Below are positions 1 through 61,812 of a stretch of 61,812 nt of DNA, one piece after another. Numbering within the stretch: position 1 is the first letter of the stretch; every line of letters begins with the position of its first letter. Origin of the DNA: a virus. The notes beneath the pieces were generated by a model. The model was not told the DNA's origin. It searched no databases and was given only the letters and a program-made list of their open reading frames with translations. The stretch spans positions 1-61,812 of the IMG/VR virus record IMGVR_UViG_3300037264_006254; one strand, 5' to 3'. Position numbers and translations under genes: made by a program.

Positions 1-84
1 CATCTCAGACGTCCGAAGCGTAGCTTCGACGGGGCGCCAGGCGTAGACCCGGCCACGAACCCACACATCAGTTCAACCCCGTGA
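1..84 (+). CDS. C-terminal end of an upstream gene (partial)
   Basis: Frame 1 is open from the first base to a TGA at 82-84 and would encode a 27-residue tail ending in HISSTP. The other two forward frames close within the first 45 bases. Its position directly before the major capsid gene fits the end of a portal, protease or scaffold gene, but nothing in 27 residues identifies it. Confidence 0.35.
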   Translation, partial: HLRRPKRSFDGAPGVDPATNPHISSTP

Positions 85-103
85 CCGGAAAGGTCAAATT
101 CAA

Positions 104-1813
104 ATGGATCGCAACAAGATCGCAAACCTCTCAGACCTTCGCACCGAGGTTCTCGAGGAGCTCGACACCGAGCTTCGCGAGGAGTTCGCTGAGAAGCGTA
201 CCGAAGAGCTCACCGTCGAAGGTGTGACTGAGCGCGTCGAGCTCGGCGAGGCCATCAAGGCCGTTGCCGAAGAGCTCGCCGACCGCAAGGCCGCCGAAGA
301 GGCCACGCCGGCCCCGTCTGAAGAGGACCTCGCTGCCGCTGCCGCTGCCGCCGATGCTCTCGTCGATGAGGCCACCCCAGCTGAGGCCGCTCCGGCCGAG
401 GCTGAGCTCGCCGTCGAAGAGGCTGCCCCGGTCGAGACTGCTCCGGAGGCTCCGGCCGCCGAGGACATCGTTCCAGAGGCTCTGGCCCCTGAGGCCGTCG
501 CTGCCGCCGCCGACATCACGCCGGCCTCGGTTGAGACTGACCTCGAGGTTGCCGCCGGACCGCTCACCGCGCCGGCCAGCATCACCGCGGGTGGAGACAT
601 CCCATCGGTGACCGCCGGTTCGCCACTGGCGGACATGAAGGCAGTCTCCAACGCCTTCGTCGCCCGTCGCAGTGCCTTCCGCGGCCTCTCCAAGGAAGGT
701 GATGGCGAGCAGGTCGTCGTCGCCTCCATCCGCGCCGACTACCCTGAGGAGCGCAAGCTTCACAGTGGCGAGCTCGAGCGGAACATGGAAAAGATCGAGG
801 ACGCAGCCGGATCGGACGCGCTTGTCGCTTCCGGTGGTCTGTGCGCCCCGCTCGAGCCGTACTACGGCATCCAGGTCATCAGCCAGGCCGCGCGCCCGGT
901 TCGGGATGCTCTTCCGAAGTTCGGCGCCGACCGCGGTGGTGTCCGGTTCCTTCCCCCGCCGGTTCTGAGCGACGTTAACGACGCCATCGGCGTCACCACG
1001 GCCGCCCAGGACGTCGGTCCGTATGGCGACACGGAGGGCGACACGCCCTTCAAGCCGTGTCTGCACGTCGTCTGTGGCGTAGAGGAAGAGGTCACGGTCT
1101 CGGCCATTCACCGTTGCCTGACCTTCGGTAACTTCGCCGCCCGTACCTACCCGGAGCAGGTCGAGGCGTGGCTCGCGCTCGCCATCGCTGCGCACGCACG
1201 TCGCGCAGAGACCCTGATCCTCGATGCCATCGATGCGGCAAGCATTCAGACCACCGCGGCTGCCAGCTACTCGGCCGTTCGGTCCCTGCTTCCGCAGATC
1301 GACCAGGCGGTCGCGGCCTACCGGTCGCGCAACCGCACGGCGGTTGGCCTCAAGCTTCGCATCCTCCTCCCAGAGTGGAGCAAGTCCCTCATCCGGGCGG
1401 ACTTGGCGCGCAGCTTCCAGGGCAACGACCTTGACCCGTTGGGTGTCTCCGACGCCCAGATCGGTGCCTGGTTCACCGCCCGCGACGTCGTCCCGTCGTT
1501 CTACCTCGACACCGCAACTGGTGCCGGTCAGGTGTTCGGCGCTCAAGGCGCGGGCGTGCTCACCGCATTCCCGTCAACCGTCGTCTGGTATCTCTTCGTT
1601 GAGGGAAGCTTCGTCTTCCTCGATGGTGGGACCCTGGACCTCGGACTCGTCCGCGACTCCACGCTCAACCGGACCAACGACTACCAAATCTTCGCGGAGA
1701 CCTTCGAGGCCGTCGCGTTCTTCGGTATCGAGTCCGTCAAGGTCACAAGCACGGTCTGCCCGAATGGCGTTCGCTCGCCTGAGGCGACCGGGGGCCCGAA
1801 GCCCTGCGCTTGA
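104..1813 (+). CDS. Major capsid protein with long N-terminal scaffold-like domain
   Basis: A 569-residue protein that I read as the HK97-fold major capsid protein. Residues 1-185 are rich in Ala, Glu and Pro with predicted helices, like the delta/scaffolding domains fused to some HK97-type capsid proteins. From about residue 190 the sequence looks like the capsid fold: the SGGLCAP segment near 243 followed by PYYGIQVISQAARPVRDAL resembles the region seen in many actinophage capsid proteins. It is the first complete gene and is followed at once by a strong hairpin terminator, as expected for the most heavily expressed structural gene. I infer that the N-terminal part is removed during maturation; the protease gene is not in the window. 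Confidence 0.85.
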   Translation: MDRNKIANLSDLRTEVLEELDTELREEFAEKRTEELTVEGVTERVELGEAIKAVAEELADRKAAEEATPAPSEEDLAAAAAAADALVDEATPAEAAPAEAELAVEEAAPVETAPEAPAAEDIVPEALAPEAVAAAADITPASVETDLEVAAGPLTAPASITAGGDIPSVTAGSPLADMKAVSNAFVARRSAFRGLSKEGDGEQVVVASIRADYPEERKLHSGELERNMEKIEDAAGSDALVASGGLCAPLEPYYGIQVISQAARPVRDALPKFGADRGGVRFLPPPVLSDVNDAIGVTTAAQDVGPYGDTEGDTPFKPCLHVVCGVEEEVTVSAIHRCLTFGNFAARTYPEQVEAWLALAIAAHARRAETLILDAIDAASIQTTAAASYSAVRSLLPQIDQAVAAYRSRNRTAVGLKLRILLPEWSKSLIRADLARSFQGNDLDPLGVSDAQIGAWFTARDVVPSFYLDTATGAGQVFGAQGAGVLTAFPSTVVWYLFVEGSFVFLDGGTLDLGLVRDSTLNRTNDYQIFAETFEAVAFFGIESVKVTSTVCPNGVRSPEATGGPKPCA

Positions 1814-1835
1814 TCCTTCATAACTAGATAACCCT

Positions 1836-1888
1836 GAGAGGGGGCGGTAGCTGGGATAGCCTGATTCCGGCTACCGCCCCCCTCTTTT
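1836..1888 (+). terminator. Rho-independent terminator after the capsid gene
   Basis: A stem of about 14-15 bp (GGGGGCGGTAGC paired with GCTACCGCCCCC, arms near 1836-1851 and 1870-1884) is followed directly by TTTT. It lies between the capsid stop and the next start, so it should separate capsid transcription from the genes downstream. Confidence 0.85.
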
Positions 1889-1910
1889 CGCTAGGAACCG
1901 AGATAAAAGC

Positions 1911-7190
<5,280 letters not shown>

Positions 7191-7191
<1 letters not shown>

Positions 7192-8294
7192 TGCGCCTCC
7201 ACCTCGTTGGACTGCCCTACAGCAAGACCACCACGGATTTTGTGACGTGCGCCTTCACCAACAAAGTGGTGTCATTCGCACGGATGATGATGGCCGCCGG
7301 ACACGAGGTCTACCTGTATGCGGCCGACGAGAATGATGCACCGTGCACCGAGCTAATCCCCATCCTCACCGACGAGGAACGGGTCGAATGGTTCGGAGAA
7401 TGGAACCTCGCCGCTCTCCCCGGCGCGTTCTCGTTCGATGCGAACTATGTCGGGTGGCGCACATTCAACGCCCGGGTCGTGGGCGCGATCGCCGAACGAG
7501 CGGAACCCCGCGATATCATCTGCCTGTCGATGGGGACGGCGCAACGATCGGTCGCTACCGCGAACCCATCCCTGCTCACCGTTGAGTATGGTGTCGGCTA
7601 TCCCGGCGTGTTCGCGCAGGCTCGTGCCTTTGAGTCGTACGCGTGGGCACATCATCTTGCCGCCAAGGAATGGGCTCAACCCACTGATGACGCGCGTTGG
7701 TTCGATGCGGTGATTCCCGGCGGATTCGACCCTGATCATTTCCACACCGACACAAAGGACGACTATCTCCTATTCGTCGGTCGTCTGATTTCTCGAAAGG
7801 GTCCTCACATCGCTGGCGAAATTGCCAAGCGAATGGGTCGTCGCCTGCTGCTTGCCGGTCCCGGTTGTAAGGCCCAAGGCCCCGGTTGGGTGGAAGCCGA
7901 GGACGGAACCCGCATCGAAGGCGATGTGGAACACATCGGTCCGCTCAACATCAAGGAACGTGCTGATGTTATGAGTCGCGCGACCACCCTCATCGTCCCA
8001 ACCATCTACCTCGAGCCCTTCGGTTGTGTGGCCGTAGAGGCCATGATGTGTGGCACACCGGCCGTCGCTAGCGATTGGGGCGCCTTTACTGAGACCGTCC
8101 AAACAGGTGTGTCGGGCTATCGATTCCGGACCCTCACTCAGGGAGTTCAAGCTGTTGAGCGGGCTGAAAAGCTTCATCCGGCTAAAATACGCGCCTATGC
8201 CATGGCTAACTACTCTCTAGAAACGGTGGGTGACCTGTATGATCAATGGCTCAACACCGTTTACACCCTTTACGGGCCGGGATGGTACGCCTGA
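7191..8294 (+). CDS. Glycosyltransferase, GT-B fold, family 4 type
   Basis: A 367-residue group 1 glycosyltransferase. The C-terminal Rossmann domain carries LLFVGRLISRKGPH near residue 190 and the donor-binding EPFGCVAVEAMMCGTPAVAS near 273, the E-x7-E type signature of GT4 enzymes that use nucleotide sugars. The start ATG overlaps the stop of the preceding gene. Its place inside the virion operon, just after a Thr-rich collagen-like fibre, suggests that it modifies a virion protein and not DNA. No membrane segment is seen, so it should be cytoplasmic. Confidence 0.85.
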
Positions 8295-8479
8295 TGGCTG
8301 CCTTCACGCTAAGAATTTCTACTCTCAGGGGCGGTGATATCCTTCGTTTCGGTGCTGTCCCACCTCCAAGCACTGACCCAGGCCCACTCTTGCCTCTCGG
8401 CACAAGGTTGCTTCAGATTCAAGGACTACATACCCGGCTAATTCAAGTTCAAGGGCCACGTACCACGAGGTTCGTCTAA
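8294..8479 (+). CDS. Small hypothetical virion-operon protein
   Basis: A 61-residue protein. I chose the ATG at 8294, which overlaps the TGA of the glycosyltransferase; the frame is open further upstream but only inside that gene. The C-terminal half contains short repeated phrases (TRLLQIQGLH, TRLIQVQGPR). No family recognised. It is coupled by overlap on both sides, so it probably belongs to the structural operon. Confidence 0.5.
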   Translation: MAAFTLRISTLRGGDILRFGAVPPPSTDPGPLLPLGTRLLQIQGLHTRLIQVQGPRTTRFV

Positions 8480-9621
8480 TGGCAATTCCCGTCAAGGTCA
8501 ATCATAATGCACTCGCACCCCCCTACTCTGTTCAACTCTTGGACGGTTGGGGCAATCCACTTGACTTGACCGGTGCCACCTCCGTCACATTCGAGCTCGC
8601 TGAGCCTGATGGTGATCTAAAGGCCAGTGCCCCAGCCACAATCGTTGACGCCACGAACGGCATCGTAAAGCACCTCTGGGCCGTCGGTGACACAGACACC
8701 CTGGGTCTCTACTTCGCTCGCTGGATCGTTGTCACGATCGCTGATGGGCCGCTAAGCTATCCCAGTGAGGTCGGCGACCTCGTTGAGGTCGTGGCCGGCC
8801 CGACTCATAACTTCATCCAGGGACCTTGCTCCCTTTGGACGACGGTCGCGAACGTACGAGACTGCTGCTCCGTCGCCGCGTCGACGGGTATCTCTGACGA
8901 CACGATTCTCACCTACATCGACCACGCCAGCGACCTGCTCTACACACTTTCCGGGCGTCAATTCGCGGGCTCTTGTCAAGAGACCGTTCGGCCGTGCGCC
9001 AAGAACGTCTGTGGCAATCCCGGCTTCTTCTCGGGTTGGGGCGCCGGCATCTCCCAGATTCCCTACGTCTCTGACCCAAGCGCCTACCCACCACCTGAGT
9101 GCGGTTGTGGTCGAATGCGCAAGGTTGACCTTGGCTTCTGGCCGATTCTTGCGGTCAATGAGGTGAAGATCAACGGCGTCGTCATCGATCCCGACACATA
9201 TCGAGTGGATGAGAATCGCTATCTCGTCAGTCTCGCTGGGCCCGCTCCCGACTATGAACAGGACGGCTGGCCGCGCTGCCAGTATCTCGATCGCCCAGAC
9301 ACTGAGGATGGAACCTGGAGCGTCAACGTAACGTACGGCATTGAGCCACCGCCAGCTGGTGTCGCGGCCGCAACTACACTCGCGTGTGAACTGCTGAAGG
9401 CCTGCTATGGGGGAGAATGCAATCTTCCGGGACGCGTAACAAGTGTCAATCGGCAGGGCATTTCCATGACAATGATTGATCCCTCGGCCATCAAAAATGG
9501 GCAAATTGGACTGTACGATGTGGACCTGTTCATTCAGACCTACAACCCGAAAAATACACGCAGCCGAACCCTCGTTTGGTCGCCCGATCTAGACATCGGC
9601 TCTTGGCGAGCCGGCACATAA
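8479..9621 (+). CDS. Head-to-tail adaptor with N-terminal BppU-like domain
   Basis: A 380-residue protein in two parts. Residues 1-108 (PPYSVQLLDGWGNPLDLTGA...) look like the Ig-type BppU N-terminal domain known from baseplate upper proteins. From about residue 115 the sequence matches the head-tail adaptor style of actinophages: helical ISDDTILTYIDHASDLLYTLSGRQF followed by a Cys-rich part with VRPCAKNVC. Adaptors bind the portal ring and start the connector. The fusion of the two parts is unusual. The adaptor reading is supported by the neighbouring connector and major tail genes. Confidence 0.7.
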   Translation: MAIPVKVNHNALAPPYSVQLLDGWGNPLDLTGATSVTFELAEPDGDLKASAPATIVDATNGIVKHLWAVGDTDTLGLYFARWIVVTIADGPLSYPSEVGDLVEVVAGPTHNFIQGPCSLWTTVANVRDCCSVAASTGISDDTILTYIDHASDLLYTLSGRQFAGSCQETVRPCAKNVCGNPGFFSGWGAGISQIPYVSDPSAYPPPECGCGRMRKVDLGFWPILAVNEVKINGVVIDPDTYRVDENRYLVSLAGPAPDYEQDGWPRCQYLDRPDTEDGTWSVNVTYGIEPPPAGVAAATTLACELLKACYGGECNLPGRVTSVNRQGISMTMIDPSAIKNGQIGLYDVDLFIQTYNPKNTRSRTLVWSPDLDIGSWRAGT

Positions 9622-9631
9622 CTCATCAAGC

Positions 9632-9649
9632 GCGAGAGCTGATTCTCGC
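9632..9649 (+). other. Short hairpin before the major tail gene
   Basis: Perfect 6-bp inverted repeat GCGAGA/TCTCGC with a 6-base loop, followed by AAAAA and then the ribosome binding site AGAAGGTAAGG of the major tail gene. There is no T-run, so it is more likely an mRNA 5' hairpin or processing site than a terminator. Confidence 0.4.
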
Positions 9650-9673
9650 AAAAACAGAAGGTAAGGTTCTCCC

Positions 9674-10348
9674 ATGGCTCAGGACGGCTGCTTCCAGTCA
9701 TTCTTCGTTTGCGCAATGCGTGTCACTCGTCTTTCGAGTACTGGCGCGCCATTGACCGGTGTAAATGACGGCTATCTTGCCAAGGCTCCGGTCATGGTGA
9801 CGGTTACGCCTGATCGTGAAACGGGTGTCGAGCTCACCGCCCAAAACGGTTGCGGTGCCCTCTGCGCTTATTACAAGCAGCAGGACCAGCTGAAGAAGTA
9901 CGACATCAACTTCGAGCTCTGCGACCTCGATAACGAACTGATTGAGATTCTCACGGAAGAGTCACTCATCACGGTGGTTGGTGAAACGGTCGGTCGCGAG
10001 TTCCGTCGAGTTGGCGCCTGCCAGACTACTCAGACCGTCGGTGTCGCTCTCGAATTCTGGTCGAACCGCTGGGACAGCTGCGCGCCGCCGACTGGCGCCG
10101 CCGGTGCAAGCCCATACTGGCACTGGTTCTTCCCACGCGCTTACCTACAGGTCGGTGAGACCACCATGGAGAATGACTTCATGAAGGTTCCGATCGAGGG
10201 TTACCTGCAGGAAAACCCGAACTTCGATGCGGGTGTGTGGACGGAAAACCCATTCCCGGCCGCGGCCGCGCCTCTGCTCTCTATGGGAGCCGTCATAGAG
10301 GACTCAAGCATTCCGACCGCCGCCTGCGGTTACACGCAGCCAACCTGA
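9674..10348 (+). CDS. Major tail protein
   Basis: A 224-residue protein with its own good ribosome binding site, placed between the adaptor and the remaining connector genes. The sequence is beta-rich, with the KKYDINFELCDLDNELIEILT segment typical of tube proteins in actinophage siphoviruses and a conserved series of aromatic residues (EFWSNRWD, YWHWFFPRAYLQVG). It should polymerise into the tail tube around the tape measure. The call rests on sequence style, size and position. Confidence 0.75.
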   Translation: MAQDGCFQSFFVCAMRVTRLSSTGAPLTGVNDGYLAKAPVMVTVTPDRETGVELTAQNGCGALCAYYKQQDQLKKYDINFELCDLDNELIEILTEESLITVVGETVGREFRRVGACQTTQTVGVALEFWSNRWDSCAPPTGAAGASPYWHWFFPRAYLQVGETTMENDFMKVPIEGYLQENPNFDAGVWTENPFPAAAAPLLSMGAVIEDSSIPTAACGYTQPT

Positions 10349-10358
10349 GTCTAAGCCC

Positions 10359-10763
10359 GTGATTACCGGGCTAGATGATTGGACGCGAGACCTGGCGAAA
10401 CACATCGTTGCTGATGCGTCGGATCAGGTCATGAAGGACATGCGTTCGAAGGCACCAGTCAAGACCGGTGAGCTTCTTACATCGGGCTACGGCCCGATAT
10501 TGGATGTCGGTGGTAATGACGGCATCTACGCAGCAAAAGTTGGCTTCGATGCGCCTCAAGCTGATTACACAGACTTGGGCACTCAACCGCACCTAATTGT
10601 GCCATCAACTCAGCGACGTCTACGATTCTTTTGGCCAGGAGGCCCAGAGGGACCGGGCTACTACTCCTTCAGTCACGTCAACCATCCAGGATACGATCCT
10701 CCGGGGCACTGGTTCTCAGACATCGTGGACCGGTGGGAAGACTACGTTCAGAGTGTCGTCTAA
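10359..10763 (+). CDS. Neck protein, HK97 gp10-like
   Basis: A 134-residue protein starting at GTG 10359. DLAKHIVADASDQVMKDMRSKAPVKTGEL is the characteristic opening of HK97 gp10-type proteins (a helix followed by the xAPVxTGxL motif), which lie between the connector and the tail terminator. Its stop overlaps the ATG of the next gene. The C-terminal part is aromatic and includes GYDPPGHWFSDIVDRW. Confidence 0.75.
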   Translation: MITGLDDWTRDLAKHIVADASDQVMKDMRSKAPVKTGELLTSGYGPILDVGGNDGIYAAKVGFDAPQADYTDLGTQPHLIVPSTQRRLRFFWPGGPEGPGYYSFSHVNHPGYDPPGHWFSDIVDRWEDYVQSVV

Positions 10764-11266
10764 TGCCAATCACAACGCCAATCACAACGCTCTACCAACC
10801 ACTAGCTGATTTGCTGGCGGACGTGGTGGCGGACCTTACCGACAATGGGCAATACCTTCCTGACCGACAATATGTCTCTCATAACGCACCGGCCTGGGAC
10901 TGTGAGCTACTCACGACCCACTGGGAACGCGTCGCGTTGCAAGATCGTGCTGATGCTCCGGGCTCGCATCGCGCGCGCGTCGCCGGCACACGCCAAGAGA
11001 TTGCGTGCATCATCACATACATCATCTGCGTGCCCACGGGTGACGACGCCAACCCACTTCCCGATACGGCACTGCTGAATGACTCTGCGGAGACGATCGT
11101 CAACGCCGGCTGGGTGACCTATCAAGGTCTAACATGTCGGTTCTTCAACAAAACACTTTTGACCGACCAGCGTTTTCGTATCACGCACTTTGGGCAGTTG
11201 CAGCCGCTGGGGCCGCAGGGCGGCATGGGCGGTTGGCGACTTCAACTCACAGTGGAACTTTCGTGA
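10763..11266 (+). CDS. Tail terminator-like protein
   Basis: A 167-residue protein. The start at ATG 10763 overlaps the previous stop (TAATG); longer in-frame starts lie inside the upstream gene. The layout (N-terminal helix TLYQPLADLLADVVADL, then alternating strands ending WRLQLTVELS) and its place after the gp10-like gene fit a tail terminator, which caps the tail and joins it to the head. Identified mainly by gene order. Confidence 0.6.
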   Translation: MPITTPITTLYQPLADLLADVVADLTDNGQYLPDRQYVSHNAPAWDCELLTTHWERVALQDRADAPGSHRARVAGTRQEIACIITYIICVPTGDDANPLPDTALLNDSAETIVNAGWVTYQGLTCRFFNKTLLTDQRFRITHFGQLQPLGPQGGMGGWRLQLTVELS

Positions 11267-11409
11267 CATGGATTCGCATTCGACCGCGAGTCAACTGGCA
11301 TCACGGTCTCTACCAGATCGGCGAGTGCTACGATATCGAGGAGACGGAAGAGGTCTTGGCTTGCATTCGCAGCGGACTCTTGGAACACATTCCGTATACA
11401 TCCAAATGA
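11263..11409 (+). CDS. Small hypothetical protein between tail terminator and chaperone
   Basis: A 48-residue protein whose GTG start overlaps the TGA of the tail terminator gene (GTGA). Sequence VTWIRIRPRVNWHHGLYQIG... with an acidic middle (DIEETEEVL). No family recognised. The tight overlap supports translation. Confidence 0.55.
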   Translation: MTWIRIRPRVNWHHGLYQIGECYDIEETEEVLACIRSGLLEHIPYTSK

Positions 11410-11457
11410 CGAGGCACCCTGCCTGGTACGATCCCATGAAGCAACGAGGGGACTCAC

Positions 11458-11811
11458 ATGTCAAATCAGGACTACGAGCTGAAGACAGACGGCACGGCCG
11501 TCTTCCACTTCGACGACATCACACGGACTCTGAAGCGACCGACGCTTCGGGAGTACCGGGAGCTGGTCGAGTCGTTGGGCAACCTACGAGACGAGCTGAT
11601 CGAGGCTTCGGGAGGAGACACCGAGGTCAACGTTCCAGTGAAGCTGCAGTTCGACAAGCTGCTCGGCTGGCTAGACGAGGTCTGTCAGACTTTGAGCGGC
11701 GAACCGCTCCCGGACGAGGACTCACTTCCGCCGTGGGTGTTGTCGCCTCAGATCGCCGGCGACCTAGTAACACACTGGTCCACGATCCCTTCTCACCGTG
11801 GCGGCCGCTGA
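11458..11811 (+). CDS. Tail assembly chaperone, short form (gpG-like)
   Basis: A 117-residue acidic helical protein immediately upstream of the tape measure region. The motif KRPTLREYRELVESLGNL and the ending LPPWVLSPQIAGDLVTHW are typical of the first of the two tail assembly chaperones of siphoviruses. These bind the tape measure and recruit tube subunits. The reading frame ends at TGA 11809, and a second coding frame continues to 12146. The 3' end of this gene holds the likely frameshift site. Confidence 0.8.
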   Translation: MSNQDYELKTDGTAVFHFDDITRTLKRPTLREYRELVESLGNLRDELIEASGGDTEVNVPVKLQFDKLLGWLDEVCQTLSGEPLPDEDSLPPWVLSPQIAGDLVTHWSTIPSHRGGR

Positions 11812-12146
11812 GCCCAGGCGAAACCGCCCCTGAGTCTGCGGGCACAAGCACGGCGGCTCAGAGCCCCCTTCACGGGACCATATTGGGACGATGTGGTGAA
11901 CTCTATCGCGCTCTCCTAAAGGGCGGTATCGATCCCGTCGTAGCGGACCTTCTTGAGCTATGGCAAATTGCTGAACTGTTTCATAACCCTGAGACGTCAC
12001 CGAAGGACAAGTCGGACGACCTTCTTCGCGCGCGAGCTCATGCCGGTGTCGCTGCCGGGGATAACGCCGCAGAGGACTTTGTCCCAGAGATTCCGAATGT
12101 AAGCCAGCAGCAGGTTGACGGATTGATGGCGGCGTTCAATGGCTAA
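11458..12146 (+). CDS. Tail assembly chaperone, frameshifted long form (gpGT-like)
   Basis: The region 11812-12146 has clear coding character in the -1 frame (ELYRALLKGGIDPVVADLLELWQIAELF, ending VDGLMAAFNG) but no convincing start of its own. In siphoviruses the second chaperone is made by a programmed -1 frameshift near the end of the first gene. A possible slip site is CCCTTCT at 11787-11793, which is not a perfect X XXY YYZ heptamer. The original frame after the TGA also stays protein-like (PFTGPYWDDVV) up to a TAA near 11920, so the exact switch point is uncertain. Confidence 0.65.
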
Positions 12147-12167
12147 GAAGAAGGAGGTGATCTAGCA

Positions 12168-15100
12168 ATGGCCGAGGCCGTACTTGAGCTAGATATTTCT
12201 CCGGCGCTTAGCGCTATCGACGATATTGATGAGGCATTTAGTCGAATCACAGCTGACCTTCAGTCGAACCTTGACGACGCGTTCTCAGGACTAAGTGTCG
12301 ACCTGCCCGACGTTGCAAGCACGACGAGTGACATCGGGCAACTCAACAGCGCGCTTGATCAGACGTCCTCCGCTACAGGTCGAGCATCCTCGAATATGGC
12401 CAACTTCGGTTCTTCTACCGGAATTGTTGAGAGTGCTGTTTCACGTCTTGGTGGCGTTCTACGTGGAGGCATCACGGCAGTTGCTGGCTTCACCGCTGGA
12501 TTTGTCGGCATCGCGCTGACCAAGGGAATTCAACGCCTCACGACCATTGAGGATTCGGTTGCCGCCTTGACCATCTCCCTCGGCTCCGCTGCCCAAGCTG
12601 GGCAGTTCGTTAACGATATCCTCGCGGTGGTGAAAGGAACGCCATTCAACCTCGATCAATTCGTTGAGGCCGGTAAGAATCTTGTCGCATTCAACATCGA
12701 TGCCGCGAAAGTTCCGACTGTTATGCGGGCTATCGGTGAGGCGGCGTCGGCGTCTGGTCGCGGCGCTGAAGCGGTTGATCAGTTGACCTACGCTCTCGGA
12801 AAAATGGCCTCACAGGGTCGCGTCGGGCTAGATGAGATCTACACCCTTCAGGCCAGCGGTGTCCAAGCGCTTGAGATTCTTGCTGATGGTTTCGGTGTGA
12901 CAACTGAAGAGATTCGCAAGATGATCTCAGATGGTGCCATCCCGGCCGATGAGGCCATTGACATACTGTCCGACGGTATTCTCCACGGTACGGCTAACGT
13001 TCGAAGCCTTGGTGGGTCGATGGAAGCTCTCCGCAAGACCCTCTCCGGATCGTTCGGTGGTATGCAGGCAGCTATGGCGCGATTCGGTGCGGCTATCGTA
13101 GGTCCGTTCATGGGCCCGTTGACGGCCGCCTTCCGAGGTATCACAGACCTCATCGACACGTTCAACCCCAAGATCACAGAGTTCTTCACGAAGATCGCCA
13201 ATTCAGCCGTGACGCAGAAGTTCACTGCCTTTTTCACAGACTTGCCCACTCGCATCCAGCCGGTGCTCGATCTCTTCAAGAAGCTTGGCCCTGCTATCGG
13301 ACCGATCGTTGGGCTGATTGCCTCCATTGCCTCCATGCAACTCAAGAGTGCACTCGGGCCGCTCGCATTTCTCGTCCCGGGCATCGGCCCACTCGTCGCG
13401 ATCTTCGCCGGCCTTGCCGCGACCTCACCGGAACTTCGAGGTGCCCTTGCTGATTTGGGTGCGACTCTTCTTCCGCTTCTCAAGGATCTTGTAGGCGGTT
13501 TCCTCCCCGCGCTCGCGAAGGTGGCGGGGTGGCTCGGCACGGCGGCAGCGGCGGTCGTCAATTTCATCAACAACGGCATCAAGGGGCTCGTCCCCGCTCT
13601 CTCAGACTCGTCAAGTTGGTTCGGTCGAGTAGCGACGATTATCAAGGATGACGTCATCGGCGCATTTGACGCGGTGGTTGACTTCGTGCAGGCGGTATTC
13701 GTTCCCATTTGGGACAAGATCAAGGAGGTCGTAAGCAATGCCACCGAGGCGGTAGGCGGGGTGCTAGAGAGCTTTGGCATCGACACTGAGACCCTTGCCG
13801 CGAGCCTCATTGAGGTCGCAGGTGCGACCGGCGTAGCGCTGGTTGGCTTCCAACTTCTCAGCCCAGTTATCGGGGCCATCACCGGAATATTCGAGGGGTT
13901 GAGTGCGGTCTTTGGCCTTATCGCGGCCAACCCGGTCGTTGCGATCATCGCCGGTCTTGCCATTGCATTTTTTCTCGCCTATCAAAACATCGAACCCTTT
14001 CGCGAGGCTGTTGATGGTCTCGTTGACACGCTTGTCAATGTGTTTGCACCAGTTTGGGAGGAAACCGTCCTACCCGCCATGCGGGCGGCCTGGCAGTGGA
14101 TTCAAGACAATCTCATTCCGATTCTGAAAGAAATCCCTGCTGTCGTTGGAGACATCGTTGATGATCTTCAGGAGAAGTGGGAGATCTTGAAGGGCATCTT
14201 TAGCGGAGACCTTGAGCTGAAGGTTGGTGAGGGCGGTGGGGCGCTACAGGCTATTGGCGACAGCTTTGACGTGGTAGCTGAGGCCGGTCGCGCATTGGGT
14301 AGAGGTGTGGAACTTGTGACAAAGGCCCTGGGGCCCCTTTTCGAGAAGGTAGGTAGTCAAATCGCACCGATTATGGCGCGCCTTGGTGAGAAGTTCGATG
14401 AGATAGCCCCAAAGCTCGTCAAGATCGAAAAGGTTATGATCAAGGTCGTCGATCAGGCTCTTCTTCCATTCAAGATTGGCCTCGCCGCAATCGCCTCATC
14501 AGGTGAGCTTGTCACGACCGTCTTGAATTCTCTTTCCTTCGTCATAATTGGTGTCATTGATGTCATCATCGGCGCCATAAGCCTTCTTATTGATGTGCTT
14601 ACCGGCGATTGGGCCGCGGCCTGGGACGATGTGAAGCAGATCGTCGAGGGCGTGTGGAATGTCATCAGAGGTATCATTGATCTTGCGCTTGGCCTAATCC
14701 TTATTGCCATCCGCGGAGTACTCGCGGTGATAAGCGCGCTTTGGGGAGCTGCCTGGGACGCCATCGGCGGTGTCATTACAGGAATCTGGAACACGATCAC
14801 AAGCGTCATCACGGGAGCTATGAATGGAATCTGGAGCGTGATCACTGGTGTCATAGGCATGATCATGGCGATATGGAGCGCTGGCTGGAACACACTCACG
14901 TCAGTTGTCAGCGGGGCCTGGAACACGGTGACCTCTGTCGTTAGCGGCGCCATTAGCGGCTTGTGGACCATTGTCACAAGCGGTATCAACAACATCATCA
15001 GCTTCTTTGGTGGAGTCGGCGAAAGTATCGGTAGCGCACTTGGCGATCTTGCCTCCATTATCGCCGCACCCTTCAAAGCTGCGTGGAACTGGATCGCAGA

Positions 15101-15437
15101 AAAGTGGAATAGTATCGCGTTGCCAAAGATTCACGTTCCTGGCACGGACATCGATATTGGTGGCGGCGGCCTTCCGAAGCTGCCTATAATATTGCACCAA
15201 GGGGGTATCGTTCCGGGCCCAATTGGTAAGGAAGTGCTTGCACTGTTGCAAGCTGGTGAACGCGTCGTTCCCATCGGCGATGCCGGTACGACATCAACCA
15301 GCAACATCTATCAAATCCAGATGCCTGTGACAATTCAAGCCTATGACGGCATGGACAAGAACGATGCTGATGAGCTAGGTGCGGCCGCGGGGGCCGCCGG
15401 CGCTCGTGAGATTCGCGCTGTGATCGGAGCTCTCTAA
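12168..15437 (+). CDS. Tape measure protein
   Basis: A 1089-residue protein, the longest of the tail module after the fibre, with the strongest ribosome binding site of the region (AAGGAGGTGATC). The N-terminal 75 residues are helical. A tape-measure domain covers about 85-300 (including GEAASASGRGAEAVDQLTYA and GGSMEALRKTLSGSFGGMQ). Hydrophobic stretches lie near 95-120, 375-425, 545-610 and 790-870. Trp-rich repeats of the form GxWNTITSVITG occur at about 865-960. Tape measures set tail length and form the DNA path through the membrane. Its length would predict a siphovirus tail of moderate length. Confidence 0.92.
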   Translation: MAEAVLELDISPALSAIDDIDEAFSRITADLQSNLDDAFSGLSVDLPDVASTTSDIGQLNSALDQTSSATGRASSNMANFGSSTGIVESAVSRLGGVLRGGITAVAGFTAGFVGIALTKGIQRLTTIEDSVAALTISLGSAAQAGQFVNDILAVVKGTPFNLDQFVEAGKNLVAFNIDAAKVPTVMRAIGEAASASGRGAEAVDQLTYALGKMASQGRVGLDEIYTLQASGVQALEILADGFGVTTEEIRKMISDGAIPADEAIDILSDGILHGTANVRSLGGSMEALRKTLSGSFGGMQAAMARFGAAIVGPFMGPLTAAFRGITDLIDTFNPKITEFFTKIANSAVTQKFTAFFTDLPTRIQPVLDLFKKLGPAIGPIVGLIASIASMQLKSALGPLAFLVPGIGPLVAIFAGLAATSPELRGALADLGATLLPLLKDLVGGFLPALAKVAGWLGTAAAAVVNFINNGIKGLVPALSDSSSWFGRVATIIKDDVIGAFDAVVDFVQAVFVPIWDKIKEVVSNATEAVGGVLESFGIDTETLAASLIEVAGATGVALVGFQLLSPVIGAITGIFEGLSAVFGLIAANPVVAIIAGLAIAFFLAYQNIEPFREAVDGLVDTLVNVFAPVWEETVLPAMRAAWQWIQDNLIPILKEIPAVVGDIVDDLQEKWEILKGIFSGDLELKVGEGGGALQAIGDSFDVVAEAGRALGRGVELVTKALGPLFEKVGSQIAPIMARLGEKFDEIAPKLVKIEKVMIKVVDQALLPFKIGLAAIASSGELVTTVLNSLSFVIIGVIDVIIGAISLLIDVLTGDWAAAWDDVKQIVEGVWNVIRGIIDLALGLILIAIRGVLAVISALWGAAWDAIGGVITGIWNTITSVITGAMNGIWSVITGVIGMIMAIWSAGWNTLTSVVSGAWNTVTSVVSGAISGLWTIVTSGINNIISFFGGVGESIGSALGDLASIIAAPFKAAWNWIAEKWNSIALPKIHVPGTDIDIGGGGLPKLPIILHQGGIVPGPIGKEVLALLQAGERVVPIGDAGTTSTSNIYQIQMPVTIQAYDGMDKNDADELGAAAGAAGAREIRAVIGAL

Positions 15438-17674
15438 TGGCGGTATTGAATCCTAGTGTTCCGCGCGGGGTTGGTCTCGAATGGTGGGTCACTCGCCAGC
15501 CGAATTACGTCTTTGGTTCACCGGTTCGAGGTATCGGCGGTGAGATGACTGTCGCGTCAATCATCGACGCGAACCAGCTCGCCTTCTACCAGACCACCGC
15601 GCCCGGAGGTTCTTCTCCCGCTCAGGCCGGCGCTGTGCTTGTTTCCAATCTTGAGAACACGGGTGGGACACAACTAACCGAAGTTTACAACACGTTTGCT
15701 GATTCACTTTCAACCCTGCCCACGTCAGGCTGGCTAGACCTTCCCAACCTTGCGAGCTATGCCACCAATCCAAATGTGTTGATCATTCTTCCGGCAGCTG
15801 ACTTTGCGCGTCAGAACATGACCGGTGTAAGTGATAACACGAACCTTTACGCCAACGTCGATGAGGCGTTCCCCGCGACCACGACCGCGGACAACAATCG
15901 ATTCAATCCAAGCGCGGCCGGCTGCTATTGGAACTGGTTTACGAATAACACAAACGTACGCCGTAAGCTCAGCGGACGTCGTATCGTCGCTGTTCAAATC
16001 ATCGCATCACTACACGCCGGCAATGTCAACTATGCCGCCATCACACCCTACATTGGCATCAATGTTCGAACTCCGAACTACGCCAATCCCGTCGGCTACT
16101 TCCCGGCGTCACCGTGGATTAGCACGGGCATCAACCCGTCCTATTACGTGTCCACCTGGCTCGTCAACCCAGCAACGGGAATCCCATGGTCAATCGCAGA
16201 CATCGAGGCGTTCGCTGCCACTAGCGCCGGTAACAGTGTCTCACTCAATTCACCATTTGGTTTTGCGATTCTCTACTCGACAAACCTGCTCATTTGGACG
16301 GTAGATGAGAATCGCATTGGCCGTGGCTCGGTCAACAACACAACACCGGCCGGGCAGTGGAACACGATGGTGCTCAACACGCCGGACTACTACAACATGC
16401 TCTGGACAGACGAGGCTGACTTCGAGAGCAGCGTCGGCGATTGGACTGGCACCCTCAACTGCTCGGTCACATCGTCGCTGACCTTTGCCAAGGTCAATAC
16501 CCACTCACTACGTCTCTCGTCGACGGCCGGCGGCAACATGACCGCTACCTCTGCCACCGGTACGGGCGGTGTTCCGGTCACGGCCGGCAAGATCTACGCG
16601 GTTGCAGGTTGGATTCGTACCGGTGTTTCGGCGCGAAGCACCGGGTTGAATATTCTATGGTATGACGCGACGGGTGCCTTTCTAAGCACAACCACGGGTG
16701 CGACATCAAACGACTCCACGACCTTTGTGCAGTACAAGGTCACCGGTACCGCACCCGCAAATGCTCGATACGCGGCTGTTCAGATCGCAGTAGCAGCGAC
16801 TGGCGGCGCCGCTGAGCTGCACTACATCGACGCTGTCATGATGATTGCGAACACGAGTGACGCAACGCTTGCCACAACCGGCGGAACCTTTATTGCCGGC
16901 GGCTCAGCACGTGGTACGGTTCCTCTTCTTGTCGGTGAGGTGTTCACAGTCATGCACTCACCGGCGACCAACGCCTCAGCGATCGCGGCTCTCACGGATG
17001 ATGAGTCAACGATGGTTCCGGGAACGACGCAGAACATCTATGACATCGTCACGGACGCTACCGGTCTGATCACTCAGACACCGCAGCTTACAAACGTCAT
17101 CCCAGCGATGCTGATTCGTAGCAGCACCAACACCTATCCCGTCGGCACTCAGCCATACACAGAGATCATCGGCGAAGAGGTATTTGGCGCCGCTGCTGAT
17201 TTCAGTTCACTTGGCACAGTGGTTGAGCAGCTCTTTACCGTTGGCACGGCTAAGGTCTTCGGGGCACTTCAAGTCGTGCTAAGTGCCTCTAATGGGCTCG
17301 TCGATGATCTCATTGTTTACATCAAGCGTGACTCCGATGACGTCATCATGGCAACCGTCACAATTGCAGCAGCCGATCTAGTCGTCGGATCGGAGGACGC
17401 GAAGCAGCGAGTTCGGGTGAACTTCTCACCTGTTTATCTTGCTGCCACCGTCTACTATCTTCAATTTGTAAGTTCATCTTTCGCCCCATGGTACGTGTGG
17501 GGTCTTGACTCAAACGCCACGAACACACTCGGTACGCCGGGCAATGCCACCGGCTACGACGGAGCGACCTCATATGAGACCGCCGGCGGTGTGGTCGCGA
17601 CTGATGCTGATGTCATGGCGATGATCACAGCCGTTCCGCCGGCACCTGATCTCTTCGCGGTGGTGACAATATGA
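15437..17674 (+). CDS. Minor tail protein with carbohydrate-binding-like domain
   Basis: A 745-residue protein directly after the tape measure (TAATG overlap), in the slot of the distal tail protein. Residues about 315-470 form a jelly-roll, CBM4/9-like module (DFESSVGDWTGTLN ... VSARSTGLNILWYDATG ... GGAAELHYIDAVMM). The same module occurs in the next protein. The rest is beta-rich and secreted-structure-like without recognisable enzymes. It probably forms part of the tail tip and binds host surface sugars. Confidence 0.75.
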   Translation: MAVLNPSVPRGVGLEWWVTRQPNYVFGSPVRGIGGEMTVASIIDANQLAFYQTTAPGGSSPAQAGAVLVSNLENTGGTQLTEVYNTFADSLSTLPTSGWLDLPNLASYATNPNVLIILPAADFARQNMTGVSDNTNLYANVDEAFPATTTADNNRFNPSAAGCYWNWFTNNTNVRRKLSGRRIVAVQIIASLHAGNVNYAAITPYIGINVRTPNYANPVGYFPASPWISTGINPSYYVSTWLVNPATGIPWSIADIEAFAATSAGNSVSLNSPFGFAILYSTNLLIWTVDENRIGRGSVNNTTPAGQWNTMVLNTPDYYNMLWTDEADFESSVGDWTGTLNCSVTSSLTFAKVNTHSLRLSSTAGGNMTATSATGTGGVPVTAGKIYAVAGWIRTGVSARSTGLNILWYDATGAFLSTTTGATSNDSTTFVQYKVTGTAPANARYAAVQIAVAATGGAAELHYIDAVMMIANTSDATLATTGGTFIAGGSARGTVPLLVGEVFTVMHSPATNASAIAALTDDESTMVPGTTQNIYDIVTDATGLITQTPQLTNVIPAMLIRSSTNTYPVGTQPYTEIIGEEVFGAAADFSSLGTVVEQLFTVGTAKVFGALQVVLSASNGLVDDLIVYIKRDSDDVIMATVTIAAADLVVGSEDAKQRVRVNFSPVYLAATVYYLQFVSSSFAPWYVWGLDSNATNTLGTPGNATGYDGATSYETAGGVVATDADVMAMITAVPPAPDLFAVVTI

Positions 17675-19494
17675 CAATTCAGAAGGCTCTCATCACGTGG
17701 GAGGCCGACAACATGCTCAGTGAGCAACAGTCGAGTCTCGAGCTGACACTGGGCAATGGCTGGTTAGCCCAGACTAACAACACAGCCACCACGCAGGCTC
17801 TAGCGGCCGCACTTGACGGGACAAAGGTTCTTCAGCTGAGCGCAACCGGCGCCGGTAACATGAGCGTGTGGACCACTGAGCTAGATGATGTGCCCGTTGT
17901 GTCTGGGCTGACCATCTCCGCAAGTGGCTTCTCCAGAACCGCCGTATCGGCGCGCTCAACGCGTCTCAAGATCTTTTTCTATGACAAGAATAGTAACCTT
18001 CTGGGCACTAGCCTGACGGGCACTAGCGTGGCCGACTCAACTACCGTGTGGACTCGTATCACAGTCACGGGAACGATCCCGACCTTCGCCGCCTACGCAC
18101 GTCTTGTCTTCGAGGTGATATCGGCTGGCGGCGCCGCTGAGCTGCACTACCTCGACGTCGTATCTCTGTATGTCGGTGCCTTGACCAGTAACTTTCTTTA
18201 CTACACCGCCGCGCATGTGTCCGCCCCCGACACCGGCCCCACAGGTCTCTCACTCAGTGGTAACATGGATCTGCAGGCAGAGATCGCACTACCTGACTGG
18301 ACACCTGGAACAACCACCGAGGTGATTGGGAAATTCAATGCGACAGGCAACCAGCGGTCGTATTTGCTACGAGTCACGACGGGTGGACTGCTCTCGTTCT
18401 TGTGGAGCAACAATGGCACAGCAGTCAACACGATCAACAGCACACTTGCTGTGCCGATTTCTAACGGTGAGCAGCTCTGGGTACGAGTTCTCTTCGAGGC
18501 AAGCAACGGTGGTAACAACATCGCCAAGTTCTACTATTCATCCGATGGTGAAACATGGACCCAGCTTGGCACGACGGTCACGACCGCCGGTGTCGCCACA
18601 ATCTTTGACAGTACCGCGCTCTTCACCGTCGGCTCTCAGGACGGCACCACCACCGGTGCAATGGTCGGTGGTCGGATCTACAACGCACGCGTCTATGCTG
18701 ATCTGCTCATGGTTGACGAACGTGCGAATTGGAGCATGGAAAGTCTCGCCCTCACGGCGACGACTGTCACTGACGCCTACGGCAACATCCTCACGCTGAA
18801 CGCTCCCACCAACATCCTCTCTGAGTGGGAGGTCGGAACTGGTGATGTCTTCGACTTCTACTCGATCGAGCGCAGTGATGACACGGAAGGTTACCTGCCC
18901 ATTGCCGCCATCGATTCCATGCTGGTTACGTCGTTCGATGACTGGGAGGGTAGGCGCAACACACTTGCCTCCTACCGCATGCGAATCATTCTACAGGACG
19001 GGTCCGCCAGCGCCTACACGGAGATTGACACCGCTGAGTCGCTACTCGAGTTTTGCGGCTACCAGTTCACAACGAATGAGGACCCGACTCTCAATCTCGA
19101 GTACTTCGATGAGCCCGATCGCGTTTATGGATTCCCGGACCCAGTCGAGGAGTGGGAACTCTACAATCGTGACTATGCCGTCGTTTACCGTGGTACGGAA
19201 AACCGGGGTGATGTCTTTACGATCGATCTGTGGCTCTACATGAGCGGAACACCAACTGCCTACAACGTGCCCACAGCGCTCACGGGACGTCAAGCCTTCG
19301 CGGCGTTGAAGACCCTTGTGCAGGCTCGCGTTAGCTATGTGTGTGTGCTCGATCAGGATGGCAACCGCTGGCTAGCTGCCCTGTTGATGGACGGCTCAAA
19401 GGCCACGCGAAAGGAACCGAGCGGCAAGTATCTCTTCCCTGTTCGCGTTCGTCAGACGAACATCCTTCCAAGCACGCCATCAGTTGACCCGTGA
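17671..19494 (+). CDS. Minor tail protein with CBM-like and LamG-like domains
   Basis: A 607-residue protein overlapping the previous gene by four bases. Residues about 25-165 repeat the CBM4/9-like module of the upstream protein (VSARSTRLKIFFYDKN ... GGAAELHYLDVVSL). Residues about 178-352 look like a concanavalin/LamG-type sandwich (LSLSGNMDLQAEIALPDW ... YYSSDGETWTQLG ... GGRIYNARVY). The C-terminal 230 residues are of minor-tail type. Likely role: tail-tip protein that contacts host glycans. Confidence 0.75.
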   Translation: MTIQKALITWEADNMLSEQQSSLELTLGNGWLAQTNNTATTQALAAALDGTKVLQLSATGAGNMSVWTTELDDVPVVSGLTISASGFSRTAVSARSTRLKIFFYDKNSNLLGTSLTGTSVADSTTVWTRITVTGTIPTFAAYARLVFEVISAGGAAELHYLDVVSLYVGALTSNFLYYTAAHVSAPDTGPTGLSLSGNMDLQAEIALPDWTPGTTTEVIGKFNATGNQRSYLLRVTTGGLLSFLWSNNGTAVNTINSTLAVPISNGEQLWVRVLFEASNGGNNIAKFYYSSDGETWTQLGTTVTTAGVATIFDSTALFTVGSQDGTTTGAMVGGRIYNARVYADLLMVDERANWSMESLALTATTVTDAYGNILTLNAPTNILSEWEVGTGDVFDFYSIERSDDTEGYLPIAAIDSMLVTSFDDWEGRRNTLASYRMRIILQDGSASAYTEIDTAESLLEFCGYQFTTNEDPTLNLEYFDEPDRVYGFPDPVEEWELYNRDYAVVYRGTENRGDVFTIDLWLYMSGTPTAYNVPTALTGRQAFAALKTLVQARVSYVCVLDQDGNRWLAALLMDGSKATRKEPSGKYLFPVRVRQTNILPSTPSVDP

Positions 19495-20681
19495 CCCAGG
19501 TTTCGACTCTCACCGCCGATGACATTCTCGACCTTGCCTACAACGTGGGTGAGGTTCAAGCGACGCAGCGATTCATTCTAAAGAATCAATACCTTCAAGA
19601 GATCGGTGAGCTGAATCCGGTCGCATCATCAAGCATCACAATCAACGCCAACATTGACCAGGCAATCAAGCGTACTCTTCAAGGGTTGCAGCTTGACCCG
19701 GTTGATACGAGCAACATCAATGTCATCAGCGATCGTGTAGAAGTTCGTTGGGTGATTGCTGCGCCGGCCGGAGAGGTGGAGTACCCTGCGGGCACATTTC
19801 TCTTTAGCGACTCAAACCGCCCTCGTACATCATTTGGATCATGGATGAAAGGCACGATGTATGACCAAACCGTGGTGATCAATCAAGGGATTTATGGGAG
19901 CTTTGCCGTGAACACCGGCGCGCTCGTCATGAGTCAAATTTCCTACCTTGCCGCACAGGTTGGTTTCGTTGAGGACATGATTGAGATTGACCTTTCGAGC
20001 GTAGCAACGATCGCTCCCATTGCTTGGAAAAGCGGTACGAGTCGCTACAAGATCATGTCAGAGCTGTGCCAACTTGGTGGTTATTACCCGCCATACTTCG
20101 ACAACCGGGGTATTCTCCGTATTCGTCGTGCACCGGCTACCCTTGACGACGCCGTTGTTGATCATCGCTATAACGCCTATCAGAGTCGAATGATCGCTGA
20201 CACGATCGTAGAAAGTGACGATCTTATTGATGCACCTAACCGGTACGTTGTGCTGAATACCGGTGCGACGGCGACAGAAATTGTCGGAGTCTATGATCTT
20301 CCCGACGCGGCACCACAGTCCTACTTCAACCGTGGTTTCTATGTGGTGAAGCAGATCGATCATCAGGGAATCGAAAGCGCAGACCAGGCGAACTTGCTCG
20401 CGCGGCAGGCCGCGTACACTGACTTCGAGAACTACAGTTGGGTTACTTTTGACGGTACACCAGACCCACGTCACGATCTTTTTGACATCGTGGAGTACCT
20501 CGGCAACATCTACTACGAGGTAGGTTGGAAGCTCAAGCTGAGTCCCGGGGGTCCACATAGCCATCAGCTTCGTCGCGTCTACACGGATGAGCCTGCGGTG
20601 ATCACACCGCCGGTCATCTACGGTTCCTTCCTCTTGGACAACGCTACATTCGGGCAAATTGGACACAACAGGCTCAGTTAG
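19491..20681 (+). CDS. Minor tail protein, tail hub (Tal/gp27-like)
   Basis: A 396-residue protein starting at GTG 19491, overlapping the previous stop (GTGA). The order of features (GFVEDMIEIDLSS, then YKIMSELCQLGGYYPPYFDNRGILRIRR, then a run of strands ending in FDIVEYLGNIYYEVGWKLKLSPGG) matches baseplate hub proteins of the Tal/gp27 type found after distal tail proteins in actinophages. No peptidase motif was found. Confidence 0.7.
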   Translation: MTQVSTLTADDILDLAYNVGEVQATQRFILKNQYLQEIGELNPVASSSITINANIDQAIKRTLQGLQLDPVDTSNINVISDRVEVRWVIAAPAGEVEYPAGTFLFSDSNRPRTSFGSWMKGTMYDQTVVINQGIYGSFAVNTGALVMSQISYLAAQVGFVEDMIEIDLSSVATIAPIAWKSGTSRYKIMSELCQLGGYYPPYFDNRGILRIRRAPATLDDAVVDHRYNAYQSRMIADTIVESDDLIDAPNRYVVLNTGATATEIVGVYDLPDAAPQSYFNRGFYVVKQIDHQGIESADQANLLARQAAYTDFENYSWVTFDGTPDPRHDLFDIVEYLGNIYYEVGWKLKLSPGGPHSHQLRRVYTDEPAVITPPVIYGSFLLDNATFGQIGHNRLS

Positions 20682-20688
20682 GGATCAC

Positions 20689-21141
20689 ATGCCCTCAGTT
20701 AAGACAGTAGACAATGGTATGACTCTCGACCCGGCGGCACGTCTCGCAGTCTCCGATCATGCACCGGCAGAGTGGCTTCCACTCGTCACACTGAGCATGC
20801 GTGGGCAACAATGGGCTACACCGCTTGGCATCGCAGAGACACCGGTTCACGCGCGTGTTGATGCCGGCCGCTGGATCGCCGAGTGCGCCGGTTGCGACAC
20901 GGCGTCTTGGGTCACACCGACCGACCCGCGCCTGTGGTGCACTGAATGCGAGAACGTTCGGGTAATGGGACGTTGGGTGCCGGTGCAGTTTCCTCCACCG
21001 GCATTGCGCGAAGAGTGCGAACGTATTCTTGCTGTTCGTACGCCGGCGGAGCAATTCTGGTTTCCCGACCGCGAGACCGCGATCGATCTAATGGGTGAGA
21101 ACGTCGGACGACTTAGTCTTCCACCGTTTGAGGGCTATTGA
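20689..21141 (+). CDS. Hypothetical tail-region protein with Cys pairs
   Basis: A 150-residue protein. I chose ATG 20689, just after the previous stop at 20681; the frame also has a TTG at 20659 inside the upstream gene. It contains CAGC and CTEC pairs about 20 residues apart, a likely zinc-ribbon. No family recognised. The position suggests a tail-tip component or assembly factor. Confidence 0.6.
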   Translation: MPSVKTVDNGMTLDPAARLAVSDHAPAEWLPLVTLSMRGQQWATPLGIAETPVHARVDAGRWIAECAGCDTASWVTPTDPRLWCTECENVRVMGRWVPVQFPPPALREECERILAVRTPAEQFWFPDRETAIDLMGENVGRLSLPPFEGY

Positions 21142-21692
21142 TGGCGACGACTTTTGCCACGCCCAAGACCTGGGCTCTTGGAGATGTTCTCACGGCCGCG
21201 GAGATGAATCTCTACGTTCGTGATAACACCTCATGGCTGGGAACGGACAAACCAATGGTGCGCGTCGTTCGAACAACGAGTCAGGCCGTCACGTCGAGTG
21301 TTGAAACACCAGTTATCTTCGATTCACAGGCATCGCCGTTTTATGACAATCAGAATCTGTGGGATGCTGGGACGCCAGATCGCTTTACGATCCCTGCGGG
21401 AATGGCAGGCAAGTATCTTATGGTGGGCGGTTTGGCATTTTTTGCCCTTGCTGGTACAAGTCGTATCGCATTCTGGCGTCTTGGTACCACACCGGGTGTT
21501 GGACAGATCGGACGTGTCTCAGTCACGGGAAGTTCCATCACAGAAACACAAGAGTGCACGACCATCTATGACCTTGTTGTCGGCAACACCATGCAGTGGA
21601 CGGGGTATCAGGATAGCGGTATTGGCTTGGCCTTTCTTGCAGACGGCTATGCCTCACCCCTCTATGGCGCCATGGTTTGGTTGGGCACCTGA
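21141..21692 (+). CDS. Minor tail protein, tandem paralogue 1 (C1q-like)
   Basis: A 183-residue protein starting at ATG 21141 overlapping the previous stop. It opens with TFATPKTWALGDVLTAAEMNLYVRDNTSWL, the standard opening of many actinophage minor tail proteins, and continues as a beta-sandwich of C1q/TNF type (FTIPAGMAGKYLMVGG). It is the first of three consecutive homologues and probably trimerises at the tail tip as an adhesin. Confidence 0.75.
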   Translation: MATTFATPKTWALGDVLTAAEMNLYVRDNTSWLGTDKPMVRVVRTTSQAVTSSVETPVIFDSQASPFYDNQNLWDAGTPDRFTIPAGMAGKYLMVGGLAFFALAGTSRIAFWRLGTTPGVGQIGRVSVTGSSITETQECTTIYDLVVGNTMQWTGYQDSGIGLAFLADGYASPLYGAMVWLGT

Positions 21693-22225
21693 TGTCTACC
21701 TCCTTCATTGCGCCGAAGACCTGGGCGGTTGGTGATGTGTGGGGCACCATCGACATCAACACCTACGTTCGTGATAACACTTCGTGGCTAGGAACGGATA
21801 GGCCACTTTGTCGAGTACGCCGCACTACCGATCAAGCCGCCGCAGTCAACACTCCGACACCCATTTCATACGACACGATTGTTTTTGACACACAGCATAT
21901 GTGGAACTCACTCAACCCCACGCGTTTCATCGTACCGACGGGCTTGGATGGCAACTATTTGCTGATCGGGCAAGTCAAGACATCATCCGGAGCCGGCACA
22001 GTCAGATACGCCTATTGGGAGAAAAACGATGCGATCCCCGGGGTTCAACGCGTCGCGGTTCAATCACTTAATCAGAACAATCAAGACCAACAGGCAAGCA
22101 CGATGGTCCGCCTTTCAAGTGATGACTATGTACAGTTCCTAGTTTTTTCAGATGTTGCTGTCAACGCCCAGGGTGATACCGCCGTTACCCCAAATGTAGC
22201 CTGTCTTGCCTGGATGAGCACCTAA
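21692..22225 (+). CDS. Minor tail protein, tandem paralogue 2 (C1q-like)
   Basis: A 177-residue homologue of its neighbours (SFIAPKTWAVGDVWGTIDINTYVRDNTSWLGTD). ATG 21692 overlaps the previous TGA. It is the most diverged of the three in the C-terminal sandwich, for example FIVPTGLDGNYLLIGQV in place of FTIPAGMAGKYLMVGG, suggesting changed binding specificity. Confidence 0.75.
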   Translation: MSTSFIAPKTWAVGDVWGTIDINTYVRDNTSWLGTDRPLCRVRRTTDQAAAVNTPTPISYDTIVFDTQHMWNSLNPTRFIVPTGLDGNYLLIGQVKTSSGAGTVRYAYWEKNDAIPGVQRVAVQSLNQNNQDQQASTMVRLSSDDYVQFLVFSDVAVNAQGDTAVTPNVACLAWMST

Positions 22226-22767
22226 TGGCGACGACCTTTACGACCCCAAAAACCTGGGCCTTCGGTGACGCACTAACCGCCGTTGACACCAATCTTTACA
22301 TTCGTGACAATACGAAATGGCTTGGTACGGACAAGCCAGCATGCAGCGTTAAGAGAACATCGGTGCAAACTCTTACCACTAACACGGAGACTGGCATCGA
22401 TATGACCACCTCTGTGTATGACAATCAAAACCTTCATAGCACCGTCACGAACCCATCACGCTATACGATTCCAGTGGGAATGGGTGGTAAGTATCTTATG
22501 ATCGGTGGGCTAGTATTCGTGCCGAACGCGACCGGCTACCGGGTGGCGTATTGGCGCATCAACGGTGGCGGCACGCTTGCCGGTCGTATTGACCTTGCGG
22601 GATCTGCGACAACACAGCACATGATCTCAGACGCTATCTATCAACTTGCCGCCGGTGACTACGTCGAGTTCAATGGCTTTCAAACCTCCGGCGGAGGCTT
22701 GGATGTACAGGCTGACAACACCACTACGACCGTGCTAGCCGCTACATTGACCTGGATTGGAACCTGA
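22225..22767 (+). CDS. Minor tail protein, tandem paralogue 3 (C1q-like)
   Basis: A 180-residue homologue of the two preceding genes (TFTTPKTWAFGDALTAVDTNLYIRDNTKWLGTD), overlapping the previous stop codon by one base. Closer to paralogue 1 than to paralogue 2 in the sandwich (YTIPVGMGGKYLMIGG). Confidence 0.75.
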   Translation: MATTFTTPKTWAFGDALTAVDTNLYIRDNTKWLGTDKPACSVKRTSVQTLTTNTETGIDMTTSVYDNQNLHSTVTNPSRYTIPVGMGGKYLMIGGLVFVPNATGYRVAYWRINGGGTLAGRIDLAGSATTQHMISDAIYQLAAGDYVEFNGFQTSGGGLDVQADNTTTTVLAATLTWIGT

Positions 22768-23486
22768 TGTCACCTCTAAAGCCGTCATCAGCGACCAAGC
22801 TCAGCCATGAAGATCTCGTTGCGATTGCCCGTGCGACGGCCAAGCTCGCGGGCGGTGGAAACCCATCTCTCCAACCTGGCACGGTCGTCGGCTACGACAA
22901 CACCCGCGGCGACACGCAGATTCATCTTGATGGTGATGAGGCTGGCTCAGTCATGATCGCATCCAACCTTACCTCGAGCTTTCTATTCGGGGGCCAACGC
23001 GTTATGATCGCGTTCTACCCACCACGGGGTACCTTTGTCATTGGGATGATTCCGCCGGTCGCCGGAGCGGGAACCTGGACGAACAGCCAGAGCATTCCCA
23101 TCAACGCGTACACATCGATCTCATGGCTGACTGAGCTTCAGGATTCGAGTGGCTACATCAACACGGTGACTGCTCCGACCTTAATCACGATCCCTCAGGG
23201 GATGGCCGGCACCTACGCCGTAACGTTCACGGTCTTCTACTCAGTCTGGGTCAGTGCGACGGTCTCAGGCTGTGCGCTCGCTGCCATGGTCAATGGCGCC
23301 AGCATCGCGACCACTCCCTACCGCACGAGCACCGGTGGTACGGGGCAGGCTGTGCTCACATTCCTCCGCCAGTTTGCGTCAGGTGATGAGATCCTCTTCC
23401 AGGCACGTCAAGACTCAAGCAACCCGACGACAGGTGATTTCCGTCTCGAGTTGATTCGTCTCGTTCCGAGTCTCTTCCTTGAGTAA
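22767..23486 (+). CDS. Minor tail protein with OB-fold and C1q-like domains
   Basis: A 239-residue protein. Residues about 38-100 (PGTVVGYDNTRGDTQIHLDG ... GQRVMIAFYPPRGTFVIGMI) look like the small OB-fold found in tail spike and hub-associated proteins. Residues about 105-239 are a C1q-like sandwich related to the three upstream paralogues (ITIPQGMAGTYAVTFTV). Ends the minor tail cluster before the lysis-type membrane genes. Confidence 0.7.
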   Translation: MSPLKPSSATKLSHEDLVAIARATAKLAGGGNPSLQPGTVVGYDNTRGDTQIHLDGDEAGSVMIASNLTSSFLFGGQRVMIAFYPPRGTFVIGMIPPVAGAGTWTNSQSIPINAYTSISWLTELQDSSGYINTVTAPTLITIPQGMAGTYAVTFTVFYSVWVSATVSGCALAAMVNGASIATTPYRTSTGGTGQAVLTFLRQFASGDEILFQARQDSSNPTTGDFRLELIRLVPSLFLE

Positions 23487-23525
23487 GGTACAGTCAGAAG
23501 CAACACGCTTTCTCGGAGGATTCAC

Positions 23526-23834
23526 ATGAATGACGTCATCCAACTCACCCCACAAGTCGTTGCCATCATCGCCGGAGTGGTGATCCCCATCCTTACCGGA
23601 CTCGTGACGAAGCTCGGCACCTCCTCAAAGACGAAAGCCGTCATCGCCTTCGCGCTCTCTGCGATTGCCGGCGCTCTTGCCCCAGTCATTGCTAATGGTG
23701 ATTTTGTCGCACAGACATTTCTCATCTCGGCCGCCACGGTCTGGGTCATCGCTACCGCCACCTACTTTGGCTTCTACCAACCGACGGGTACGACGGACGC
23801 TGTACAAGCTAAGACTCAGAACTTCGGCATTTAA
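23526..23834 (+). CDS. Holin-like membrane protein
   Basis: A 102-residue protein with a strong ribosome binding site (GGAGGATTCAC). Three hydrophobic segments at about 9-26, 37-55 and 63-82, with a short polar C-terminus. Size, segment pattern and place after the tail genes fit a holin. No endolysin gene is adjacent, which leaves the call open. Confidence 0.65.
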   Translation: MNDVIQLTPQVVAIIAGVVIPILTGLVTKLGTSSKTKAVIAFALSAIAGALAPVIANGDFVAQTFLISAATVWVIATATYFGFYQPTGTTDAVQAKTQNFGI

Positions 23835-23852
23835 GAGACCTCTGAGAAGATC

Positions 23853-24227
23853 ATGCTAGCCGAAGCCCCACAAGTCATCATTGATGCCGGTGCCATCGCA
23901 CTGGCGATTACGGGCATCATCACTTGTGTTGTGCTTCTCTCACGTCTTCGTATCGTTCGATGGTTCGTTCGAACTCTTGTTGGCACCCCAACGTCTCGAT
24001 GGTTCCGAGAAAACGTCAAACATGTGATAGCCGAACACTATGATGATGTCATCGCCCCGAAAGTCGCGGACCTTACTAGTGGGCTTGAGTATGTGTCATC
24101 AGAGCTGAAGACAAATGGTGGCACCTCAATCCGCGACGTGGTGCACCGTACCGACAAGACTGTCCATGAAATTCAGAAGACACTCACTCACAATGCAGAA
24201 CGACTCGACACTCTTGAGCGTCGTTGA
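23853..24227 (+). CDS. Second holin-like protein with one membrane segment and coiled tail
   Basis: A 124-residue protein with one hydrophobic segment at about 10-33, followed by a basic patch (RLRIVRWFVRTLVG) and a helical C-terminus (VHRTDKTVHEIQKTLTHNAERLDTLERR). This layout is like the DUF2746-type proteins next to holins in actinophages. It may form a two-component holin with the preceding gene. Confidence 0.6.
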   Translation: MLAEAPQVIIDAGAIALAITGIITCVVLLSRLRIVRWFVRTLVGTPTSRWFRENVKHVIAEHYDDVIAPKVADLTSGLEYVSSELKTNGGTSIRDVVHRTDKTVHEIQKTLTHNAERLDTLERR

Positions 24228-24231
24228 ATCT

Positions 24232-24281
24232 CGGACCGGCTCGAGCGGGTGTCGGTCCGTCCCCCGCCCAGGCGCCCGCTC
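24232..24281. terminator. GC-rich hairpins between convergent gene blocks
   Basis: Two overlapping inverted repeats, CGGACCG (24232-24238) with CGGTCCG (24253-24259) and GAGCGGG (24243-24249) with CCCGCTC (24275-24281), sit in the short gap between the rightward virion block and the leftward block. The arms overlap, so only one hairpin can form at a time. There is no clear T-run. Confidence 0.45.
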
Positions 24282-24289
24282 GCCGGTCT

Positions 24290-25690
24290 TCAATCGGTGA
24301 TCATTGTTTCCGGCTCATCAAGCAGCAAGTTGCGCGCCGCCTCGAGACCTTGTTGGTAGCTGTGGTCCTGATTACCATACTCATACCGCCAGGCGCCGAA
24401 CCGACCGCGGCTTAGCACACCTCGCTTTCGAAGCTGAGGTTGAAGCACCGCTAGGGCTTCTACTCGTCCCGGAGTCGGGACAGGGTACGCGTATGGAAGG
24501 TGTTCCGCCCAGAGGCTGAGCGTCTCTGTGTCCCAATTGCAATGCTCCGCGATGTCGAGCTCCACAAGTGACTTGATGCAGCGCTCGAAGAGAACATCGC
24601 GAGGAGGTATGACCTCATTTGCAGTGAACGCGATCTCACACATGTAGCCGACGGCGGGGCCTGTCCCAACGCGGTCGCGATGGCGTGTCATGGGCGCATT
24701 GGCCTTGGCGTATTTGGTGAAGTTCGTGACTCGGTAGAATGGTATCTCATCCCGCGGTTGCGGGTAGTAGGCCCAGCTCCAGTCGGGCAGGCGCGTCTCT
24801 GCGAAACCGACGCCGATGACCATGACCTGATTGTGACGGAGCTTCATGGTCTCGAGAAGATTCTGTCCCTTGTGCAAGTCACTTTGCTCGATGAGTTGAT
24901 TCAGTGGCATCGTGCTGATTAGCTTGTCGTAGGTCGTGGTGCGACCGTCCGCGAAGTAGATGACACGCCGGCCGGTGTCGATACGAACGGTGCGAGCGTC
25001 ATAGATGATGGGGTTTCGCAGCGTCTTCGCGACTCGTCGCCAGATCTCACCCGTGCCACCAGCGGATGGGAAGCTGAACATGGAGTTCGGACCCCACGCC
25101 TTCTCTACCGTGCCGTGTGTGAGGTTTCGCAGCACAGCCTCGAGGCTGGGCTCTGAGACCCGCTCTGCCATCCAGTCACTGCTCATCTGATCGGGTGGGG
25201 TAGCCCATACCTTGGCGTTGTAGGGACCCATGAAGTGTTGATAGGCTCCTCGGCCGAATGCTCTGATTGCCCACGACTGGAAGTCATCGCCCTGCGGGTC
25301 ATCAGCACCGCGCGTAATCATGCCCTTGATGACGTCATACGCCATGTCGGGCGGCATGTCACTTGGGTGGTTCTGAAACGGGTACGGGACCTCACGGTAG
25401 TCAGTCTGTGCTGAATCGCAGACGAGAATGTGACTGGAGCGGTCATGCCGCTCAATCTCATCACCCATGACCTCTTCGAGGACGTGATCGAACTCACCGA
25501 AATGACTGAAGACGACGTGACCGCCCTTGTCCCAGGTGAACCCAGCTGGGTCAACCTTGCTTCCGGCAAGACCGCCGGCGGTGCGGCTCGCCTCGAAGAG
25601 CTGATATTCGGTGTGGCCGAGCTCATCGAGAGCGCGCGCAGCACCGAGGCCGGTTGGTCCCGCACCGAGGATGACGATGCGATTGCTCAC
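24290..25690 (-). CDS. FAD-dependent oxidoreductase, UDP-galactopyranose mutase-like
   Basis: A 466-residue flavoprotein. I place the start at GTG 25690, which overlaps the stop of the upstream gene (GTGA). The dinucleotide-binding VILGAGPTGLGAARAL is at residues 5-20, followed by ExSRTAGGLAG and DKGGHVVFSH, the FAD and substrate pattern shared by UDP-galactopyranose mutases and related amine-oxidase-fold enzymes. A later YDKLISTMPLNQLI segment fits the same family. It is paired with a glycosyltransferase-like gene, so I infer that it makes or isomerises a nucleotide sugar. The substrate is not known; a protoporphyrinogen-oxidase-like role is less likely here. Confidence 0.7.
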   Translation of the reverse strand: MSNRIVILGAGPTGLGAARALDELGHTEYQLFEASRTAGGLAGSKVDPAGFTWDKGGHVVFSHFGEFDHVLEEVMGDEIERHDRSSHILVCDSAQTDYREVPYPFQNHPSDMPPDMAYDVIKGMITRGADDPQGDDFQSWAIRAFGRGAYQHFMGPYNAKVWATPPDQMSSDWMAERVSEPSLEAVLRNLTHGTVEKAWGPNSMFSFPSAGGTGEIWRRVAKTLRNPIIYDARTVRIDTGRRVIYFADGRTTTYDKLISTMPLNQLIEQSDLHKGQNLLETMKLRHNQVMVIGVGFAETRLPDWSWAYYPQPRDEIPFYRVTNFTKYAKANAPMTRHRDRVGTGPAVGYMCEIAFTANEVIPPRDVLFERCIKSLVELDIAEHCNWDTETLSLWAEHLPYAYPVPTPGRVEALAVLQPQLRKRGVLSRGRFGAWRYEYGNQDHSYQQGLEAARNLLLDEPETMITD

Positions 25691-26733
25691 CTTGCAGCAC
25701 GTTTCATCGCGTCGCTGATCGTTTGATCTGCGTGTTCCCGCGACCAATAGTGCTGATAGATCGCGATTTGCTGCTGGCGACCGAGCTCCCAGAGCTCATA
25801 GTCACCGAGCTGCTCGATTTGTTCCGCGGTCTGCTGAAACGCGGGACCGAGCACGCCGGCCTCAGCTGGATCGCCCAGGATCACACTGCCAGTGGCGGCC
25901 GTGTAGTTGTAGCGAATGCGCCACCAGCCCGATCCCATGAGACGCGTGTAGCGAGGTGAAAGCGTGCCCCAGTTTTGTGAGGTTCGGTCGAGAACCTCCT
26001 GCTCAGTAACGCGCTCAGCCTTGAGCTTGCGGGAGCCGAGATACATGACCGGCCACTCGATCCCTTGTTTGTTCACCCACTTGTCCTGGGGTGAAAGCGC
26101 CGCGCAGATCCACTGGCGATTTCTGTCGGAGCTCAGCTCCGGCAGAATCTTGCCGTCGAAGGCATATGGGCTGTAGTCGACGCAGGTAAGCTGCTCCGCA
26201 GTTGCTGGGAGAGCCTCTGTGAACTGGCTGTGGTCACCCCAAGCAAAAGCGGGCAGGATACCGGCCCAGTGCAGTGGCCAGGGGTCTCGGAGGCGTTGAG
26301 CGCCGTACATGAGCTGATCGTGATATAGATCACAAGTCTCATCATCTTCCTTGTGGTAGAGACGAGCCGCATCCGTGCCCTTACCGATGGTCTTGTTGAG
26401 GTACCAAGGATGAGTTCCGAGCGTACGAAGGTGGCTCATTTGGGAACTCATCTGCCAGTCTGATTCATACAGCAAAACCGGAGTGTCGTCCTGCTGAGCG
26501 ACCCACAGCATTCCGAGAACGCCGTGTCTGGTGTTGAAGGAAAGGGCCTGGTTGAGCACGCCGATGATGAGGTCGTAGCCGCTGAGGTCCTCACCGACGC
26601 TGACGCGCCGCTGCTCAAGTGTGCCGATCCGACGGGCCGCGTCGAGAAGGGGCTGATCCATGTTCCAACGAATGGCATCACGCTTGGCATCGCCACACTC
26701 GCGGGCTGACATGCCGGTGTAGAGGATTTTCAC
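25687..26733 (-). CDS. Putative glycosyltransferase (GT-B-like)
   Basis: A 348-residue protein. It begins MKILYTGMSARECGDAKRD, as GT-B enzymes begin with a first Rossmann strand, has DLIIGVLNQAL and DDTPVLLYESDWQ in the N-terminal half, and a C-terminal half with YLGSRK, a helix, SVILGDPAEAGVLGPAF and a long closing helix, the usual GT-B C-domain order. The family is not certain. It overlaps the mutase-like gene by four bases and probably uses its product. In a DNA-replication arm, a DNA-base glycosyltransferase is an attractive reading but unproven. Confidence 0.55.
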   Translation of the reverse strand: MKILYTGMSARECGDAKRDAIRWNMDQPLLDAARRIGTLEQRRVSVGEDLSGYDLIIGVLNQALSFNTRHGVLGMLWVAQQDDTPVLLYESDWQMSSQMSHLRTLGTHPWYLNKTIGKGTDAARLYHKEDDETCDLYHDQLMYGAQRLRDPWPLHWAGILPAFAWGDHSQFTEALPATAEQLTCVDYSPYAFDGKILPELSSDRNRQWICAALSPQDKWVNKQGIEWPVMYLGSRKLKAERVTEQEVLDRTSQNWGTLSPRYTRLMGSGWWRIRYNYTAATGSVILGDPAEAGVLGPAFQQTAEQIEQLGDYELWELGRQQQIAIYQHYWSREHADQTISDAMKRAAR

Positions 26734-27023
26734 TCTGATATCTCAAGAAGCTCGATGACGGTACGACCCCGATCATAGTGAAGCACGGGATCAATGATGT
26801 ATTGGCCCTCGAGATTACATGCCTGCACTTGAAACGACGGCGCCGTGTCAGTGTTCCACGTCGCGGCCTCAAATTCTTCAAGACAAGCGACGAAGTGCTT
26901 TTGCCACTTTACCGGCATCGATTGAAGTAGCGAACGGTTGAGCACGAGGTAGTTAGAGTAGCTGAGACCGAACATGAGGTGAATCGGCTCAGAATCGTTA
27001 GAACAGACGCGACTGACCTTCAT
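26730..27023 (-). CDS. Hypothetical protein, first gene of the sugar cluster
   Basis: A 97-residue protein with no recognised family (YSNYLVLNRSLLQSMPVKWQ ... EEFEAATWNTDT). Its ATG lies six bases after a -10 box (27030-27038), so it is predicted to be translated from a leaderless mRNA. Its stop overlaps the next ATG, making it the first gene of a three-gene unit with the glycosyltransferase-like and mutase-like genes. Confidence 0.6.
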   Translation of the reverse strand: MKVSRVCSNDSEPIHLMFGLSYSNYLVLNRSLLQSMPVKWQKHFVACLEEFEAATWNTDTAPSFQVQACNLEGQYIIDPVLHYDRGRTVIELLEISE

Positions 27024-27029
27024 GCCTAG

Positions 27030-27038
27030 ACTATATCA
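27030..27038 (-). promoter_or_regulatory. Extended -10 promoter, leaderless arrangement
   Basis: TGATATAGT on the minus strand (TG + A + TATAGT), then CTAGGC, then the ATG at 27023. The start codon is six bases from the -10 box, where transcription would begin. No clear -35 hexamer is visible. Confidence 0.55.
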
Positions 27039-27041
27039 GCT

Positions 27042-28427
27042 CTAGAACCTGGGATTTTCGGCCCATTCAACGTACTCTGGGACGCCGGGGCGAGCGTCGA
27101 TCTCTTTGGTGAGCGCGACCGAACGCGAGTCACCCTCAGAGCCATCCTTCTCACTGCGATACCTCTTGAAGTCGTTGCTCACGTCGAGCTTGTACTCCCG
27201 ATCACCGATGAGGTCACCCCGCCACTCACCCGGGCTACCATCGAGGGCACGCTTAATCCACCCACCGACCCAACGACCGCACGGCACAGTCACGGCCTTG
27301 CCATATACGGCTTGACCGCCGCCTTGTGTGTAGGAGTCGAGCTGCCAGGCGTCGGGGAAGCCCATGATGCGAGCGGCCTCACGGTAGGTGAGGGTACGGT
27401 CCTGCCACGGGTGGATGATGCACGTCAGCCCATTGCCGGCGAGCACCCGCCCGATCTTCTCACGCTTCCACCGTTGCGGCTGGTAGACACCGCCCTGAAA
27501 GTCGGTTCGGAGACAGGTAGCCTGAGCCTTCGCGTCCCAGCCCTCTGGGAACTGACCTCCGGTCGCGTCATAGTGACGCTTGATCACATCGACCATCTGT
27601 TGGCCGGGAGCCCACTCTCCGGTAGAGAGCGCGGCGGCTACCCTGCTGAAATGCCCCAGCTCGCGGCCGGTCTTATCACCGTAGGTCATCAGGCCATCCA
27701 CCTCGCCGCTTTTGTTACGGTAGGGTGCGGCCCAAGAGGTAGCTGATCGTGCGTAAGCCAGTGGACCCCACTCCTCGATCGGCAGATCAAGATCGCCGAT
27801 CGCCATCTCGATCGTCGGGACACCATGCTTGAGAAGTGGTGTTTCGATACCAAACGGAACCTTGCTTAGCACGAGGAAGTACCGCCGACGCACTGAGCAA
27901 CCACCCACGGACGCGGCGTTGTGAAACGTGTGTGTCAGTGTGTACTGCTCGCCGGTGAGCTCCTCGAGGTGATTCCGAAGTGCGAGCATGAGACTGTGAC
28001 CGCCCTTTGGTGTGTCTTTTCCAGCTCCCTGCACTGACTCCATTACCACGATCGTCGGGCCCAGACCGTCGTTCACACGGGCGGCAAGTTCCATTGTGAT
28101 CCACATGCAGGAGTTAACGGGAGCGTCGGCGCCGCGATAGTCCTTGCGCCCTCCACCTGCGTTTCCAGCACGGACGGACATCAAGCTGAACCCGGAACAC
28201 GGCGGAAGTGAGGCAACGACGCTGATGTCGTTCAATGGCTCCCACTCTGCTGGCATTCCGATTTGATAGTCCCACTTCTTACCGAGTAGTTCGCGGTTCG
28301 CGTCGCACTGAGCGATTCCGAAACCACCCTTTTGTTCATATCTCCGTTGAAGCTCCAATCCAGATTGAACGAGACCGAGATCAAGACCTCCGCCAAAAGT
28401 CTGGCAACCCACGTACTTGTACTTCAT
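27042..28427 (-). CDS. DNA (cytosine-5) methyltransferase
   Basis: A 461-residue C5-cytosine methyltransferase. Motif I is TFGGGLDLG (10-18), motif IV is PPCSGFS with the catalytic Cys77, motif VI is diverged (VVMESVQ in place of ENV), motif VIII is SVRRRYF, and motifs IX-X are GFPDAW and GGQAVYGKAVTVPCGRWVGGW. The start at ATG 28427 overlaps the upstream stop (TGATG); an ATG nine bases earlier is also possible. It methylates cytosine in a specific sequence, either for protection against host restriction or to supply 5-methylcytosine for further modification. No cognate endonuclease gene is seen. Confidence 0.88.
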   Translation of the reverse strand: MKYKYVGCQTFGGGLDLGLVQSGLELQRRYEQKGGFGIAQCDANRELLGKKWDYQIGMPAEWEPLNDISVVASLPPCSGFSLMSVRAGNAGGGRKDYRGADAPVNSCMWITMELAARVNDGLGPTIVVMESVQGAGKDTPKGGHSLMLALRNHLEELTGEQYTLTHTFHNAASVGGCSVRRRYFLVLSKVPFGIETPLLKHGVPTIEMAIGDLDLPIEEWGPLAYARSATSWAAPYRNKSGEVDGLMTYGDKTGRELGHFSRVAAALSTGEWAPGQQMVDVIKRHYDATGGQFPEGWDAKAQATCLRTDFQGGVYQPQRWKREKIGRVLAGNGLTCIIHPWQDRTLTYREAARIMGFPDAWQLDSYTQGGGQAVYGKAVTVPCGRWVGGWIKRALDGSPGEWRGDLIGDREYKLDVSNDFKRYRSEKDGSEGDSRSVALTKEIDARPGVPEYVEWAENPRF

Positions 28428-28849
28428 CAGTCCCATCCCTCAGATTCAGGTTCATCAGTTGCATTGCCGTTCTCGTCTTTGTTGGTTTCGGCTTCATAAA
28501 GACCGGCTTGGCGCGAACGGTTGACCTGTTGCTTCGCCGCATAGCGAGCTGATAGCTCATCATCGCTGAGACCAAGTGCGCAGGCGAGATTAGCGACGAA
28601 ATGAAGCACGTCCACCAACTCCTGCACTGCACGATCACGGTGGATGACTTTACCTCGATCCGCGACCCACGGCTTCCAGCTCGGTACCTCCGCGAGAAAC
28701 TCACCCAGCTCAGCCACCAACGCGGTTACGTTCCACGTGATGTAGTCAGCTAGCTCCACATCCGGAAGCAGGTCAACATTCACGTCGAATGCCTCACGCT
28801 GAAGGCGACCGGTCTCCTCAAGCCAAGAGCCGAACATCGGCGCGGTCAT
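28427..28849 (-). CDS. dUTPase/dCTPase-like phosphohydrolase (all-alpha, MazG type)
   Basis: A 140-residue all-helical protein with the metal-binding ELGEF and ELVDVLHF motifs (E-x-x-E ... E-x-x-D pattern) and the AAKQQVNRSRQAG segment of dimeric phage dUTPases. Such enzymes hydrolyse dUTP, or dCTP in T4-like phages, to the monophosphate and so keep unwanted nucleotides out of phage DNA. Substrate cannot be told from sequence. In this genome, with a hydroxymethylase-like gene, dCTP is a real candidate. Confidence 0.75.
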   Translation of the reverse strand: MTAPMFGSWLEETGRLQREAFDVNVDLLPDVELADYITWNVTALVAELGEFLAEVPSWKPWVADRGKVIHRDRAVQELVDVLHFVANLACALGLSDDELSARYAAKQQVNRSRQAGLYEAETNKDENGNATDEPESEGWD

Positions 28850-29517
28850 TAGAACGGCGGCTCAGGCGCGACACCGGGCTGGATGGTAGCCGGCGGAGCC
28901 GGCGGAGCCGGCGCGGCCGGTGGGACCGGCACCTCAGCAACCGGCGCCGCGGGTGTCGGGGTCGGGGCGGTAGGAGCAGGCGGGGCCGCCGGTGGGGCGG
29001 GCGGGGCGGGGGCCACCGGCGGCACCGGCGCCTGCTGAGGAGTTGGAACGGGTGGGGGTGGAACCGCACCGACTTGTGCCGGAGGTATCGAGCTGAACGC
29101 GGCAGCAGGCTGCACATCATCCACATCGACAGTCGGCTTGTTCTTGTACGAACCGATGCTGGTGGTGAAGACCGCTGTGCGATCGGTGAGCGCCTGCGCT
29201 ACGGACTCGATCGCCGGCTGGGTATTGAACCAGTCGCCGGTGAGACCGAATGCAGCCATGTGACGGAAAAAGATCGCCATTGAGTCAGCGCTCTCCGGAC
29301 TGATGACGAAGTTGTTCCAGATGGTCTTCTTCGCGTGAGGACCTTCCTCGATCTTCGCGCGGACCTTGATCATCTGCTTCTGCCCGTTGCTGCAAGGCTT
29401 GACTTCTGCTTTGGCGATGCGAACGAGATAGTCACCCGCCGGGACGGGAGTGGTATCGGTCGGGATGTCCGACTTCTCCGCCTCCGCCTGCAGCTGTGCC
29501 CAGTTGAACTCACTCAT
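28849..29517 (-). CDS. SSB-like protein with Pro/Ala-rich tail (DUF669-type)
   Basis: A 222-residue protein. Residues 1-135 resemble the DUF669-type phage proteins (PVPAGDYLVRIAKAEVKP ... QMIKVRAKIEEGPHAKKTIWNNFVIS) that serve as single-stranded DNA binding proteins. Residues 136-222 are a disordered Pro/Ala tail ending EPPF, like the terminal Phe of SSB C-terminal tips that recruit partner proteins. Neighbours are a Sak4-like ATPase and a Cas4-like nuclease, a usual recombination set. Confidence 0.65.
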   Translation of the reverse strand: MSEFNWAQLQAEAEKSDIPTDTTPVPAGDYLVRIAKAEVKPCSNGQKQMIKVRAKIEEGPHAKKTIWNNFVISPESADSMAIFFRHMAAFGLTGDWFNTQPAIESVAQALTDRTAVFTTSIGSYKNKPTVDVDDVQPAAAFSSIPPAQVGAVPPPPVPTPQQAPVPPVAPAPPAPPAAPPAPTAPTPTPAAPVAEVPVPPAAPAPPAPPATIQPGVAPEPPF

Positions 29518-29528
29518 GAATAAACCTT

Positions 29529-30272
29529 TCAGGTGTTGGCGTCGATGACCGCGAGCATCTGCTCGAGATCTGGGTTCTGAATCGTCGGACCGTAGTGTAC
29601 CGTCAATGCGTTGGTACGGTCTTTGGCGTCTAGATCTCCAAGTGGAGCGATGAGCATCTGCCGGTTTAGGTTCCCATCCGGGTCCGTGGCGACGTAGAGG
29701 TACCCCACCACGTCGATAAAACCGGGCAGGGTCAACGCGAGCTGTCCCTTGACAAGGGGGCGAAACTTTCCATCACGGAAGTGAGTCAGGGCGATGAGCA
29801 TCACACACTCAAGCGGCCTGGTCGGGTGGTAGAGCAGGTCGCGCAGTTTGCGAATCTGATCTTCCATGACCCGGAGGACCGTGCCCCAGTCCTGCTGATT
29901 GGGCTGCTCGATGCCACTGGTCTGGTCGATGGCTCGCTTCTGCAGCTCAGTCAAGGAGTCGACGACGACGCTGCGGAACGGGTGCTGACCCGAATTGAGC
30001 CAGTTGTACGCCAGTGACATGGTGTTGAAGTCCCGAGTAAGGATAATGCACGTTACCCACTCGACTTCCTCAATCTCACCGGTCGGGGTCTTACGACCAA
30101 AGCCCGGTTGCGGTGGGGCCTCCATATCGGGATTCCAATAGACCTTCTGACCCGGGATGAACCGGCTGCCTCCCTCACAGTCGAGGATGAGACGATACGC
30201 CGGTGCGGTCGCGCCTAGCCAGGACTTTCCAGTTCCCGGCTCGCCGTGTACACAGATAGAAACACTTCTCAC
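29529..30272 (-). CDS. Sak4-like RecA-type ATPase
   Basis: A 247-residue single-domain ATPase starting at GTG 30272. Walker A is GEPGTGKS (10-17), Walker B is FRSVVVDSLTEL, and QKRAIDQTSG follows. This is the AAA_24/Sak4 pattern of phage single-strand annealing or RecA-like recombinases, which usually work with an SSB-like protein encoded beside them, as here. Confidence 0.78.
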   Translation of the reverse strand: MRSVSICVHGEPGTGKSWLGATAPAYRLILDCEGGSRFIPGQKVYWNPDMEAPPQPGFGRKTPTGEIEEVEWVTCIILTRDFNTMSLAYNWLNSGQHPFRSVVVDSLTELQKRAIDQTSGIEQPNQQDWGTVLRVMEDQIRKLRDLLYHPTRPLECVMLIALTHFRDGKFRPLVKGQLALTLPGFIDVVGYLYVATDPDGNLNRQMLIAPLGDLDAKDRTNALTVHYGPTIQNPDLEQMLAVIDANT

Positions 30273-31268
30273 TCAGGCCTCCCCGCCTTGTTCCGTGGAC
30301 ACAGTATCACGTTCTGGAGACACCGGCTCGCGGTGGTGCTCATGCGGATCACACTCCTCAAAGCTCGTCATGAGGAGGTGTTCCGGGTCCGCGTGCGGGT
30401 CGTCGAACAATGGGCAGACGTGGAAGAAGTCACAGCTCCACGTGCAGTCCGGGGCCGGCGTTGGGTACGCGACCGCGGTGATCCCTTTCTCATTCTCGTC
30501 GAGACACCGACGCTCGAACTCAAGCATGTCCATGATCTCGCAGTAGAGCCGATTCCAGAACTGACGAAGCTCCGCGTCGCTGACGTAGACGTCGTAGTCG
30601 CGGAAGAAGGGCGGCTTGGCACGCGCGGTACGCTTGCTCTTCTTGAGCATGCGATACCTCTGAAGCCGAACCGGCTCGCCGCCAAGTACGCGCCGGATGA
30701 GCGCATACATGCGAAACTGCTCATCCATCGGCAGCGTCTTCAACGGCTCGTCGAGAGACCCGACCGTCTTGAAGTCGACGAAACCCTCAGCCGACTCACC
30801 GCCGGTCATCGCAGCACTGGCAAGCATACCTCGAAGGTCGAGCTTGCCGATGAGCTTGACGCTGGGGACTGGGCTCTCACACTCAATGTGCTCCTCCACG
30901 CCGAGAATCTGAAGACCCACATCACTGCCTTCATCCTCGAGCCATTGGAAGTAGCCCTCGACCATGGCGACCGCCATGTCGTGTTCTTTGGTAATTTCCT
31001 TCCGCGTCTCATCGAAGTCCTCTGGCGTTACAGCCAGCTCATCGTCGCGAATCTGCTCGAGACACGCGATCGCGTCCTCGAGGCCTGCTGATTCACCTAG
31101 AAGGATCTTCTCGTAGTAGCATTGCAATGCGGCATGGACGCGGGTGCCGAGCTGGCGCGCGCCGGTGAACTCCAGGCGCTTCTTCCGCAGCCGTCGCACA
31201 TATGCAAGCCAGTACTTCCGCCGACACCGCTTCCACGTCTTGATCTGAGAGTTTGAGACCTCGTTCAC
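30273..31268 (-). CDS. PD-(D/E)XK nuclease, Cas4/RecB-like with Fe-S cysteines
   Basis: A 331-residue nuclease. The start is GTG 31268, overlapping the upstream TGA (GTGA); the longer open frame upstream is not needed. It opens with SNSQIKTWKRCRRKYWLAYV, the RecB-type N-terminal helix with the first Cys, has LIGKLDLRG and EGFVDFKT as the metal-binding D ... DxK core, and ends with C-x3-C-x5-C (DCTWSCDFFHVCP). These would bind a 4Fe-4S cluster as in Cas4 and AddB. Likely a 5'-end processing exonuclease for recombination. Confidence 0.82.
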   Translation of the reverse strand: MNEVSNSQIKTWKRCRRKYWLAYVRRLRKKRLEFTGARQLGTRVHAALQCYYEKILLGESAGLEDAIACLEQIRDDELAVTPEDFDETRKEITKEHDMAVAMVEGYFQWLEDEGSDVGLQILGVEEHIECESPVPSVKLIGKLDLRGMLASAAMTGGESAEGFVDFKTVGSLDEPLKTLPMDEQFRMYALIRRVLGGEPVRLQRYRMLKKSKRTARAKPPFFRDYDVYVSDAELRQFWNRLYCEIMDMLEFERRCLDENEKGITAVAYPTPAPDCTWSCDFFHVCPLFDDPHADPEHLLMTSFEECDPHEHHREPVSPERDTVSTEQGGEA

Positions 31269-31501
31269 GGTGCGTTTCGCAGGTCGTAGATCGAGTCCCA
31301 CCCGCCCACAGGCGTGCCGCCAAACTTCTCCCAGATGTCGGAACGAAAAGCGACATATTGAACCTCGATATCGCCGACACGCGCCGCCGCCTGATAGAGC
31401 TGATCCCAACTGACACCGTGCTCACGGCCCCAACGAATCAAGTCTTCATCCTCACCGATGACCGCCACGTGCGAACGGGTGAAACCCGGTACCTCTTCCA
31501 T
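31265..31501 (-). CDS. Small hypothetical protein
   Basis: A 78-residue protein preceded by GGGAGG four bases before its ATG. It has HVAVIGEDEDLIRWGREHGVSWDQL, a short helix-turn-helix-like stretch, but no family I can name. Overlaps the Cas4-like gene by four bases. Confidence 0.55.
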   Translation of the reverse strand: MEEVPGFTRSHVAVIGEDEDLIRWGREHGVSWDQLYQAAARVGDIEVQYVAFRSDIWEKFGGTPVGGWDSIYDLRNAP

Positions 31502-31535
31502 TTGGCCTCCCAGCCTTTCTCTAGAGCCTCCCAGA

Positions 31536-31574
31536 GAGGCGGCGGGCCAAGACCAACAGAACTCCCGCCGCCTC
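31536..31574 (-). terminator. Strong inverted repeat after the helicase gene
   Basis: A perfect 11-bp inverted repeat, GAGGCGGCGGG (31536-31546) with CCCGCCGCCTC (31564-31574), fills the gap between the SNF2-type helicase stop and the next gene. There is no T-run, so it may be an attenuator or an mRNA-stabilising hairpin instead of a true terminator. Confidence 0.5.
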
Positions 31575-31582
31575 CAGGGACC

Positions 31583-33328
31583 TTACTTGAGAAGCATCTT
31601 CAAGCGATCACGGTCGCGAACGACCTCCTCCAAATTTTCACGCTTTTCCGCTAGCAGCTCGAACACCCGGTCTTCCATCGTGTCCTGGGTGACCACATCG
31701 ATGTAGAGAAGCGTCTTGGCCTGCTGGCCGTAACCGCCGATGCGGGCCTTAACCTGCTCAAACTCGATATTCGAGGTCGGGCGGTTGAGGAAGATCATGA
31801 TGGAAGAGCGGTTGAGAGTGATGCCCTCACCACCTGCCTTCGACTGAAGGAGCATAACGCGAAGTTGTCCCTCCTGAAAGCGGGCCATGAACTCCTCGCG
31901 CTCATCCGTGTTGATTCCTCCGTGAATCGCGCCGAAGGGGATCTTTGCCTTCTCGAGACGCGCCTCAGCAAGCTTGAGAAGCTTACGACTGGGACTGACA
32001 ACCACCACGGGCTCTGCCGTGTCGATATCGCTGAGCCCATCCATGAAAACGTCGAGCTTTGAGCTGGGATCGGTCAGGTCGACCGACCCATCCTCCTCGC
32101 CGGGGGCGAAGGACGCGCTGGCGAGCTGAAGCAGGCGGGTCATCTTGGTCAGTGGGTTCCAGCCGACAACCTCCTCACCGTTCTCCATCTCAGCCAGGAG
32201 CTCGTCGCGCATCTTGTTGTACGCCTTGCGCTCCTTCGGTGTGAGCTCTACATCCCAGCGTTCCCATACCTCAGGCACACTGAGACCGACCTCCTTCTGG
32301 GTACGCCGCATCATCCGAACGTCCAGGGTCTTCCGTAGCTCCGCCTCATTGGCGGGGTTGAGACCGACAACTTGAAGCCCACCAAAGACGTTCCAAGTGA
32401 GCGCGCAGTAGCGGTCGAGGTACTTGGAACGGGCCGGCCACTCCGTCGGGTCGATGAAGTGGAGGATACTCCAGAGGTCATCCGGTGCCTTGGCGATCGG
32501 CGTGCCGGTGAGCGCCCAACGACGACGAGCCTTGGCGCTCGCGGCCCAGGTAGCGCGGGTCTGCTTGGCCTTCGGGCTCTTCATTCGGTGCGCCTCATCG
32601 GCGATGACGAGACCCCACTCGCGATTGAGTTCCTTCGTTTCCTTCTCCTTGTCGGAGAGGCGGACTGAGCCATAGGGTGCGAGTCGACTGTGGAGGCGAA
32701 CTGATTCCCAGTTCATGATAACGACGTCGAGCTCCTCGGCGTCCAATGCGACAAAGATCTTGCGACGAACGCTGATGCTGCCCTTGACCACAGCCACACG
32801 AAGGCTGGGCGCCCACTTGTTGAGTTCTCGCTTCCAGCTATTCTTGACAGAGTTGGGTGCGATGACAAGAACGGGGCCAAGATCGTCGGCGGCGTGAAGG
32901 TCGCGCATGGCGACGGCGGCCTGAATGGTCTTGCCCAACCGCATCTCGTCAGCGAGAAGTCCGCTGTTGACAGTCTTGAACCACTCGGTTCCAATCCGTT
33001 GGAATGGCTCTTGGTTTGGATCACCGGGAACGTCACCGGCGGTGCGAAGCGCGAGGGCCGGTGCGATCCACCGATCACGGTCTTCCTTGGCCCAGGTGGT
33101 GAGTTGTGGGCCAATACGAAGCCGATCATTGAAGATACCACGAAGAGCGTGGCAGGCAACCCACGAAAGTGGGACGCGCCAAGTTGAGGACTCACCGTGC
33201 CAGCGAGTGCCGGGCACCATCTTGACCTTCTCCTTGTCGGAGAAGTCGGACCAGATGACGATCTCGTCCGGGCTGAACTGGCCGGGCGTGTACCGCTCGA
33301 TGCTGATCTGTCCGGGAAGGCCGGTCAC
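31583..33328 (-). CDS. SNF2-type superfamily 2 DNA helicase/translocase
   Basis: A 581-residue SF2 ATPase. Motif I is ADEMRLGKT, motif II ADEAHRMK, motif III ALTGTPIAKA, and the C-terminal domain carries LLQSKAGGEGITL (motif V) and QVKARIGGYGQQ (motif VI). It is the compact SNF2 form without an accessory domain, as in phage helicases. Motif VI has GG where SNF2 proteins usually keep an Arg finger (AR-x-x-R-x-GQ); the first Arg is kept. The start is GTG 33328, overlapping the upstream stop (GTGA); ATG 33337 is the alternative. Probably remodels forks or recombination intermediates. Confidence 0.85.
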   Translation of the reverse strand: MTGLPGQISIERYTPGQFSPDEIVIWSDFSDKEKVKMVPGTRWHGESSTWRVPLSWVACHALRGIFNDRLRIGPQLTTWAKEDRDRWIAPALALRTAGDVPGDPNQEPFQRIGTEWFKTVNSGLLADEMRLGKTIQAAVAMRDLHAADDLGPVLVIAPNSVKNSWKRELNKWAPSLRVAVVKGSISVRRKIFVALDAEELDVVIMNWESVRLHSRLAPYGSVRLSDKEKETKELNREWGLVIADEAHRMKSPKAKQTRATWAASAKARRRWALTGTPIAKAPDDLWSILHFIDPTEWPARSKYLDRYCALTWNVFGGLQVVGLNPANEAELRKTLDVRMMRRTQKEVGLSVPEVWERWDVELTPKERKAYNKMRDELLAEMENGEEVVGWNPLTKMTRLLQLASASFAPGEEDGSVDLTDPSSKLDVFMDGLSDIDTAEPVVVVSPSRKLLKLAEARLEKAKIPFGAIHGGINTDEREEFMARFQEGQLRVMLLQSKAGGEGITLNRSSIMIFLNRPTSNIEFEQVKARIGGYGQQAKTLLYIDVVTQDTMEDRVFELLAEKRENLEEVVRDRDRLKMLLK

Positions 33329-33540
33329 TGGTGGCATTCCGGGCGACCGCAAGAGGCCGTGATGCGACCGATATCGGCCGGGGTGGCATCAACGACCTCA
33401 CGCTCACACCAGCAGGTGACCTTAAGTGTGGCCTTGGGCTCACGTCGCTTGTGGGCGCCAGCGGTGCTGGTGATCGTGTCAGCGGCGAGAGTCGCGGTTG
33501 AGCTGATGCGACTGGCGTTGTGACGTGAGCGCAGCTTCAT
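33325..33540 (-). CDS. Small Cys-containing hypothetical protein
   Basis: A 71-residue protein. ATG 33540 overlaps the upstream stop (TGATG). It has a CWC pair and a C-terminal CGRPECH, a possible zinc knuckle, after a Ser/Thr/Arg-rich N-terminus. Unknown function. Confidence 0.5.
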   Translation of the reverse strand: MKLRSRHNASRISSTATLAADTITSTAGAHKRREPKATLKVTCWCEREVVDATPADIGRITASCGRPECHQ

Positions 33541-33680
33541 CAGAGGGCCCAAGCCGGTTCACCTGAGTAATCCGTGACCTCGAGGGGACAGAGACCGCCA
33601 CCGGGATAGCCGTGACCGAGCGCATCGCAGATGTTGCAAGTCGGGCCCCACGTACGCGGTGACGGCCGGTGCTCAGTCAT
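33540..33680 (-). CDS. Very small zinc-ribbon-like protein
   Basis: A 46-residue protein (MTEHRPSPRTWGPTCNICDAL ...) with C-x2-C and a further Cys (GGGLCPLEV). ATG 33680 lies inside the 3' end of the upstream gene, and its stop overlaps the next start, so it is translationally coupled on both sides. Confidence 0.55.
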   Translation of the reverse strand: MTEHRPSPRTWGPTCNICDALGHGYPGGGLCPLEVTDYSGEPAWAL

Positions 33681-33912
33681 CGCGATCGGCCTCCCGTTGG
33701 GCGGCCGCGGCGGGGTGGCACCGATGCTGCACCGCTGCGCGCGTCGCCCGTTCTCGAGTCGGGTAGCCGATCTCGAACTCGTGGCCGTAGCCCCAACAAC
33801 CGTCGCATTCGATGATCCAGAGACCGCCGCGTGCGAGCCACGCATCCTGGTGATAGCGGACGAGCGTGACTTCGGTGGGGATATATGGGCCGGTGCCACG
33901 CATCTTGGTCAT
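33673..33912 (-). CDS. Small hypothetical protein
   Basis: A 79-residue protein with GGGAGG upstream of ATG 33912. Contains ECDGCWGYGHEF and a later RCHP, a possible metal site, and a WIIEC strand. The N-terminal extension of the open frame is noncoding. Unknown function. Confidence 0.55.
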   Translation of the reverse strand: MTKMRGTGPYIPTEVTLVRYHQDAWLARGGLWIIECDGCWGYGHEFEIGYPTRERATRAAVQHRCHPAAAAQREADRDD

Positions 33913-33992
33913 CGTCGTGCCTCCCTTGCTTGCTGCCATGCCCGCCCATCCCAACCTTCTTCGTAGTACTCTTCTTCGATCGCTGCTTCCAT
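33909..33992 (-). CDS. 27-residue micro-ORF at the head of a transcript
   Basis: Encodes MEAAIEEEYYEEGWDGRAWQ... ending REARR. It has a fair ribosome binding site (AGGAGCATCAC-ATG), lies 43 bases after an extended -10 box and overlaps the next gene as ATGA. An acidic N-terminal half and basic C-terminal half. May be a leader peptide or a real small protein. Confidence 0.45.
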   Translation of the reverse strand: MEAAIEEEYYEEGWDGRAWQQAREARR

Positions 33993-34034
33993 GTGATGCT
34001 CCTGGTAGTTGCGGCTTCTGTAGCCGATGCCACC

Positions 34035-34043
34035 ATTGTATCA
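34035..34043 (-). promoter_or_regulatory. Extended -10 promoter TGATACAAT
   Basis: TGATACAAT on the minus strand, within AGTGTGATACAATGG, overlapping the stop of the reductase gene and facing the small genes and helicase. The same word recurs before the genes at 43,436, 50,854 and, on the other strand, 57,551. Confidence 0.55.
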
Positions 34044-36086
34044 CACTTGGAGGGTCAGCTGTTTCAACTTCAACGGCGTGGGGCCTGAGATCTCACAGGT
34101 GTCGTTGTTGCAGAAGAGCTCACCGGCCGCATCCTCACCGTGGCGGTAGACGTCGGTCAAGCGCAGCCTCTCGAGGCCCTCCGTGGTGCTCTCCCAGGTC
34201 TCTTCCGTGATCGACTCATACGGCATCTGCGCGTACGCCCCACCCTCTAGGATCGGCAGGAAGGACATCGACTTGAGCTGGCCGTCGAAGCTTCGCAGGA
34301 GCGGGCCGAGCTGATTCTTCTCGTCCTCACGGAATGTGAAGGTGGCTGAGACCTGGTTGTCCGCCCAGTGGCGTTGCATCAACGCGGCGAGGGCGACCTT
34401 CTCCCAGACCGATACCTCTTTGCTGGAGCGGCCGGCCGGGCCACGAGTCGGGAAGGACACGACGACCGTGTTGTCTGGGTCCATGACGTCGGGCTCGATG
34501 TGGTATCCCGCTGCCTTGATGGCGCTGAGCACGAGCTCGTCCTGGCGAAAGCGCTGGCGACGAATGTAGGTCGACTCCTCCGGCCAGTGAACGCCCGGCC
34601 ACACGCCTGCCAAGAGAGAAACCGTCCCCGACGGTTTCACACTCGTCGTCTTGATCGACTCACGAACACCGAGCCACTCCGAGTAGCGCCGGTCGCGCTC
34701 CTGCACGGCGTCGTATCCCACATCCATCCACTCCCGCAGCTCCGTCCACCCGTTTCGCTCAGCGAACAGTGCGACGCCGGAAGCGGAGCAGCCGATCCGG
34801 CGGTTGCGCGCCATGACCTCATTTGTCTCCGGCCAATGCGTCGGCAGCAGGGTCACTGCCTTCGCGTAGAGGTATGCGTGCTTCAAGGTGGCGACGTAGT
34901 CGTTCAGGTTCTCACAGTTGGTCGGGAACGTCTCGACGAGGGTGCAACACTCATCCGCCTCGAGCGACTGCTCGCCACACGGATTCGTTCCGACGACGCG
35001 GTGGTCTACCCCGGTCGGGGCGTCGCCGAGTCTGCCGTGAGAGCGCGCCAGGTCAAGGAAGATGAGACCAGGCTCACCGTTCAGGGCGATGGACTCGATG
35101 AGGTGATCGTGATCAGTGCCGACGGCCGTGATGACGGAGTTGTTGGACAGGAACGCCCACCCATCCGGGCCGCAGCGGTCCGGGTTGACCTCTGGGTCCT
35201 TGAGGTGGAGGAACTCCTCGTTGTCGACCGGGCCGAGTGCGATCTCTGCTGATCTGCGAACGTTGCCGGCGACGACGCACTTGCCGATCAGGTTCATGAT
35301 GTCCGTGATGTCCGTGACCGTCAGAGTCTCGCCGGCGCGATGCTCAAACAATGAGGTGATCGACTCGTGGAGGCGCTTCAGCGGGCCGGGACCGGAGGCG
35401 GTGCCGCCGAAGCCTCGGATCGGCTCGCCGGCCGGCCGAATGTCACCGTAGTCGAAGATCGGAAGACCGTGCCCATTCGTGAGATATGCGCGAAGCAGCT
35501 GGTCGACACTGGCGGTCCAACCCTCGCGTGAGTCCGCGATGACCGTGGTCTCGAACTGGCGTACCGGCTTTTGGATCATGAGCTTTCCCGCGCCATCCAC
35601 GTCAAAGCCGACACCGATGCCGAGCATGCTCATCTCCATCAGCCTGGTGAAGGGCCGGGTGGGCACGCGCGGGCCAAGGTGTGCGGTGCTCACGAACGCA
35701 CAGTTCTGCAGCGCGGCGCTACCGTTCTTGCTGATGAACTCCGTGCCCATCATCCAAAGGCCGCGACCCGGTGGAAGCCACTTGAAGTTGAACATGCGGT
35801 CGAACGCGTCCTCCGCGCTTCGCGCCGCCTTCACGCCATTCCACGGCGTTCGATTCTTCGCGCAGTGGTCCTTCAGGATGGAGTAGTAGCCCTCGACCAC
35901 GCGACGGCAGGTCTCATGCCACCGCTCCTTGGTTCCGTTGGCCTTGAGTCGCGAGTACTTGGCGAGGTATGTGAGCTCACCGAGTGTGTTGCCGCCGCCG
36001 GTTGGGAAGCCCCAATGAACGGCCTTGCGTGCGTATCCCTGGACGAAGTCGTCGGACAGATTGAACGAGAGATGCTCAGCAGGCAC
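34041..36086 (-). CDS. Class II (B12-dependent) ribonucleoside-triphosphate reductase
   Basis: A 681-residue monomeric adenosylcobalamin-dependent ribonucleotide reductase. Visible motifs are QNCAFVST (N-terminal redox Cys), CVVAGNVRRSAEI, NPCGEQSLE with the catalytic Cys near residue 369, VKPSGTVSLL, and a C-terminal CNNDTCEIS Cys pair that is re-reduced by thioredoxin. It makes dNTPs from NTPs without oxygen limits but requires host cobalamin. Starts at GTG 36086 with AAGAGGATCC upstream. No separate small subunit is expected or seen. Confidence 0.93.
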   Translation of the reverse strand: MPAEHLSFNLSDDFVQGYARKAVHWGFPTGGGNTLGELTYLAKYSRLKANGTKERWHETCRRVVEGYYSILKDHCAKNRTPWNGVKAARSAEDAFDRMFNFKWLPPGRGLWMMGTEFISKNGSAALQNCAFVSTAHLGPRVPTRPFTRLMEMSMLGIGVGFDVDGAGKLMIQKPVRQFETTVIADSREGWTASVDQLLRAYLTNGHGLPIFDYGDIRPAGEPIRGFGGTASGPGPLKRLHESITSLFEHRAGETLTVTDITDIMNLIGKCVVAGNVRRSAEIALGPVDNEEFLHLKDPEVNPDRCGPDGWAFLSNNSVITAVGTDHDHLIESIALNGEPGLIFLDLARSHGRLGDAPTGVDHRVVGTNPCGEQSLEADECCTLVETFPTNCENLNDYVATLKHAYLYAKAVTLLPTHWPETNEVMARNRRIGCSASGVALFAERNGWTELREWMDVGYDAVQERDRRYSEWLGVRESIKTTSVKPSGTVSLLAGVWPGVHWPEESTYIRRQRFRQDELVLSAIKAAGYHIEPDVMDPDNTVVVSFPTRGPAGRSSKEVSVWEKVALAALMQRHWADNQVSATFTFREDEKNQLGPLLRSFDGQLKSMSFLPILEGGAYAQMPYESITEETWESTTEGLERLRLTDVYRHGEDAAGELFCNNDTCEISGPTPLKLKQLTLQV

Positions 36087-36125
36087 GGATCCTCTTAGGA
36101 TTTTGGGGCGGGAAAGGTTCTGATC

Positions 36126-36707
36126 TTACAGCAGCTGTGTCTGGGCAATCCCGCACGTTGCGAAGAACTCGGCAGTTCGTTGAGGTTCCCGGTCTCGGTC
36201 AGCCTCAGTAATGCGATACACGACGCGAATGAGCCCACTGTTGGAGAGATTCTTCGCGCACCCGAAACACGGGCAGCTGGTTACGTACGCCGTTCCGCCG
36301 ATGAGACACTTATGATCAGCGAACACCAAGGCGTTGACCTCAGAGTGAACAGACACACAATCATCATACGAAAGTGAGCCGCCGGTCTTTGCTCGCTCAC
36401 AGAAGGTATCGCAGGTCTCATTTGCGTCGAGCAATCGCTTGGCGCCGATTCGTTCGTACTCAACACGAAAACCGCCCGGCGGTCCGTTATAGCCGGCGGC
36501 AATGAGCTGATTGTCCACGGACACGAGCACACAACCTGCTCGGCGCCGCACACAGCGACTACGAAGCGCGATGGTGTCGGCCACGGCCATCCACGTCTCA
36601 TCCCAAGTCGGTCTTAGCGACACTTGAGCCGGCTCTTGCTCGGTTCCGTCAGGGTTCATGTGGTCGTGGTGCATAGGAAGTCGTCTTACAGAATCTTCGT
36701 CGGCCAT
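36126..36707 (-). CDS. dCMP deaminase
   Basis: A 193-residue zinc deaminase with HSEVNAL and SCPCFGCAKNL, the H-x-E ... P-C-x2-C site of the dCMP deaminase family, plus the usual RSRCVRRRAGCVLV and GYNGPPGG segments. Converts dCMP to dUMP for thymidylate synthesis. Oddity: residues 12-24 read MHHDHMNPDGTEQ, nearly the same as a stretch in the unrelated methyltransferase at 48,097-48,789. The start at ATG 36707 has GGGAGCAGCGACG upstream. Confidence 0.9.
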   Translation of the reverse strand: MADEDSVRRLPMHHDHMNPDGTEQEPAQVSLRPTWDETWMAVADTIALRSRCVRRRAGCVLVSVDNQLIAAGYNGPPGGFRVEYERIGAKRLLDANETCDTFCERAKTGGSLSYDDCVSVHSEVNALVFADHKCLIGGTAYVTSCPCFGCAKNLSNSGLIRVVYRITEADRDREPQRTAEFFATCGIAQTQLL

Positions 36708-36862
36708 CGTCGCTGCTCCCAGAGTGAGGTGCGTACGCGTAGAGAGGTGAACGTCCGTTCGATCTTGATCAGGCCCTGCACCAGTGTGGCACGAAGGAAC
36801 CTACGCTGCCAGGGCGTGTGAATGACTTGTGTGACCTTATCTGACTCATTCGCTACATCCAT
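36686..36862 (-). CDS. Small basic hypothetical protein
   Basis: A 58-residue basic protein (MDVANESDKVTQVIHTPWQR ... RRWPTKIL) that fills the gap between the resolvase and the deaminase. ATG 36862 lies inside the end of the resolvase gene, and the 3' end overlaps the deaminase start by about 20 bases. Could be DNA or RNA binding; function unknown. Confidence 0.45.
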   Translation of the reverse strand: MDVANESDKVTQVIHTPWQRRFLRATLVQGLIKIERTFTSLRVRTSLWEQRRWPTKIL

Positions 36863-37316
36863 GATCCCCCAATCGAATGAGCTTATCCTTCGCCAGGCGA
36901 TAGCAAAGGTGTCGCATTGCATCGTTCGCGTGACCCTTGCCCTTGGTATGGTATCCCAACGTCTTCAGACGTGAGTCGGTAAACAGATTCATCACGTCGG
37001 ACGGCGCCTGCAGCGACATTGGCTCAACACCGTGAATTCGCGCGAGGTATCGGCAGACGCCAATCACCCCCAGAGCTTCCAATGATCCCGCGGTTGATGA
37101 CTTGATTGTCCGCATGGAGATGGTGAACCTCTCCACGATGAGAATCGTTAGCGGACCCCAAGCCTCGAGTGTGTTGTTCAACCAGTCTTCGAAGGACTCA
37201 GACTTCGCTTGATCCGCGTTCACACGGTGGACGACACCATTACTTGTCTCCGCCCACGCGAAGCCGGTGTGAGGGCCGGGGTCAACCGCGACGTAGAGTT
37301 GATTCACTTGCTCCAC
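36846..37316 (-). CDS. RuvC-like Holliday junction resolvase
   Basis: A 156-residue RNase H-fold protein. YVAVDPGPHTGFAWA (first Asp), ILIVERF (Glu), and GHANDAMRHLCY (last Asp) provide the D-E-D metal triad of RuvC-type resolvases. Resolves branched recombination or replication DNA before packaging. Its 5' end overlaps the DNA polymerase gene. Confidence 0.8.
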   Translation of the reverse strand: MEQVNQLYVAVDPGPHTGFAWAETSNGVVHRVNADQAKSESFEDWLNNTLEAWGPLTILIVERFTISMRTIKSSTAGSLEALGVIGVCRYLARIHGVEPMSLQAPSDVMNLFTDSRLKTLGYHTKGKGHANDAMRHLCYRLAKDKLIRLGDHGCSE

Positions 37317-39040
37317 CGGTCCATCGGCTGCGACGCGTCCACCGCGAGCGGAACCTTGAAGTTGGTGCGGTCTTCCATCGCGGGGATCGCGCGGGCACGC
37401 ATTTCGAAAGCCTCATCAGTCGGTACCTCCATGATAACTTCGTCGTGAACCGGCAAGCGCAGGGTCGGACCGAGCTCCACAAGATCAAGGTTGACCAATG
37501 CGCGCTTGAAGACGTCGGCAGCCGTGGCCTGGATCAGGAAGTTGACGCCGGCGTACAGCCGATCGTTGTCCACCACGAGCCGTCGGCCGAACGGCGTGCG
37601 AACCCACGCCTTGCCCTCTTCCTTCAGGCGACCGCGCATGACCTCCTCGAGATCATGCTGAAACTTGGTGGCGCCGGGAAACATGATCTCATACTTTTCA
37701 TAGAACGCCTTGCCCTCTGCCTCACTGATGCCGGCGGTCTGTGCGAACTTCCGCGACCCACCGCCGAACACACGGCAGAAGTTGGCGCTCTTCGTTACCT
37801 GATACTGAGCCCTCGAGGGCTCAGCGTCGCCGAGATCGTACACCTCTTGTGCGACGATCGTGTGAAGACTGTAGCCCGCCCGAATCCGTTCGATCATCTG
37901 CTCTTCATTGGCGAAGTGCGCGAACAGCCGCATCTCCACCTGCTCGAAGTCGATGCTGAGGAGCTTGTGATCGTCGCGCGGGATGAACGCGTTGCGAACG
38001 ACGTCACCGCGCGGGAGAGTCTGCAGCGCCGGTTCCGTGATCGACATGCGACCGGTTCGAGCGCCGACCTGGCGGATCATCATGTGAAGCACGTCACCGT
38101 CACGAAGCTCCAGGAAGTTCTTGAAGTACGTGTTCGCGATCTTCTGGGCCTTCCGTGTGTTGAGAACGGCGGCGGCGAGAGGGTGTTCGAGAGCCTCTAG
38201 CACCTCCATATCCAGGCGCAACGCACCGCCCGGAGTTCGGCTGGTGAGCTCCACCCCGTCCCGTGTCAACCGGCCGGTCACGTCCTTGTTGGAGCCGGGA
38301 TGGACGCCGTACTCTGACTGGCACCAGTGCTGCATCTGTTCGTGATATGCAATCAGGCGCTCGTACTTGGTCTCGCAGTACTCCACATCAATACGCGCGC
38401 CGGTCATCTCCATGCCGAACAGGACAGAGGAGGTGGCACGTTCGAGGTCGTACATGCTCTCCATGCCGAGCTCACGCACCTGAGGTATCATCAACTCCCA
38501 GAGCTGAGCCGAGAGGATCGCGTCAAGCGCACCGTACGCCCAATAGGCAGGCAACTCGATCGGGACGGTCTTCCACGTCCATTTGTTCTTGTTCATCGCC
38601 TCTTGCAGCATCGCCTCACCGGCGACTGCGTTCGGGTCGATGAGTCGGGCTGCCAGGTTCTTCAGGCCGAGTCGCTCATTCGGTGCGAGCAGGTGGGCCA
38701 GGAGCATGGTGTCGTGAACTTGGTCGGTACCGAGTGTGATGCCGGTGTACTGCGCGAGGTATCGCTGGTCGAACCTGACGTTGTGACCGACGATCGGTCC
38801 CTCATAGTCGCGCAAACACTCCTTGACCAGGCCCTTCCAATCGTCGAAGGGAATTGACCAACCCGTCTTGGCGTCGCCGAACTGCACGAGGCGAAGATTT
38901 TCTCTCCACCAAAAAAGCCCTTCTGTTTCGGTATCAAACCCCAAAACTGGACGTCGCTCTCCCAACCATCTCTTCATCATCATTGCGTCCTCAACACACG
39001 TCACAAGATGGACTTTGACATGCTCAAGTGGACTACCCAC
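37304..39040 (-). CDS. Family A DNA polymerase with 3'-5' exonuclease
   Basis: A 578-residue DNA polymerase. The exonuclease domain begins VLGFDTETEGL (about 32-42) with HNVRFDQRYL and YGALDAI. Polymerase motif A is SIDFEQVEMRLFAHF (about 362), motif B RAQYQVTKSANFCRVFGGG (about 413) and motif C LPVHDEVIMEV (about 530). No 5'-nuclease domain, as usual for phage PolA. In motif B the O-helix residue that is Phe or Tyr and governs dideoxy discrimination is Phe, and the later Tyr (Tyr766 of E. coli) is also Phe. Confidence 0.95.
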   Translation of the reverse strand: MGSPLEHVKVHLVTCVEDAMMMKRWLGERRPVLGFDTETEGLFWWRENLRLVQFGDAKTGWSIPFDDWKGLVKECLRDYEGPIVGHNVRFDQRYLAQYTGITLGTDQVHDTMLLAHLLAPNERLGLKNLAARLIDPNAVAGEAMLQEAMNKNKWTWKTVPIELPAYWAYGALDAILSAQLWELMIPQVRELGMESMYDLERATSSVLFGMEMTGARIDVEYCETKYERLIAYHEQMQHWCQSEYGVHPGSNKDVTGRLTRDGVELTSRTPGGALRLDMEVLEALEHPLAAAVLNTRKAQKIANTYFKNFLELRDGDVLHMMIRQVGARTGRMSITEPALQTLPRGDVVRNAFIPRDDHKLLSIDFEQVEMRLFAHFANEEQMIERIRAGYSLHTIVAQEVYDLGDAEPSRAQYQVTKSANFCRVFGGGSRKFAQTAGISEAEGKAFYEKYEIMFPGATKFQHDLEEVMRGRLKEEGKAWVRTPFGRRLVVDNDRLYAGVNFLIQATAADVFKRALVNLDLVELGPTLRLPVHDEVIMEVPTDEAFEMRARAIPAMEDRTNFKVPLAVDASQPMDRWSK

Positions 39041-40328
39041 GCTTCTTGATCAACTTCCGCACGGCATTGATTGCTTCTTCCGGTTCGTCGAGGCGCTGCT
39101 TGATGACCTCGAGAATGTCCGCCGGTGTGATCTTACCGCCCCGCAGGGCAGGCACTTCCGTGGGAAGCTGCGCCAACTCGAGCAGTTTGACGAGCTGGTC
39201 GTCGGTGAGGTATCCGATCTCCTCGACCACGTCAGCGCGACCGGGACGGATGAGTGCGGCGTCGAGAACGCTGATGTCGTTCGTGGTCATGATCGTGATG
39301 AGACCGTGTGGTGTGACGATCCCGTCGAGCGCGTTGAGCAGCGCGGACAGACTGATGCCCCGCGCCTTGTCATCACGAGTCTTGGCGCCGTGCACCACAT
39401 CGATGTCCTCGAGGAGAAGCAGACCCTTCGCCGGCACAGCGTTGACGATGTCGATGAGGTTTGCGTCACTGTCAAGTGAGCTAAGCGAGACGTAGTGAAC
39501 GTCGAGAGCAAAGTGGGTGCCGAGGGCGCGAGCCAGGCTGGTCTTACCGGTGCCGGGCGGCCCATGAAAGAGATACCCACGGTGCCAGGGAAGTCCGAGC
39601 ACGTCGTACCGCGCCTCATTATCGAAGAAATGTTGAAGGTCAGCGACGAGCCGTTCCTTCTGTTCTTCCGGGAGGACAACCGTCTTGAGATTTCGCTTCG
39701 GCAGGTCGGATCGTGTCTGCCAATCGCCCCATCGTGTCGTCATGAGCAGGCGTGGTTCGCGCTTCTTGACGAGCGTCAGGCTGAGTCGTTCGAGCTCACT
39801 GAGCACAGAGTCGCGGCCAGCAACGTCACGCGCGGTGAAGGTGATGATCTCTTCCTTGCGGGTGAGTGCAGTATTGGCGTCAGTTCGTGTAGTCTTGTCC
39901 TCTTGGTTGAGATTGATCTTGACCTTGTGGCCGGAGATGCTCACCGTCTGTTCCTTCGAGCCATCGAAGAAGACATGAAGAGACGACGGCGGCGGCTCTG
40001 GGCTGTCAAGCCACTCGGAAAGCGATGTTGTGCGGCTGCGGTAGCGAACTGCGATCGAGCGAAGCTTGCTCTCCGGCACCTGCTTCATGAGCCACTCACG
40101 CACAACGTCATAGAGCTCATCGTCGCCGGACACGGACACGACGAACTCAGTTTCGGTGCGACGCTGATCCGCGAACTGCTTGTAGGTCTTCCACGCTCCC
40201 AGCGCGACGAAGTACGCCGTGGCTCCGCGACGAACGTGCTTTGAGTACTTGCCATCGATTGCGGCGGAGATGAGAGAGTGAGGGAAGAAACTGACCGGGT
40301 TGCTCGACCCTTCGAGCGGGTTGCTCAC
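39033..40328 (-). CDS. BCS1-like AAA+ ATPase
   Basis: A 431-residue AAA protein. Residues about 45-225 resemble the BCS1 N-terminal domain (YFVALGAWKTYKQFADQR ... ITFTARDVAGRDSVLSEL). The AAA domain has HRGYLFHGPPGTGKTS (about 248), Walker B LLLLEDID, sensor TTND and the arginine-finger region ALIRPGR. BCS1 relatives in bacteria and phages are little studied. Here the gene lies between a thymidylate-synthase-family enzyme and the polymerase with 4-8 base overlaps, so it is probably expressed with replication proteins. No membrane segment is evident. Confidence 0.85.
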   Translation of the reverse strand: MSNPLEGSSNPVSFFPHSLISAAIDGKYSKHVRRGATAYFVALGAWKTYKQFADQRRTETEFVVSVSGDDELYDVVREWLMKQVPESKLRSIAVRYRSRTTSLSEWLDSPEPPPSSLHVFFDGSKEQTVSISGHKVKINLNQEDKTTRTDANTALTRKEEIITFTARDVAGRDSVLSELERLSLTLVKKREPRLLMTTRWGDWQTRSDLPKRNLKTVVLPEEQKERLVADLQHFFDNEARYDVLGLPWHRGYLFHGPPGTGKTSLARALGTHFALDVHYVSLSSLDSDANLIDIVNAVPAKGLLLLEDIDVVHGAKTRDDKARGISLSALLNALDGIVTPHGLITIMTTNDISVLDAALIRPGRADVVEEIGYLTDDQLVKLLELAQLPTEVPALRGGKITPADILEVIKQRLDEPEEAINAVRKLIKKRG

Positions 40329-41212
40329 TCATCCTCCTGATTGACCCAATACTTTCGAAGCTTGTCGAGGTACCAGGACTCAGCGTGATTGAACGAACCT
40401 GGCTTCACGCCCTTGACCTTTCGGCCGGCGGCGACGTCGAGAACGTAGCGAGCACGCTCTGCGATCTCAGCCCACGTCATTCCCGGCGTGCCGATACCTC
40501 CCGGCAGTTCCGGTGGTCGTTCCGGGATGTTGGTCGGCTTTAGGTAGTCGAGGATGCCGACGTCGCGCTGGTAGAGGTGAAAGGACGTGGCGTGGTGGTG
40601 GTACGGGCCGCACGGAACGCGAAGCGCGTTGGCCATCGACATCTGCAGCTGGGTGAACTGAAAGAAGTCATAGCTCACGCCCCAGATCACATCGTTGGAG
40701 CGCATGTGGGTGTGGAGCTCGAGCTTCTGATCGCGGAGCATGAACTGAAGATAGATCGTGCACGGCAGGTCGCGCGGTGCAACCGGGACTGATCGGTCGT
40801 AGTTGGCGTCCCAAATGTTGGCCACCGCCTGCCGCGTTGTTTCGTCAGTGAGGAGAAGTGCCTCGATGTCATTGAGCTGCCAGCGCAGGCGTGGGCCGTA
40901 GGCACCGTGAAGCGCGGAGCCGTCCATGAAGTCCTTGAATCGCGGCTGCACCCGCTTCATCAAGTCAGGGTCGGTGACCCCACCGATGAGCTGAAGCGCT
41001 TCGGCAGCGGCGATGCCGAGATTGAGCTTGCGACCGACGCCAACGGGAAGCGAGTCGATGGGATCGTTGAGGGTGATTGACACATCTCGAAGTTCATAAG
41101 TCACCTCTCCCCTACACTTCACAGGCTTGCCTTCTTCTCTTACCCACTGGACAAGAGAGGGATAGTCATCACGAGCATTTTCCATAATGATGTCATGTCT
41201 ACCGAAGCGCAC
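40325..41212 (-). CDS. Thymidylate-synthase-family enzyme, dCMP hydroxymethylase-like
   Basis: A 295-residue homologue of thymidylate synthase. Catalytic Cys151 (DLPCTIYLQF), Arg171-Ser172, Asp182, and His212-x-Tyr214 stand at exactly the same spacings from the Cys as Cys146, Arg166-Ser167, Asn177, His207 and Tyr209 of E. coli ThyA. The Asn that selects dUMP is Asp here, as in T4 dCMP hydroxymethylase. I infer hydroxymethylation of dCMP. The start codon is GTG 41212 with GGGA nine bases upstream; ATG 41185 is an alternative. The C-terminal part is longer and unlike ThyA. Confidence 0.78.
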   Translation of the reverse strand: MRFGRHDIIMENARDDYPSLVQWVREEGKPVKCRGEVTYELRDVSITLNDPIDSLPVGVGRKLNLGIAAAEALQLIGGVTDPDLMKRVQPRFKDFMDGSALHGAYGPRLRWQLNDIEALLLTDETTRQAVANIWDANYDRSVPVAPRDLPCTIYLQFMLRDQKLELHTHMRSNDVIWGVSYDFFQFTQLQMSMANALRVPCGPYHHHATSFHLYQRDVGILDYLKPTNIPERPPELPGGIGTPGMTWAEIAERARYVLDVAAGRKVKGVKPGSFNHAESWYLDKLRKYWVNQEDE

Positions 41213-41296
41213 GTTTGCGTTCCCATCTTTTCACTTGGGCAAAGGCGCTCATATTTTGCGCTTGCCGTTTGATGTCGGTTGTGTGTGAGTCTGATC

Positions 41297-42250
41297 TCAC
41301 ATGCTCTCCAAGAGTCGTGTGTAATCAGCGATGGCGTCATGGTGAAATCGACGCCAGTATTGAGGGTGCGCGATGGCCGATGCGAAGACGCCGGTCTTCT
41401 TTGTCGCAACCTGCGCCTTCTTGCCCAGTGCGACGATGCGTGGGACGTGGTACATGCTGAACGCGCTGATGAGCGCGCGAAGGTCAACCGGTGACCCATC
41501 GCGCTCGAACGCGTTGACGATGCCGACGTTCCAAGGGTTGTACCGCCGCATGCCGAGAACGGCGCGAATGAGGTACGAGCCGCTCGAGTTCGCGTACGGT
41601 GGGAACGCCGCGAGATGCTGTGGGTACGTCGGATCATTAACGTTCGGTGCATCTCCGATGAGGAGCACGTCTGGAGCATGTGGGCCGACGTAGGATCGGG
41701 TGATGGACAGCGCATCCTCAGTCAGAGCTTGACGACGACGGGCAGCGGCGATCACAGCGGTGGGTGTCACCTGCCTTTCCTTAGGCAGAGTGGTATCGAT
41801 GGTGTGAGTGAGTGAGGGAGCGTTGGCCGCGATGTCAAGGAACATTTTCCGAGCCCGACCAACATCCTCACCTTGGAGATAGTCTTCCCCGCGGGAGTCG
41901 TAGCGGGTAAGCAGCTCCTCCAGCGAGGCAGTCACATGGATGGTGATTCCGCCGCGTGAGCGGAAGAACTGCTCGAGGTGCCACCATGACTCGGGCGAGA
42001 GACCGGGATCATTGCGATAGAGCTGTGGGTAGACACACTCACCCCAGTGTAGACGATCCGTGATGACGTGATCGAATGGCGGCTTCTGAGCGTCATCGAT
42101 TGTGAGTTCATACTCAGCAAGTGGGTGCTGTTGCGGTTGCGAAAAGTGAAGTGGCAGCACCATGTCGCGGTGTGACTCGAGCCAGGCGCGAAGCACACCT
42201 GCAGCGGTGCTCTTGCCCGCCAAGTCTACGCCCTCAAAGGCTATCAGCAT
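41297..42250 (-). CDS. P-loop deoxynucleotide kinase fused to a UDG-superfamily-like domain
   Basis: A 317-residue fusion. Residues 1-190 are a thymidylate-kinase-type P-loop kinase (IAFEGVDLAGKSTAAG, VITDRLHWGECVY, and a lid region with RYDSRGEDYLQ). Residues 195-317 read like the uracil-DNA-glycosylase fold: DVLLIGDAPN for GEAPG, GSYLIRAVLG, GIVNAFE, RIVALGKKA for the ALG motif, and HPQYWRR for HPS. The start is ATG 42250 with GGAGAGG upstream, overlapping the end of the previous gene. It probably phosphorylates a normal or modified dNMP. The role of the UDG-like part is unknown. Confidence 0.72.
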   Translation of the reverse strand: MLIAFEGVDLAGKSTAAGVLRAWLESHRDMVLPLHFSQPQQHPLAEYELTIDDAQKPPFDHVITDRLHWGECVYPQLYRNDPGLSPESWWHLEQFFRSRGGITIHVTASLEELLTRYDSRGEDYLQGEDVGRARKMFLDIAANAPSLTHTIDTTLPKERQVTPTAVIAAARRRQALTEDALSITRSYVGPHAPDVLLIGDAPNVNDPTYPQHLAAFPPYANSSGSYLIRAVLGMRRYNPWNVGIVNAFERDGSPVDLRALISAFSMYHVPRIVALGKKAQVATKKTGVFASAIAHPQYWRRFHHDAIADYTRLLESM

Positions 42251-42521
42251 TGGATACCTCTCCCCCGCATGCCGCATATCCCGCGACATCAACCCACGTG
42301 TCCCAATGGTCCGGTGTCTCCATGAGCCGACCGAGCTTGACCGCGATCATAACAAGCGCGACATCAGTCACGGTGAGCTGTTCTCGCAGTTTGTCACCAA
42401 GTACCGCGCTCATCAGTTCAGCAATTCGCTCAAAGTTCTTACCCGGTGGGCCGTAGGCTTTGTCGCGCGGACCCTCGATGACGGCCTTTGCCTCATCAAG
42501 AATCACACCACGAATGCTCAC
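42234..42521 (-). CDS. Small conserved phage protein (DUF6378-like)
   Basis: A 95-residue protein starting at GTG 42521 (GTGA overlap). AVIEGPRDKAYGPPGKNFERIAELMSAVLG ... DVALVMIAVKLGRLM ... DTWVDVAGYAA is a pattern widespread in phages, annotated as DUF6378, probably a helical protein. The biochemical role is not established. It lies beside nucleotide-metabolism genes, as its homologues often do. Confidence 0.7.
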   Translation of the reverse strand: MSIRGVILDEAKAVIEGPRDKAYGPPGKNFERIAELMSAVLGDKLREQLTVTDVALVMIAVKLGRLMETPDHWDTWVDVAGYAACGGEVSNADSL

Positions 42522-43087
42522 GTAAGAAACACCTGACGTTCGGGAAGGGTGATCGTGTAGAGCGCGGCCTTCCAGAGATGGTGATGAGCGATGTGAAGAG
42601 CGTCATTCTCCTGAATGAGTGTGAACTCATCGATTGACACACCGTTCACATCGAGAATGGGGATGTGGTTTCGTAGTGCCGTGTCGATTTCGCGACGAGC
42701 ACCCTGCGAGAGCAAGCAACCGGGAGTGATGATGAGGTATGCGGCGAACTCCTTAATGACCGCGTCCCACAATTCGCCATAGGCGCTGGCGTTGTTTCGC
42801 CAGTCAGGCACACCCAGTGCCGCCGGATTCAATATCGGAAGTTTGTGACAGGGGCGCAGTGCCTTGGCCCAGCCGTTGGCCGCGTCGACGTTCGGTTCGT
42901 AGACATCACACTTCCAATCATCACCGGAAGTGTCACGAGTTGTGAATGGGTCGACGCCAAGATGCGATGCGAGAAAGACCTCACGCGGTCCCGTAGTTAT
43001 CGGGCAGCTCATGTACGCGACTGACCCGTCGTTTCCAACGAGAGCGTGCAACATATTGACGAGTGAGTGGTGCGTGTCGTCAGGCAA
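42518..43087 (-). CDS. Nucleoside 2-deoxyribosyltransferase-like protein (DUF4406-type)
   Basis: A Rossmann-like protein of 189 residues. VAYMSCPITTGPREVFLA, LPILNPAALGVPDW, and AYLIITPGCLLSQGARREIDTAL match the DUF4406/deoxyribosyltransferase fold, with the last motif holding the usual S-x-G-x3-E. Start choice: GGAGG abuts the ATG at 43093, so the TTG at 43087, eight bases after GGAGG, is favoured. May cleave or transfer nucleobases on deoxyribonucleosides; in phages this family is linked to nucleotide salvage or NAD-related signalling. Confidence 0.65.
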   Translation of the reverse strand: MPDDTHHSLVNMLHALVGNDGSVAYMSCPITTGPREVFLASHLGVDPFTTRDTSGDDWKCDVYEPNVDAANGWAKALRPCHKLPILNPAALGVPDWRNNASAYGELWDAVIKEFAAYLIITPGCLLSQGARREIDTALRNHIPILDVNGVSIDEFTLIQENDALHIAHHHLWKAALYTITLPERQVFLT

Positions 43088-43436
43088 GATCATCCTCCAA
43101 GTCGAGAAGGATGTCATACAAATCTTCCGCGTATTCCACGAACTCACCCTCACCCTCATTGCGAAGAACCTTCTCCGCGTCTTTGATAAGTCGCATCGCG
43201 CGTTTGATGGCAGCCTGTCGTGCCTGTTGCTTCGCCTCATCGGGCGAGAGAACGCGAGCCTCAAAGTTGTCGCGGTCGGCATCACTGCGCTTGACACTTA
43301 CGCGCTTGCCCGAGTCGCGAGCCGCGGCGATAAGACGACGACGCACGTCACCAACCGTCTGATCTTCTTCGAGGCGAAGTAACGCCGTTCCCGTGTCGTT
43401 CAGCTCGCGAACAAGATCGGCTTGTGTCTTACCCAT
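43080..43436 (-). CDS. Hypothetical helical acidic protein
   Basis: A 118-residue protein (MGKTQADLVRELNDTGTALLRLEEDQTVGDVR ...) with GGGAGG before its ATG and a promoter-like box upstream. A helical N-terminal part, an Arg/Lys-rich middle and an acidic C-terminus (NEGEGEFVEYAEDLYDILLDLEDDLA). No family recognised. First gene of a leftward unit leading to the kinase and hydroxymethylase-like genes. Confidence 0.6.
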   Translation of the reverse strand: MGKTQADLVRELNDTGTALLRLEEDQTVGDVRRRLIAAARDSGKRVSVKRSDADRDNFEARVLSPDEAKQQARQAAIKRAMRLIKDAEKVLRNEGEGEFVEYAEDLYDILLDLEDDLA

Positions 43437-43483
43437 GACTCTGGGACCTCCCTGGTCCGGTGCGTTGGGTGTTGTGAGTTTGA

Positions 43484-43492
43484 ATTGTATCA
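43484..43492 (-). promoter_or_regulatory. Extended -10 promoter TGATACAAT
   Basis: AGTGTGATACAATTC on the minus strand, with the nine-base core at these positions, ends about 50 bases before the ATG at 43436. It is identical over AGTGTGATACAAT to the box at 34035. A leader of about 40 bases would include the GGGAGG ribosome binding site. Confidence 0.55.
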
Positions 43493-43497
43493 CACTT

Positions 43498-44064
43498 CTA
43501 CGGATTGAGCTTTTGGTCCGCGTAGAACGCTCCCCTGATCTCAGGGTGGGTATGAACACGGAGATTCGCACCGAGACTGAGCCTGCGGCCGCCGTGTACC
43601 TCAGTCACACCGTGCCAGGAGCTATCACTCATCTCCCAGATCACGAGCTTACCGGGCTTCGGCGAGATGAAGATCTCGTCGTCGAAAGAGAGTGCGCCAC
43701 CAACCGTCTCAGTGAGGTAGAGCTGAAATGTGTGTGTGCGACATCCGAGGTTGCGATCGATGTGCAGGTCGGACACATCACCCTCAAGCATCTGAAACGC
43801 ACCACCGTATCGCAGATCAATCATGGGTATGCCGGTCGTCTCGACCGCGATGGCGATCGCCTGGTCGAGCACGTTCCAACACACTTCAGGGAGCTTTGCA
43901 TATGGGAGCCATGGGCGGAGACGAACCCGTCGTCCCTCAGGGCGAGGTTTGGTATCATTGCCTTCCCACAGCACACTCTCAGGTGTCGGCAGCGAGTCAC
44001 GAGCCGCGGTGATGAACTCCTCGTGGACCGCGTTCTCGACGATCCAGTGGCGGGTGGTGGTCAC
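43498..44064 (-). CDS. 2-oxoglutarate/Fe(II)-dependent oxygenase
   Basis: A 188-residue oxygenase of prolyl-hydroxylase type. DLHIDRN supplies the H-x-D, SSWHGVTEV the distal His, and GGRRLSLGANLRV the Arg that binds 2-oxoglutarate. FQLYLTETVGGALSFDD is the standard middle strand. Starts at GTG 44064 overlapping the upstream TGA. Substrate unknown; candidates are a protein or a modified base. It does not resemble TET/JBP enzymes. Confidence 0.78.
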   Translation of the reverse strand: MTTTRHWIVENAVHEEFITAARDSLPTPESVLWEGNDTKPRPEGRRVRLRPWLPYAKLPEVCWNVLDQAIAIAVETTGIPMIDLRYGGAFQMLEGDVSDLHIDRNLGCRTHTFQLYLTETVGGALSFDDEIFISPKPGKLVIWEMSDSSWHGVTEVHGGRRLSLGANLRVHTHPEIRGAFYADQKLNP

Positions 44065-44267
44065 CGTATGTCCCACCATTGCTCGGCCATGAAAGCAAGC
44101 ACACCGATCGTGAGAAGACCGAAAATGACGTTGACGGGAAACATGATCCACGGCGTCACGCCGATTCCCAGGTTCATGTCATGGAATGCCGCGACCCACG
44201 CCCAGATGTTCGCTGTCGCGAAGGCGATGACCACGGCAAGGCACGCGCAAATCCAGGACACCCTCAT
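44061..44267 (-). CDS. Small membrane protein, two transmembrane segments
   Basis: A 68-residue protein with hydrophobic segments at about 5-27 and 39-60 (WICACLAVVIAFATANIWAW; WIMFPVNVIFGLLTIGVLAF). Overlaps the previous gene at TGATG and the next at GTGA. Function unknown. Confidence 0.6.
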   Translation of the reverse strand: MRVSWICACLAVVIAFATANIWAWVAAFHDMNLGIGVTPWIMFPVNVIFGLLTIGVLAFMAEQWWDIR

Positions 44268-44467
44268 CACTTGTCTATATTCAGAACGCAGAGCGCGACC
44301 TGCTCCGGTACTGCCTTCTTGCAGGCGGCGACCTTCGCGATCTTGACCTGGTGGTCGCGCTTCGAGTTGTGGTAGGCGTTGTCGAACCCGTAGACCAAGA
44401 GCATGACGGTGCAGATGACGACGCCGACGGAGATGATGGCGGTGCGGATCGTGTTGTGGAGGTTCAC
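44267..44467 (-). CDS. Small single-pass membrane protein
   Basis: A 66-residue protein starting at GTG 44467 with one segment at about 8-28 (TAIISVGVVICTVMLLVYGF), then a polar part with two Cys (AACKKAVPEQVALCVL) that could form a disulphide outside the cell. One of three consecutive small membrane genes. Confidence 0.6.
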   Translation of the reverse strand: MNLHNTIRTAIISVGVVICTVMLLVYGFDNAYHNSKRDHQVKIAKVAACKKAVPEQVALCVLNIDK

Positions 44468-44724
44468 TTCTCACTCTTTTCGTACTTGAGCGCCAGGAGC
44501 TTCAAGAGGCTGATGAGCCCGAGTGACTGCCAGAAGCTCAGCGTCCCGGTGACCGTCTCCGGCATGATCGTGCCGTGGAAGATCCCGACGATGAGCATCA
44601 ATGCCCAGGCGCTGGTGGCGACGAGAGCTGCGATGAGCAGGGCGAGTCCGAGAAAGACGGCGCCTGCGCCGGTGCTACGCTTTGGCGCAGACCATGCAAA
44701 TGGGTCACTGGTTGAGGTGCGCAT
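44464..44724 (-). CDS. Small membrane protein, two transmembrane segments
   Basis: An 86-residue protein with segments at about 21-47 and 60-78, a polar N-terminus and a charged ending KYEKSEK. First of the membrane-gene trio downstream of the primase. Possibly involved in membrane attachment of replication or in lysis; no direct evidence. Confidence 0.6.
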   Translation of the reverse strand: MRTSTSDPFAWSAPKRSTGAGAVFLGLALLIAALVATSAWALMLIVGIFHGTIMPETVTGTLSFWQSLGLISLLKLLALKYEKSEK

Positions 44725-44762
44725 GTGTTTCCCCCTTCGTCAGCCGATTTGGCAGACGTGTC

Positions 44763-44771
44763 ACTTTAACA
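44763..44771 (-). promoter_or_regulatory. Candidate extended -10 promoter TGTTAAAGT
   Basis: On the minus strand the 100-base gap after the primase gene contains GTGTTAAAGTG, a TG-x-TAAAGT box about 40 bases before the ATG at 44724. A small inverted repeat CTGCAA/TTGCAG (44800-44819) lies upstream. Confidence 0.35.
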
Positions 44772-44824
44772 CGCTCTCAAACCGATGTGCGGTAAGATGC
44801 TGCAACCCTTTGTTTGCAGGCTCT

Positions 44825-47344
44825 CTAGGGAGTCCAGTCCCCCGGCTGCGCCGGCTTGCCGGCGGTGAGCTCGGGCTTGAGCTGAACGCCTTCGTAGACC
44901 TGGAAGCCGCCGGTGCCGCGCTTTCCACGGTAGTGGGTTCGCATGTGCTGGCTGAACTTCTTCGAAGTGACCGGTTCACCCTCACCGGCGCGCTCTGCCC
45001 ACTGCTCATAGGCGAGATAGACATTCTTGCGAGTGAGCTTTGCGCCGGCCGTGTCCTGCAGACACTCGCGTCGGAACGCACTGAACCAATCCTCACGTTC
45101 GCGCTCCCCAGACAGCATCTCTGCGACCGACGACGGCATGACCAGCCCGCGCTTGTAGTACGACTGCGCGCCCTCAAGTAGCCACTCAAACACGGCCTCA
45201 CGGTCAGTGTGAATCTGTCGCTTAAGCTCCAGCGGATTCAATGTCCCGGCGGCACCGGGTGCAAATCGATTTGTGAATGGCAGCAGCCGCATACGCGACC
45301 AGAGCGCGTCGCCGACTTCCGCTACCTCGGGAAGGTGATTGGTCATAAGAACGAGAAACGCACGGTTGTGAAACATGTAGCCGTTGGAGTACATCGGCCT
45401 AACCGATAGCGCGTCGAGTCCCCCAGATGTGAGAGTCTTGATGATGTCATCACGATATCGGTCACCGGGACGAGTCTCTCCGATGACGGCAAGTCGGGCG
45501 CCGGGTAGCGCTCGTGCCTGGAGGTTTCGGTCATCGATGTGCTGGCCGCGTCGTTCCACGATCAGCTGCGGGTTGATCTCAACACCGAAGTCACCGAATG
45601 CCTCGCCCAGCGCCTCGAGCGCGGATGACTTGCCACTTTCCTTGTCCCCATGACAGATAAGAAACGAGCGTTCTGCACCGCTACCGGTGAGCGCGTAGCC
45701 GAAACAGCGCTGAGCCCACTCTTGTATTTCATCATCCGGCCACCACGCTTGAACGAGTCGGTTCCAATAACGAAGTGGGTCAGGCACCTCACTGAAGCGA
45801 AGATTGAATCGCTTCATTACGAGGTCCTCCGCGATGAGCTTTCGAACCGGCACGGCCTCGAGGCCAACGGCCCGAACTTGCTGATATTGCCACTCTTCCG
45901 TGAAGTGAACACAGTCGCTCGCTTCGAGCGGATAGAGCTCGGGTATCGCATCAAAGTCATCGTGATTTGCCTGAAGTGACGCTTGGCGAGAGGCGTGTCG
46001 AAGTGCCACCTCATATGTATCCTCCGCCCTCGCGTGCCATTGCATCACTTGTTCGAGCGTGTCAAGATCGTCCTGAAAGTACGCCGGCACGCTGTTGATT
46101 GTCGCCTGCATAAGCGTCGACATGTGAACCCGCGTGTCGTCGTGAACCCACAGCCCACTTCGGCGGTCGAAATAGTGCCAGCCGTTGTCGTGTTCAAAGC
46201 CGGGCAGGAAGCGAACGTACTCACCGTGTTGAAGCACGAACAAGCGCGCGCAACCGACGGTTGTAAGCTTGAACTCTAGCGGCAGCCCTCTCTCATCGAG
46301 AAGCTGTTGCTCTCCCTCCTTCTCGACGACGACGACCGGCTCTACCGCGGGTGGTTGATGGACAACGCCTGCGAGGTGTTCATGAAGCACAATCGGTGCG
46401 GTTTGTTGTTGTTGCGCGATCCACATTTTCTGCTCAGGTGAGAGGGTCTGCTCCTCTCTCCCGGCCTCGTAACGACCGTAAACGTTGCGAATGATGCGAT
46501 CGACGTGCGCCGGTGTAAACTCATCACCGGGCGGCTGGTCCATTACGTTAGGTCGTGACAAGATCGCAACGAGTCGCTGCCGTGCCTCAATCTCACTTAG
46601 GTTCATACCTCGATATTTTGAGACGAGTCTAAAGACGGTGTGATCACGTGCCCCGCTGGGAATACGTGCCTGCCCACGCTCAAGTGCCGAGAGATTCACA
46701 GACTTGTCAACGCTGCCCGTGTCACCATAGACCCCACGCGCGTCCCGCAAGAGGTCAAGCAATGGGTCGCCGGCCTGCAGTGTGATAATTGGTGATCTGT
46801 CCGTTACGACATAGGTGGCGCCGCTGTAGTGACGTGAACCTGGACCAACCGCCTGCTTTCCTGAGGTCCCTTGCAGGTCAACACCGTCACACAACTTGGC
46901 GCCGACCGGCGGCTCATCAGGCGGAAGACGGAGATAGTAGTGAACGTCGCCGGTGAATGTACCGTCCAGGCGTTGGCGCCCAACCGTTAGGGTGGCCGGC
47001 AGGCTCGCGCTAACCTCGGCAAGACAACTCGCTAGGCACTCTTCGCCGCCGTGCCGCACATCCACATCGATGACAACTAGATTTCCCGATGGCTTTCCGC
47101 AAACGATGCCAAGATTGTAGATGTCGGCCTCATCGGCAAAGGTAGCAAAAGCACGGTCGGGATCGGTGGTCCAGTTGGATGTCCAACCCACATCTACTGG
47201 GTGTTTTCCCGGGTTCGGGCAGTCGTGACCCAGGAAGCAACAACACGCCGCATCGTGGTCTGTGGCTGCGGTGGTTTCCGGTGCCCAGAGCCTGATGACG
47301 GCAAGACCGCGTTCAGCGGCAGCTCGAGCAAAGTGTTCAATCAC
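44825..47344 (-). CDS. Primase-polymerase / SF3 helicase fusion
   Basis: An 839-residue replication protein starting at GTG 47344 (GTGA overlap). The N-terminal 200 residues are a bifunctional primase-polymerase domain: CPNPGKHPVDVGW, LGIVCGKPSGNLVVIDVDVRHGG with the metal-binding D-x-D (about 90) and DLQGTSGKQAVGPGSRH. The C-terminal half is a D5/SF3-type helicase: LRYWNRLVQAWWPDDE, GYALTGSGAERSFLICHGDKESGKSS (Walker A, about 563) and FLVLMTNHLPEV. Probably the main replicative primase-helicase; no separate DnaB-type gene is seen. Confidence 0.9.
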   Translation of the reverse strand: MIEHFARAAAERGLAVIRLWAPETTAATDHDAACCCFLGHDCPNPGKHPVDVGWTSNWTTDPDRAFATFADEADIYNLGIVCGKPSGNLVVIDVDVRHGGEECLASCLAEVSASLPATLTVGRQRLDGTFTGDVHYYLRLPPDEPPVGAKLCDGVDLQGTSGKQAVGPGSRHYSGATYVVTDRSPIITLQAGDPLLDLLRDARGVYGDTGSVDKSVNLSALERGQARIPSGARDHTVFRLVSKYRGMNLSEIEARQRLVAILSRPNVMDQPPGDEFTPAHVDRIIRNVYGRYEAGREEQTLSPEQKMWIAQQQQTAPIVLHEHLAGVVHQPPAVEPVVVVEKEGEQQLLDERGLPLEFKLTTVGCARLFVLQHGEYVRFLPGFEHDNGWHYFDRRSGLWVHDDTRVHMSTLMQATINSVPAYFQDDLDTLEQVMQWHARAEDTYEVALRHASRQASLQANHDDFDAIPELYPLEASDCVHFTEEWQYQQVRAVGLEAVPVRKLIAEDLVMKRFNLRFSEVPDPLRYWNRLVQAWWPDDEIQEWAQRCFGYALTGSGAERSFLICHGDKESGKSSALEALGEAFGDFGVEINPQLIVERRGQHIDDRNLQARALPGARLAVIGETRPGDRYRDDIIKTLTSGGLDALSVRPMYSNGYMFHNRAFLVLMTNHLPEVAEVGDALWSRMRLLPFTNRFAPGAAGTLNPLELKRQIHTDREAVFEWLLEGAQSYYKRGLVMPSSVAEMLSGEREREDWFSAFRRECLQDTAGAKLTRKNVYLAYEQWAERAGEGEPVTSKKFSQHMRTHYRGKRGTGGFQVYEGVQLKPELTAGKPAQPGDWTP

Positions 47345-47595
47345 TCTTCAACGTCTTCGAGAATCGGGCCTGAAAACACACCCAATGTCGAGTCCGGTGC
47401 CATGATGTGAAGTCGTTGAAAGCCGGGCGCGTGATCGTGATCAACGATCTCGACACTGACGTAGGAAAGCCATTCCCAATCAACGACACGATGACTCAGC
47501 GCCGCACGCCCAACATCTTCACGCGGCTGACGGTGATAGAGACTCTTGCTCTCATCGAGAAGCCAGATGCTGCTCTCCGTTGTGATGCGTCTCAT
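47341..47595 (-). CDS. Small hypothetical protein
   Basis: An 84-residue protein with ATG 47595 overlapping the upstream stop (ATGA). MRRITTESSIWLLDESKSLYHRQPRE ... suggests a small beta protein. No family recognised. Directly upstream of and coupled to the primase gene. Confidence 0.55.
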   Translation of the reverse strand: MRRITTESSIWLLDESKSLYHRQPREDVGRAALSHRVVDWEWLSYVSVEIVDHDHAPGFQRLHIMAPDSTLGVFSGPILEDVEE

Positions 47596-47828
47596 GTGAT
47601 CGCCTCGATGACGCCTTGATAGCAAGTCTCAGCGGCGCCACGATGTGCGGCGCCGGCGAAACGTCGGGTGTGAATGCCGCCGAGACGGGTATGAATGGTG
47701 ACAGTACTATGTTCGAGAACAAACGGCTCTGGGTCGTTCGTCACAAAATAGGTGTCGTGGTTGACAAGGGTAACGCTTTCGATTGCGTTAGCGATGACAC
47801 ATGTGTCACCGTGCCGGAGTGTTTTCAT
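47592..47828 (-). CDS. Small hypothetical protein
   Basis: A 78-residue protein, beta-rich (SVTLVNHDTYFVTND ... STVTIHTRLGG). The start at ATG 47828 overlaps the upstream stop, and its own stop overlaps the next start. Unknown function. Confidence 0.55.
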   Translation of the reverse strand: MKTLRHGDTCVIANAIESVTLVNHDTYFVTNDPEPFVLEHSTVTIHTRLGGIHTRRFAGAAHRGAAETCYQGVIEAIT

Positions 47829-48016
47829 GAGTTTTCTTGGATTTTGCTAAGCACTGCTACCACACTTACGTTGATGTATGAATGAGCCTCATGCAGAGAA
47901 CGCTGTATCTCGCGTAGCTCATCTGTGCTCAAGTCTTCATTTTCGAGGGCTTTAAGAATCACATCATGTAGTACCTCAGCGGTATCTACAACGACATTTG
48001 TAAGAGGGTGGCTCAT
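47825..48016 (-). CDS. Small helical hypothetical protein
   Basis: A 63-residue, mostly helical protein (VLHDVILKALENEDLSTDELREIQRSLHEA ...). No family recognised. Followed by overlapping genes leading into the primase. Confidence 0.55.
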   Translation of the reverse strand: MSHPLTNVVVDTAEVLHDVILKALENEDLSTDELREIQRSLHEAHSYINVSVVAVLSKIQENS

Positions 48017-48096
48017 GTTCGGCCCATCAGTCGAGTGAAGGCAGGCACTTTATGTCTCCCGATCGGGTCGAGTTGAGGGGGTTGGGGGCGTCGCGC

Positions 48097-48789
48097 TCAC
48101 TTCGGCTCGAAGACGCCGTAGTAGGCAGTGCCGTAGCAGGCGTTCTCACCCGTCATCTGCTCAACTATACCTCTTCCGCCGTACCACGCGTCAAGCAACT
48201 CAGCGGTGAGGGTGTGAGGGTGCCCATTGCAGGGAGGGACGTTGAGCCACTCGAACACGCGGATGACCGGTGCGAGTCGTTTCGCGTTGTCGATGATGAC
48301 CTCAGGGTGGTCGACGTGCTGGAGGCAGTTGTAGATCCACACCTCACTGAACTGCTCGGGCTCTGTGAGCGTCTCGCCCTTCATGACGTACGGCTCGATG
48401 CCCGCCTCGTAGTAGCGGTCGTAGACCCACGGCGGGTAGTCGCACGGATCGGCAACGACACGCCGGCTCGCGTGAACGACCTTGAGCAGGAGACTGACCG
48501 GGCCGCCACCGATGTCGAGAATCGACTTGCCGTCGGCGCTGTAGACCGGCCAACGCTCGTTGCCGGTCGGGTCGGGAACGACGATGAGGCCCATGCGGTG
48601 GGCGTAGCTGATCTGCTTCGCCTCTTCCGCGAAGGTGTTGGTGCAGCTGTCCCACCACGTCGCTTCCCACGCCTGGTGCTGGTCCCAGGTCCAGGGAGCT
48701 GGCTGCTGCTCTGTCCCGTCGGGGTTCATGTGGTCGTGGTGGGTTGAGAGGCGAACGACTTCTGCTGCCTCTTCGTCGGTGATTTTCAT
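48097..48789 (-). CDS. SAM-dependent methyltransferase-like protein
   Basis: A 230-residue class I methyltransferase-like protein: SILDIGGGPVSLLLKVV (motif I, SAM binding), ADPCDYP, VWIYNCLQHVDHPEVIIDNAKRL (motif IV/V region). Target unknown; the motif IV residues are not those of DNA methylases, so a small molecule or protein is more likely. Residues 17-29 (THHDHMNPDGTEQ) repeat a peptide seen in the dCMP deaminase. Confidence 0.7.
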   Translation of the reverse strand: MKITDEEAAEVVRLSTHHDHMNPDGTEQQPAPWTWDQHQAWEATWWDSCTNTFAEEAKQISYAHRMGLIVVPDPTGNERWPVYSADGKSILDIGGGPVSLLLKVVHASRRVVADPCDYPPWVYDRYYEAGIEPYVMKGETLTEPEQFSEVWIYNCLQHVDHPEVIIDNAKRLAPVIRVFEWLNVPPCNGHPHTLTAELLDAWYGGRGIVEQMTGENACYGTAYYGVFEPK

Positions 48790-49205
48790 AGTGGCCTTTC
48801 GATGACTTCGAGAATGAGTCCGGTGGTGTTGCCGGGGTTGTCCTTGACCGCCTCTTCGACGGCTCGCAGGCGGTTCGTGACCCGTTCCGCGCGAATGCGT
48901 TGTTCCTCAAGCACATCCTGAAGGTCCGCCGCCGCGCGCATGTACTCAGTGACGACCTCACGAAGCTGGTTCTCAAGACGAGACCGCCACTTCTTCTCTG
49001 TCTCAAGAAGGCAGAGCACACAGTGTTTGAGATGCAGATCGGCGTAGATGTGCCGCTCGTGCTCCTCTTGAAGCGCCTCTTGAAGCCAAGAGTAGGCATC
49101 CTTGATGTACTCCTCGCGGGAGAGTTCCTGGCAGGCGTCGCAGGTAAGATATGACTCACCCTCATGAACTAGGACGTAAGTGCCGTGGCAAACAAAGAAC
49201 TTCAT
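48786..49205 (-). CDS. Hypothetical Cys-containing helical protein
   Basis: A 139-residue protein starting at ATG 49205 (ATGA overlap with the upstream gene). Two Cys pairs (TCDAC and CVLC, about 45 residues apart) suggest a zinc site; the C-terminal half is a long charged helix (EQRIRAERVTNRLRAVEEAV), likely coiled coil. Unknown function. Confidence 0.6.
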   Translation of the reverse strand: MKFFVCHGTYVLVHEGESYLTCDACQELSREEYIKDAYSWLQEALQEEHERHIYADLHLKHCVLCLLETEKKWRSRLENQLREVVTEYMRAAADLQDVLEEQRIRAERVTNRLRAVEEAVKDNPGNTTGLILEVIERPL

Positions 49206-49435
49206 GGGCACGCCTCGAAGTAGATTGGTAGATTGGTGTCGTCCGCGTGGTACCTCGTGAGCTTTCGACAAAGCTCGTCGCGTGCCTTCTCGGGTGTGTT
49301 GCCGGTTCCGCTGCAGGTGAAGTAGTCTGGACGAGTCCACCACACTCCGACGAACCGAACCTGACGTGTCGCACGGTAGCGGCAGTGAGTGGTATCCCAG
49401 AGGTAGACCTCAACCTTGATGCGGCTCTTCATCAT
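49202..49435 (-). CDS. Small hypothetical protein
   Basis: A 77-residue protein (MMKSRIKVEVYLWDTTHCRY ... NTPEKARDELCRKLTRYH) with ATGA overlaps at both ends. Looks like a small alpha/beta fold; no family recognised. Confidence 0.55.
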   Translation of the reverse strand: MMKSRIKVEVYLWDTTHCRYRATRQVRFVGVWWTRPDYFTCSGTGNTPEKARDELCRKLTRYHADDTNLPIYFEACP

Positions 49436-49923
49436 GCCTTCTTACCCTTCGCCTTGACGACCGTGACGTCGTAGCCGAGTTCCTTCAGAGTCTCAAGTGC
49501 GTCGGCAGCGCTAGCGACACACTCACGAAGTCGGCGTTGCCGCTGAACGTCGGCCTCACGCTTCTTCCGGTCTGCGGCGTATCGAGCCTCCGCCTCACGT
49601 CGACGACGAGCCTCATTCTTCTTACGCTTCTCGAACCCGGCGATCACATCACGCTGATCCTTGGTCGTGGGCATCTGAATACTACCCTTAACGCAGACCT
49701 TGTAGTCGCCGTGATTTGGAATCTGCGCAAGCAGCTTGACCGCCTCAGTGAGGGACTCGGTGGTCAACTCGAAATCGAGCTTGTAGGTCTTCAGGGTGTC
49801 AGGCAGGCTAACCTTCCCATTCTCCCAGTAGTTCTTCCCCTTCGGGAACCTGAACTTGACATTCGCGATCTTGAGAAGAGGAAAGGCCTTGGCGATGAGA
49901 CCGGAGCGCGGGTAGGACTTCAC
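49432..49923 (-). CDS. Hypothetical basic coiled-coil protein
   Basis: A 163-residue protein starting at GTG 49923 (GTGA overlap). The first 90 residues are beta-rich; residues about 95-140 form a highly charged helix (FEKRKKNEARRRREAEARY ...), followed by a short closing domain ending KGKKA. Possibly nucleic-acid binding. Confidence 0.6.
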   Translation of the reverse strand: MKSYPRSGLIAKAFPLLKIANVKFRFPKGKNYWENGKVSLPDTLKTYKLDFELTTESLTEAVKLLAQIPNHGDYKVCVKGSIQMPTTKDQRDVIAGFEKRKKNEARRRREAEARYAADRKKREADVQRQRRLRECVASAADALETLKELGYDVTVVKAKGKKA

Positions 49924-50222
49924 TCTGCCTTCTCCCACTCCGTCGCGATGAGGATGGTGTTGACGTCGGCGAACTCGCAGAGGAGTTCCCACGACATCGG
50001 GGTGGACCGGGATGAGTGTGGCCTTAGGCTCGGGTACCAAAGGCCGTTCGCGAGGATCGCGGTGTATGAGTAGTGAACCTCCCGGATCGTGACCTCGAAG
50101 TAGACGACCGGGTTCAGGTCGCCGAGGATCGGCTCCGGCTCCTTCGGGAACGACTCGAGCTTTGCGATCTCGGCTCGCATCTCAGTGATCTTGATCTTGA
50201 GGTTCTCGATGCTGTTTGACAT
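49920..50222 (-). CDS. Hypothetical protein, frame continuous with an upstream fragment
   Basis: A 100-residue protein from ATG 50222 with GAGAGGAA upstream: a helical start (NSIENLKIKITEMRAEIAKLES) then a beta domain (PVVYFEVTIREVHYSYTAIL). The same frame is open upstream and protein-like (FRITDRLHHIYYPFENGNWA), which suggests it could be the second half of a frameshifted longer gene starting at 50499. Confidence 0.5.
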   Translation of the reverse strand: MSNSIENLKIKITEMRAEIAKLESFPKEPEPILGDLNPVVYFEVTIREVHYSYTAILANGLWYPSLRPHSSRSTPMSWELLCEFADVNTILIATEWEKAE

Positions 50223-50499
50223 GGTGGCTGGTTTCCTCTCTGAGACGGCCCAGTTGCCGTTCTCGAACGGGTAGTAGATGTGGTGGAGACGATCGGTGAT
50301 GCGGAAGGCGCAGGATGGCGGGGTGGAGCTCGCCGTAGCCAAACGGACCCTCGTGAAGAACTAGCGAAAGCACGAAGCAAATCTCGATGGGGTCACCGAT
50401 GCGACACTGCCGCACAGAGCAGAAGCGTGCGTCGAGAGTGATTGTGTTGTTGTCTTCGTCGACGAACTGGAAGGCGTTGGGCGGTTCAGAAAGGGACAA
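50182..50499 (-). CDS. Hypothetical protein, possibly frameshifted into the next gene
   Basis: Starts at TTG 50499 with an ideal GGAGG seven bases upstream, overlapping the end of the previous gene. The first 60 residues are protein-like (NAFQFVDEDNNTITLDARF ... GDPIEICFVLSLVLHEG); after about position 50,330 this frame becomes Arg/His/Pro-rich while another frame becomes protein-like. A +1 shift there would join it to the gene ending at 49920. Confidence 0.45.
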   Translation of the reverse strand: MSLSEPPNAFQFVDEDNNTITLDARFCSVRQCRIGDPIEICFVLSLVLHEGPFGYGELHPAILRLPHHRSSPPHLLPVRERQLGRLREETSHHVKQHREPQDQDH

Positions 50500-50854
50500 T
50501 GCCGGCCTCCTTCTCGAGGTAGTCCGCGATGACCTTGAAGTTGGCCTGACTCGCATCGTTGAGGTAGACGCACTCCTCGCGAACGTGGTAGGGAAGGCCG
50601 GTCAGGCGCTTCCAATCCTCGTCGGGAATGATCGAAGCAGTGACGTCCCTGCCGAAGTTGTAGGCGATCGTGTCGCCGAAGCGCGTGATGTCAGGCGCGA
50701 TCTCACAGGCAACACCGAGACAGCAGTAGAAGTCGTGACCGATGATCGGACGACGAAGCCCGCCGCTACACTGGCGATACTCCCCCGAGCGGAGCGCGGC
50801 GATCCAGATCTTGACGAAGGCGAGCTGTTCGGCGTTCACGTCCGTGACTGGCAC
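50486..50854 (-). CDS. Conserved phage protein with CCLGVACE motif
   Basis: A 122-residue protein starting at GTG 50854 with GGGAGGG upstream. FVKIWIAALRSGEYRQCSGGLR ... FYCCLGVACEIA ... WKRLTGLP ... YLNDASQANFKVIADYLE is a family found in very many phages, always of unknown function. First gene of the long leftward arm. Confidence 0.75.
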   Translation of the reverse strand: MPVTDVNAEQLAFVKIWIAALRSGEYRQCSGGLRRPIIGHDFYCCLGVACEIAPDITRFGDTIAYNFGRDVTASIIPDEDWKRLTGLPYHVREECVYLNDASQANFKVIADYLEKEAGIVPF

Positions 50855-50884
50855 GGTCCCTCCCTTGGGAACGAGGTGGCGGTA

Positions 50885-51288
50885 GTGATGCAACGAAAAC
50901 TGTATCACAATTTGCATCACTTCGATTCAAGGTCATCCGACCCGGTTGGTGAGGCAGCCGAGGCCTTCGAGGCCGAATCGGCCGGGAAAGTTGGGCGGCG
51001 ATGCCGTGGGCGACTTGAGAAGTGCCTGGTAGCGGGGCACATTGCGAGACTTGAGCTTTACAAGTGATGCAACGGTTTTTGAAGAAGGCCTGGTGGGGGT
51101 TCATGGAGTGATGCAACGGGATTTGGAGTGATGCAAGGAGTGACGCTCCCTCGGGCTGTTTGGCCTGGTCAGGGTTCATGGAGTGATCTAGTGATCTTAC
51201 TTTCTAACCTTTGTGTATGAGAAATTAGAAAAGAGGTATTGATAGTTGGTTTCTGGTAGAGAAATGTAGATTAAGGGTTTTGCATCAC
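50885..51288. repeat. Dispersed GTGATGCAA repeats (iteron-like)
   Basis: The word GTGATGCAA occurs forward at 50885, 51064, 51108 and 51128 and reversed at 50911-50920 and 51279-51288. Related partial copies lie at 51179-51196 and downstream at 52842-52857. A longer direct repeat of about 26 bases (GGCCTGGT..GGGTTCATGGAG..) is at 51087-51112 and 51162-51187. Confidence 0.6.
50899..50907 (-). promoter_or_regulatory. Extended -10 promoter TGATACAGT for the leftward arm
   Basis: TGATACAGT on the minus strand, 45 bases before GTG 50854. The same TGATACA core occurs in the other putative promoters. It is flanked on both sides by GTGATGCAA words, which could be operator or origin repeats. Confidence 0.5.
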
Positions 51289-51458
51289 TACATCACTTCT
51301 CAAAATCCGGCGGTCGTTTCGTTTTGTCGGTTCAAACCGGTTCGTTTTGCCGTTTTGGGCCGTGGTGAGTATTTGGTGTAAACTGTTCCTTGTTAGGAAA
51401 TCTCACTTGGGCTTGGCCGTTCTGGCTGAGGGTGGTGGGAGACTTGAGTGGTTGAAAT
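50921..51458. other. Divergent intergenic region, candidate origin/control region
   Basis: 538 bases without a convincing gene between the leftward replication arm and the rightward small-gene arm. It holds most of the GTGATGCAA repeats, a 26-base direct repeat, an A/T-rich stretch at about 51190-51290 and a short T/G-rich tract at 51300-51360. This combination is typical of phage replication origins or of an early/late switch region; neither role is proven. Confidence 0.5.
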
Positions 51459-51755
51459 ATGACAGAGACACTTGGTTTGATTCGCCGACCCAAGGCGACG
51501 TGGGGCGGGCGCTGGTCTGGCCCACTCGAAGACTTGGTCGCGGCGGGTGCGCTTGACGACGCGGAGTGGGTCGATGTTGTCGACTACGCCGGCACTGTCG
51601 CGTATCAGGTCGCGCGAACGTTGAACCTGGCCGCGGAGCTGCAGCGGCTCGCGGACCGAGCGGTGGGTGTGACTGATAGGTCGGCCTCACTTGAGTTCGC
51701 ATCTCGTCGCGAGACCGCGAATCGTTCGGTTCTTCTGGTCCGCATCGGCGCGTAA
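51459..51755 (+). CDS. Hypothetical protein, first gene of the right arm
   Basis: A 98-residue protein (MTETLGLIRRPKATWGGRWS ... WVDVVDYAGTVAYQVARTLNLAAELQRL), mostly helical. The ribosome binding site is weak (GGGAGA 14 bases away). No family recognised. Confidence 0.5.
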   Translation: MTETLGLIRRPKATWGGRWSGPLEDLVAAGALDDAEWVDVVDYAGTVAYQVARTLNLAAELQRLADRAVGVTDRSASLEFASRRETANRSVLLVRIGA

Positions 51756-51953
51756 ATGGGCAACCTGTCGAGAGCGAAGCGACGACAAGCCGCCCGCGAG
51801 AAGACCCGGACGTCGGGGGTTGAGTCTGGTTCCGGCCCAAATCGGACAGACCTACGTGCCCTTGGTATGACCGGACGAGGTCGCTGGCGAAAACGTGTGA
51901 CTGGAGATTGGACGCGGGAGGAGCGGCTCGCACCGGAGCTGGAAAATGAGTGA
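51756..51953 (+). CDS. Small basic hypothetical protein
   Basis: A 65-residue Arg-rich protein starting directly after the previous stop (TAAATG). NLSRAKRRQAAREKTR suggests nucleic acid binding. Its stop lies inside the next gene. Confidence 0.5.
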   Translation: MGNLSRAKRRQAAREKTRTSGVESGSGPNRTDLRALGMTGRGRWRKRVTGDWTREERLAPELENE

Positions 51954-52131
51954 CTTTCAGATCGCTGAGGAGGATCTGGCAAAACGAGCTCCCGTGGCGA
52001 CCGACTCTCATCTGGAGAGAGCTGTGGCCTTTCTCGGGCTATCGCGACGGGAGTTGAACGATCCCACGTTGCGATTGGCAGCTTGGAACTCAGCTCAGAC
52101 TCTGGCCTACATTGAGTCGACTCAAGCATGA
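51946..52131 (+). CDS. Small helical hypothetical protein
   Basis: A 61-residue protein (MSDFQIAEEDLAKRAPVATD ... LGLSRRELNDPTLRLAAWNSAQTL), overlapping both neighbours. LGLSRRELNDPTLRLAAWN has a helix-turn-helix feel but is too short for a call. Confidence 0.5.
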   Translation: MSDFQIAEEDLAKRAPVATDSHLERAVAFLGLSRRELNDPTLRLAAWNSAQTLAYIESTQA

Positions 52132-52418
52132 AAATGAAACAGAAGTCACTCCCGCCCGCGCCGCCTCAACCGCCGGCAGGCGGCTTTGGTTGGGATGATG
52201 ATGGCTTCGCTGGTTGTGTGGGAGATGGAACACCTCGGATCAACTGCGGGATCGTGGTCTCGGGGATCGCTGGATGTGGATCACCGGTGTGCGACACACA
52301 CGCTTCCTGGCATGACTTCTGTGTGAACGACAGCCGCGGTGACGGGTGCTGTGCCGTGAAGGTTAGACTGGCGAAGTACCGTTCGCGGAAGGCCGCGTTC
52401 GGAGATGAAGGAACCTGA
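52128..52418 (+). CDS. Cys-rich hypothetical protein
   Basis: A 96-residue protein with seven or more Cys (GFAGCVGDG, GCGSPVCDTH, DFCVND, DGCCAV) and two nearby His, likely zinc-binding. Pro-rich N-terminus. ATGA overlap with the previous gene. Unknown function. Confidence 0.5.
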   Translation: MKMKQKSLPPAPPQPPAGGFGWDDDGFAGCVGDGTPRINCGIVVSGIAGCGSPVCDTHASWHDFCVNDSRGDGCCAVKVRLAKYRSRKAAFGDEGT

Positions 52419-52419
52419 G

Positions 52420-52461
52420 ATGAAGTGGTGGGGCTTGCCGGCGAAGGAGAAGCTGTTGTGA
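52420..52461 (+). CDS. 13-residue micro-ORF
   Basis: ATG 52420 encodes MKWWGLPAKEKLL and its TGA overlaps the GTG start of the next gene; the ribosome binding site of that gene (AAGGAG) lies inside it. Probably a translational-coupling leader, if translated at all. Confidence 0.3.
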   Translation: MKWWGLPAKEKLL

Positions 52462-52607
52462 ACAGAGCGAAGTGGCATGGGCTTCTGTGGGTGTTGTTCG
52501 GGTTCTGGATGCTCATGACTAAGGACTGGACGGGGTTTTGGGCGTGCCTGGTGATTTCGGGAGTCTGGGCGGCAGCAAACTGGATCGTGGAAGAGTTGTC
52601 GGAATGA
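52458..52607 (+). CDS. Small membrane protein
   Basis: A 49-residue protein from GTG 52458, eight bases after AAGGAG. Two closely spaced hydrophobic segments (LLWVLFGFWMLMT; FWACLVISGVWAAANWIV). The longer frame upstream is not favoured because of the ribosome binding site. Unknown function. Confidence 0.55.
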   Translation: MNRAKWHGLLWVLFGFWMLMTKDWTGFWACLVISGVWAAANWIVEELSE

Positions 52608-52765
52608 CCCTGATTGAGGCGCAGGCGAAACTTTCGGTTGTTCGACGTGAGGAGCTCTTGGCGGAGGAGAGGTTTGAGGCGGCTCAAACTGAGTTGGCTC
52701 GACAGAAGCGCTTGGTGTCGGAGGCGATTGCTGATGTTGCTTGGGCTAGGGCAAGAGGACTGTAA
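52604..52765 (+). CDS. Small coiled-coil protein
   Basis: A 53-residue charged helix (MTLIEAQAKLSVVRREELLA ...), ATGA overlap with the previous gene. Likely a coiled coil over most of its length. Unknown function. Confidence 0.5.
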   Translation: MTLIEAQAKLSVVRREELLAEERFEAAQTELARQKRLVSEAIADVAWARARGL

Positions 52766-52826
52766 AAGAACTCACACCTAGGATCATGCACACTAGGATG
52801 CTGCATCAAAGAGGTATGGTCGAGAA

Positions 52827-53312
52827 GTGGATAATCTCGATGTGATGCACGATGCAACCCGGTACGCCCTAGCACTCGCGACCCAGGACAAGCACGCTGC
52901 GGTGGGAAGAGATTCCCGCATCTGGGGCGTTCAGTGCCAATCTCAGACCCACGCCGGAGCACGTTGCAAGAGGTTTGCGGCGACTGGGTGCTACGTCTGC
53001 AAGAAGCACGGAGCTCAGATCCCGGTAGTGCGAGAGGCCGGCCGTGCGAGATTGTCACGTTTGTCGCTTTTGGCCGTTTTGACCCTTGAGGACCTTTTGT
53101 CCCTTTCGTCCGAAAGCGACGCGTCAACGAGGCTCGCGACTGCGAAATACATCATGAAAATCTCAGGCTTTTCCTCAAATAAAGGCCGTCGAACGCACCG
53201 TTCAGAGGATAAAGCGCTGAATCCAGGGCCTGAAATAGGAGAATTGGTCCAAAATGGCGAGGAAGTGGATGAAGAGCTCGAATTGCTCCTCCAGAAGCTG
53301 AAAAAAGCCTGA
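52827..53312 (+). CDS. Small-terminase-like protein with zinc motif
   Basis: A 161-residue protein from GTG 52827 (ATG 52845 is an alternative). Residues about 35-65 hold CQSQTHAGARC and CYVCKKHG, a likely zinc site. Residues about 75-115 (LTLEDLLSLSSESDASTRLATAKYIMKISGF) match the helical repeat of phage small terminase subunits (R-x-AAK-x-ILDRAG type). The C-terminus is acidic. The next gene has the same kind of repeat, so both may be DNA-recognition subunits for packaging, though the large terminase is not in the window. Confidence 0.5.
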   Translation: MDNLDVMHDATRYALALATQDKHAAVGRDSRIWGVQCQSQTHAGARCKRFAATGCYVCKKHGAQIPVVREAGRARLSRLSLLAVLTLEDLLSLSSESDASTRLATAKYIMKISGFSSNKGRRTHRSEDKALNPGPEIGELVQNGEEVDEELELLLQKLKKA

Positions 53313-53338
53313 AAACAGTGAAAAAGGCAAAAAAGACC

Positions 53339-53373
53339 AAAAACGCGTTTTTGACGAAAAAGGCCGTTTTTCG
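53339..53373. repeat. Two A/T-rich inverted repeats between small-terminase-like genes
   Basis: AAAAACGCGTTTTT (53339-53352) is a perfect 14-base palindrome, followed by CGAAAAA-GGCCG-TTTTTCG (53355-53373). The second could act as a terminator of the preceding gene; the pair could also be a protein-binding or packaging signal. Confidence 0.5.
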
Positions 53374-53387
53374 GCCCGGAGGTGAAA

Positions 53388-54239
53388 ATGTCACAATATG
53401 ATGAAGAGGGCCCGAAGTGGTATGAGGACGATGATGCCCCTCCCGAAAGCTGGGACGACCCCCTGATTGGTGAAGGGGCCCCTTCGGGAGGGTCAGGGGT
53501 ACCTCGCGCCCTAGGGGCAGGGCCCCTGAATGACGACGCTGTGCCAGCGCCGAGGGCGGGGGAAGACGCACTCACACTCGCCCGTGAACGGGTTCGTTCC
53601 CTCGTGCCCGCTGCGGTAGACGTCTTGGAAGACCTTATGGAGACGGGCGCACAACGAGTGAGACTTGGTGCGGCAAAGGAAGTGCTCGATAGAGGTGGGT
53701 TGCCAGCAAGGCAAGAAACTCACGTCAACATTGATGTGACCATGGATGAGCAGATTGAGAGATTGCTTCGCTCCCTCTCAGAGCGGAATGCGGGGGTGGG
53801 TATAGAAGATGCCGAGGTAGTTGAAGTGGAAGATGCCGGGGTAGGTACAGAGTATGGGGTACGTGGGGATGGTAGGTGGGGGTCCCTGGAGGGTAGTGGT
53901 GGGGTAGATAGCAGGGGCCCTGCCGATATGAAGGAGGATTCAGGGGCCCTGATTGTGGAGGGGTCAGGGGTAGCAGGGGTAGGTAGTAGGGGTACCGAAG
54001 ACCAGGGGCCCCCTGAGGAAGGGGCCCTGAGGGAAGGGGTAGATGCAGGGGTACTGCCGGGGAGGGCCACAGCGGGAGTAGAAGAGCAAGGGGGTGGGGA
54101 GGGTGTACCCCTGAGTGTAGTAGGCAAGGGAGTAGGAGAGTATGTACGCACACCCTCAGAGGGAGAGAGTGAGAGGGAGAGGGGAGAGAGGCTACTAAGA
54201 GAGGGTGCGACATGGCAAGCACACCCTCATAAAGAGTGA
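53388..54239 (+). CDS. Small-terminase-like protein with long low-complexity tail
   Basis: A 283-residue protein; ATG 53388 has GGAGG five bases upstream. Residues about 60-130 carry ALTLARERVRSLVPAAVDVLEDLMETGAQRVRLGAAKEVLDRGGLPA and VNIDVTMDEQIERLLRSLSE, the arrangement seen in actinophage small terminase or HTH-like packaging proteins. Residues about 140-283 are Gly/Glu/Val-rich and low-complexity, encoded by DNA full of GGGGCCC/AGGGGTA words. The tail is probably disordered. Confidence 0.55.
   Translation: MSQYDEEGPKWYEDDDAPPESWDDPLIGEGAPSGGSGVPRALGAGPLNDDAVPAPRAGEDALTLARERVRSLVPAAVDVLEDLMETGAQRVRLGAAKEVLDRGGLPARQETHVNIDVTMDEQIERLLRSLSERNAGVGIEDAEVVEVEDAGVGTEYGVRGDGRWGSLEGSGGVDSRGPADMKEDSGALIVEGSGVAGVGSRGTEDQGPPEEGALREGVDAGVLPGRATAGVEEQGGGEGVPLSVVGKGVGEYVRTPSEGESERERGERLLREGATWQAHPHKE
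53477..54040 (+). repeat. Clustered GGGGCCC palindromic words inside a coding region
   Basis: AGGGGCCC(C/T)-type words occur near 53477, 53517, 53910, 53941, 54005 and 54020, with many AGGGGTA words between. This is well above what the neighbouring genes show. Repeats inside a small-terminase-like gene recall pac sites, but the protein is low-complexity here and drift could explain them. Confidence 0.4.
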
Positions 54240-54393
54240 CCCCCCTTAGAGTCATTCACTCAATTGTGTGTGAGTGTCTGATTTGTATTCAAAGAAACCT
54301 TTTGTCCAGTCTGTCCCGAAAAGTCAAATCGTCCGAGCGTTCGAGCCAGGGAAGCACTACCCTCCTCAAATTTTTGGGGACTTGATGACCCTG

Positions 54394-54402
54394 TGATATA
54401 GT
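54394..54402 (+). promoter_or_regulatory. Extended -10 promoter, leaderless arrangement
   Basis: TTGGGG (54374-54379), 17 bases, then TATAGT within TGATATAGT, then GTCGCC and ATG 54409. The start codon is six bases after the -10 box, so the mRNA should be leaderless. It is the rightward twin of the site at 27030. The 169-base gap 54240-54408 holds no other feature. Confidence 0.65.
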
Positions 54403-54408
54403 GTCGCC

Positions 54409-54702
54409 ATGACCCCCGACATCGCTCTCCCTCAACCTCCCGGCCCTGCTCGAGGTCGCTTGAGCCTCATCTACATCCCCGACGACCAGCTGACTCCCTC
54501 GGCACTTCTCGAGCGGAAGCACAACCGGGTCATGCTCGGCTGCGGGCTTTCGTCAGGCTGCACCTTCAAGCTCAGGGTCGACCAGCTCGAGCACATCATC
54601 GAGCTTGCGATTGATGAGGGCCGGGGTCAGTCGCTTTCGGACGAAAACATTTGCCGGCTGTTCCATGCAGTCGGCGTCATCGTCAGAGAGGAAGACGTGT
54701 GA
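54409..54702 (+). CDS. Hypothetical protein expressed from a leaderless promoter
   Basis: A 97-residue protein (MTPDIALPQPPGPARGRLSL ... SLSDENICRLFHAVGVIVREEDV) with two Cys (LGCGLSSGCTF). No ribosome binding site upstream of its ATG, in line with a leaderless transcript. No family recognised. Confidence 0.6.
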   Translation: MTPDIALPQPPGPARGRLSLIYIPDDQLTPSALLERKHNRVMLGCGLSSGCTFKLRVDQLEHIIELAIDEGRGQSLSDENICRLFHAVGVIVREEDV

Positions 54703-54806
54703 ATTTCCAGGATCTTCTCGCGAAGACTCTCAGCACCGCGGAAGAGCAGCGCCGGCAGATGGAGCTGACTCTCGCGACCGTCTCGAGCCGGCCCAAGTCC
54801 ACATGA
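54699..54806 (+). CDS. 35-residue helical protein
   Basis: GTG 54699 overlaps the previous stop (GTGA) and encodes MNFQDLLAKTLSTAEEQRRQ ... ending SRPKST. An amphipathic helix. The overlap and composition support translation, but no function can be given. Confidence 0.5.
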   Translation: MNFQDLLAKTLSTAEEQRRQMELTLATVSSRPKST

Positions 54807-54837
54807 CCTAATCCCCCATGGGGTAGGATTGTTTCTT
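54807..54837 (+). terminator. Possible terminator
   Basis: Imperfect hairpin CCTA-ATC-CCC..GGGG-TAGG (54807-54827) followed by the T-rich ATTGTTTCTT. Follows the small gene ending at 54806. Confidence 0.35.
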
Positions 54838-54914
54838 CCCCCAAAAAATGAGAGGTCTCTCCTGTCATGTCCCATCTCATCGCCGAGGCTTCGCATGGGA
54901 GAACTGGAGGCACC

Positions 54915-55145
54915 ATGACTGACGAGCTAGCCGAATGGGAACGGTCAGTGGAATGCGCCGCAGCGTCCATCACCCTCCAATCCGCCGATCTTCGTAGCCT
55001 AGTGGAACGCTGTCGCCAACTGGAAGCCGCGTTGGAACGCATCGCCACAGGCACTTGGAATAGGTGTCCTGAGCGATTCACAACATTCAACGTCCGTCAG
55101 TTCGCACGCAAGGCCCTATCCGCCGACAAGGAGGCGGGCTCCTGA
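54915..55145 (+). CDS. Small hypothetical protein
   Basis: A 76-residue helical protein (MTDELAEWERSVECAAASIT ...). I prefer ATG 54915, four bases after GGAGG, over ATG 54867. Ends ADKEAGS just before a CTG that may begin the next gene; the same DNA (GCGGGCTCCTGAGGTGGCACC) recurs at 55731. Confidence 0.5.
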   Translation: MTDELAEWERSVECAAASITLQSADLRSLVERCRQLEAALERIATGTWNRCPERFTTFNVRQFARKALSADKEAGS

Positions 55146-55225
55146 GGTGGCACCGACCCACCCTCACCCTGTTGTTATGCGCGGTTATGGCGCTGTTCCT
55201 GACCGTTGAGCAATGGGTCGCCTGA
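55142..55225 (+). CDS. 27-residue signal-peptide-like protein with probable CTG start
   Basis: The frame opened by CTG 55142, seven bases after GGAGG, gives MRWHRPTLTLLLCAVMALF then TVEQWVA. It looks like a free signal peptide and is homologous in DNA and protein to the first residues of the Rpf-like protein at 55738, which also lacks an ATG/GTG start in the right place. Alternatively, it is a non-functional remnant. Confidence 0.35.
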   Translation: MRWHRPTLTLLLCAVMALFLTVEQWVA

Positions 55226-55593
55226 TGACTGACCCGACCCCCGACCCGATCGACCCGATCGAAGCGATCAAGGAACGAGTCGAGTTGTCGAAGATCGACC
55301 GTGACGTTGAGCTATCCGAAGACGACATCGACACCCTGGTAGCTGACCTGGAAGCCGAACGGGAAGCGCACGCAGCCACACGAGAGGAACTGCACCAGAC
55401 GATCGTTGAGTCCAACACCGCGGTAGCTCGTCTACAGACCGAGCACGCAGCCACACGACGCGAGAACGATCGGCTTGTCGCGGCGATCAAGAACATGGGA
55501 GTGATCGTCGCACTAAACGAGCCTGGCTTAGCTGTTCAGCTTGTGCTCAACGCGGCACGTCAGGCGGTTCTGTTGGGAGGGTCCGATGACTGA
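55225..55593 (+). CDS. Coiled-coil hypothetical protein
   Basis: A 122-residue protein (MTDPTPDPIDPIEAIKERVE ...). Residues about 15-95 form a long charged coiled coil. The opening MTDPTPDPI is shared with the next gene, showing local duplication. Function unknown. Confidence 0.55.
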   Translation: MTDPTPDPIDPIEAIKERVELSKIDRDVELSEDDIDTLVADLEAEREAHAATREELHQTIVESNTAVARLQTEHAATRRENDRLVAAIKNMGVIVALNEPGLAVQLVLNAARQAVLLGGSDD

Positions 55594-55741
55594 CCCGACC
55601 CCCGACCCGATCGAAGGCTCCGACCTGCTCGGCAAGATGCAAGCTCCCGCCCTTCTCACACCAGAGGAACCCTGGTATTCGCGGCTCTGTTTCGCGTGGA
55701 CGAGCCGCAAGGATCCTTCGCCAGAGGATGCGGGCTCCTGA
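55586..55741 (+). CDS. Small hypothetical protein, partial paralogue of its neighbours
   Basis: A 51-residue protein from ATG 55586 (GGGAGGGTCCG upstream). Begins MTDPTPDPIEG like the preceding gene and ends EDAGS like the gene at 54915, so it looks like a product of local recombination between copies. Its stop overlaps the putative CTG start of the next gene. Confidence 0.5.
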   Translation: MTDPTPDPIEGSDLLGKMQAPALLTPEEPWYSRLCFAWTSRKDPSPEDAGS

Positions 55742-56292
55742 GGTGGCACCGACCCATCCTCAGCGTGTTCGCCGCGGTGCTCGTGGTTGTTTGCGCGGGC
55801 GCGACGCTCCGGCTCACTGACACCGACGCGCGGGAACCGGTACCGAGACGTCGGCTGGCTGACCGAGCCAGCACTCTAGGACCACAACAGGCGGCAGGGA
55901 GCAGTCTCGAAGGAATCAACACGGCGATAGCACAGATCAACGCAGCAGCCGCGCAAGTGGCGCTCGAACAACAAGCCGCACTTGACGCACAGCAGATTGC
56001 AGAGTCGGTCTCGGCCTCCGAAGTCTCCGACTCTGCGGTCGATTGGGACGCTGTCGCCCAATGCGAACGTGGCGACGAGGATTGGAACTCGAATCACGGC
56101 CCGATTTACGAGGGCAAGCTGGGGTTCGCCCGTTCGTCGTGGGATGCGTACCGCGACGACACGATGCCGGACAACGCCGGCGATGCGACTCGAGAGCAAC
56201 AGATCATCGTCGCCGAACGGATACGCGAGGTGAACGGCGGTGGGCTTCGAGGCGCGTGGGGATGCTGGGAGTACGGTGGGTTGGGGTACTGA
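55738..56292 (+). CDS. Secreted Rpf-like (transglycosylase-like) protein, probable CTG start
   Basis: A 184-residue protein. The N-terminus RWHRPILSVFAAVLVVVCAGATLRL is a signal peptide or anchor. Residues about 101-184 match the resuscitation-promoting-factor/transglycosylase fold: VDWDAVAQCERGDEDW with the catalytic Glu after Cys, LGFARSSWDAYR for LQFSQSTW, REQQIIVAERI and a final WGCWEYGG. It should cut or bind host peptidoglycan, as a lysis or entry aid. The start is a guess: CTG 55738 overlaps the previous stop and mirrors the copy at 55142; ATG 55696 lies deep in the upstream gene. Confidence 0.65.
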   Translation: MRWHRPILSVFAAVLVVVCAGATLRLTDTDAREPVPRRRLADRASTLGPQQAAGSSLEGINTAIAQINAAAAQVALEQQAALDAQQIAESVSASEVSDSAVDWDAVAQCERGDEDWNSNHGPIYEGKLGFARSSWDAYRDDTMPDNAGDATREQQIIVAERIREVNGGGLRGAWGCWEYGGLGY

Positions 56293-56314
56293 GTCCCCCC
56301 ACCGTTCGAGGACA

Positions 56315-56323
56315 TGATATAAT
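56315..56323 (+). promoter_or_regulatory. Extended -10 promoter TGATATAAT
   Basis: GACATGATATAATG, a near-consensus extended -10 box, about 38 bases before ATG 56361. The preceding GGACATGAT matches the boxes at 57505 and 58084. Confidence 0.6.
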
Positions 56324-56360
56324 GTTCTCAATCAATCAAAACCACACAGGGAGTGTGAAC

Positions 56361-56432
56361 ATGCAAAACCTTACAGACGCCCTTCAAGGGATCATCTGGG
56401 CGGCAGCGTCCACGATCGCAAGGAAGATCTGA
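56361..56432 (+). CDS. 23-residue peptide
   Basis: ATG 56361 with GGGAG seven bases upstream encodes MQNLTDALQGIIWAAASTIA followed by RKI. It is an amphipathic hydrophobic peptide with a basic end and the first product of the transcript from the promoter at 56315. A membrane-active or leader peptide is possible. Confidence 0.5.
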   Translation: MQNLTDALQGIIWAAASTIARKI

Positions 56433-56434
56433 CC

Positions 56435-56623
56435 ATGGCGACCGTTCTGATGGCACGCTGCATCATCTGCCGCACCCTTCGGAACCACGAGGAACTCATC
56501 GAGGTTCGCGGGAAGGCTCTGACCCGCACCGTCATCTGCAACGACACGGAAGTCTGCGAGGCCGTCCGCATCGCGCAGGACATCGTCGATGACGCCTTCA
56601 TCGCAGAGAGGTTCCGGGCATGA
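56435..56623 (+). CDS. Small zinc-ribbon-like protein
   Basis: A 62-residue protein (MATVLMARCIICRTLRNHEE ...) with C-x2-C near the start and CNDTEVCEA later, a four-Cys site. Unknown function. Confidence 0.55.
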   Translation: MATVLMARCIICRTLRNHEELIEVRGKALTRTVICNDTEVCEAVRIAQDIVDDAFIAERFRA

Positions 56624-56784
56624 ACCCCGACCCCCGCACCGACGAGTCCGGCCGCCTCCCGGCCCGGACCGAACCTCGGTTCCCGACCGCCGATCCGAAG
56701 TACGTTCCGATGAAGGTCGTCATCAACAGGGACGGCACGCGGAGCTTCCGCTGCCCGCCCCGCCACCTTCGGAACGGGTGGTAA
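56620..56784 (+). CDS. 54-residue Pro/Arg-rich protein
   Basis: ATG 56620 overlaps the previous stop (ATGA). Sequence MNPDPRTDESGRLPARTEPR ... FRCPPRHLRNGW. Basic, with little predicted secondary structure. Another gene opening with MNPD. Confidence 0.5.
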   Translation: MNPDPRTDESGRLPARTEPRFPTADPKYVPMKVVINRDGTRSFRCPPRHLRNGW

Positions 56785-56819
56785 GTCATGGCGCTCACCG
56801 ACGAGCTGGAGGTCAGTCG

Positions 56820-57515
56820 GTGAAGCGTTTGAGCTGCCCGACCTGCGGCTCGGGCGCGCTCGCTCCCGAACGGCCACGGCGAGACGACGTACGCCGCTAC
56901 TGCCTCACCTGCTCGGCGAGTAGCGGGCGGCTCGTCGAACGTGAATGCCCAGCGCTAGACCGTCAACGGGCGGTGACGAGTGAGCGGGCCGCGGCGAGAT
57001 CATCGGCGAAGGCGGAGCGGGATCGAGCGAAAGCCGCGGAGCGTCACACGCTCGACGACGGGACCGACCTCCTAGCGTTCGCCCGACGCATCTGGGCGCT
57101 CCCGGCGCTCAGGGCAGAACGACCGCGCGGACGTCGCTTTCCGGAGATCACCTGGCGTCGCGGGCACGGACGGTGGACGTCGGGTACGTGTTGGGTCGAG
57201 CAGGGCCGCGTCGTCGTCACCATCGGAGCCGAGCAATACCGTGCGCCCGAGGTCGTGATCCACGAGCTAGTCCACACCGCGCTGCCGTCGGACACCCATC
57301 ATTCCCGCCGCTTCTGGTCCGTGCTCCGGGCGGTCGCGACCGAGGCATGGCCGGAGGTCGCGTTCGACTGGCAGACGGCACCCGCGCGCGGGTGGGCGCT
57401 CGACGACTACATCCAGAAGCGTCTCGGACCGCCGTCGGCACGGTCCACGATCAACACGACCCACGCCGGGGCGGCACCCGATGTGTCTACGGCTACTGGA
57501 GACATGATACAATAG
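56820..57515 (+). CDS. SprT-like zinc metalloprotease
   Basis: A 231-residue protein from GTG 56820, seven bases after GGAGG. An N-terminal zinc ribbon (CPTCG ... CLTC), a basic helical linker, and a C-terminal metalloprotease domain with VVIHELVHTAL (HExxH at 148-152) followed by THHSRRFWSVLRA. This is the layout of SprT/WSS1-like proteases, which cut DNA-bound proteins, although small toxin-like metalloproteases also share HExxH. The last codons overlap the promoter at 57505. Confidence 0.7.
   Translation: MKRLSCPTCGSGALAPERPRRDDVRRYCLTCSASSGRLVERECPALDRQRAVTSERAAARSSAKAERDRAKAAERHTLDDGTDLLAFARRIWALPALRAERPRGRRFPEITWRRGHGRWTSGTCWVEQGRVVVTIGAEQYRAPEVVIHELVHTALPSDTHHSRRFWSVLRAVATEAWPEVAFDWQTAPARGWALDDYIQKRLGPPSARSTINTTHAGAAPDVSTATGDMIQ
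57505..57513 (+). promoter_or_regulatory. Extended -10 promoter TGATACAAT, copy 1 of a duplicated leader
   Basis: GAGACATGATACAATAGG overlaps the stop of the protease gene and stands about 38 bases before GTG 57551. Nearly the same promoter and leader (to GGGAGAGCACGTGGAAACGA) recurs at 58084. Confidence 0.6.
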
Positions 57516-57550
57516 GGTCTACACCCAAACACACGACTCAGGGAGAGCAC

Positions 57551-57751
57551 GTGGAAACGAATATGACCGGCAACTTCCTCCGCACCCTCGCCGACTTCGT
57601 CGACGCCCTCGACGGCGTTCGCGACAAGGTCGAGCACGAACGTCGAGGTGAAATCCAGATCGGTGATGTCGAGGTCTTCCAGGACGGCGAGCTTGTCGGC
57701 AAGCTGGTCGATCCCGCCGGTCTCGGCTGCTCCTACGAGCCGGCGTCATGA
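57551..57751 (+). CDS. Small hypothetical protein
   Basis: A 66-residue protein from GTG 57551 (GGGAGAGCAC upstream). METNMTGNFLRTLADFVDAL ... IQIGDVEVFQDGELVGKLVD: an N-terminal helix then beta strands. A truncated copy of its start occurs at 58142. Confidence 0.55.
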   Translation: METNMTGNFLRTLADFVDALDGVRDKVEHERRGEIQIGDVEVFQDGELVGKLVDPAGLGCSYEPAS

Positions 57752-58086
57752 GCGAACGTGCCCCCGTCGCCGGCGTCTGTGACGCGGTCATGGAAGCGCT
57801 GGACGCGAACGTCGAGCTGAACGGCCCGTTCTGGATCGACAAGCTCAACGCCTTGGTCCTGGCCGCCCATCCGAAGATGCGGAAGGCGAGCATCATCGTC
57901 GCGGCGCAGTACATCGCCCGTGTCGAGGGTCTCATCGAGGAGCCGACCAGCCACATCAGTAAGCGGGCGTGGACGCTGATCGGAACGCTCGAGGATTGGC
58001 AGGCCGTTCGCCTGACTCAGCGTGGCGCGTCCGACCGTTGGGTGTCGAGCTGGGGGAAGCGTGACTCGGCCGACTCCGAGACATGA
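57748..58086 (+). CDS. Hypothetical helical protein
   Basis: A 112-residue protein (MSERAPVAGVCDAVMEALDA ... IIVAAQYIARVEGLIEE ... WGKRDSADSET), ATGA overlap with the previous gene. Its stop overlaps the second promoter copy. Unknown function. Confidence 0.55.
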   Translation: MSERAPVAGVCDAVMEALDANVELNGPFWIDKLNALVLAAHPKMRKASIIVAAQYIARVEGLIEEPTSHISKRAWTLIGTLEDWQAVRLTQRGASDRWVSSWGKRDSADSET

Positions 58087-58092
58087 TACAAT
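58084..58092 (+). promoter_or_regulatory. Extended -10 promoter TGATACAAT, copy 2
   Basis: Identical box to 57505, followed by the AC-expanded leader and a broken reading frame. It could now serve the gene at 58275 through a long leader. Confidence 0.55.
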
Positions 58093-58141
58093 AGGTCGAC
58101 CACCCCAACACACACACACACACACGACTCAGGGAGAGCAC

Positions 58142-58247
58142 GTGGAAACGAAGCAGACCGGCTACACACCTTGACACCGAGTATGCGGAATGGGCTACGG
58201 ACGTGGACAACTGGGGGTCGTCTCATAGGCGTCACCCATCAAACTGA
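58142..58247 (+). pseudogene. Chimeric remnant: start of one small gene joined to the end of another
   Basis: GTG 58142 starts like the gene at 57551 but stops after ten codons (TGA 58172-58174). From 58170 a second frame reads LDTEYAEWATDVDNWGSSHR to a stop at 58247; its first 21 bases match 58917-58937, near the end of the gene at 58691. The simplest reading is a deletion between paralogous small genes. The rest of the 188-base gap is an ordinary leader. Confidence 0.6.
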
Positions 58248-58274
58248 CTACCCACAACCAGAGAGGAAGACAGA

Positions 58275-58619
58275 ATGACATACGACCACTTTCATAGCTT
58301 CGTTAGCCAGGAACTAGAACGATGGAAGACGACGAGAGGCGAGGTACTCACCCAGCAAGACGCGTGCTCCATCGCGTTCGTCCTTGACGCGGCGAACGGA
58401 TCAGCCCACGTGGAATGGGTTGACGATGACGGCCGCCACCTGCGAGGCACGGCGCGACACGTTGTTACTGACTCCGAATCGGCCAATTTCCTACGGGCCG
58501 ATGAGGATGTCCGCGGGTCGCTGCTACGGATAACAGAAGTGCGGGGATTCGACGTGTACATTCCCATGGCCGATGTAGTGGACAAGCTCCAGCGCGGATA
58601 CTTAGGCCTCACCCCATGA
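58275..58619 (+). CDS. Hypothetical protein
   Basis: A 114-residue protein (MTYDHFHSFVSQELERWKTT ... SIAFVLDAANGSAHVEWVDDDG ...) with GAGAGGAAGACAGA upstream. Alpha/beta composition, no family recognised. Confidence 0.55.
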   Translation: MTYDHFHSFVSQELERWKTTRGEVLTQQDACSIAFVLDAANGSAHVEWVDDDGRHLRGTARHVVTDSESANFLRADEDVRGSLLRITEVRGFDVYIPMADVVDKLQRGYLGLTP

Positions 58620-58690
58620 ACCAGGCGACCCTGACGACATCGGGTCGATCGCCGCTCCCGCAAACCAACACAACCAGAGAAGGACTAACC

Positions 58691-58951
58691 ATGCGAAACG
58701 ACTACTACGGTTCCCACAAATACGACTCTCCGTTTACCGCCTTCCTAGACCAGAACGATACCTACTCGGCTGAGACAGGCGATGTTGACTCACCCACAGG
58801 TTGGGTCGGTCTTGTAGGTCGCAACATCGTCACACACGACACCCAGGGTTTCGTGACAAGGTACCGCTTCACGACAATCACCCACGCAGCTCAAGCGTTC
58901 GCAGACCTTGACACCGAGTATGCGGAAAACGGCTTGACATGGGAGGACTAG
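58691..58951 (+). CDS. Hypothetical protein
   Basis: An 86-residue protein from ATG 58691 (GAGAAGGACTAACC upstream; the frame is open from 58616 but that part has no ribosome binding site). MRNDYYGSHKYDSPFTAFLD ... GWVGLVGRNIVTHDTQGFVT ... DLDTEYAENGLTWED. A piece of a second copy remains at 58170. Confidence 0.55.
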   Translation: MRNDYYGSHKYDSPFTAFLDQNDTYSAETGDVDSPTGWVGLVGRNIVTHDTQGFVTRYRFTTITHAAQAFADLDTEYAENGLTWED

Positions 58952-59037
58952 CGCACATCCACGACATTCTGGGAGGTATAGCCTGGGTCGCACTCGCGAC
59001 TCTGGTTCATAAGCTGGACCCGAAAGGAACACGATGA
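58939..59037 (+). CDS. 32-residue hydrophobic peptide
   Basis: ATG 58939 overlaps the end of the previous gene and its stop overlaps the next ATG (ATGA). Encodes MGGLAHIHDILGGIAWVALA then TLVHKLDPKGTR, a possible single membrane helix. Coupled to the secreted surface protein that follows. Confidence 0.5.
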   Translation: MGGLAHIHDILGGIAWVALATLVHKLDPKGTR

Positions 59038-59723
59038 AACGCTTCCTCATCCTGGCTACTGTGGTAGCCATTCTGATCCTGACCACAACCGCACGTGCGG
59101 CAGCCACAAAGCCACCAGAACACCGAGTAACCATCTGTCATGCGACGCCACCAGATACCGCCACAAACGGTTGGATCACGATTACGGTCGATGTAGCCTC
59201 GGCGGGCTATCAACATGCGGAACATCAATCGGAACATGACGCGGACATCATCCCGCCATACACCTATGAGACCACTACCTTCGCGGGTCAGGGCAATCAG
59301 TCGATCCTTGCCAACGGATGCAAGCTCATACCAACCGCGCCGCCAGTGGTAACCACCACCACAAGTACGCTCCCTGAGCAGCCAGTGGTTACCACCACCA
59401 CAAGTACGCTCCCTGAGCACACTTGTGAACAACTGGGAACGTGCACAGTAGACATCGGCGACCCTGCCAAAGCCTACCAAAACACCGTCCCAAACGCTCC
59501 CGTTTCGCCTGTTTGTACGGAGGATATGCCATGCTGGAATTGCTCGACCATGGGCAATCGCATTTGTGGCAAGACAGTCTCACTAGCTGAGACGGGAAAC
59601 TCGCGGTGGGTGCTTGGTGCAGAGGTGCTTATAGGTATGTTCTGCCTATGCGTCGGACTCTTCCTGGCACTCGACCTGTGGCAGGACGAGGGTCCCGACG
59701 ATCGCGACGGGTGGCGCTTCTGA
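59034..59723 (+). CDS. Secreted surface protein with LAXTG sortase signal
   Basis: A 229-residue protein. Signal peptide at 1-23 (MKRFLILATVVAILILTTTA). Residues about 30-90 (VTICHATPPDT ... HAEHQSEHDADIIPPYTYE) match a small His-rich domain frequent in actinobacterial cell-wall-anchored proteins. Residues about 103-130 contain two copies of PVVTTTTSTLPE, a Thr-rich stalk. The C-terminus has LAETG at 184-188, a hydrophobic segment (about 194-214) and a charged tail, the arrangement recognised by class E sortases (LAXTG). It should be displayed on the host wall during infection, possibly to exclude other phages. A simple membrane anchor is the alternative. Confidence 0.75.
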   Translation: MKRFLILATVVAILILTTTARAAATKPPEHRVTICHATPPDTATNGWITITVDVASAGYQHAEHQSEHDADIIPPYTYETTTFAGQGNQSILANGCKLIPTAPPVVTTTTSTLPEQPVVTTTTSTLPEHTCEQLGTCTVDIGDPAKAYQNTVPNAPVSPVCTEDMPCWNCSTMGNRICGKTVSLAETGNSRWVLGAEVLIGMFCLCVGLFLALDLWQDEGPDDRDGWRF

Positions 59724-60172
59724 TGACCACGCGACTTGTGTATGTCAAACTCCAGTGGATCCTTGACTATTGCTCTACCTGTGACTGGAGCCATATCTGG
59801 TGCGATGAGCACGAATACTGCGATTCTGACTTACGCCGAGATCGCATTAGGGCCAGGAAGGCGCACCATCGCGACGTGGAGCTAGTGCTCGATCTCGCAC
59901 TCGGCTCGGGGGAGTGCGACGACATAGAAGAGAGTATGCGATCCCAGGGATGGGATGCAAGTAGGCCCATCTGTATTAGCTTCATCTATGAGATGTATGA
60001 GGGAATGCCGACTATCTGCGATGGTCACCACCGTCTGGCGCTCGCGTGGGATATGGGCCTAGACCTAGTGCCTGTGCTCTTCACGAACACCCGCACCGCG
60101 CGATCCTCGCAACGGGGGCACGCGGTAGGGCCAGACCGAGGCTACATCCCTCTAGAACAACTTTCAGCGTAG
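59723..60172 (+). CDS. ParB/Srx-like domain protein
   Basis: A 149-residue protein from ATG 59723 (TGATG overlap). The C-terminal half has MPTICDGHHRLALAWDMGLDLVPVLF, the DGHHRL-type motif of ParB/sulfiredoxin-fold proteins, which act as nucleases or nucleotide-binding regulators in phages. An N-terminal part has CSTCDWSHIWCDEHEYC, a probable metal site. Confidence 0.6.
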   Translation: MTTRLVYVKLQWILDYCSTCDWSHIWCDEHEYCDSDLRRDRIRARKAHHRDVELVLDLALGSGECDDIEESMRSQGWDASRPICISFIYEMYEGMPTICDGHHRLALAWDMGLDLVPVLFTNTRTARSSQRGHAVGPDRGYIPLEQLSA

Positions 60173-60186
60173 CTGGAATGCAATGC

Positions 60187-60214
60187 TTGACATCCATGCA
60201 ATGATGTTTAGACC
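60187..60214 (+). promoter_or_regulatory. Candidate promoter
   Basis: TTGACA at 60187-60192 is a perfect -35 box; the best -10 match (TTTAGA or TTAGAC, 14-15 bases later) is weak. Direct repeats GCAATG flank it. It precedes the gene at 60235. Confidence 0.35.
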
Positions 60215-60234
60215 ACCGACCGAGGGAGACACTA

Positions 60235-61038
60235 ATGGACATTGCCAAACACTTGATCAAGCAGGGTCCGATCGATCCCGACGCGATGAGCATAAGCGAC
60301 GCACAAGCGTTGTGGGCCCATCATAGGACCCAGAACGGATACGGGCCCAAAGCACCGCTACTGACGCCTCCAGACGCCAATGCGAAATTCCACAAGACAC
60401 CCGCGAAAGTGTACGGCCTATCCCTGGCACCCGATAAAGCATCGGGACATCAGGCTTGTAGGTACTCGACCCCCGAATGCCGTTCGGGATGCGTAGCCTT
60501 CGCAGGACACGGTGAAATGCCTAGCGTGATCAGGGCTCGAATCTCTAAGACCGAGTTTCTTCGACTGCAACCTCAAGCATTCGTGACCATTCTGGGCCAC
60601 GAGATTAGCAAGGCGGCGGACAAGCACGGCGACACGCTGCGAGTCAGGCTAAATACGTTCTCCGACCTTCCATGGGAAAGCATCGCACCCGCCTTGTTCG
60701 TGACACGTGTCAAGTTCTACGACTACACAAAGTGGCCTATGGGATCACGTCTAGCTCCTGGGAACTACAAGCTCACGTACAGTGTGAGTGAGAACACGAA
60801 AGAGTCGGAAGCTCGCAACCTGCTCGCCGCGGGTCACAACATCGCAGTCGTGTTCGACACGCTGCGAGGTCAAGAACTGCCTAGCACGTGCTACGGGGTT
60901 CCTGTGGTTGACGGAGATCTATCGGATGATCGCACGTATGACCCTGCCCGCGTTGTTGTCGGGCTAAGGGCTAAGGGCAGAATGCGCAAGGTATCGGGCA
61001 ACATGGTTCACCTAACAACACACAACGGAGGTATATGA
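60235..61038 (+). CDS. Widespread actinophage protein of unknown function
   Basis: A 267-residue protein from ATG 60235 with GAGGGAGACACTA upstream. VYGLSLAPDKASGHQACRYSTPECRSGCVAFAG, ARISKTEFL, VRLNTFSDLPWESI, FYDYTKWP and YKLTYSVSENT are hallmarks of a family present in many actinophages and lacking a known role. The Cys-rich PxCxxxC segment suggests a metal or Fe-S centre. Confidence 0.75.
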   Translation: MDIAKHLIKQGPIDPDAMSISDAQALWAHHRTQNGYGPKAPLLTPPDANAKFHKTPAKVYGLSLAPDKASGHQACRYSTPECRSGCVAFAGHGEMPSVIRARISKTEFLRLQPQAFVTILGHEISKAADKHGDTLRVRLNTFSDLPWESIAPALFVTRVKFYDYTKWPMGSRLAPGNYKLTYSVSENTKESEARNLLAAGHNIAVVFDTLRGQELPSTCYGVPVVDGDLSDDRTYDPARVVVGLRAKGRMRKVSGNMVHLTTHNGGI

Positions 61039-61163
61039 CAATGATGCACTGCAGACACGACAGGCTACGGGTGATTGACGTTGCCGATAATGGAGACGTT
61101 GTCGCCTACTGCGACGACTGTGGACGCACGGTTAGGTGCGATGACGAAGGGAACCGCGAATGA
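61035..61163 (+). CDS. 42-residue zinc-ribbon protein
   Basis: ATG 61035 with CGGAGG upstream, overlapping the previous TGA. Encodes MTMMHCRHDRLRVIDVADNG ... with CxxH ... CDDCGRTVRC, a plausible four-ligand zinc ribbon. Confidence 0.55.
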   Translation: MTMMHCRHDRLRVIDVADNGDVVAYCDDCGRTVRCDDEGNRE

Positions 61164-61372
61164 TGCAGAACAGTGAATCCAGGAAGCGACACGAACCCGC
61201 GCCGCTGAAGGACATCACAGGCGAGGATTATGAGGCGGGTTGGCTAGCGGGCTGGACGGCGCACTCCATCATGTTCCCGCCCAAACCTGCGGTGAGGCCA
61301 GAGGTTGTCGCAGAACGTCAGACACAGTTCCTGGCTTTTGTCCAGGACCTCAGCAAAGGCGGGTCGATATGA
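61160..61372 (+). CDS. Small hypothetical protein
   Basis: A 70-residue protein (MMQNSESRKRHEPAPLKDIT ... EDYEAGWLAGWTAHSIMFPP). The second ATG at 61163 overlaps the stop of the previous gene. Unknown function. Confidence 0.5.
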   Translation: MMQNSESRKRHEPAPLKDITGEDYEAGWLAGWTAHSIMFPPKPAVRPEVVAERQTQFLAFVQDLSKGGSI

Positions 61373-61542
61373 ATCCACGAGAACTAGAGCGACGGGTCCG
61401 AAAGGAATGCCTAGACATTGCAGAGAGCAACGGCGTTACCTGGCAGGAAGCTTGCGCCATCGTGGACGAGGCTATGGACTGGCCAGAGGGAACAGCTCAG
61501 CGCCATGCGTCGAGCAAGAGCGCGTGCGAGACTGGACGCTGA
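61369..61542 (+). CDS. Small helical hypothetical protein
   Basis: A 57-residue protein from ATG 61369 (ATGA overlap): MNPRELERRVRKECLDIAES ... WQEACAIVDEAMDW. Helical, unknown function. Confidence 0.5.
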   Translation: MNPRELERRVRKECLDIAESNGVTWQEACAIVDEAMDWPEGTAQRHASSKSACETGR

Positions 61543-61609
61543 CCCGTGGAACGTGCACACGCCGAGACTCACCGACCCATCCCGACCCTACTGGAAGAAG
61601 GATCTATGA
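61505..61609 (+). CDS. 34-residue basic protein
   Basis: ATG 61505 encodes MRRARARARLDADPWNVHTP then RLTDPSRPYWKKDL. Overlaps the previous gene by 38 bases and the next as ATGA. The weak ribosome binding site makes this a moderate call. Confidence 0.4.
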   Translation: MRRARARARLDADPWNVHTPRLTDPSRPYWKKDL

Positions 61610-61812
61610 ACTTAGATAATATCTACATCCATAAAGGCGGCAGCGAGACGATCGACGGTAAGCCGTGTGTGATGAACTTGGTGCACGCGGCGTGGCTGAT
61701 CGAACAGCACGGCTCGATCACCCAGGCGCTGACGGACCAGCCCGTCTGCACCGAGAATCTGATCGCTAAAATCGCGATCAGAGTAAACGATCGACTGGCC
61801 GACGAGGATCGC
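61606..61812 (+). CDS. Conserved actinophage protein, cut by the window end (partial)
   Basis: ATG 61606 overlaps the previous stop and the frame is open to the last base (69 codons). MNLDNIYIHKGGSETIDGKP-CVMNLVHAAWL ... DQPVCTENLIAKIAIRVND matches a family very common in actinophages (GxxCVMEAVAWL ... HPxCVxPVI) with no known function. Confidence 0.7.
   Translation, partial: MNLDNIYIHKGGSETIDGKPCVMNLVHAAWLIEQHGSITQALTDQPVCTENLIAKIAIRVNDRLADEDR

Follow-up and report, generated by a model that had tools for sequence, protein, structure and literature searches.

The leftward arm of this viral genome raises the question whether its genes provide cytosine with a hydroxymethyl group before replication and, if so, which sugar is attached to that group. 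The window, i.e., the whole 61,812-nt stretch of DNA analyzed here, on which all coordinates are given, is derived from a relative of actinobacterial phages. Since a megablast comparison of the region with phages yielded zero matches, relatives were sought at the protein level. Profile matches verified the genes that an earlier note had named between positions 24290 and 42250, namely those for a thymidylate synthase (TS) family enzyme, a kinase, a dUTPase_2-family protein, a C5-cytosine methyltransferase, a UDP-galactopyranose mutase (UGM) and a glycosyltransferase (GT). All genes of this cassette are located on the minus strand. As the gene order was found again in named phages and in IMG/VR contigs, the gene set appears to be more than a chance assembly.

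The TS homologue (40325..41212) matches PF00303 (7e-12) and PHROG 5131 (2e-42). Its closest solved structure is that of MilA (1e-17), the CMP 5-hydroxymethylase from Streptomyces involved in mildiomycin formation, and a structure-sequence search placed the viral enzyme nearer to MilA than to T4 gp42. In alignments, Asp182 occupies the column of T4 Asp179 and TS Asn177, so that the Asp typical of dCMP hydroxymethylases, which had been claimed before, indeed stands in the correct position. An Asp is present in this column in 99 of 105 homologues, the other six being dUMP-type references, and MetaGPA has linked Asp177 in TS homologues to phage DNA modified at C (PMC8670742). A further Asp is found three residues before the catalytic Cys (Asp148-Leu-Pro-Cys151), as is T4 Asp145, a hydroxymethylase signature residue which activates water during hydroxymethylation (PMC6400193). 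Both Asp residues are shared with MilA, whereas Ser172 and Arg127 replace Ala176 and Lys133 of the latter, and Ser/Arg in these columns mark a preference for deoxyribo- over ribonucleotides (PMC5175136). A departure from T4 is seen two residues before the active-site Tyr, where a Ser or Thr (T4 Ser94-x-Tyr96) has been proposed as part of the signature, but the viral enzyme has Gly (Gly103-Ala-Tyr105). However, since Gly likewise occupies this column in the ViI and phiW-14 hydroxymethylases, and Ala in that of SPO1, this feature is not regarded as necessary. Judged by its residues, the protein is a TS superfamily member predicted to work like a dCMP 5-hydroxymethylase (HMase), with Gly103 as departure. 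That it performs dCMP hydroxymethylation is considered very likely, with the chemistry being inferred in the absence of an assay.

The HMase is accompanied by further enzymes of precursor metabolism. The dNMP (thymidylate-like) kinase (41297..42292; PF02223, 6e-8) yielded a confident AlphaFold model and possesses an additional C-terminal domain, for which Foldseek returned no match among the 50 best, all of which covered the kinase domain only. By inference, it is proposed to phosphorylate hmdCMP, the role of T4 gp1. The dUTPase_2-family all-alpha NTP pyrophosphohydrolase (28427..28849) matches PF08761 (7e-12), as does T4, and is a candidate dCTPase-dUTPase in the role of T4 gp56; that it acts as dCTPase rather than dUTPase is inferred, with no activity data at hand. 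A dCMP deaminase (36126..36707; PF00383; PHROG 174), which had been missed in the earlier note, is a further member of the gene set. The cassette also contains a Family A DNA polymerase (37304..39040), the profile of which matches the cassette polymerase in relatives. A T4-like hydroxymethylcytosine precursor route, consisting of the TS homologue, the dNMP kinase, the dUTPase_2/dCTPase-family enzyme and the dCMP deaminase, is thus supported by residues which distinguish dCMP hydroxymethylases from enzymes of the TS, dUMP and RB69 types, by synteny conserved in other phages and by the neighboring precursor enzymes. The T4 pathway (gp42, gp56, gp1 and alpha- and beta-GT, leading from 5hmC to glucosyl-5hmC) has the HMase signature residues, the dUTPase_2 family and the dNMP kinase in common with the window, as well as a GT step after DNA synthesis and the location of all genes in the replication region. 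Phages with 5-carbamoyloxymethylcytosine found by MetaGPA likewise combine Asp177-type TS homologues and modified cytosine with a nearby dCMP deaminase (PMC8670742), but there the acceptor is decorated with carbamoyl and not with a sugar.

Unlike T4, the window phage encodes its own UGM for donor synthesis (24290..25690), an FAD-dependent enzyme of the eukaryotic (fungal) type. It is homologous to the UGM of Aspergillus fumigatus over its full length (E 1e-85 over 457 residues), and all 14 residues checked, which we take to represent the active site of the A. fumigatus enzyme, are conserved (14/14). From this similarity it is regarded as a bona fide UGM, the conversion of UDP-Galp to UDP-Galf being inferred without an assay. 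Translation probably starts at GTG 25690 (466 aa) and not at TTG 25747, which results in a GTGA overlap of the UGM start with the stop of the GT gene (25687..26733). The GT start in turn overlaps by 4 bases with the gene for a 97-aa protein (26730..27023; partial match to PHROG 3527), and these three genes are therefore overlapping and coupled, in agreement with the previous assignment of the two sugar enzymes to one unit. A search for the UGM in bacterial genomes retrieved a single relative, from the MAG of an uncultured cyanobacterium and with 37% identity, and therefore gave no hint at the host.

The GT matches PHROG 14998 (1e-10) but no Pfam family. Structure prediction, which the earlier note had proposed as a check, returned the anticipated GT-B-like fold at moderate confidence (pLDDT 78) and with a weak best PDB match (TM about 0.5). 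No match to T4 alpha-GT (PF11440) or beta-GT (PF09198) was obtained in the window with T4 as positive control, and no profile similarity to T4 beta-GT was seen, so that the protein does not belong to either family. It is no TAGT (PF20691) either, as it lacks the corresponding Pfam match and TAGTs have a GT-A fold (PMC13216743), although these enzymes act, as is proposed for the window GT, on a hydroxymethyl base and adjoin the gene of the base maker in TET/JBP phages; the window relies on a dCMP-HMase and not on TET. RB69 ORF003c also falls outside the GT family. In the Enterococcus phages VPE25 and VFW, which have a D-type TS homologue like the window, glycosylated 5hmC was shown experimentally, a second GT is 28% identical to a galactofuranosyltransferase, and Galf was suggested by the authors (PMC4999554). 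However, these phages use a T4-like beta-GT, the window GT shows no relationship to their Galf-transferase-like protein, and the search for a UGM in them yielded no match.

A link between the GT and the HMase emerges from their distribution. The first search yielded 17 phage records with the GT; the TS homologue is present in 16 of these, and the remaining one, C48C1, has TET. While the window GT lies beside a fungal-type UGM, DSL-LC01 and 7 of 16 GT-centered IMG/VR loci have a bacterial Glf instead. In Aeromonas and Erwinia phages of the T4-like type, too, members of the GT family adjoin Glf, and Glf is found behind a Tet_JBP gene in C48C1 and all untruncated IMG/VR relatives, in TET-GT-UGM operons whose GT is of the window's family. 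Phages 25 and FBB1 possess a T4-type HMase with the D/D signature, and alpha- and beta-GT were not found in either of them (T4 positive as control). Since the pair recurs in actinophages, T4-like phages and TET operons, it follows the source of the hydroxymethyl base and not one phage lineage. The joint action of the sugar genes, previously a mere inference, is strengthened by this recurrence beside three different hydroxymethyl-base sources, with the chemistry remaining inferred. We consider it quite likely, again by inference, that the acceptor of the GT is DNA, and it is somewhat less certain but still probable that the sugar is in the furanose form, with Galf being inferred as its identity.

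What the sequence itself supports are the families of the enzymes, their catalytic and specificity residues, the order of the genes and their recurrence. The leftward arm is best read as encoding a system that hypermodifies cytosine by a pre-replicative route. In this scheme, the dUTPase_2-family enzyme would reduce dCTP and produce dCMP, the HMase would convert the latter, and the phage kinase would, together with host enzymes, lead to hmdCTP, which the PolA-type polymerase of the phage would put into DNA. UGM would convert UDP-Galp into UDP-Galf as furanose donor for the adjacent GT-B-like transferase, which would add the sugar to the hydroxymethyl group in DNA after synthesis. The product would be 5-(galactofuranosyloxymethyl)cytosine or a closely related furanosyl derivative, presumably serving as a shield from restriction and other DNA-targeting defenses. 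We judge this full pathway, in which 5hmC in DNA receives its sugar from a furanose donor, with galactofuranose as the most likely one, to be moderately probable, with all chemistry inferred and no biochemical data available.

The precursor route might be the same and the final sugar nevertheless another one, with a different furanose donor such as UDP-arabinofuranose, or with a pyranose donor and UGM in an accessory role. No UGM was found in most GT-bearing relatives, including many that share this HMase (Gordonia phages and most IMG/VR loci), which means that the furanose donor is provided by the host or that another sugar is used. Moreover, the window GT family was not found in some of the relatives nearest to the window by their HMase, such as L030, a point against the full pathway. 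Morganella phage Rgz1 has a member of the GT family flanked by genes for an arabinose-5-phosphate isomerase and a nucleotidyltransferase and thus inside an RB69-type arabinose cassette, a system which also combines phage-encoded synthesis of the sugar donor with a GT and a TS-superfamily enzyme, and no UGM was seen in that region. We also know of no residues that determine sugar specificity in the PHROG 14998 family. On the other hand, the repeated pairing of the GT with unrelated UGM types points to a need for the UGM product, and the active site of the window UGM is intact. A sugar other than Galf is hence considered rather unlikely.

Less probable still is that the HMase modifies DNA, whereas GT and UGM target virion proteins, the tail fiber or the galactan of the host cell wall. 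Actinobacterial cell walls can contain Galf. Moreover, a second GT (GT4; 7191-8294) adjoins the gene of a collagen-like fiber (2759-6808), which suggests virion glycosylation in the window phage, and a wall role was proposed for the UGM of DSL-LC01 by its authors (PMC10611076). However, the GT-UGM pair is located in the replication operon, away from the fiber, it is found again in T4-like phages of Gram-negative bacteria that have a T4-type HMase, as well as immediately behind TET/JBP oxygenases, and Micrococcus phage Kurnik carries other glycosyltransferases in this slot, between SSB and MazG.

There is also little room for a different base. TS-superfamily reactions are known to yield 5-methyl-dCMP (phage Xp12 type), 5-hydroxy-dCMP (RB69/Mosigvirus type) and 5hmdUMP (SPO1 type) as well (PMC5175136; PMC13390438). 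Yet the dUMP enzymes of SPO1, ViI and phiW-14 carry, like TS, Asn in the column of Asp182, on which ground hmU of the SPO1 type was rejected. The RB69-type homologue, which forms 5-hydroxy-dCMP (PMC13390438), has Glu at -3 and MRSQN, whereas in the window enzyme Asp stands at -3 and MRSND takes the place of MRSQN, as in T4, so that hydroxycytosine of the RB69 type was rejected, too. Canonical TS has Leu instead of the water-activating Asp at -3, and the GT would have no group to act upon if the base carried only a methyl.

The putative, diverged C5-cytosine methyltransferase (27042..28436; PF00145, 2e-12) has kept PPCSG, but its motif VI is changed from ENV to ESV (E[SC]V in 15/15 aligned members). 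It is retained in the cassette in 20 of 24 records. Its role is unexplained, as it would make little sense if all C were replaced, a point that counts against the full pathway. The methyltransferase and a 2OG/Fe(II) oxygenase are both present as the earlier note had described, phage TET systems exist, and the same GT-UGM pair lies behind Tet_JBP in C48C1, but a post-replicative formation of 5hmC by methylation and oxidation, left possible there, is highly improbable, because the oxygenase, which in fact lies outside the noted interval (43498-44151), is a PF13640 protein, no Tet_JBP (PF12851) match was obtained in the window with C48C1 as positive, only one relative showed a weak homologue of the window oxygenase, and the dCMP-HMase makes this route unnecessary. 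In C48C1, no C5-methyltransferase was found, and its oxygenase may therefore act on T.

To our knowledge, galactose in its five-membered ring (furanose) form has not been reported on DNA, and the sugar decorations of phage cytosine known to us are glucose and arabinose. If true, the decoration of cytosine with a furanosyl group, probably Galf, would be a novel modification that comes with a dedicated enzyme for donor synthesis, and a new target of or shield against restriction, glycosylase and CRISPR defenses. Since the GTs pair with unrelated UGMs (fungal type and two bacterial lineages) and with unrelated base makers (MilA-like HMase, T4-type HMase and TET/JBP), galactofuranosylated bases may be a widespread undescribed DNA modification and PHROG 14998 proteins an additional family of GT-B enzymes by which phages glycosylate DNA, with specificity for furanose donors, a generalization to which we give an even chance. 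Phage 25 and other T4-like phages of Aeromonas possess gp42 without any known glucosyltransferase, which was left as an open question (PMC2993671), and the GT family would, if this is true, fill the missing sugar step in such phages. Finally, the finding indicates that many actinophage genes labeled as thymidylate synthase are cytosine hydroxymethylases.

A nucleotide search of the window against 50,697 phage records yielded no match; judged from proteins and gene order, its kin are the actinobacterial phages DSL-LC01, Gordonia phages and Micrococcus phage Kurnik. The 61,812-base IMG/VR record may be incomplete, and its own host is not known. All genes read in the earlier note were found in place, with two corrections: the 2OG-Fe(II) oxygenase lies at 43498-44151 (minus strand), beyond the interval then assigned to the pathway, and the UDP-galactopyranose mutase (UGM) gene (24290-25690, minus strand) most likely starts at GTG 25690, where a GTGA overlaps the stop codon of the glycosyltransferase (GT) gene (25687-26733, minus strand).

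The thymidylate synthase (TS) homologue (40325-41212, minus strand) matched PF00303 and PHROG 5131, and the solved structures closest to it are those of the CMP 5-hydroxymethylase MilA, not thymidylate synthase. In the T4 enzyme, cytosine is selected by Asp179, and Asp145, three residues before the Cys, activates water for hydroxymethylation (PMC6400193); deoxy and ribo preference are separated by Ser/Arg versus Ala/Lys (PMC5175136). The window enzyme carries Asp182, Asp148, Ser172 and Arg127, with Asp182 in the Asp179 column, as had been claimed for this homologue. Asp occupies this column in 99 out of 105 collected homologues, the six exceptions being exactly the reference enzymes with Asn, which is found in the aligned dUMP-type enzymes (SPO1, ViI, phiW-14, Montesquieu) and in RB69 td. 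Where T4 has Ser94, the window has Gly, and other phage pyrimidine hydroxymethylases also lack this Ser. RB69 and Rhizobium-type enzymes differ by Glu at position -3 and MRSQN, whereas the window enzyme is of the T4/MilA type. The product of the Mosigvirus enzyme is reported to be 5-hydroxy-dCMP (PMC13390438, a 2026 paper), and MetaGPA found Asp177 in TS homologues to be overrepresented in phage DNA that contains modified cytosine (PMC8670742). Given the signature residues and MilA as closest structure, the T4-like cytosine hydroxymethylation proposed earlier is well supported computationally. In GMA2 (NC_070761), the TS-annotated Orf44 is not at the single PF00303 match (44075-44773 versus 73871-74263), and the PF00303 gene is a D-type hydroxymethylase.

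Precursor enzymes are present as well. The pyrophosphohydrolase (28427-28849, minus strand) belongs to dUTPase_2 (PF08761), which T4 also matches, and its dCTPase activity is inferred. A dCMP deaminase (36126-36707, minus strand) is shared with T4. The kinase (41297-42292, minus strand), whose gene precedes the hydroxymethylase in DSL-LC01 and most IMG/VR relatives, is thymidylate-kinase-like with an extra C-terminal domain. This second domain (residues ~200-331, with GDAPN and HPQ motifs) is common to most relatives and looks like a uracil-DNA-glycosylase-type fold; among the matches listed, Foldseek returned only kinase-domain matches and none for the C-terminal domain.

UGM aligned with the fungal enzyme across 457 residues (E 1e-85) and kept 14/14 active-site residues checked, so that it is predicted to be a UDP-galactopyranose mutase and not merely UGM-like. 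For GT no Pfam family was found, and its PHROG, 14998, has no known function. The structure prediction suggested in the earlier note gave a two-domain AlphaFold model (41 sequences, pLDDT 78), for which Foldseek returned GT-B enzymes, SenB and then a phage GT (E 1e-3 or better). T4 alpha-GT, beta-GT and TAGT were ruled out by the absence of a family match, and RB69 ORF003c and the VPE25 Galf (galactofuranose)-transferase-like protein by comparison. UGM and GT overlap by 4 bases, as do GT and a 97-aa gene (26730-27023, minus strand); the C5-MTase gene (27042-28436, minus strand) overlaps the dUTPase gene by 10 bases and the latter its next gene by 1 base, leaving a single gap of 18 bases. These overlaps indicate one compact unit, in which the two sugar enzymes had already been placed. 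The 97-aa protein, between GT and C5-MTase, matches only residues 143-202 of the 233-aa PHROG 3527 and is possibly encoded by a truncated gene. Elsewhere, a GT4 glycosyltransferase (7191-8294, plus strand) adjoins a large collagen-like tail fibre gene (2759-6808, plus strand), and virion glycosylation is possible.

GT recurs in four contexts. In actinophage-type contigs with a MilA-like hydroxymethylase, the order, as in DSL-LC01 and IMG/VR relatives, is kinase, hydroxymethylase, deaminase, PolA (37304-39040, minus strand, in the window), ~5 kb of replication genes, GT, optional UGM, GT paralogue, dUTPase and C5-MTase. The hydroxymethylase is present in 6/6 GT-centred IMG/VR contigs extending far enough upstream, and UGM lies directly behind GT in 7 out of 16. 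UGM in these relatives is the bacterial Glf type (PF03275 in DSL-LC01), with ~25% identity to the fungal-type UGM of the window over only part of its length, a non-orthologous replacement in one slot. Cultured Kurnik (L160, OR756649) has the same cassette order with a T4-type hydroxymethylase and different glycosyltransferases in the GT slot; hydroxymethylase and sugar module both look exchangeable.

Secondly, Glf adjoins a GT homologue (profile E 1e-40 and 1e-43) in T4-like Aeromonas phages (phage 25, phiAS4, Aes508, others) and Erwinia phage FBB1. Phage 25 and FBB1 carry a T4-type hydroxymethylase with the D/D signature, and searches of both for alpha-GT and beta-GT found neither; the hmC modification of gp42-positive, glucosyltransferase-negative phages was noted as unknown in 2010 (Petrov and colleagues, PMC2993671). 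Thirdly, phage C48C1, in which no TS homologue was found, has a Tet_JBP (TET) gene directly before GT and UGM. Among 19 IMG/VR relatives, which are close kin and not independent, TET lies upstream in 17 and UGM downstream in 17, the exceptions being contigs that end too early. Fourthly, in Morganella phage Rgz1 (L194) the GT homologue is flanked by two RB69-like genes, one for an arabinose-5-phosphate isomerase and one for a nucleotidyltransferase, in an RB69-type arabinose cassette; ORF003c, the arabinosyltransferase proposed for RB69, is distinct from it. Of 17 GT-bearing phage records in the first search, 16 contained a TS homologue and one TET. With 860 TS-positive records out of 50,697, the naive chance of this co-occurrence is ~1e-15 even if cut to ten lineages, an estimate that, given shared descent, is a guide only. 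Separately, Rhizobium, Agrobacterium and Ochrobactrum phages (L182, L183, L184) encode a bacterial-type UGM together with a TS homologue of the RB69 type, which has Glu at -3 and MRSQN; these phages are candidates for galactofuranosyl-hydroxycytosine.

The post-replicative route of methylation then oxidation, left possible earlier, is not supported, since the window oxygenase is PF13640 and no Tet_JBP domain was found in the window. A weak homologue of this oxygenase occurs in relative L145, whose record (G043, 50688-57449) gave several weak Tet_JBP-like matches under the family cut-off and also encodes a dCMP hydroxymethylase. The C5-MTase remains unexplained: with all cytosine replaced, it would lack its normal substrate. 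A PF00145 gene is present in 20/24 records, and one diverged subfamily is kept in the cassette (the window, L002, L004, L005, L144-L158), adjoining dUTPase in phages with a dCMP hydroxymethylase; among named phages it is confined to Gordonia phages, DSL-LC01 and Kurnik. Its members retain PPC, with APC in one of them, as well as the catalytic Glu, and motif VI is E[SC]V, not ENV, in 15/15 aligned members. The enzyme may serve to protect DNA that is early or not fully modified; alternatively, it may have a new activity. As no C5-MTase was found in C48C1, its oxygenase may act on thymine, as for base J.

Known decorations of phage DNA include glucosyl-5hmC, arabinosyl-hydroxyC, carbamoyl-hmC and TAGT disaccharides. 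Within the open-licence PMC papers that were searched, neither galactofuranose on DNA nor a UGM belonging to a DNA-modification pathway was described. The Galf-transferase-like protein of VPE25 was noted in 2016, with further DNA modification suggested (PMC4999554), and the UGM of DSL-LC01 was taken by its authors as a cell-wall gene (PMC10611076). Since GT is found alongside three makers of hydroxymethyl bases that are unrelated to one another, it would most simply act on such a base in DNA. As UGMs of unrelated origin stand beside it, UGM would most simply supply its donor, a furanose, which by the known UGM reaction would be galactofuranose. For phages without UGM, such as the Gordonia phages, the host could supply Galf, or the sugar differs; hosts of Gordonia phages make Galf for their cell wall. 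Furanosyl decoration of phage DNA is thus a good, testable inference.
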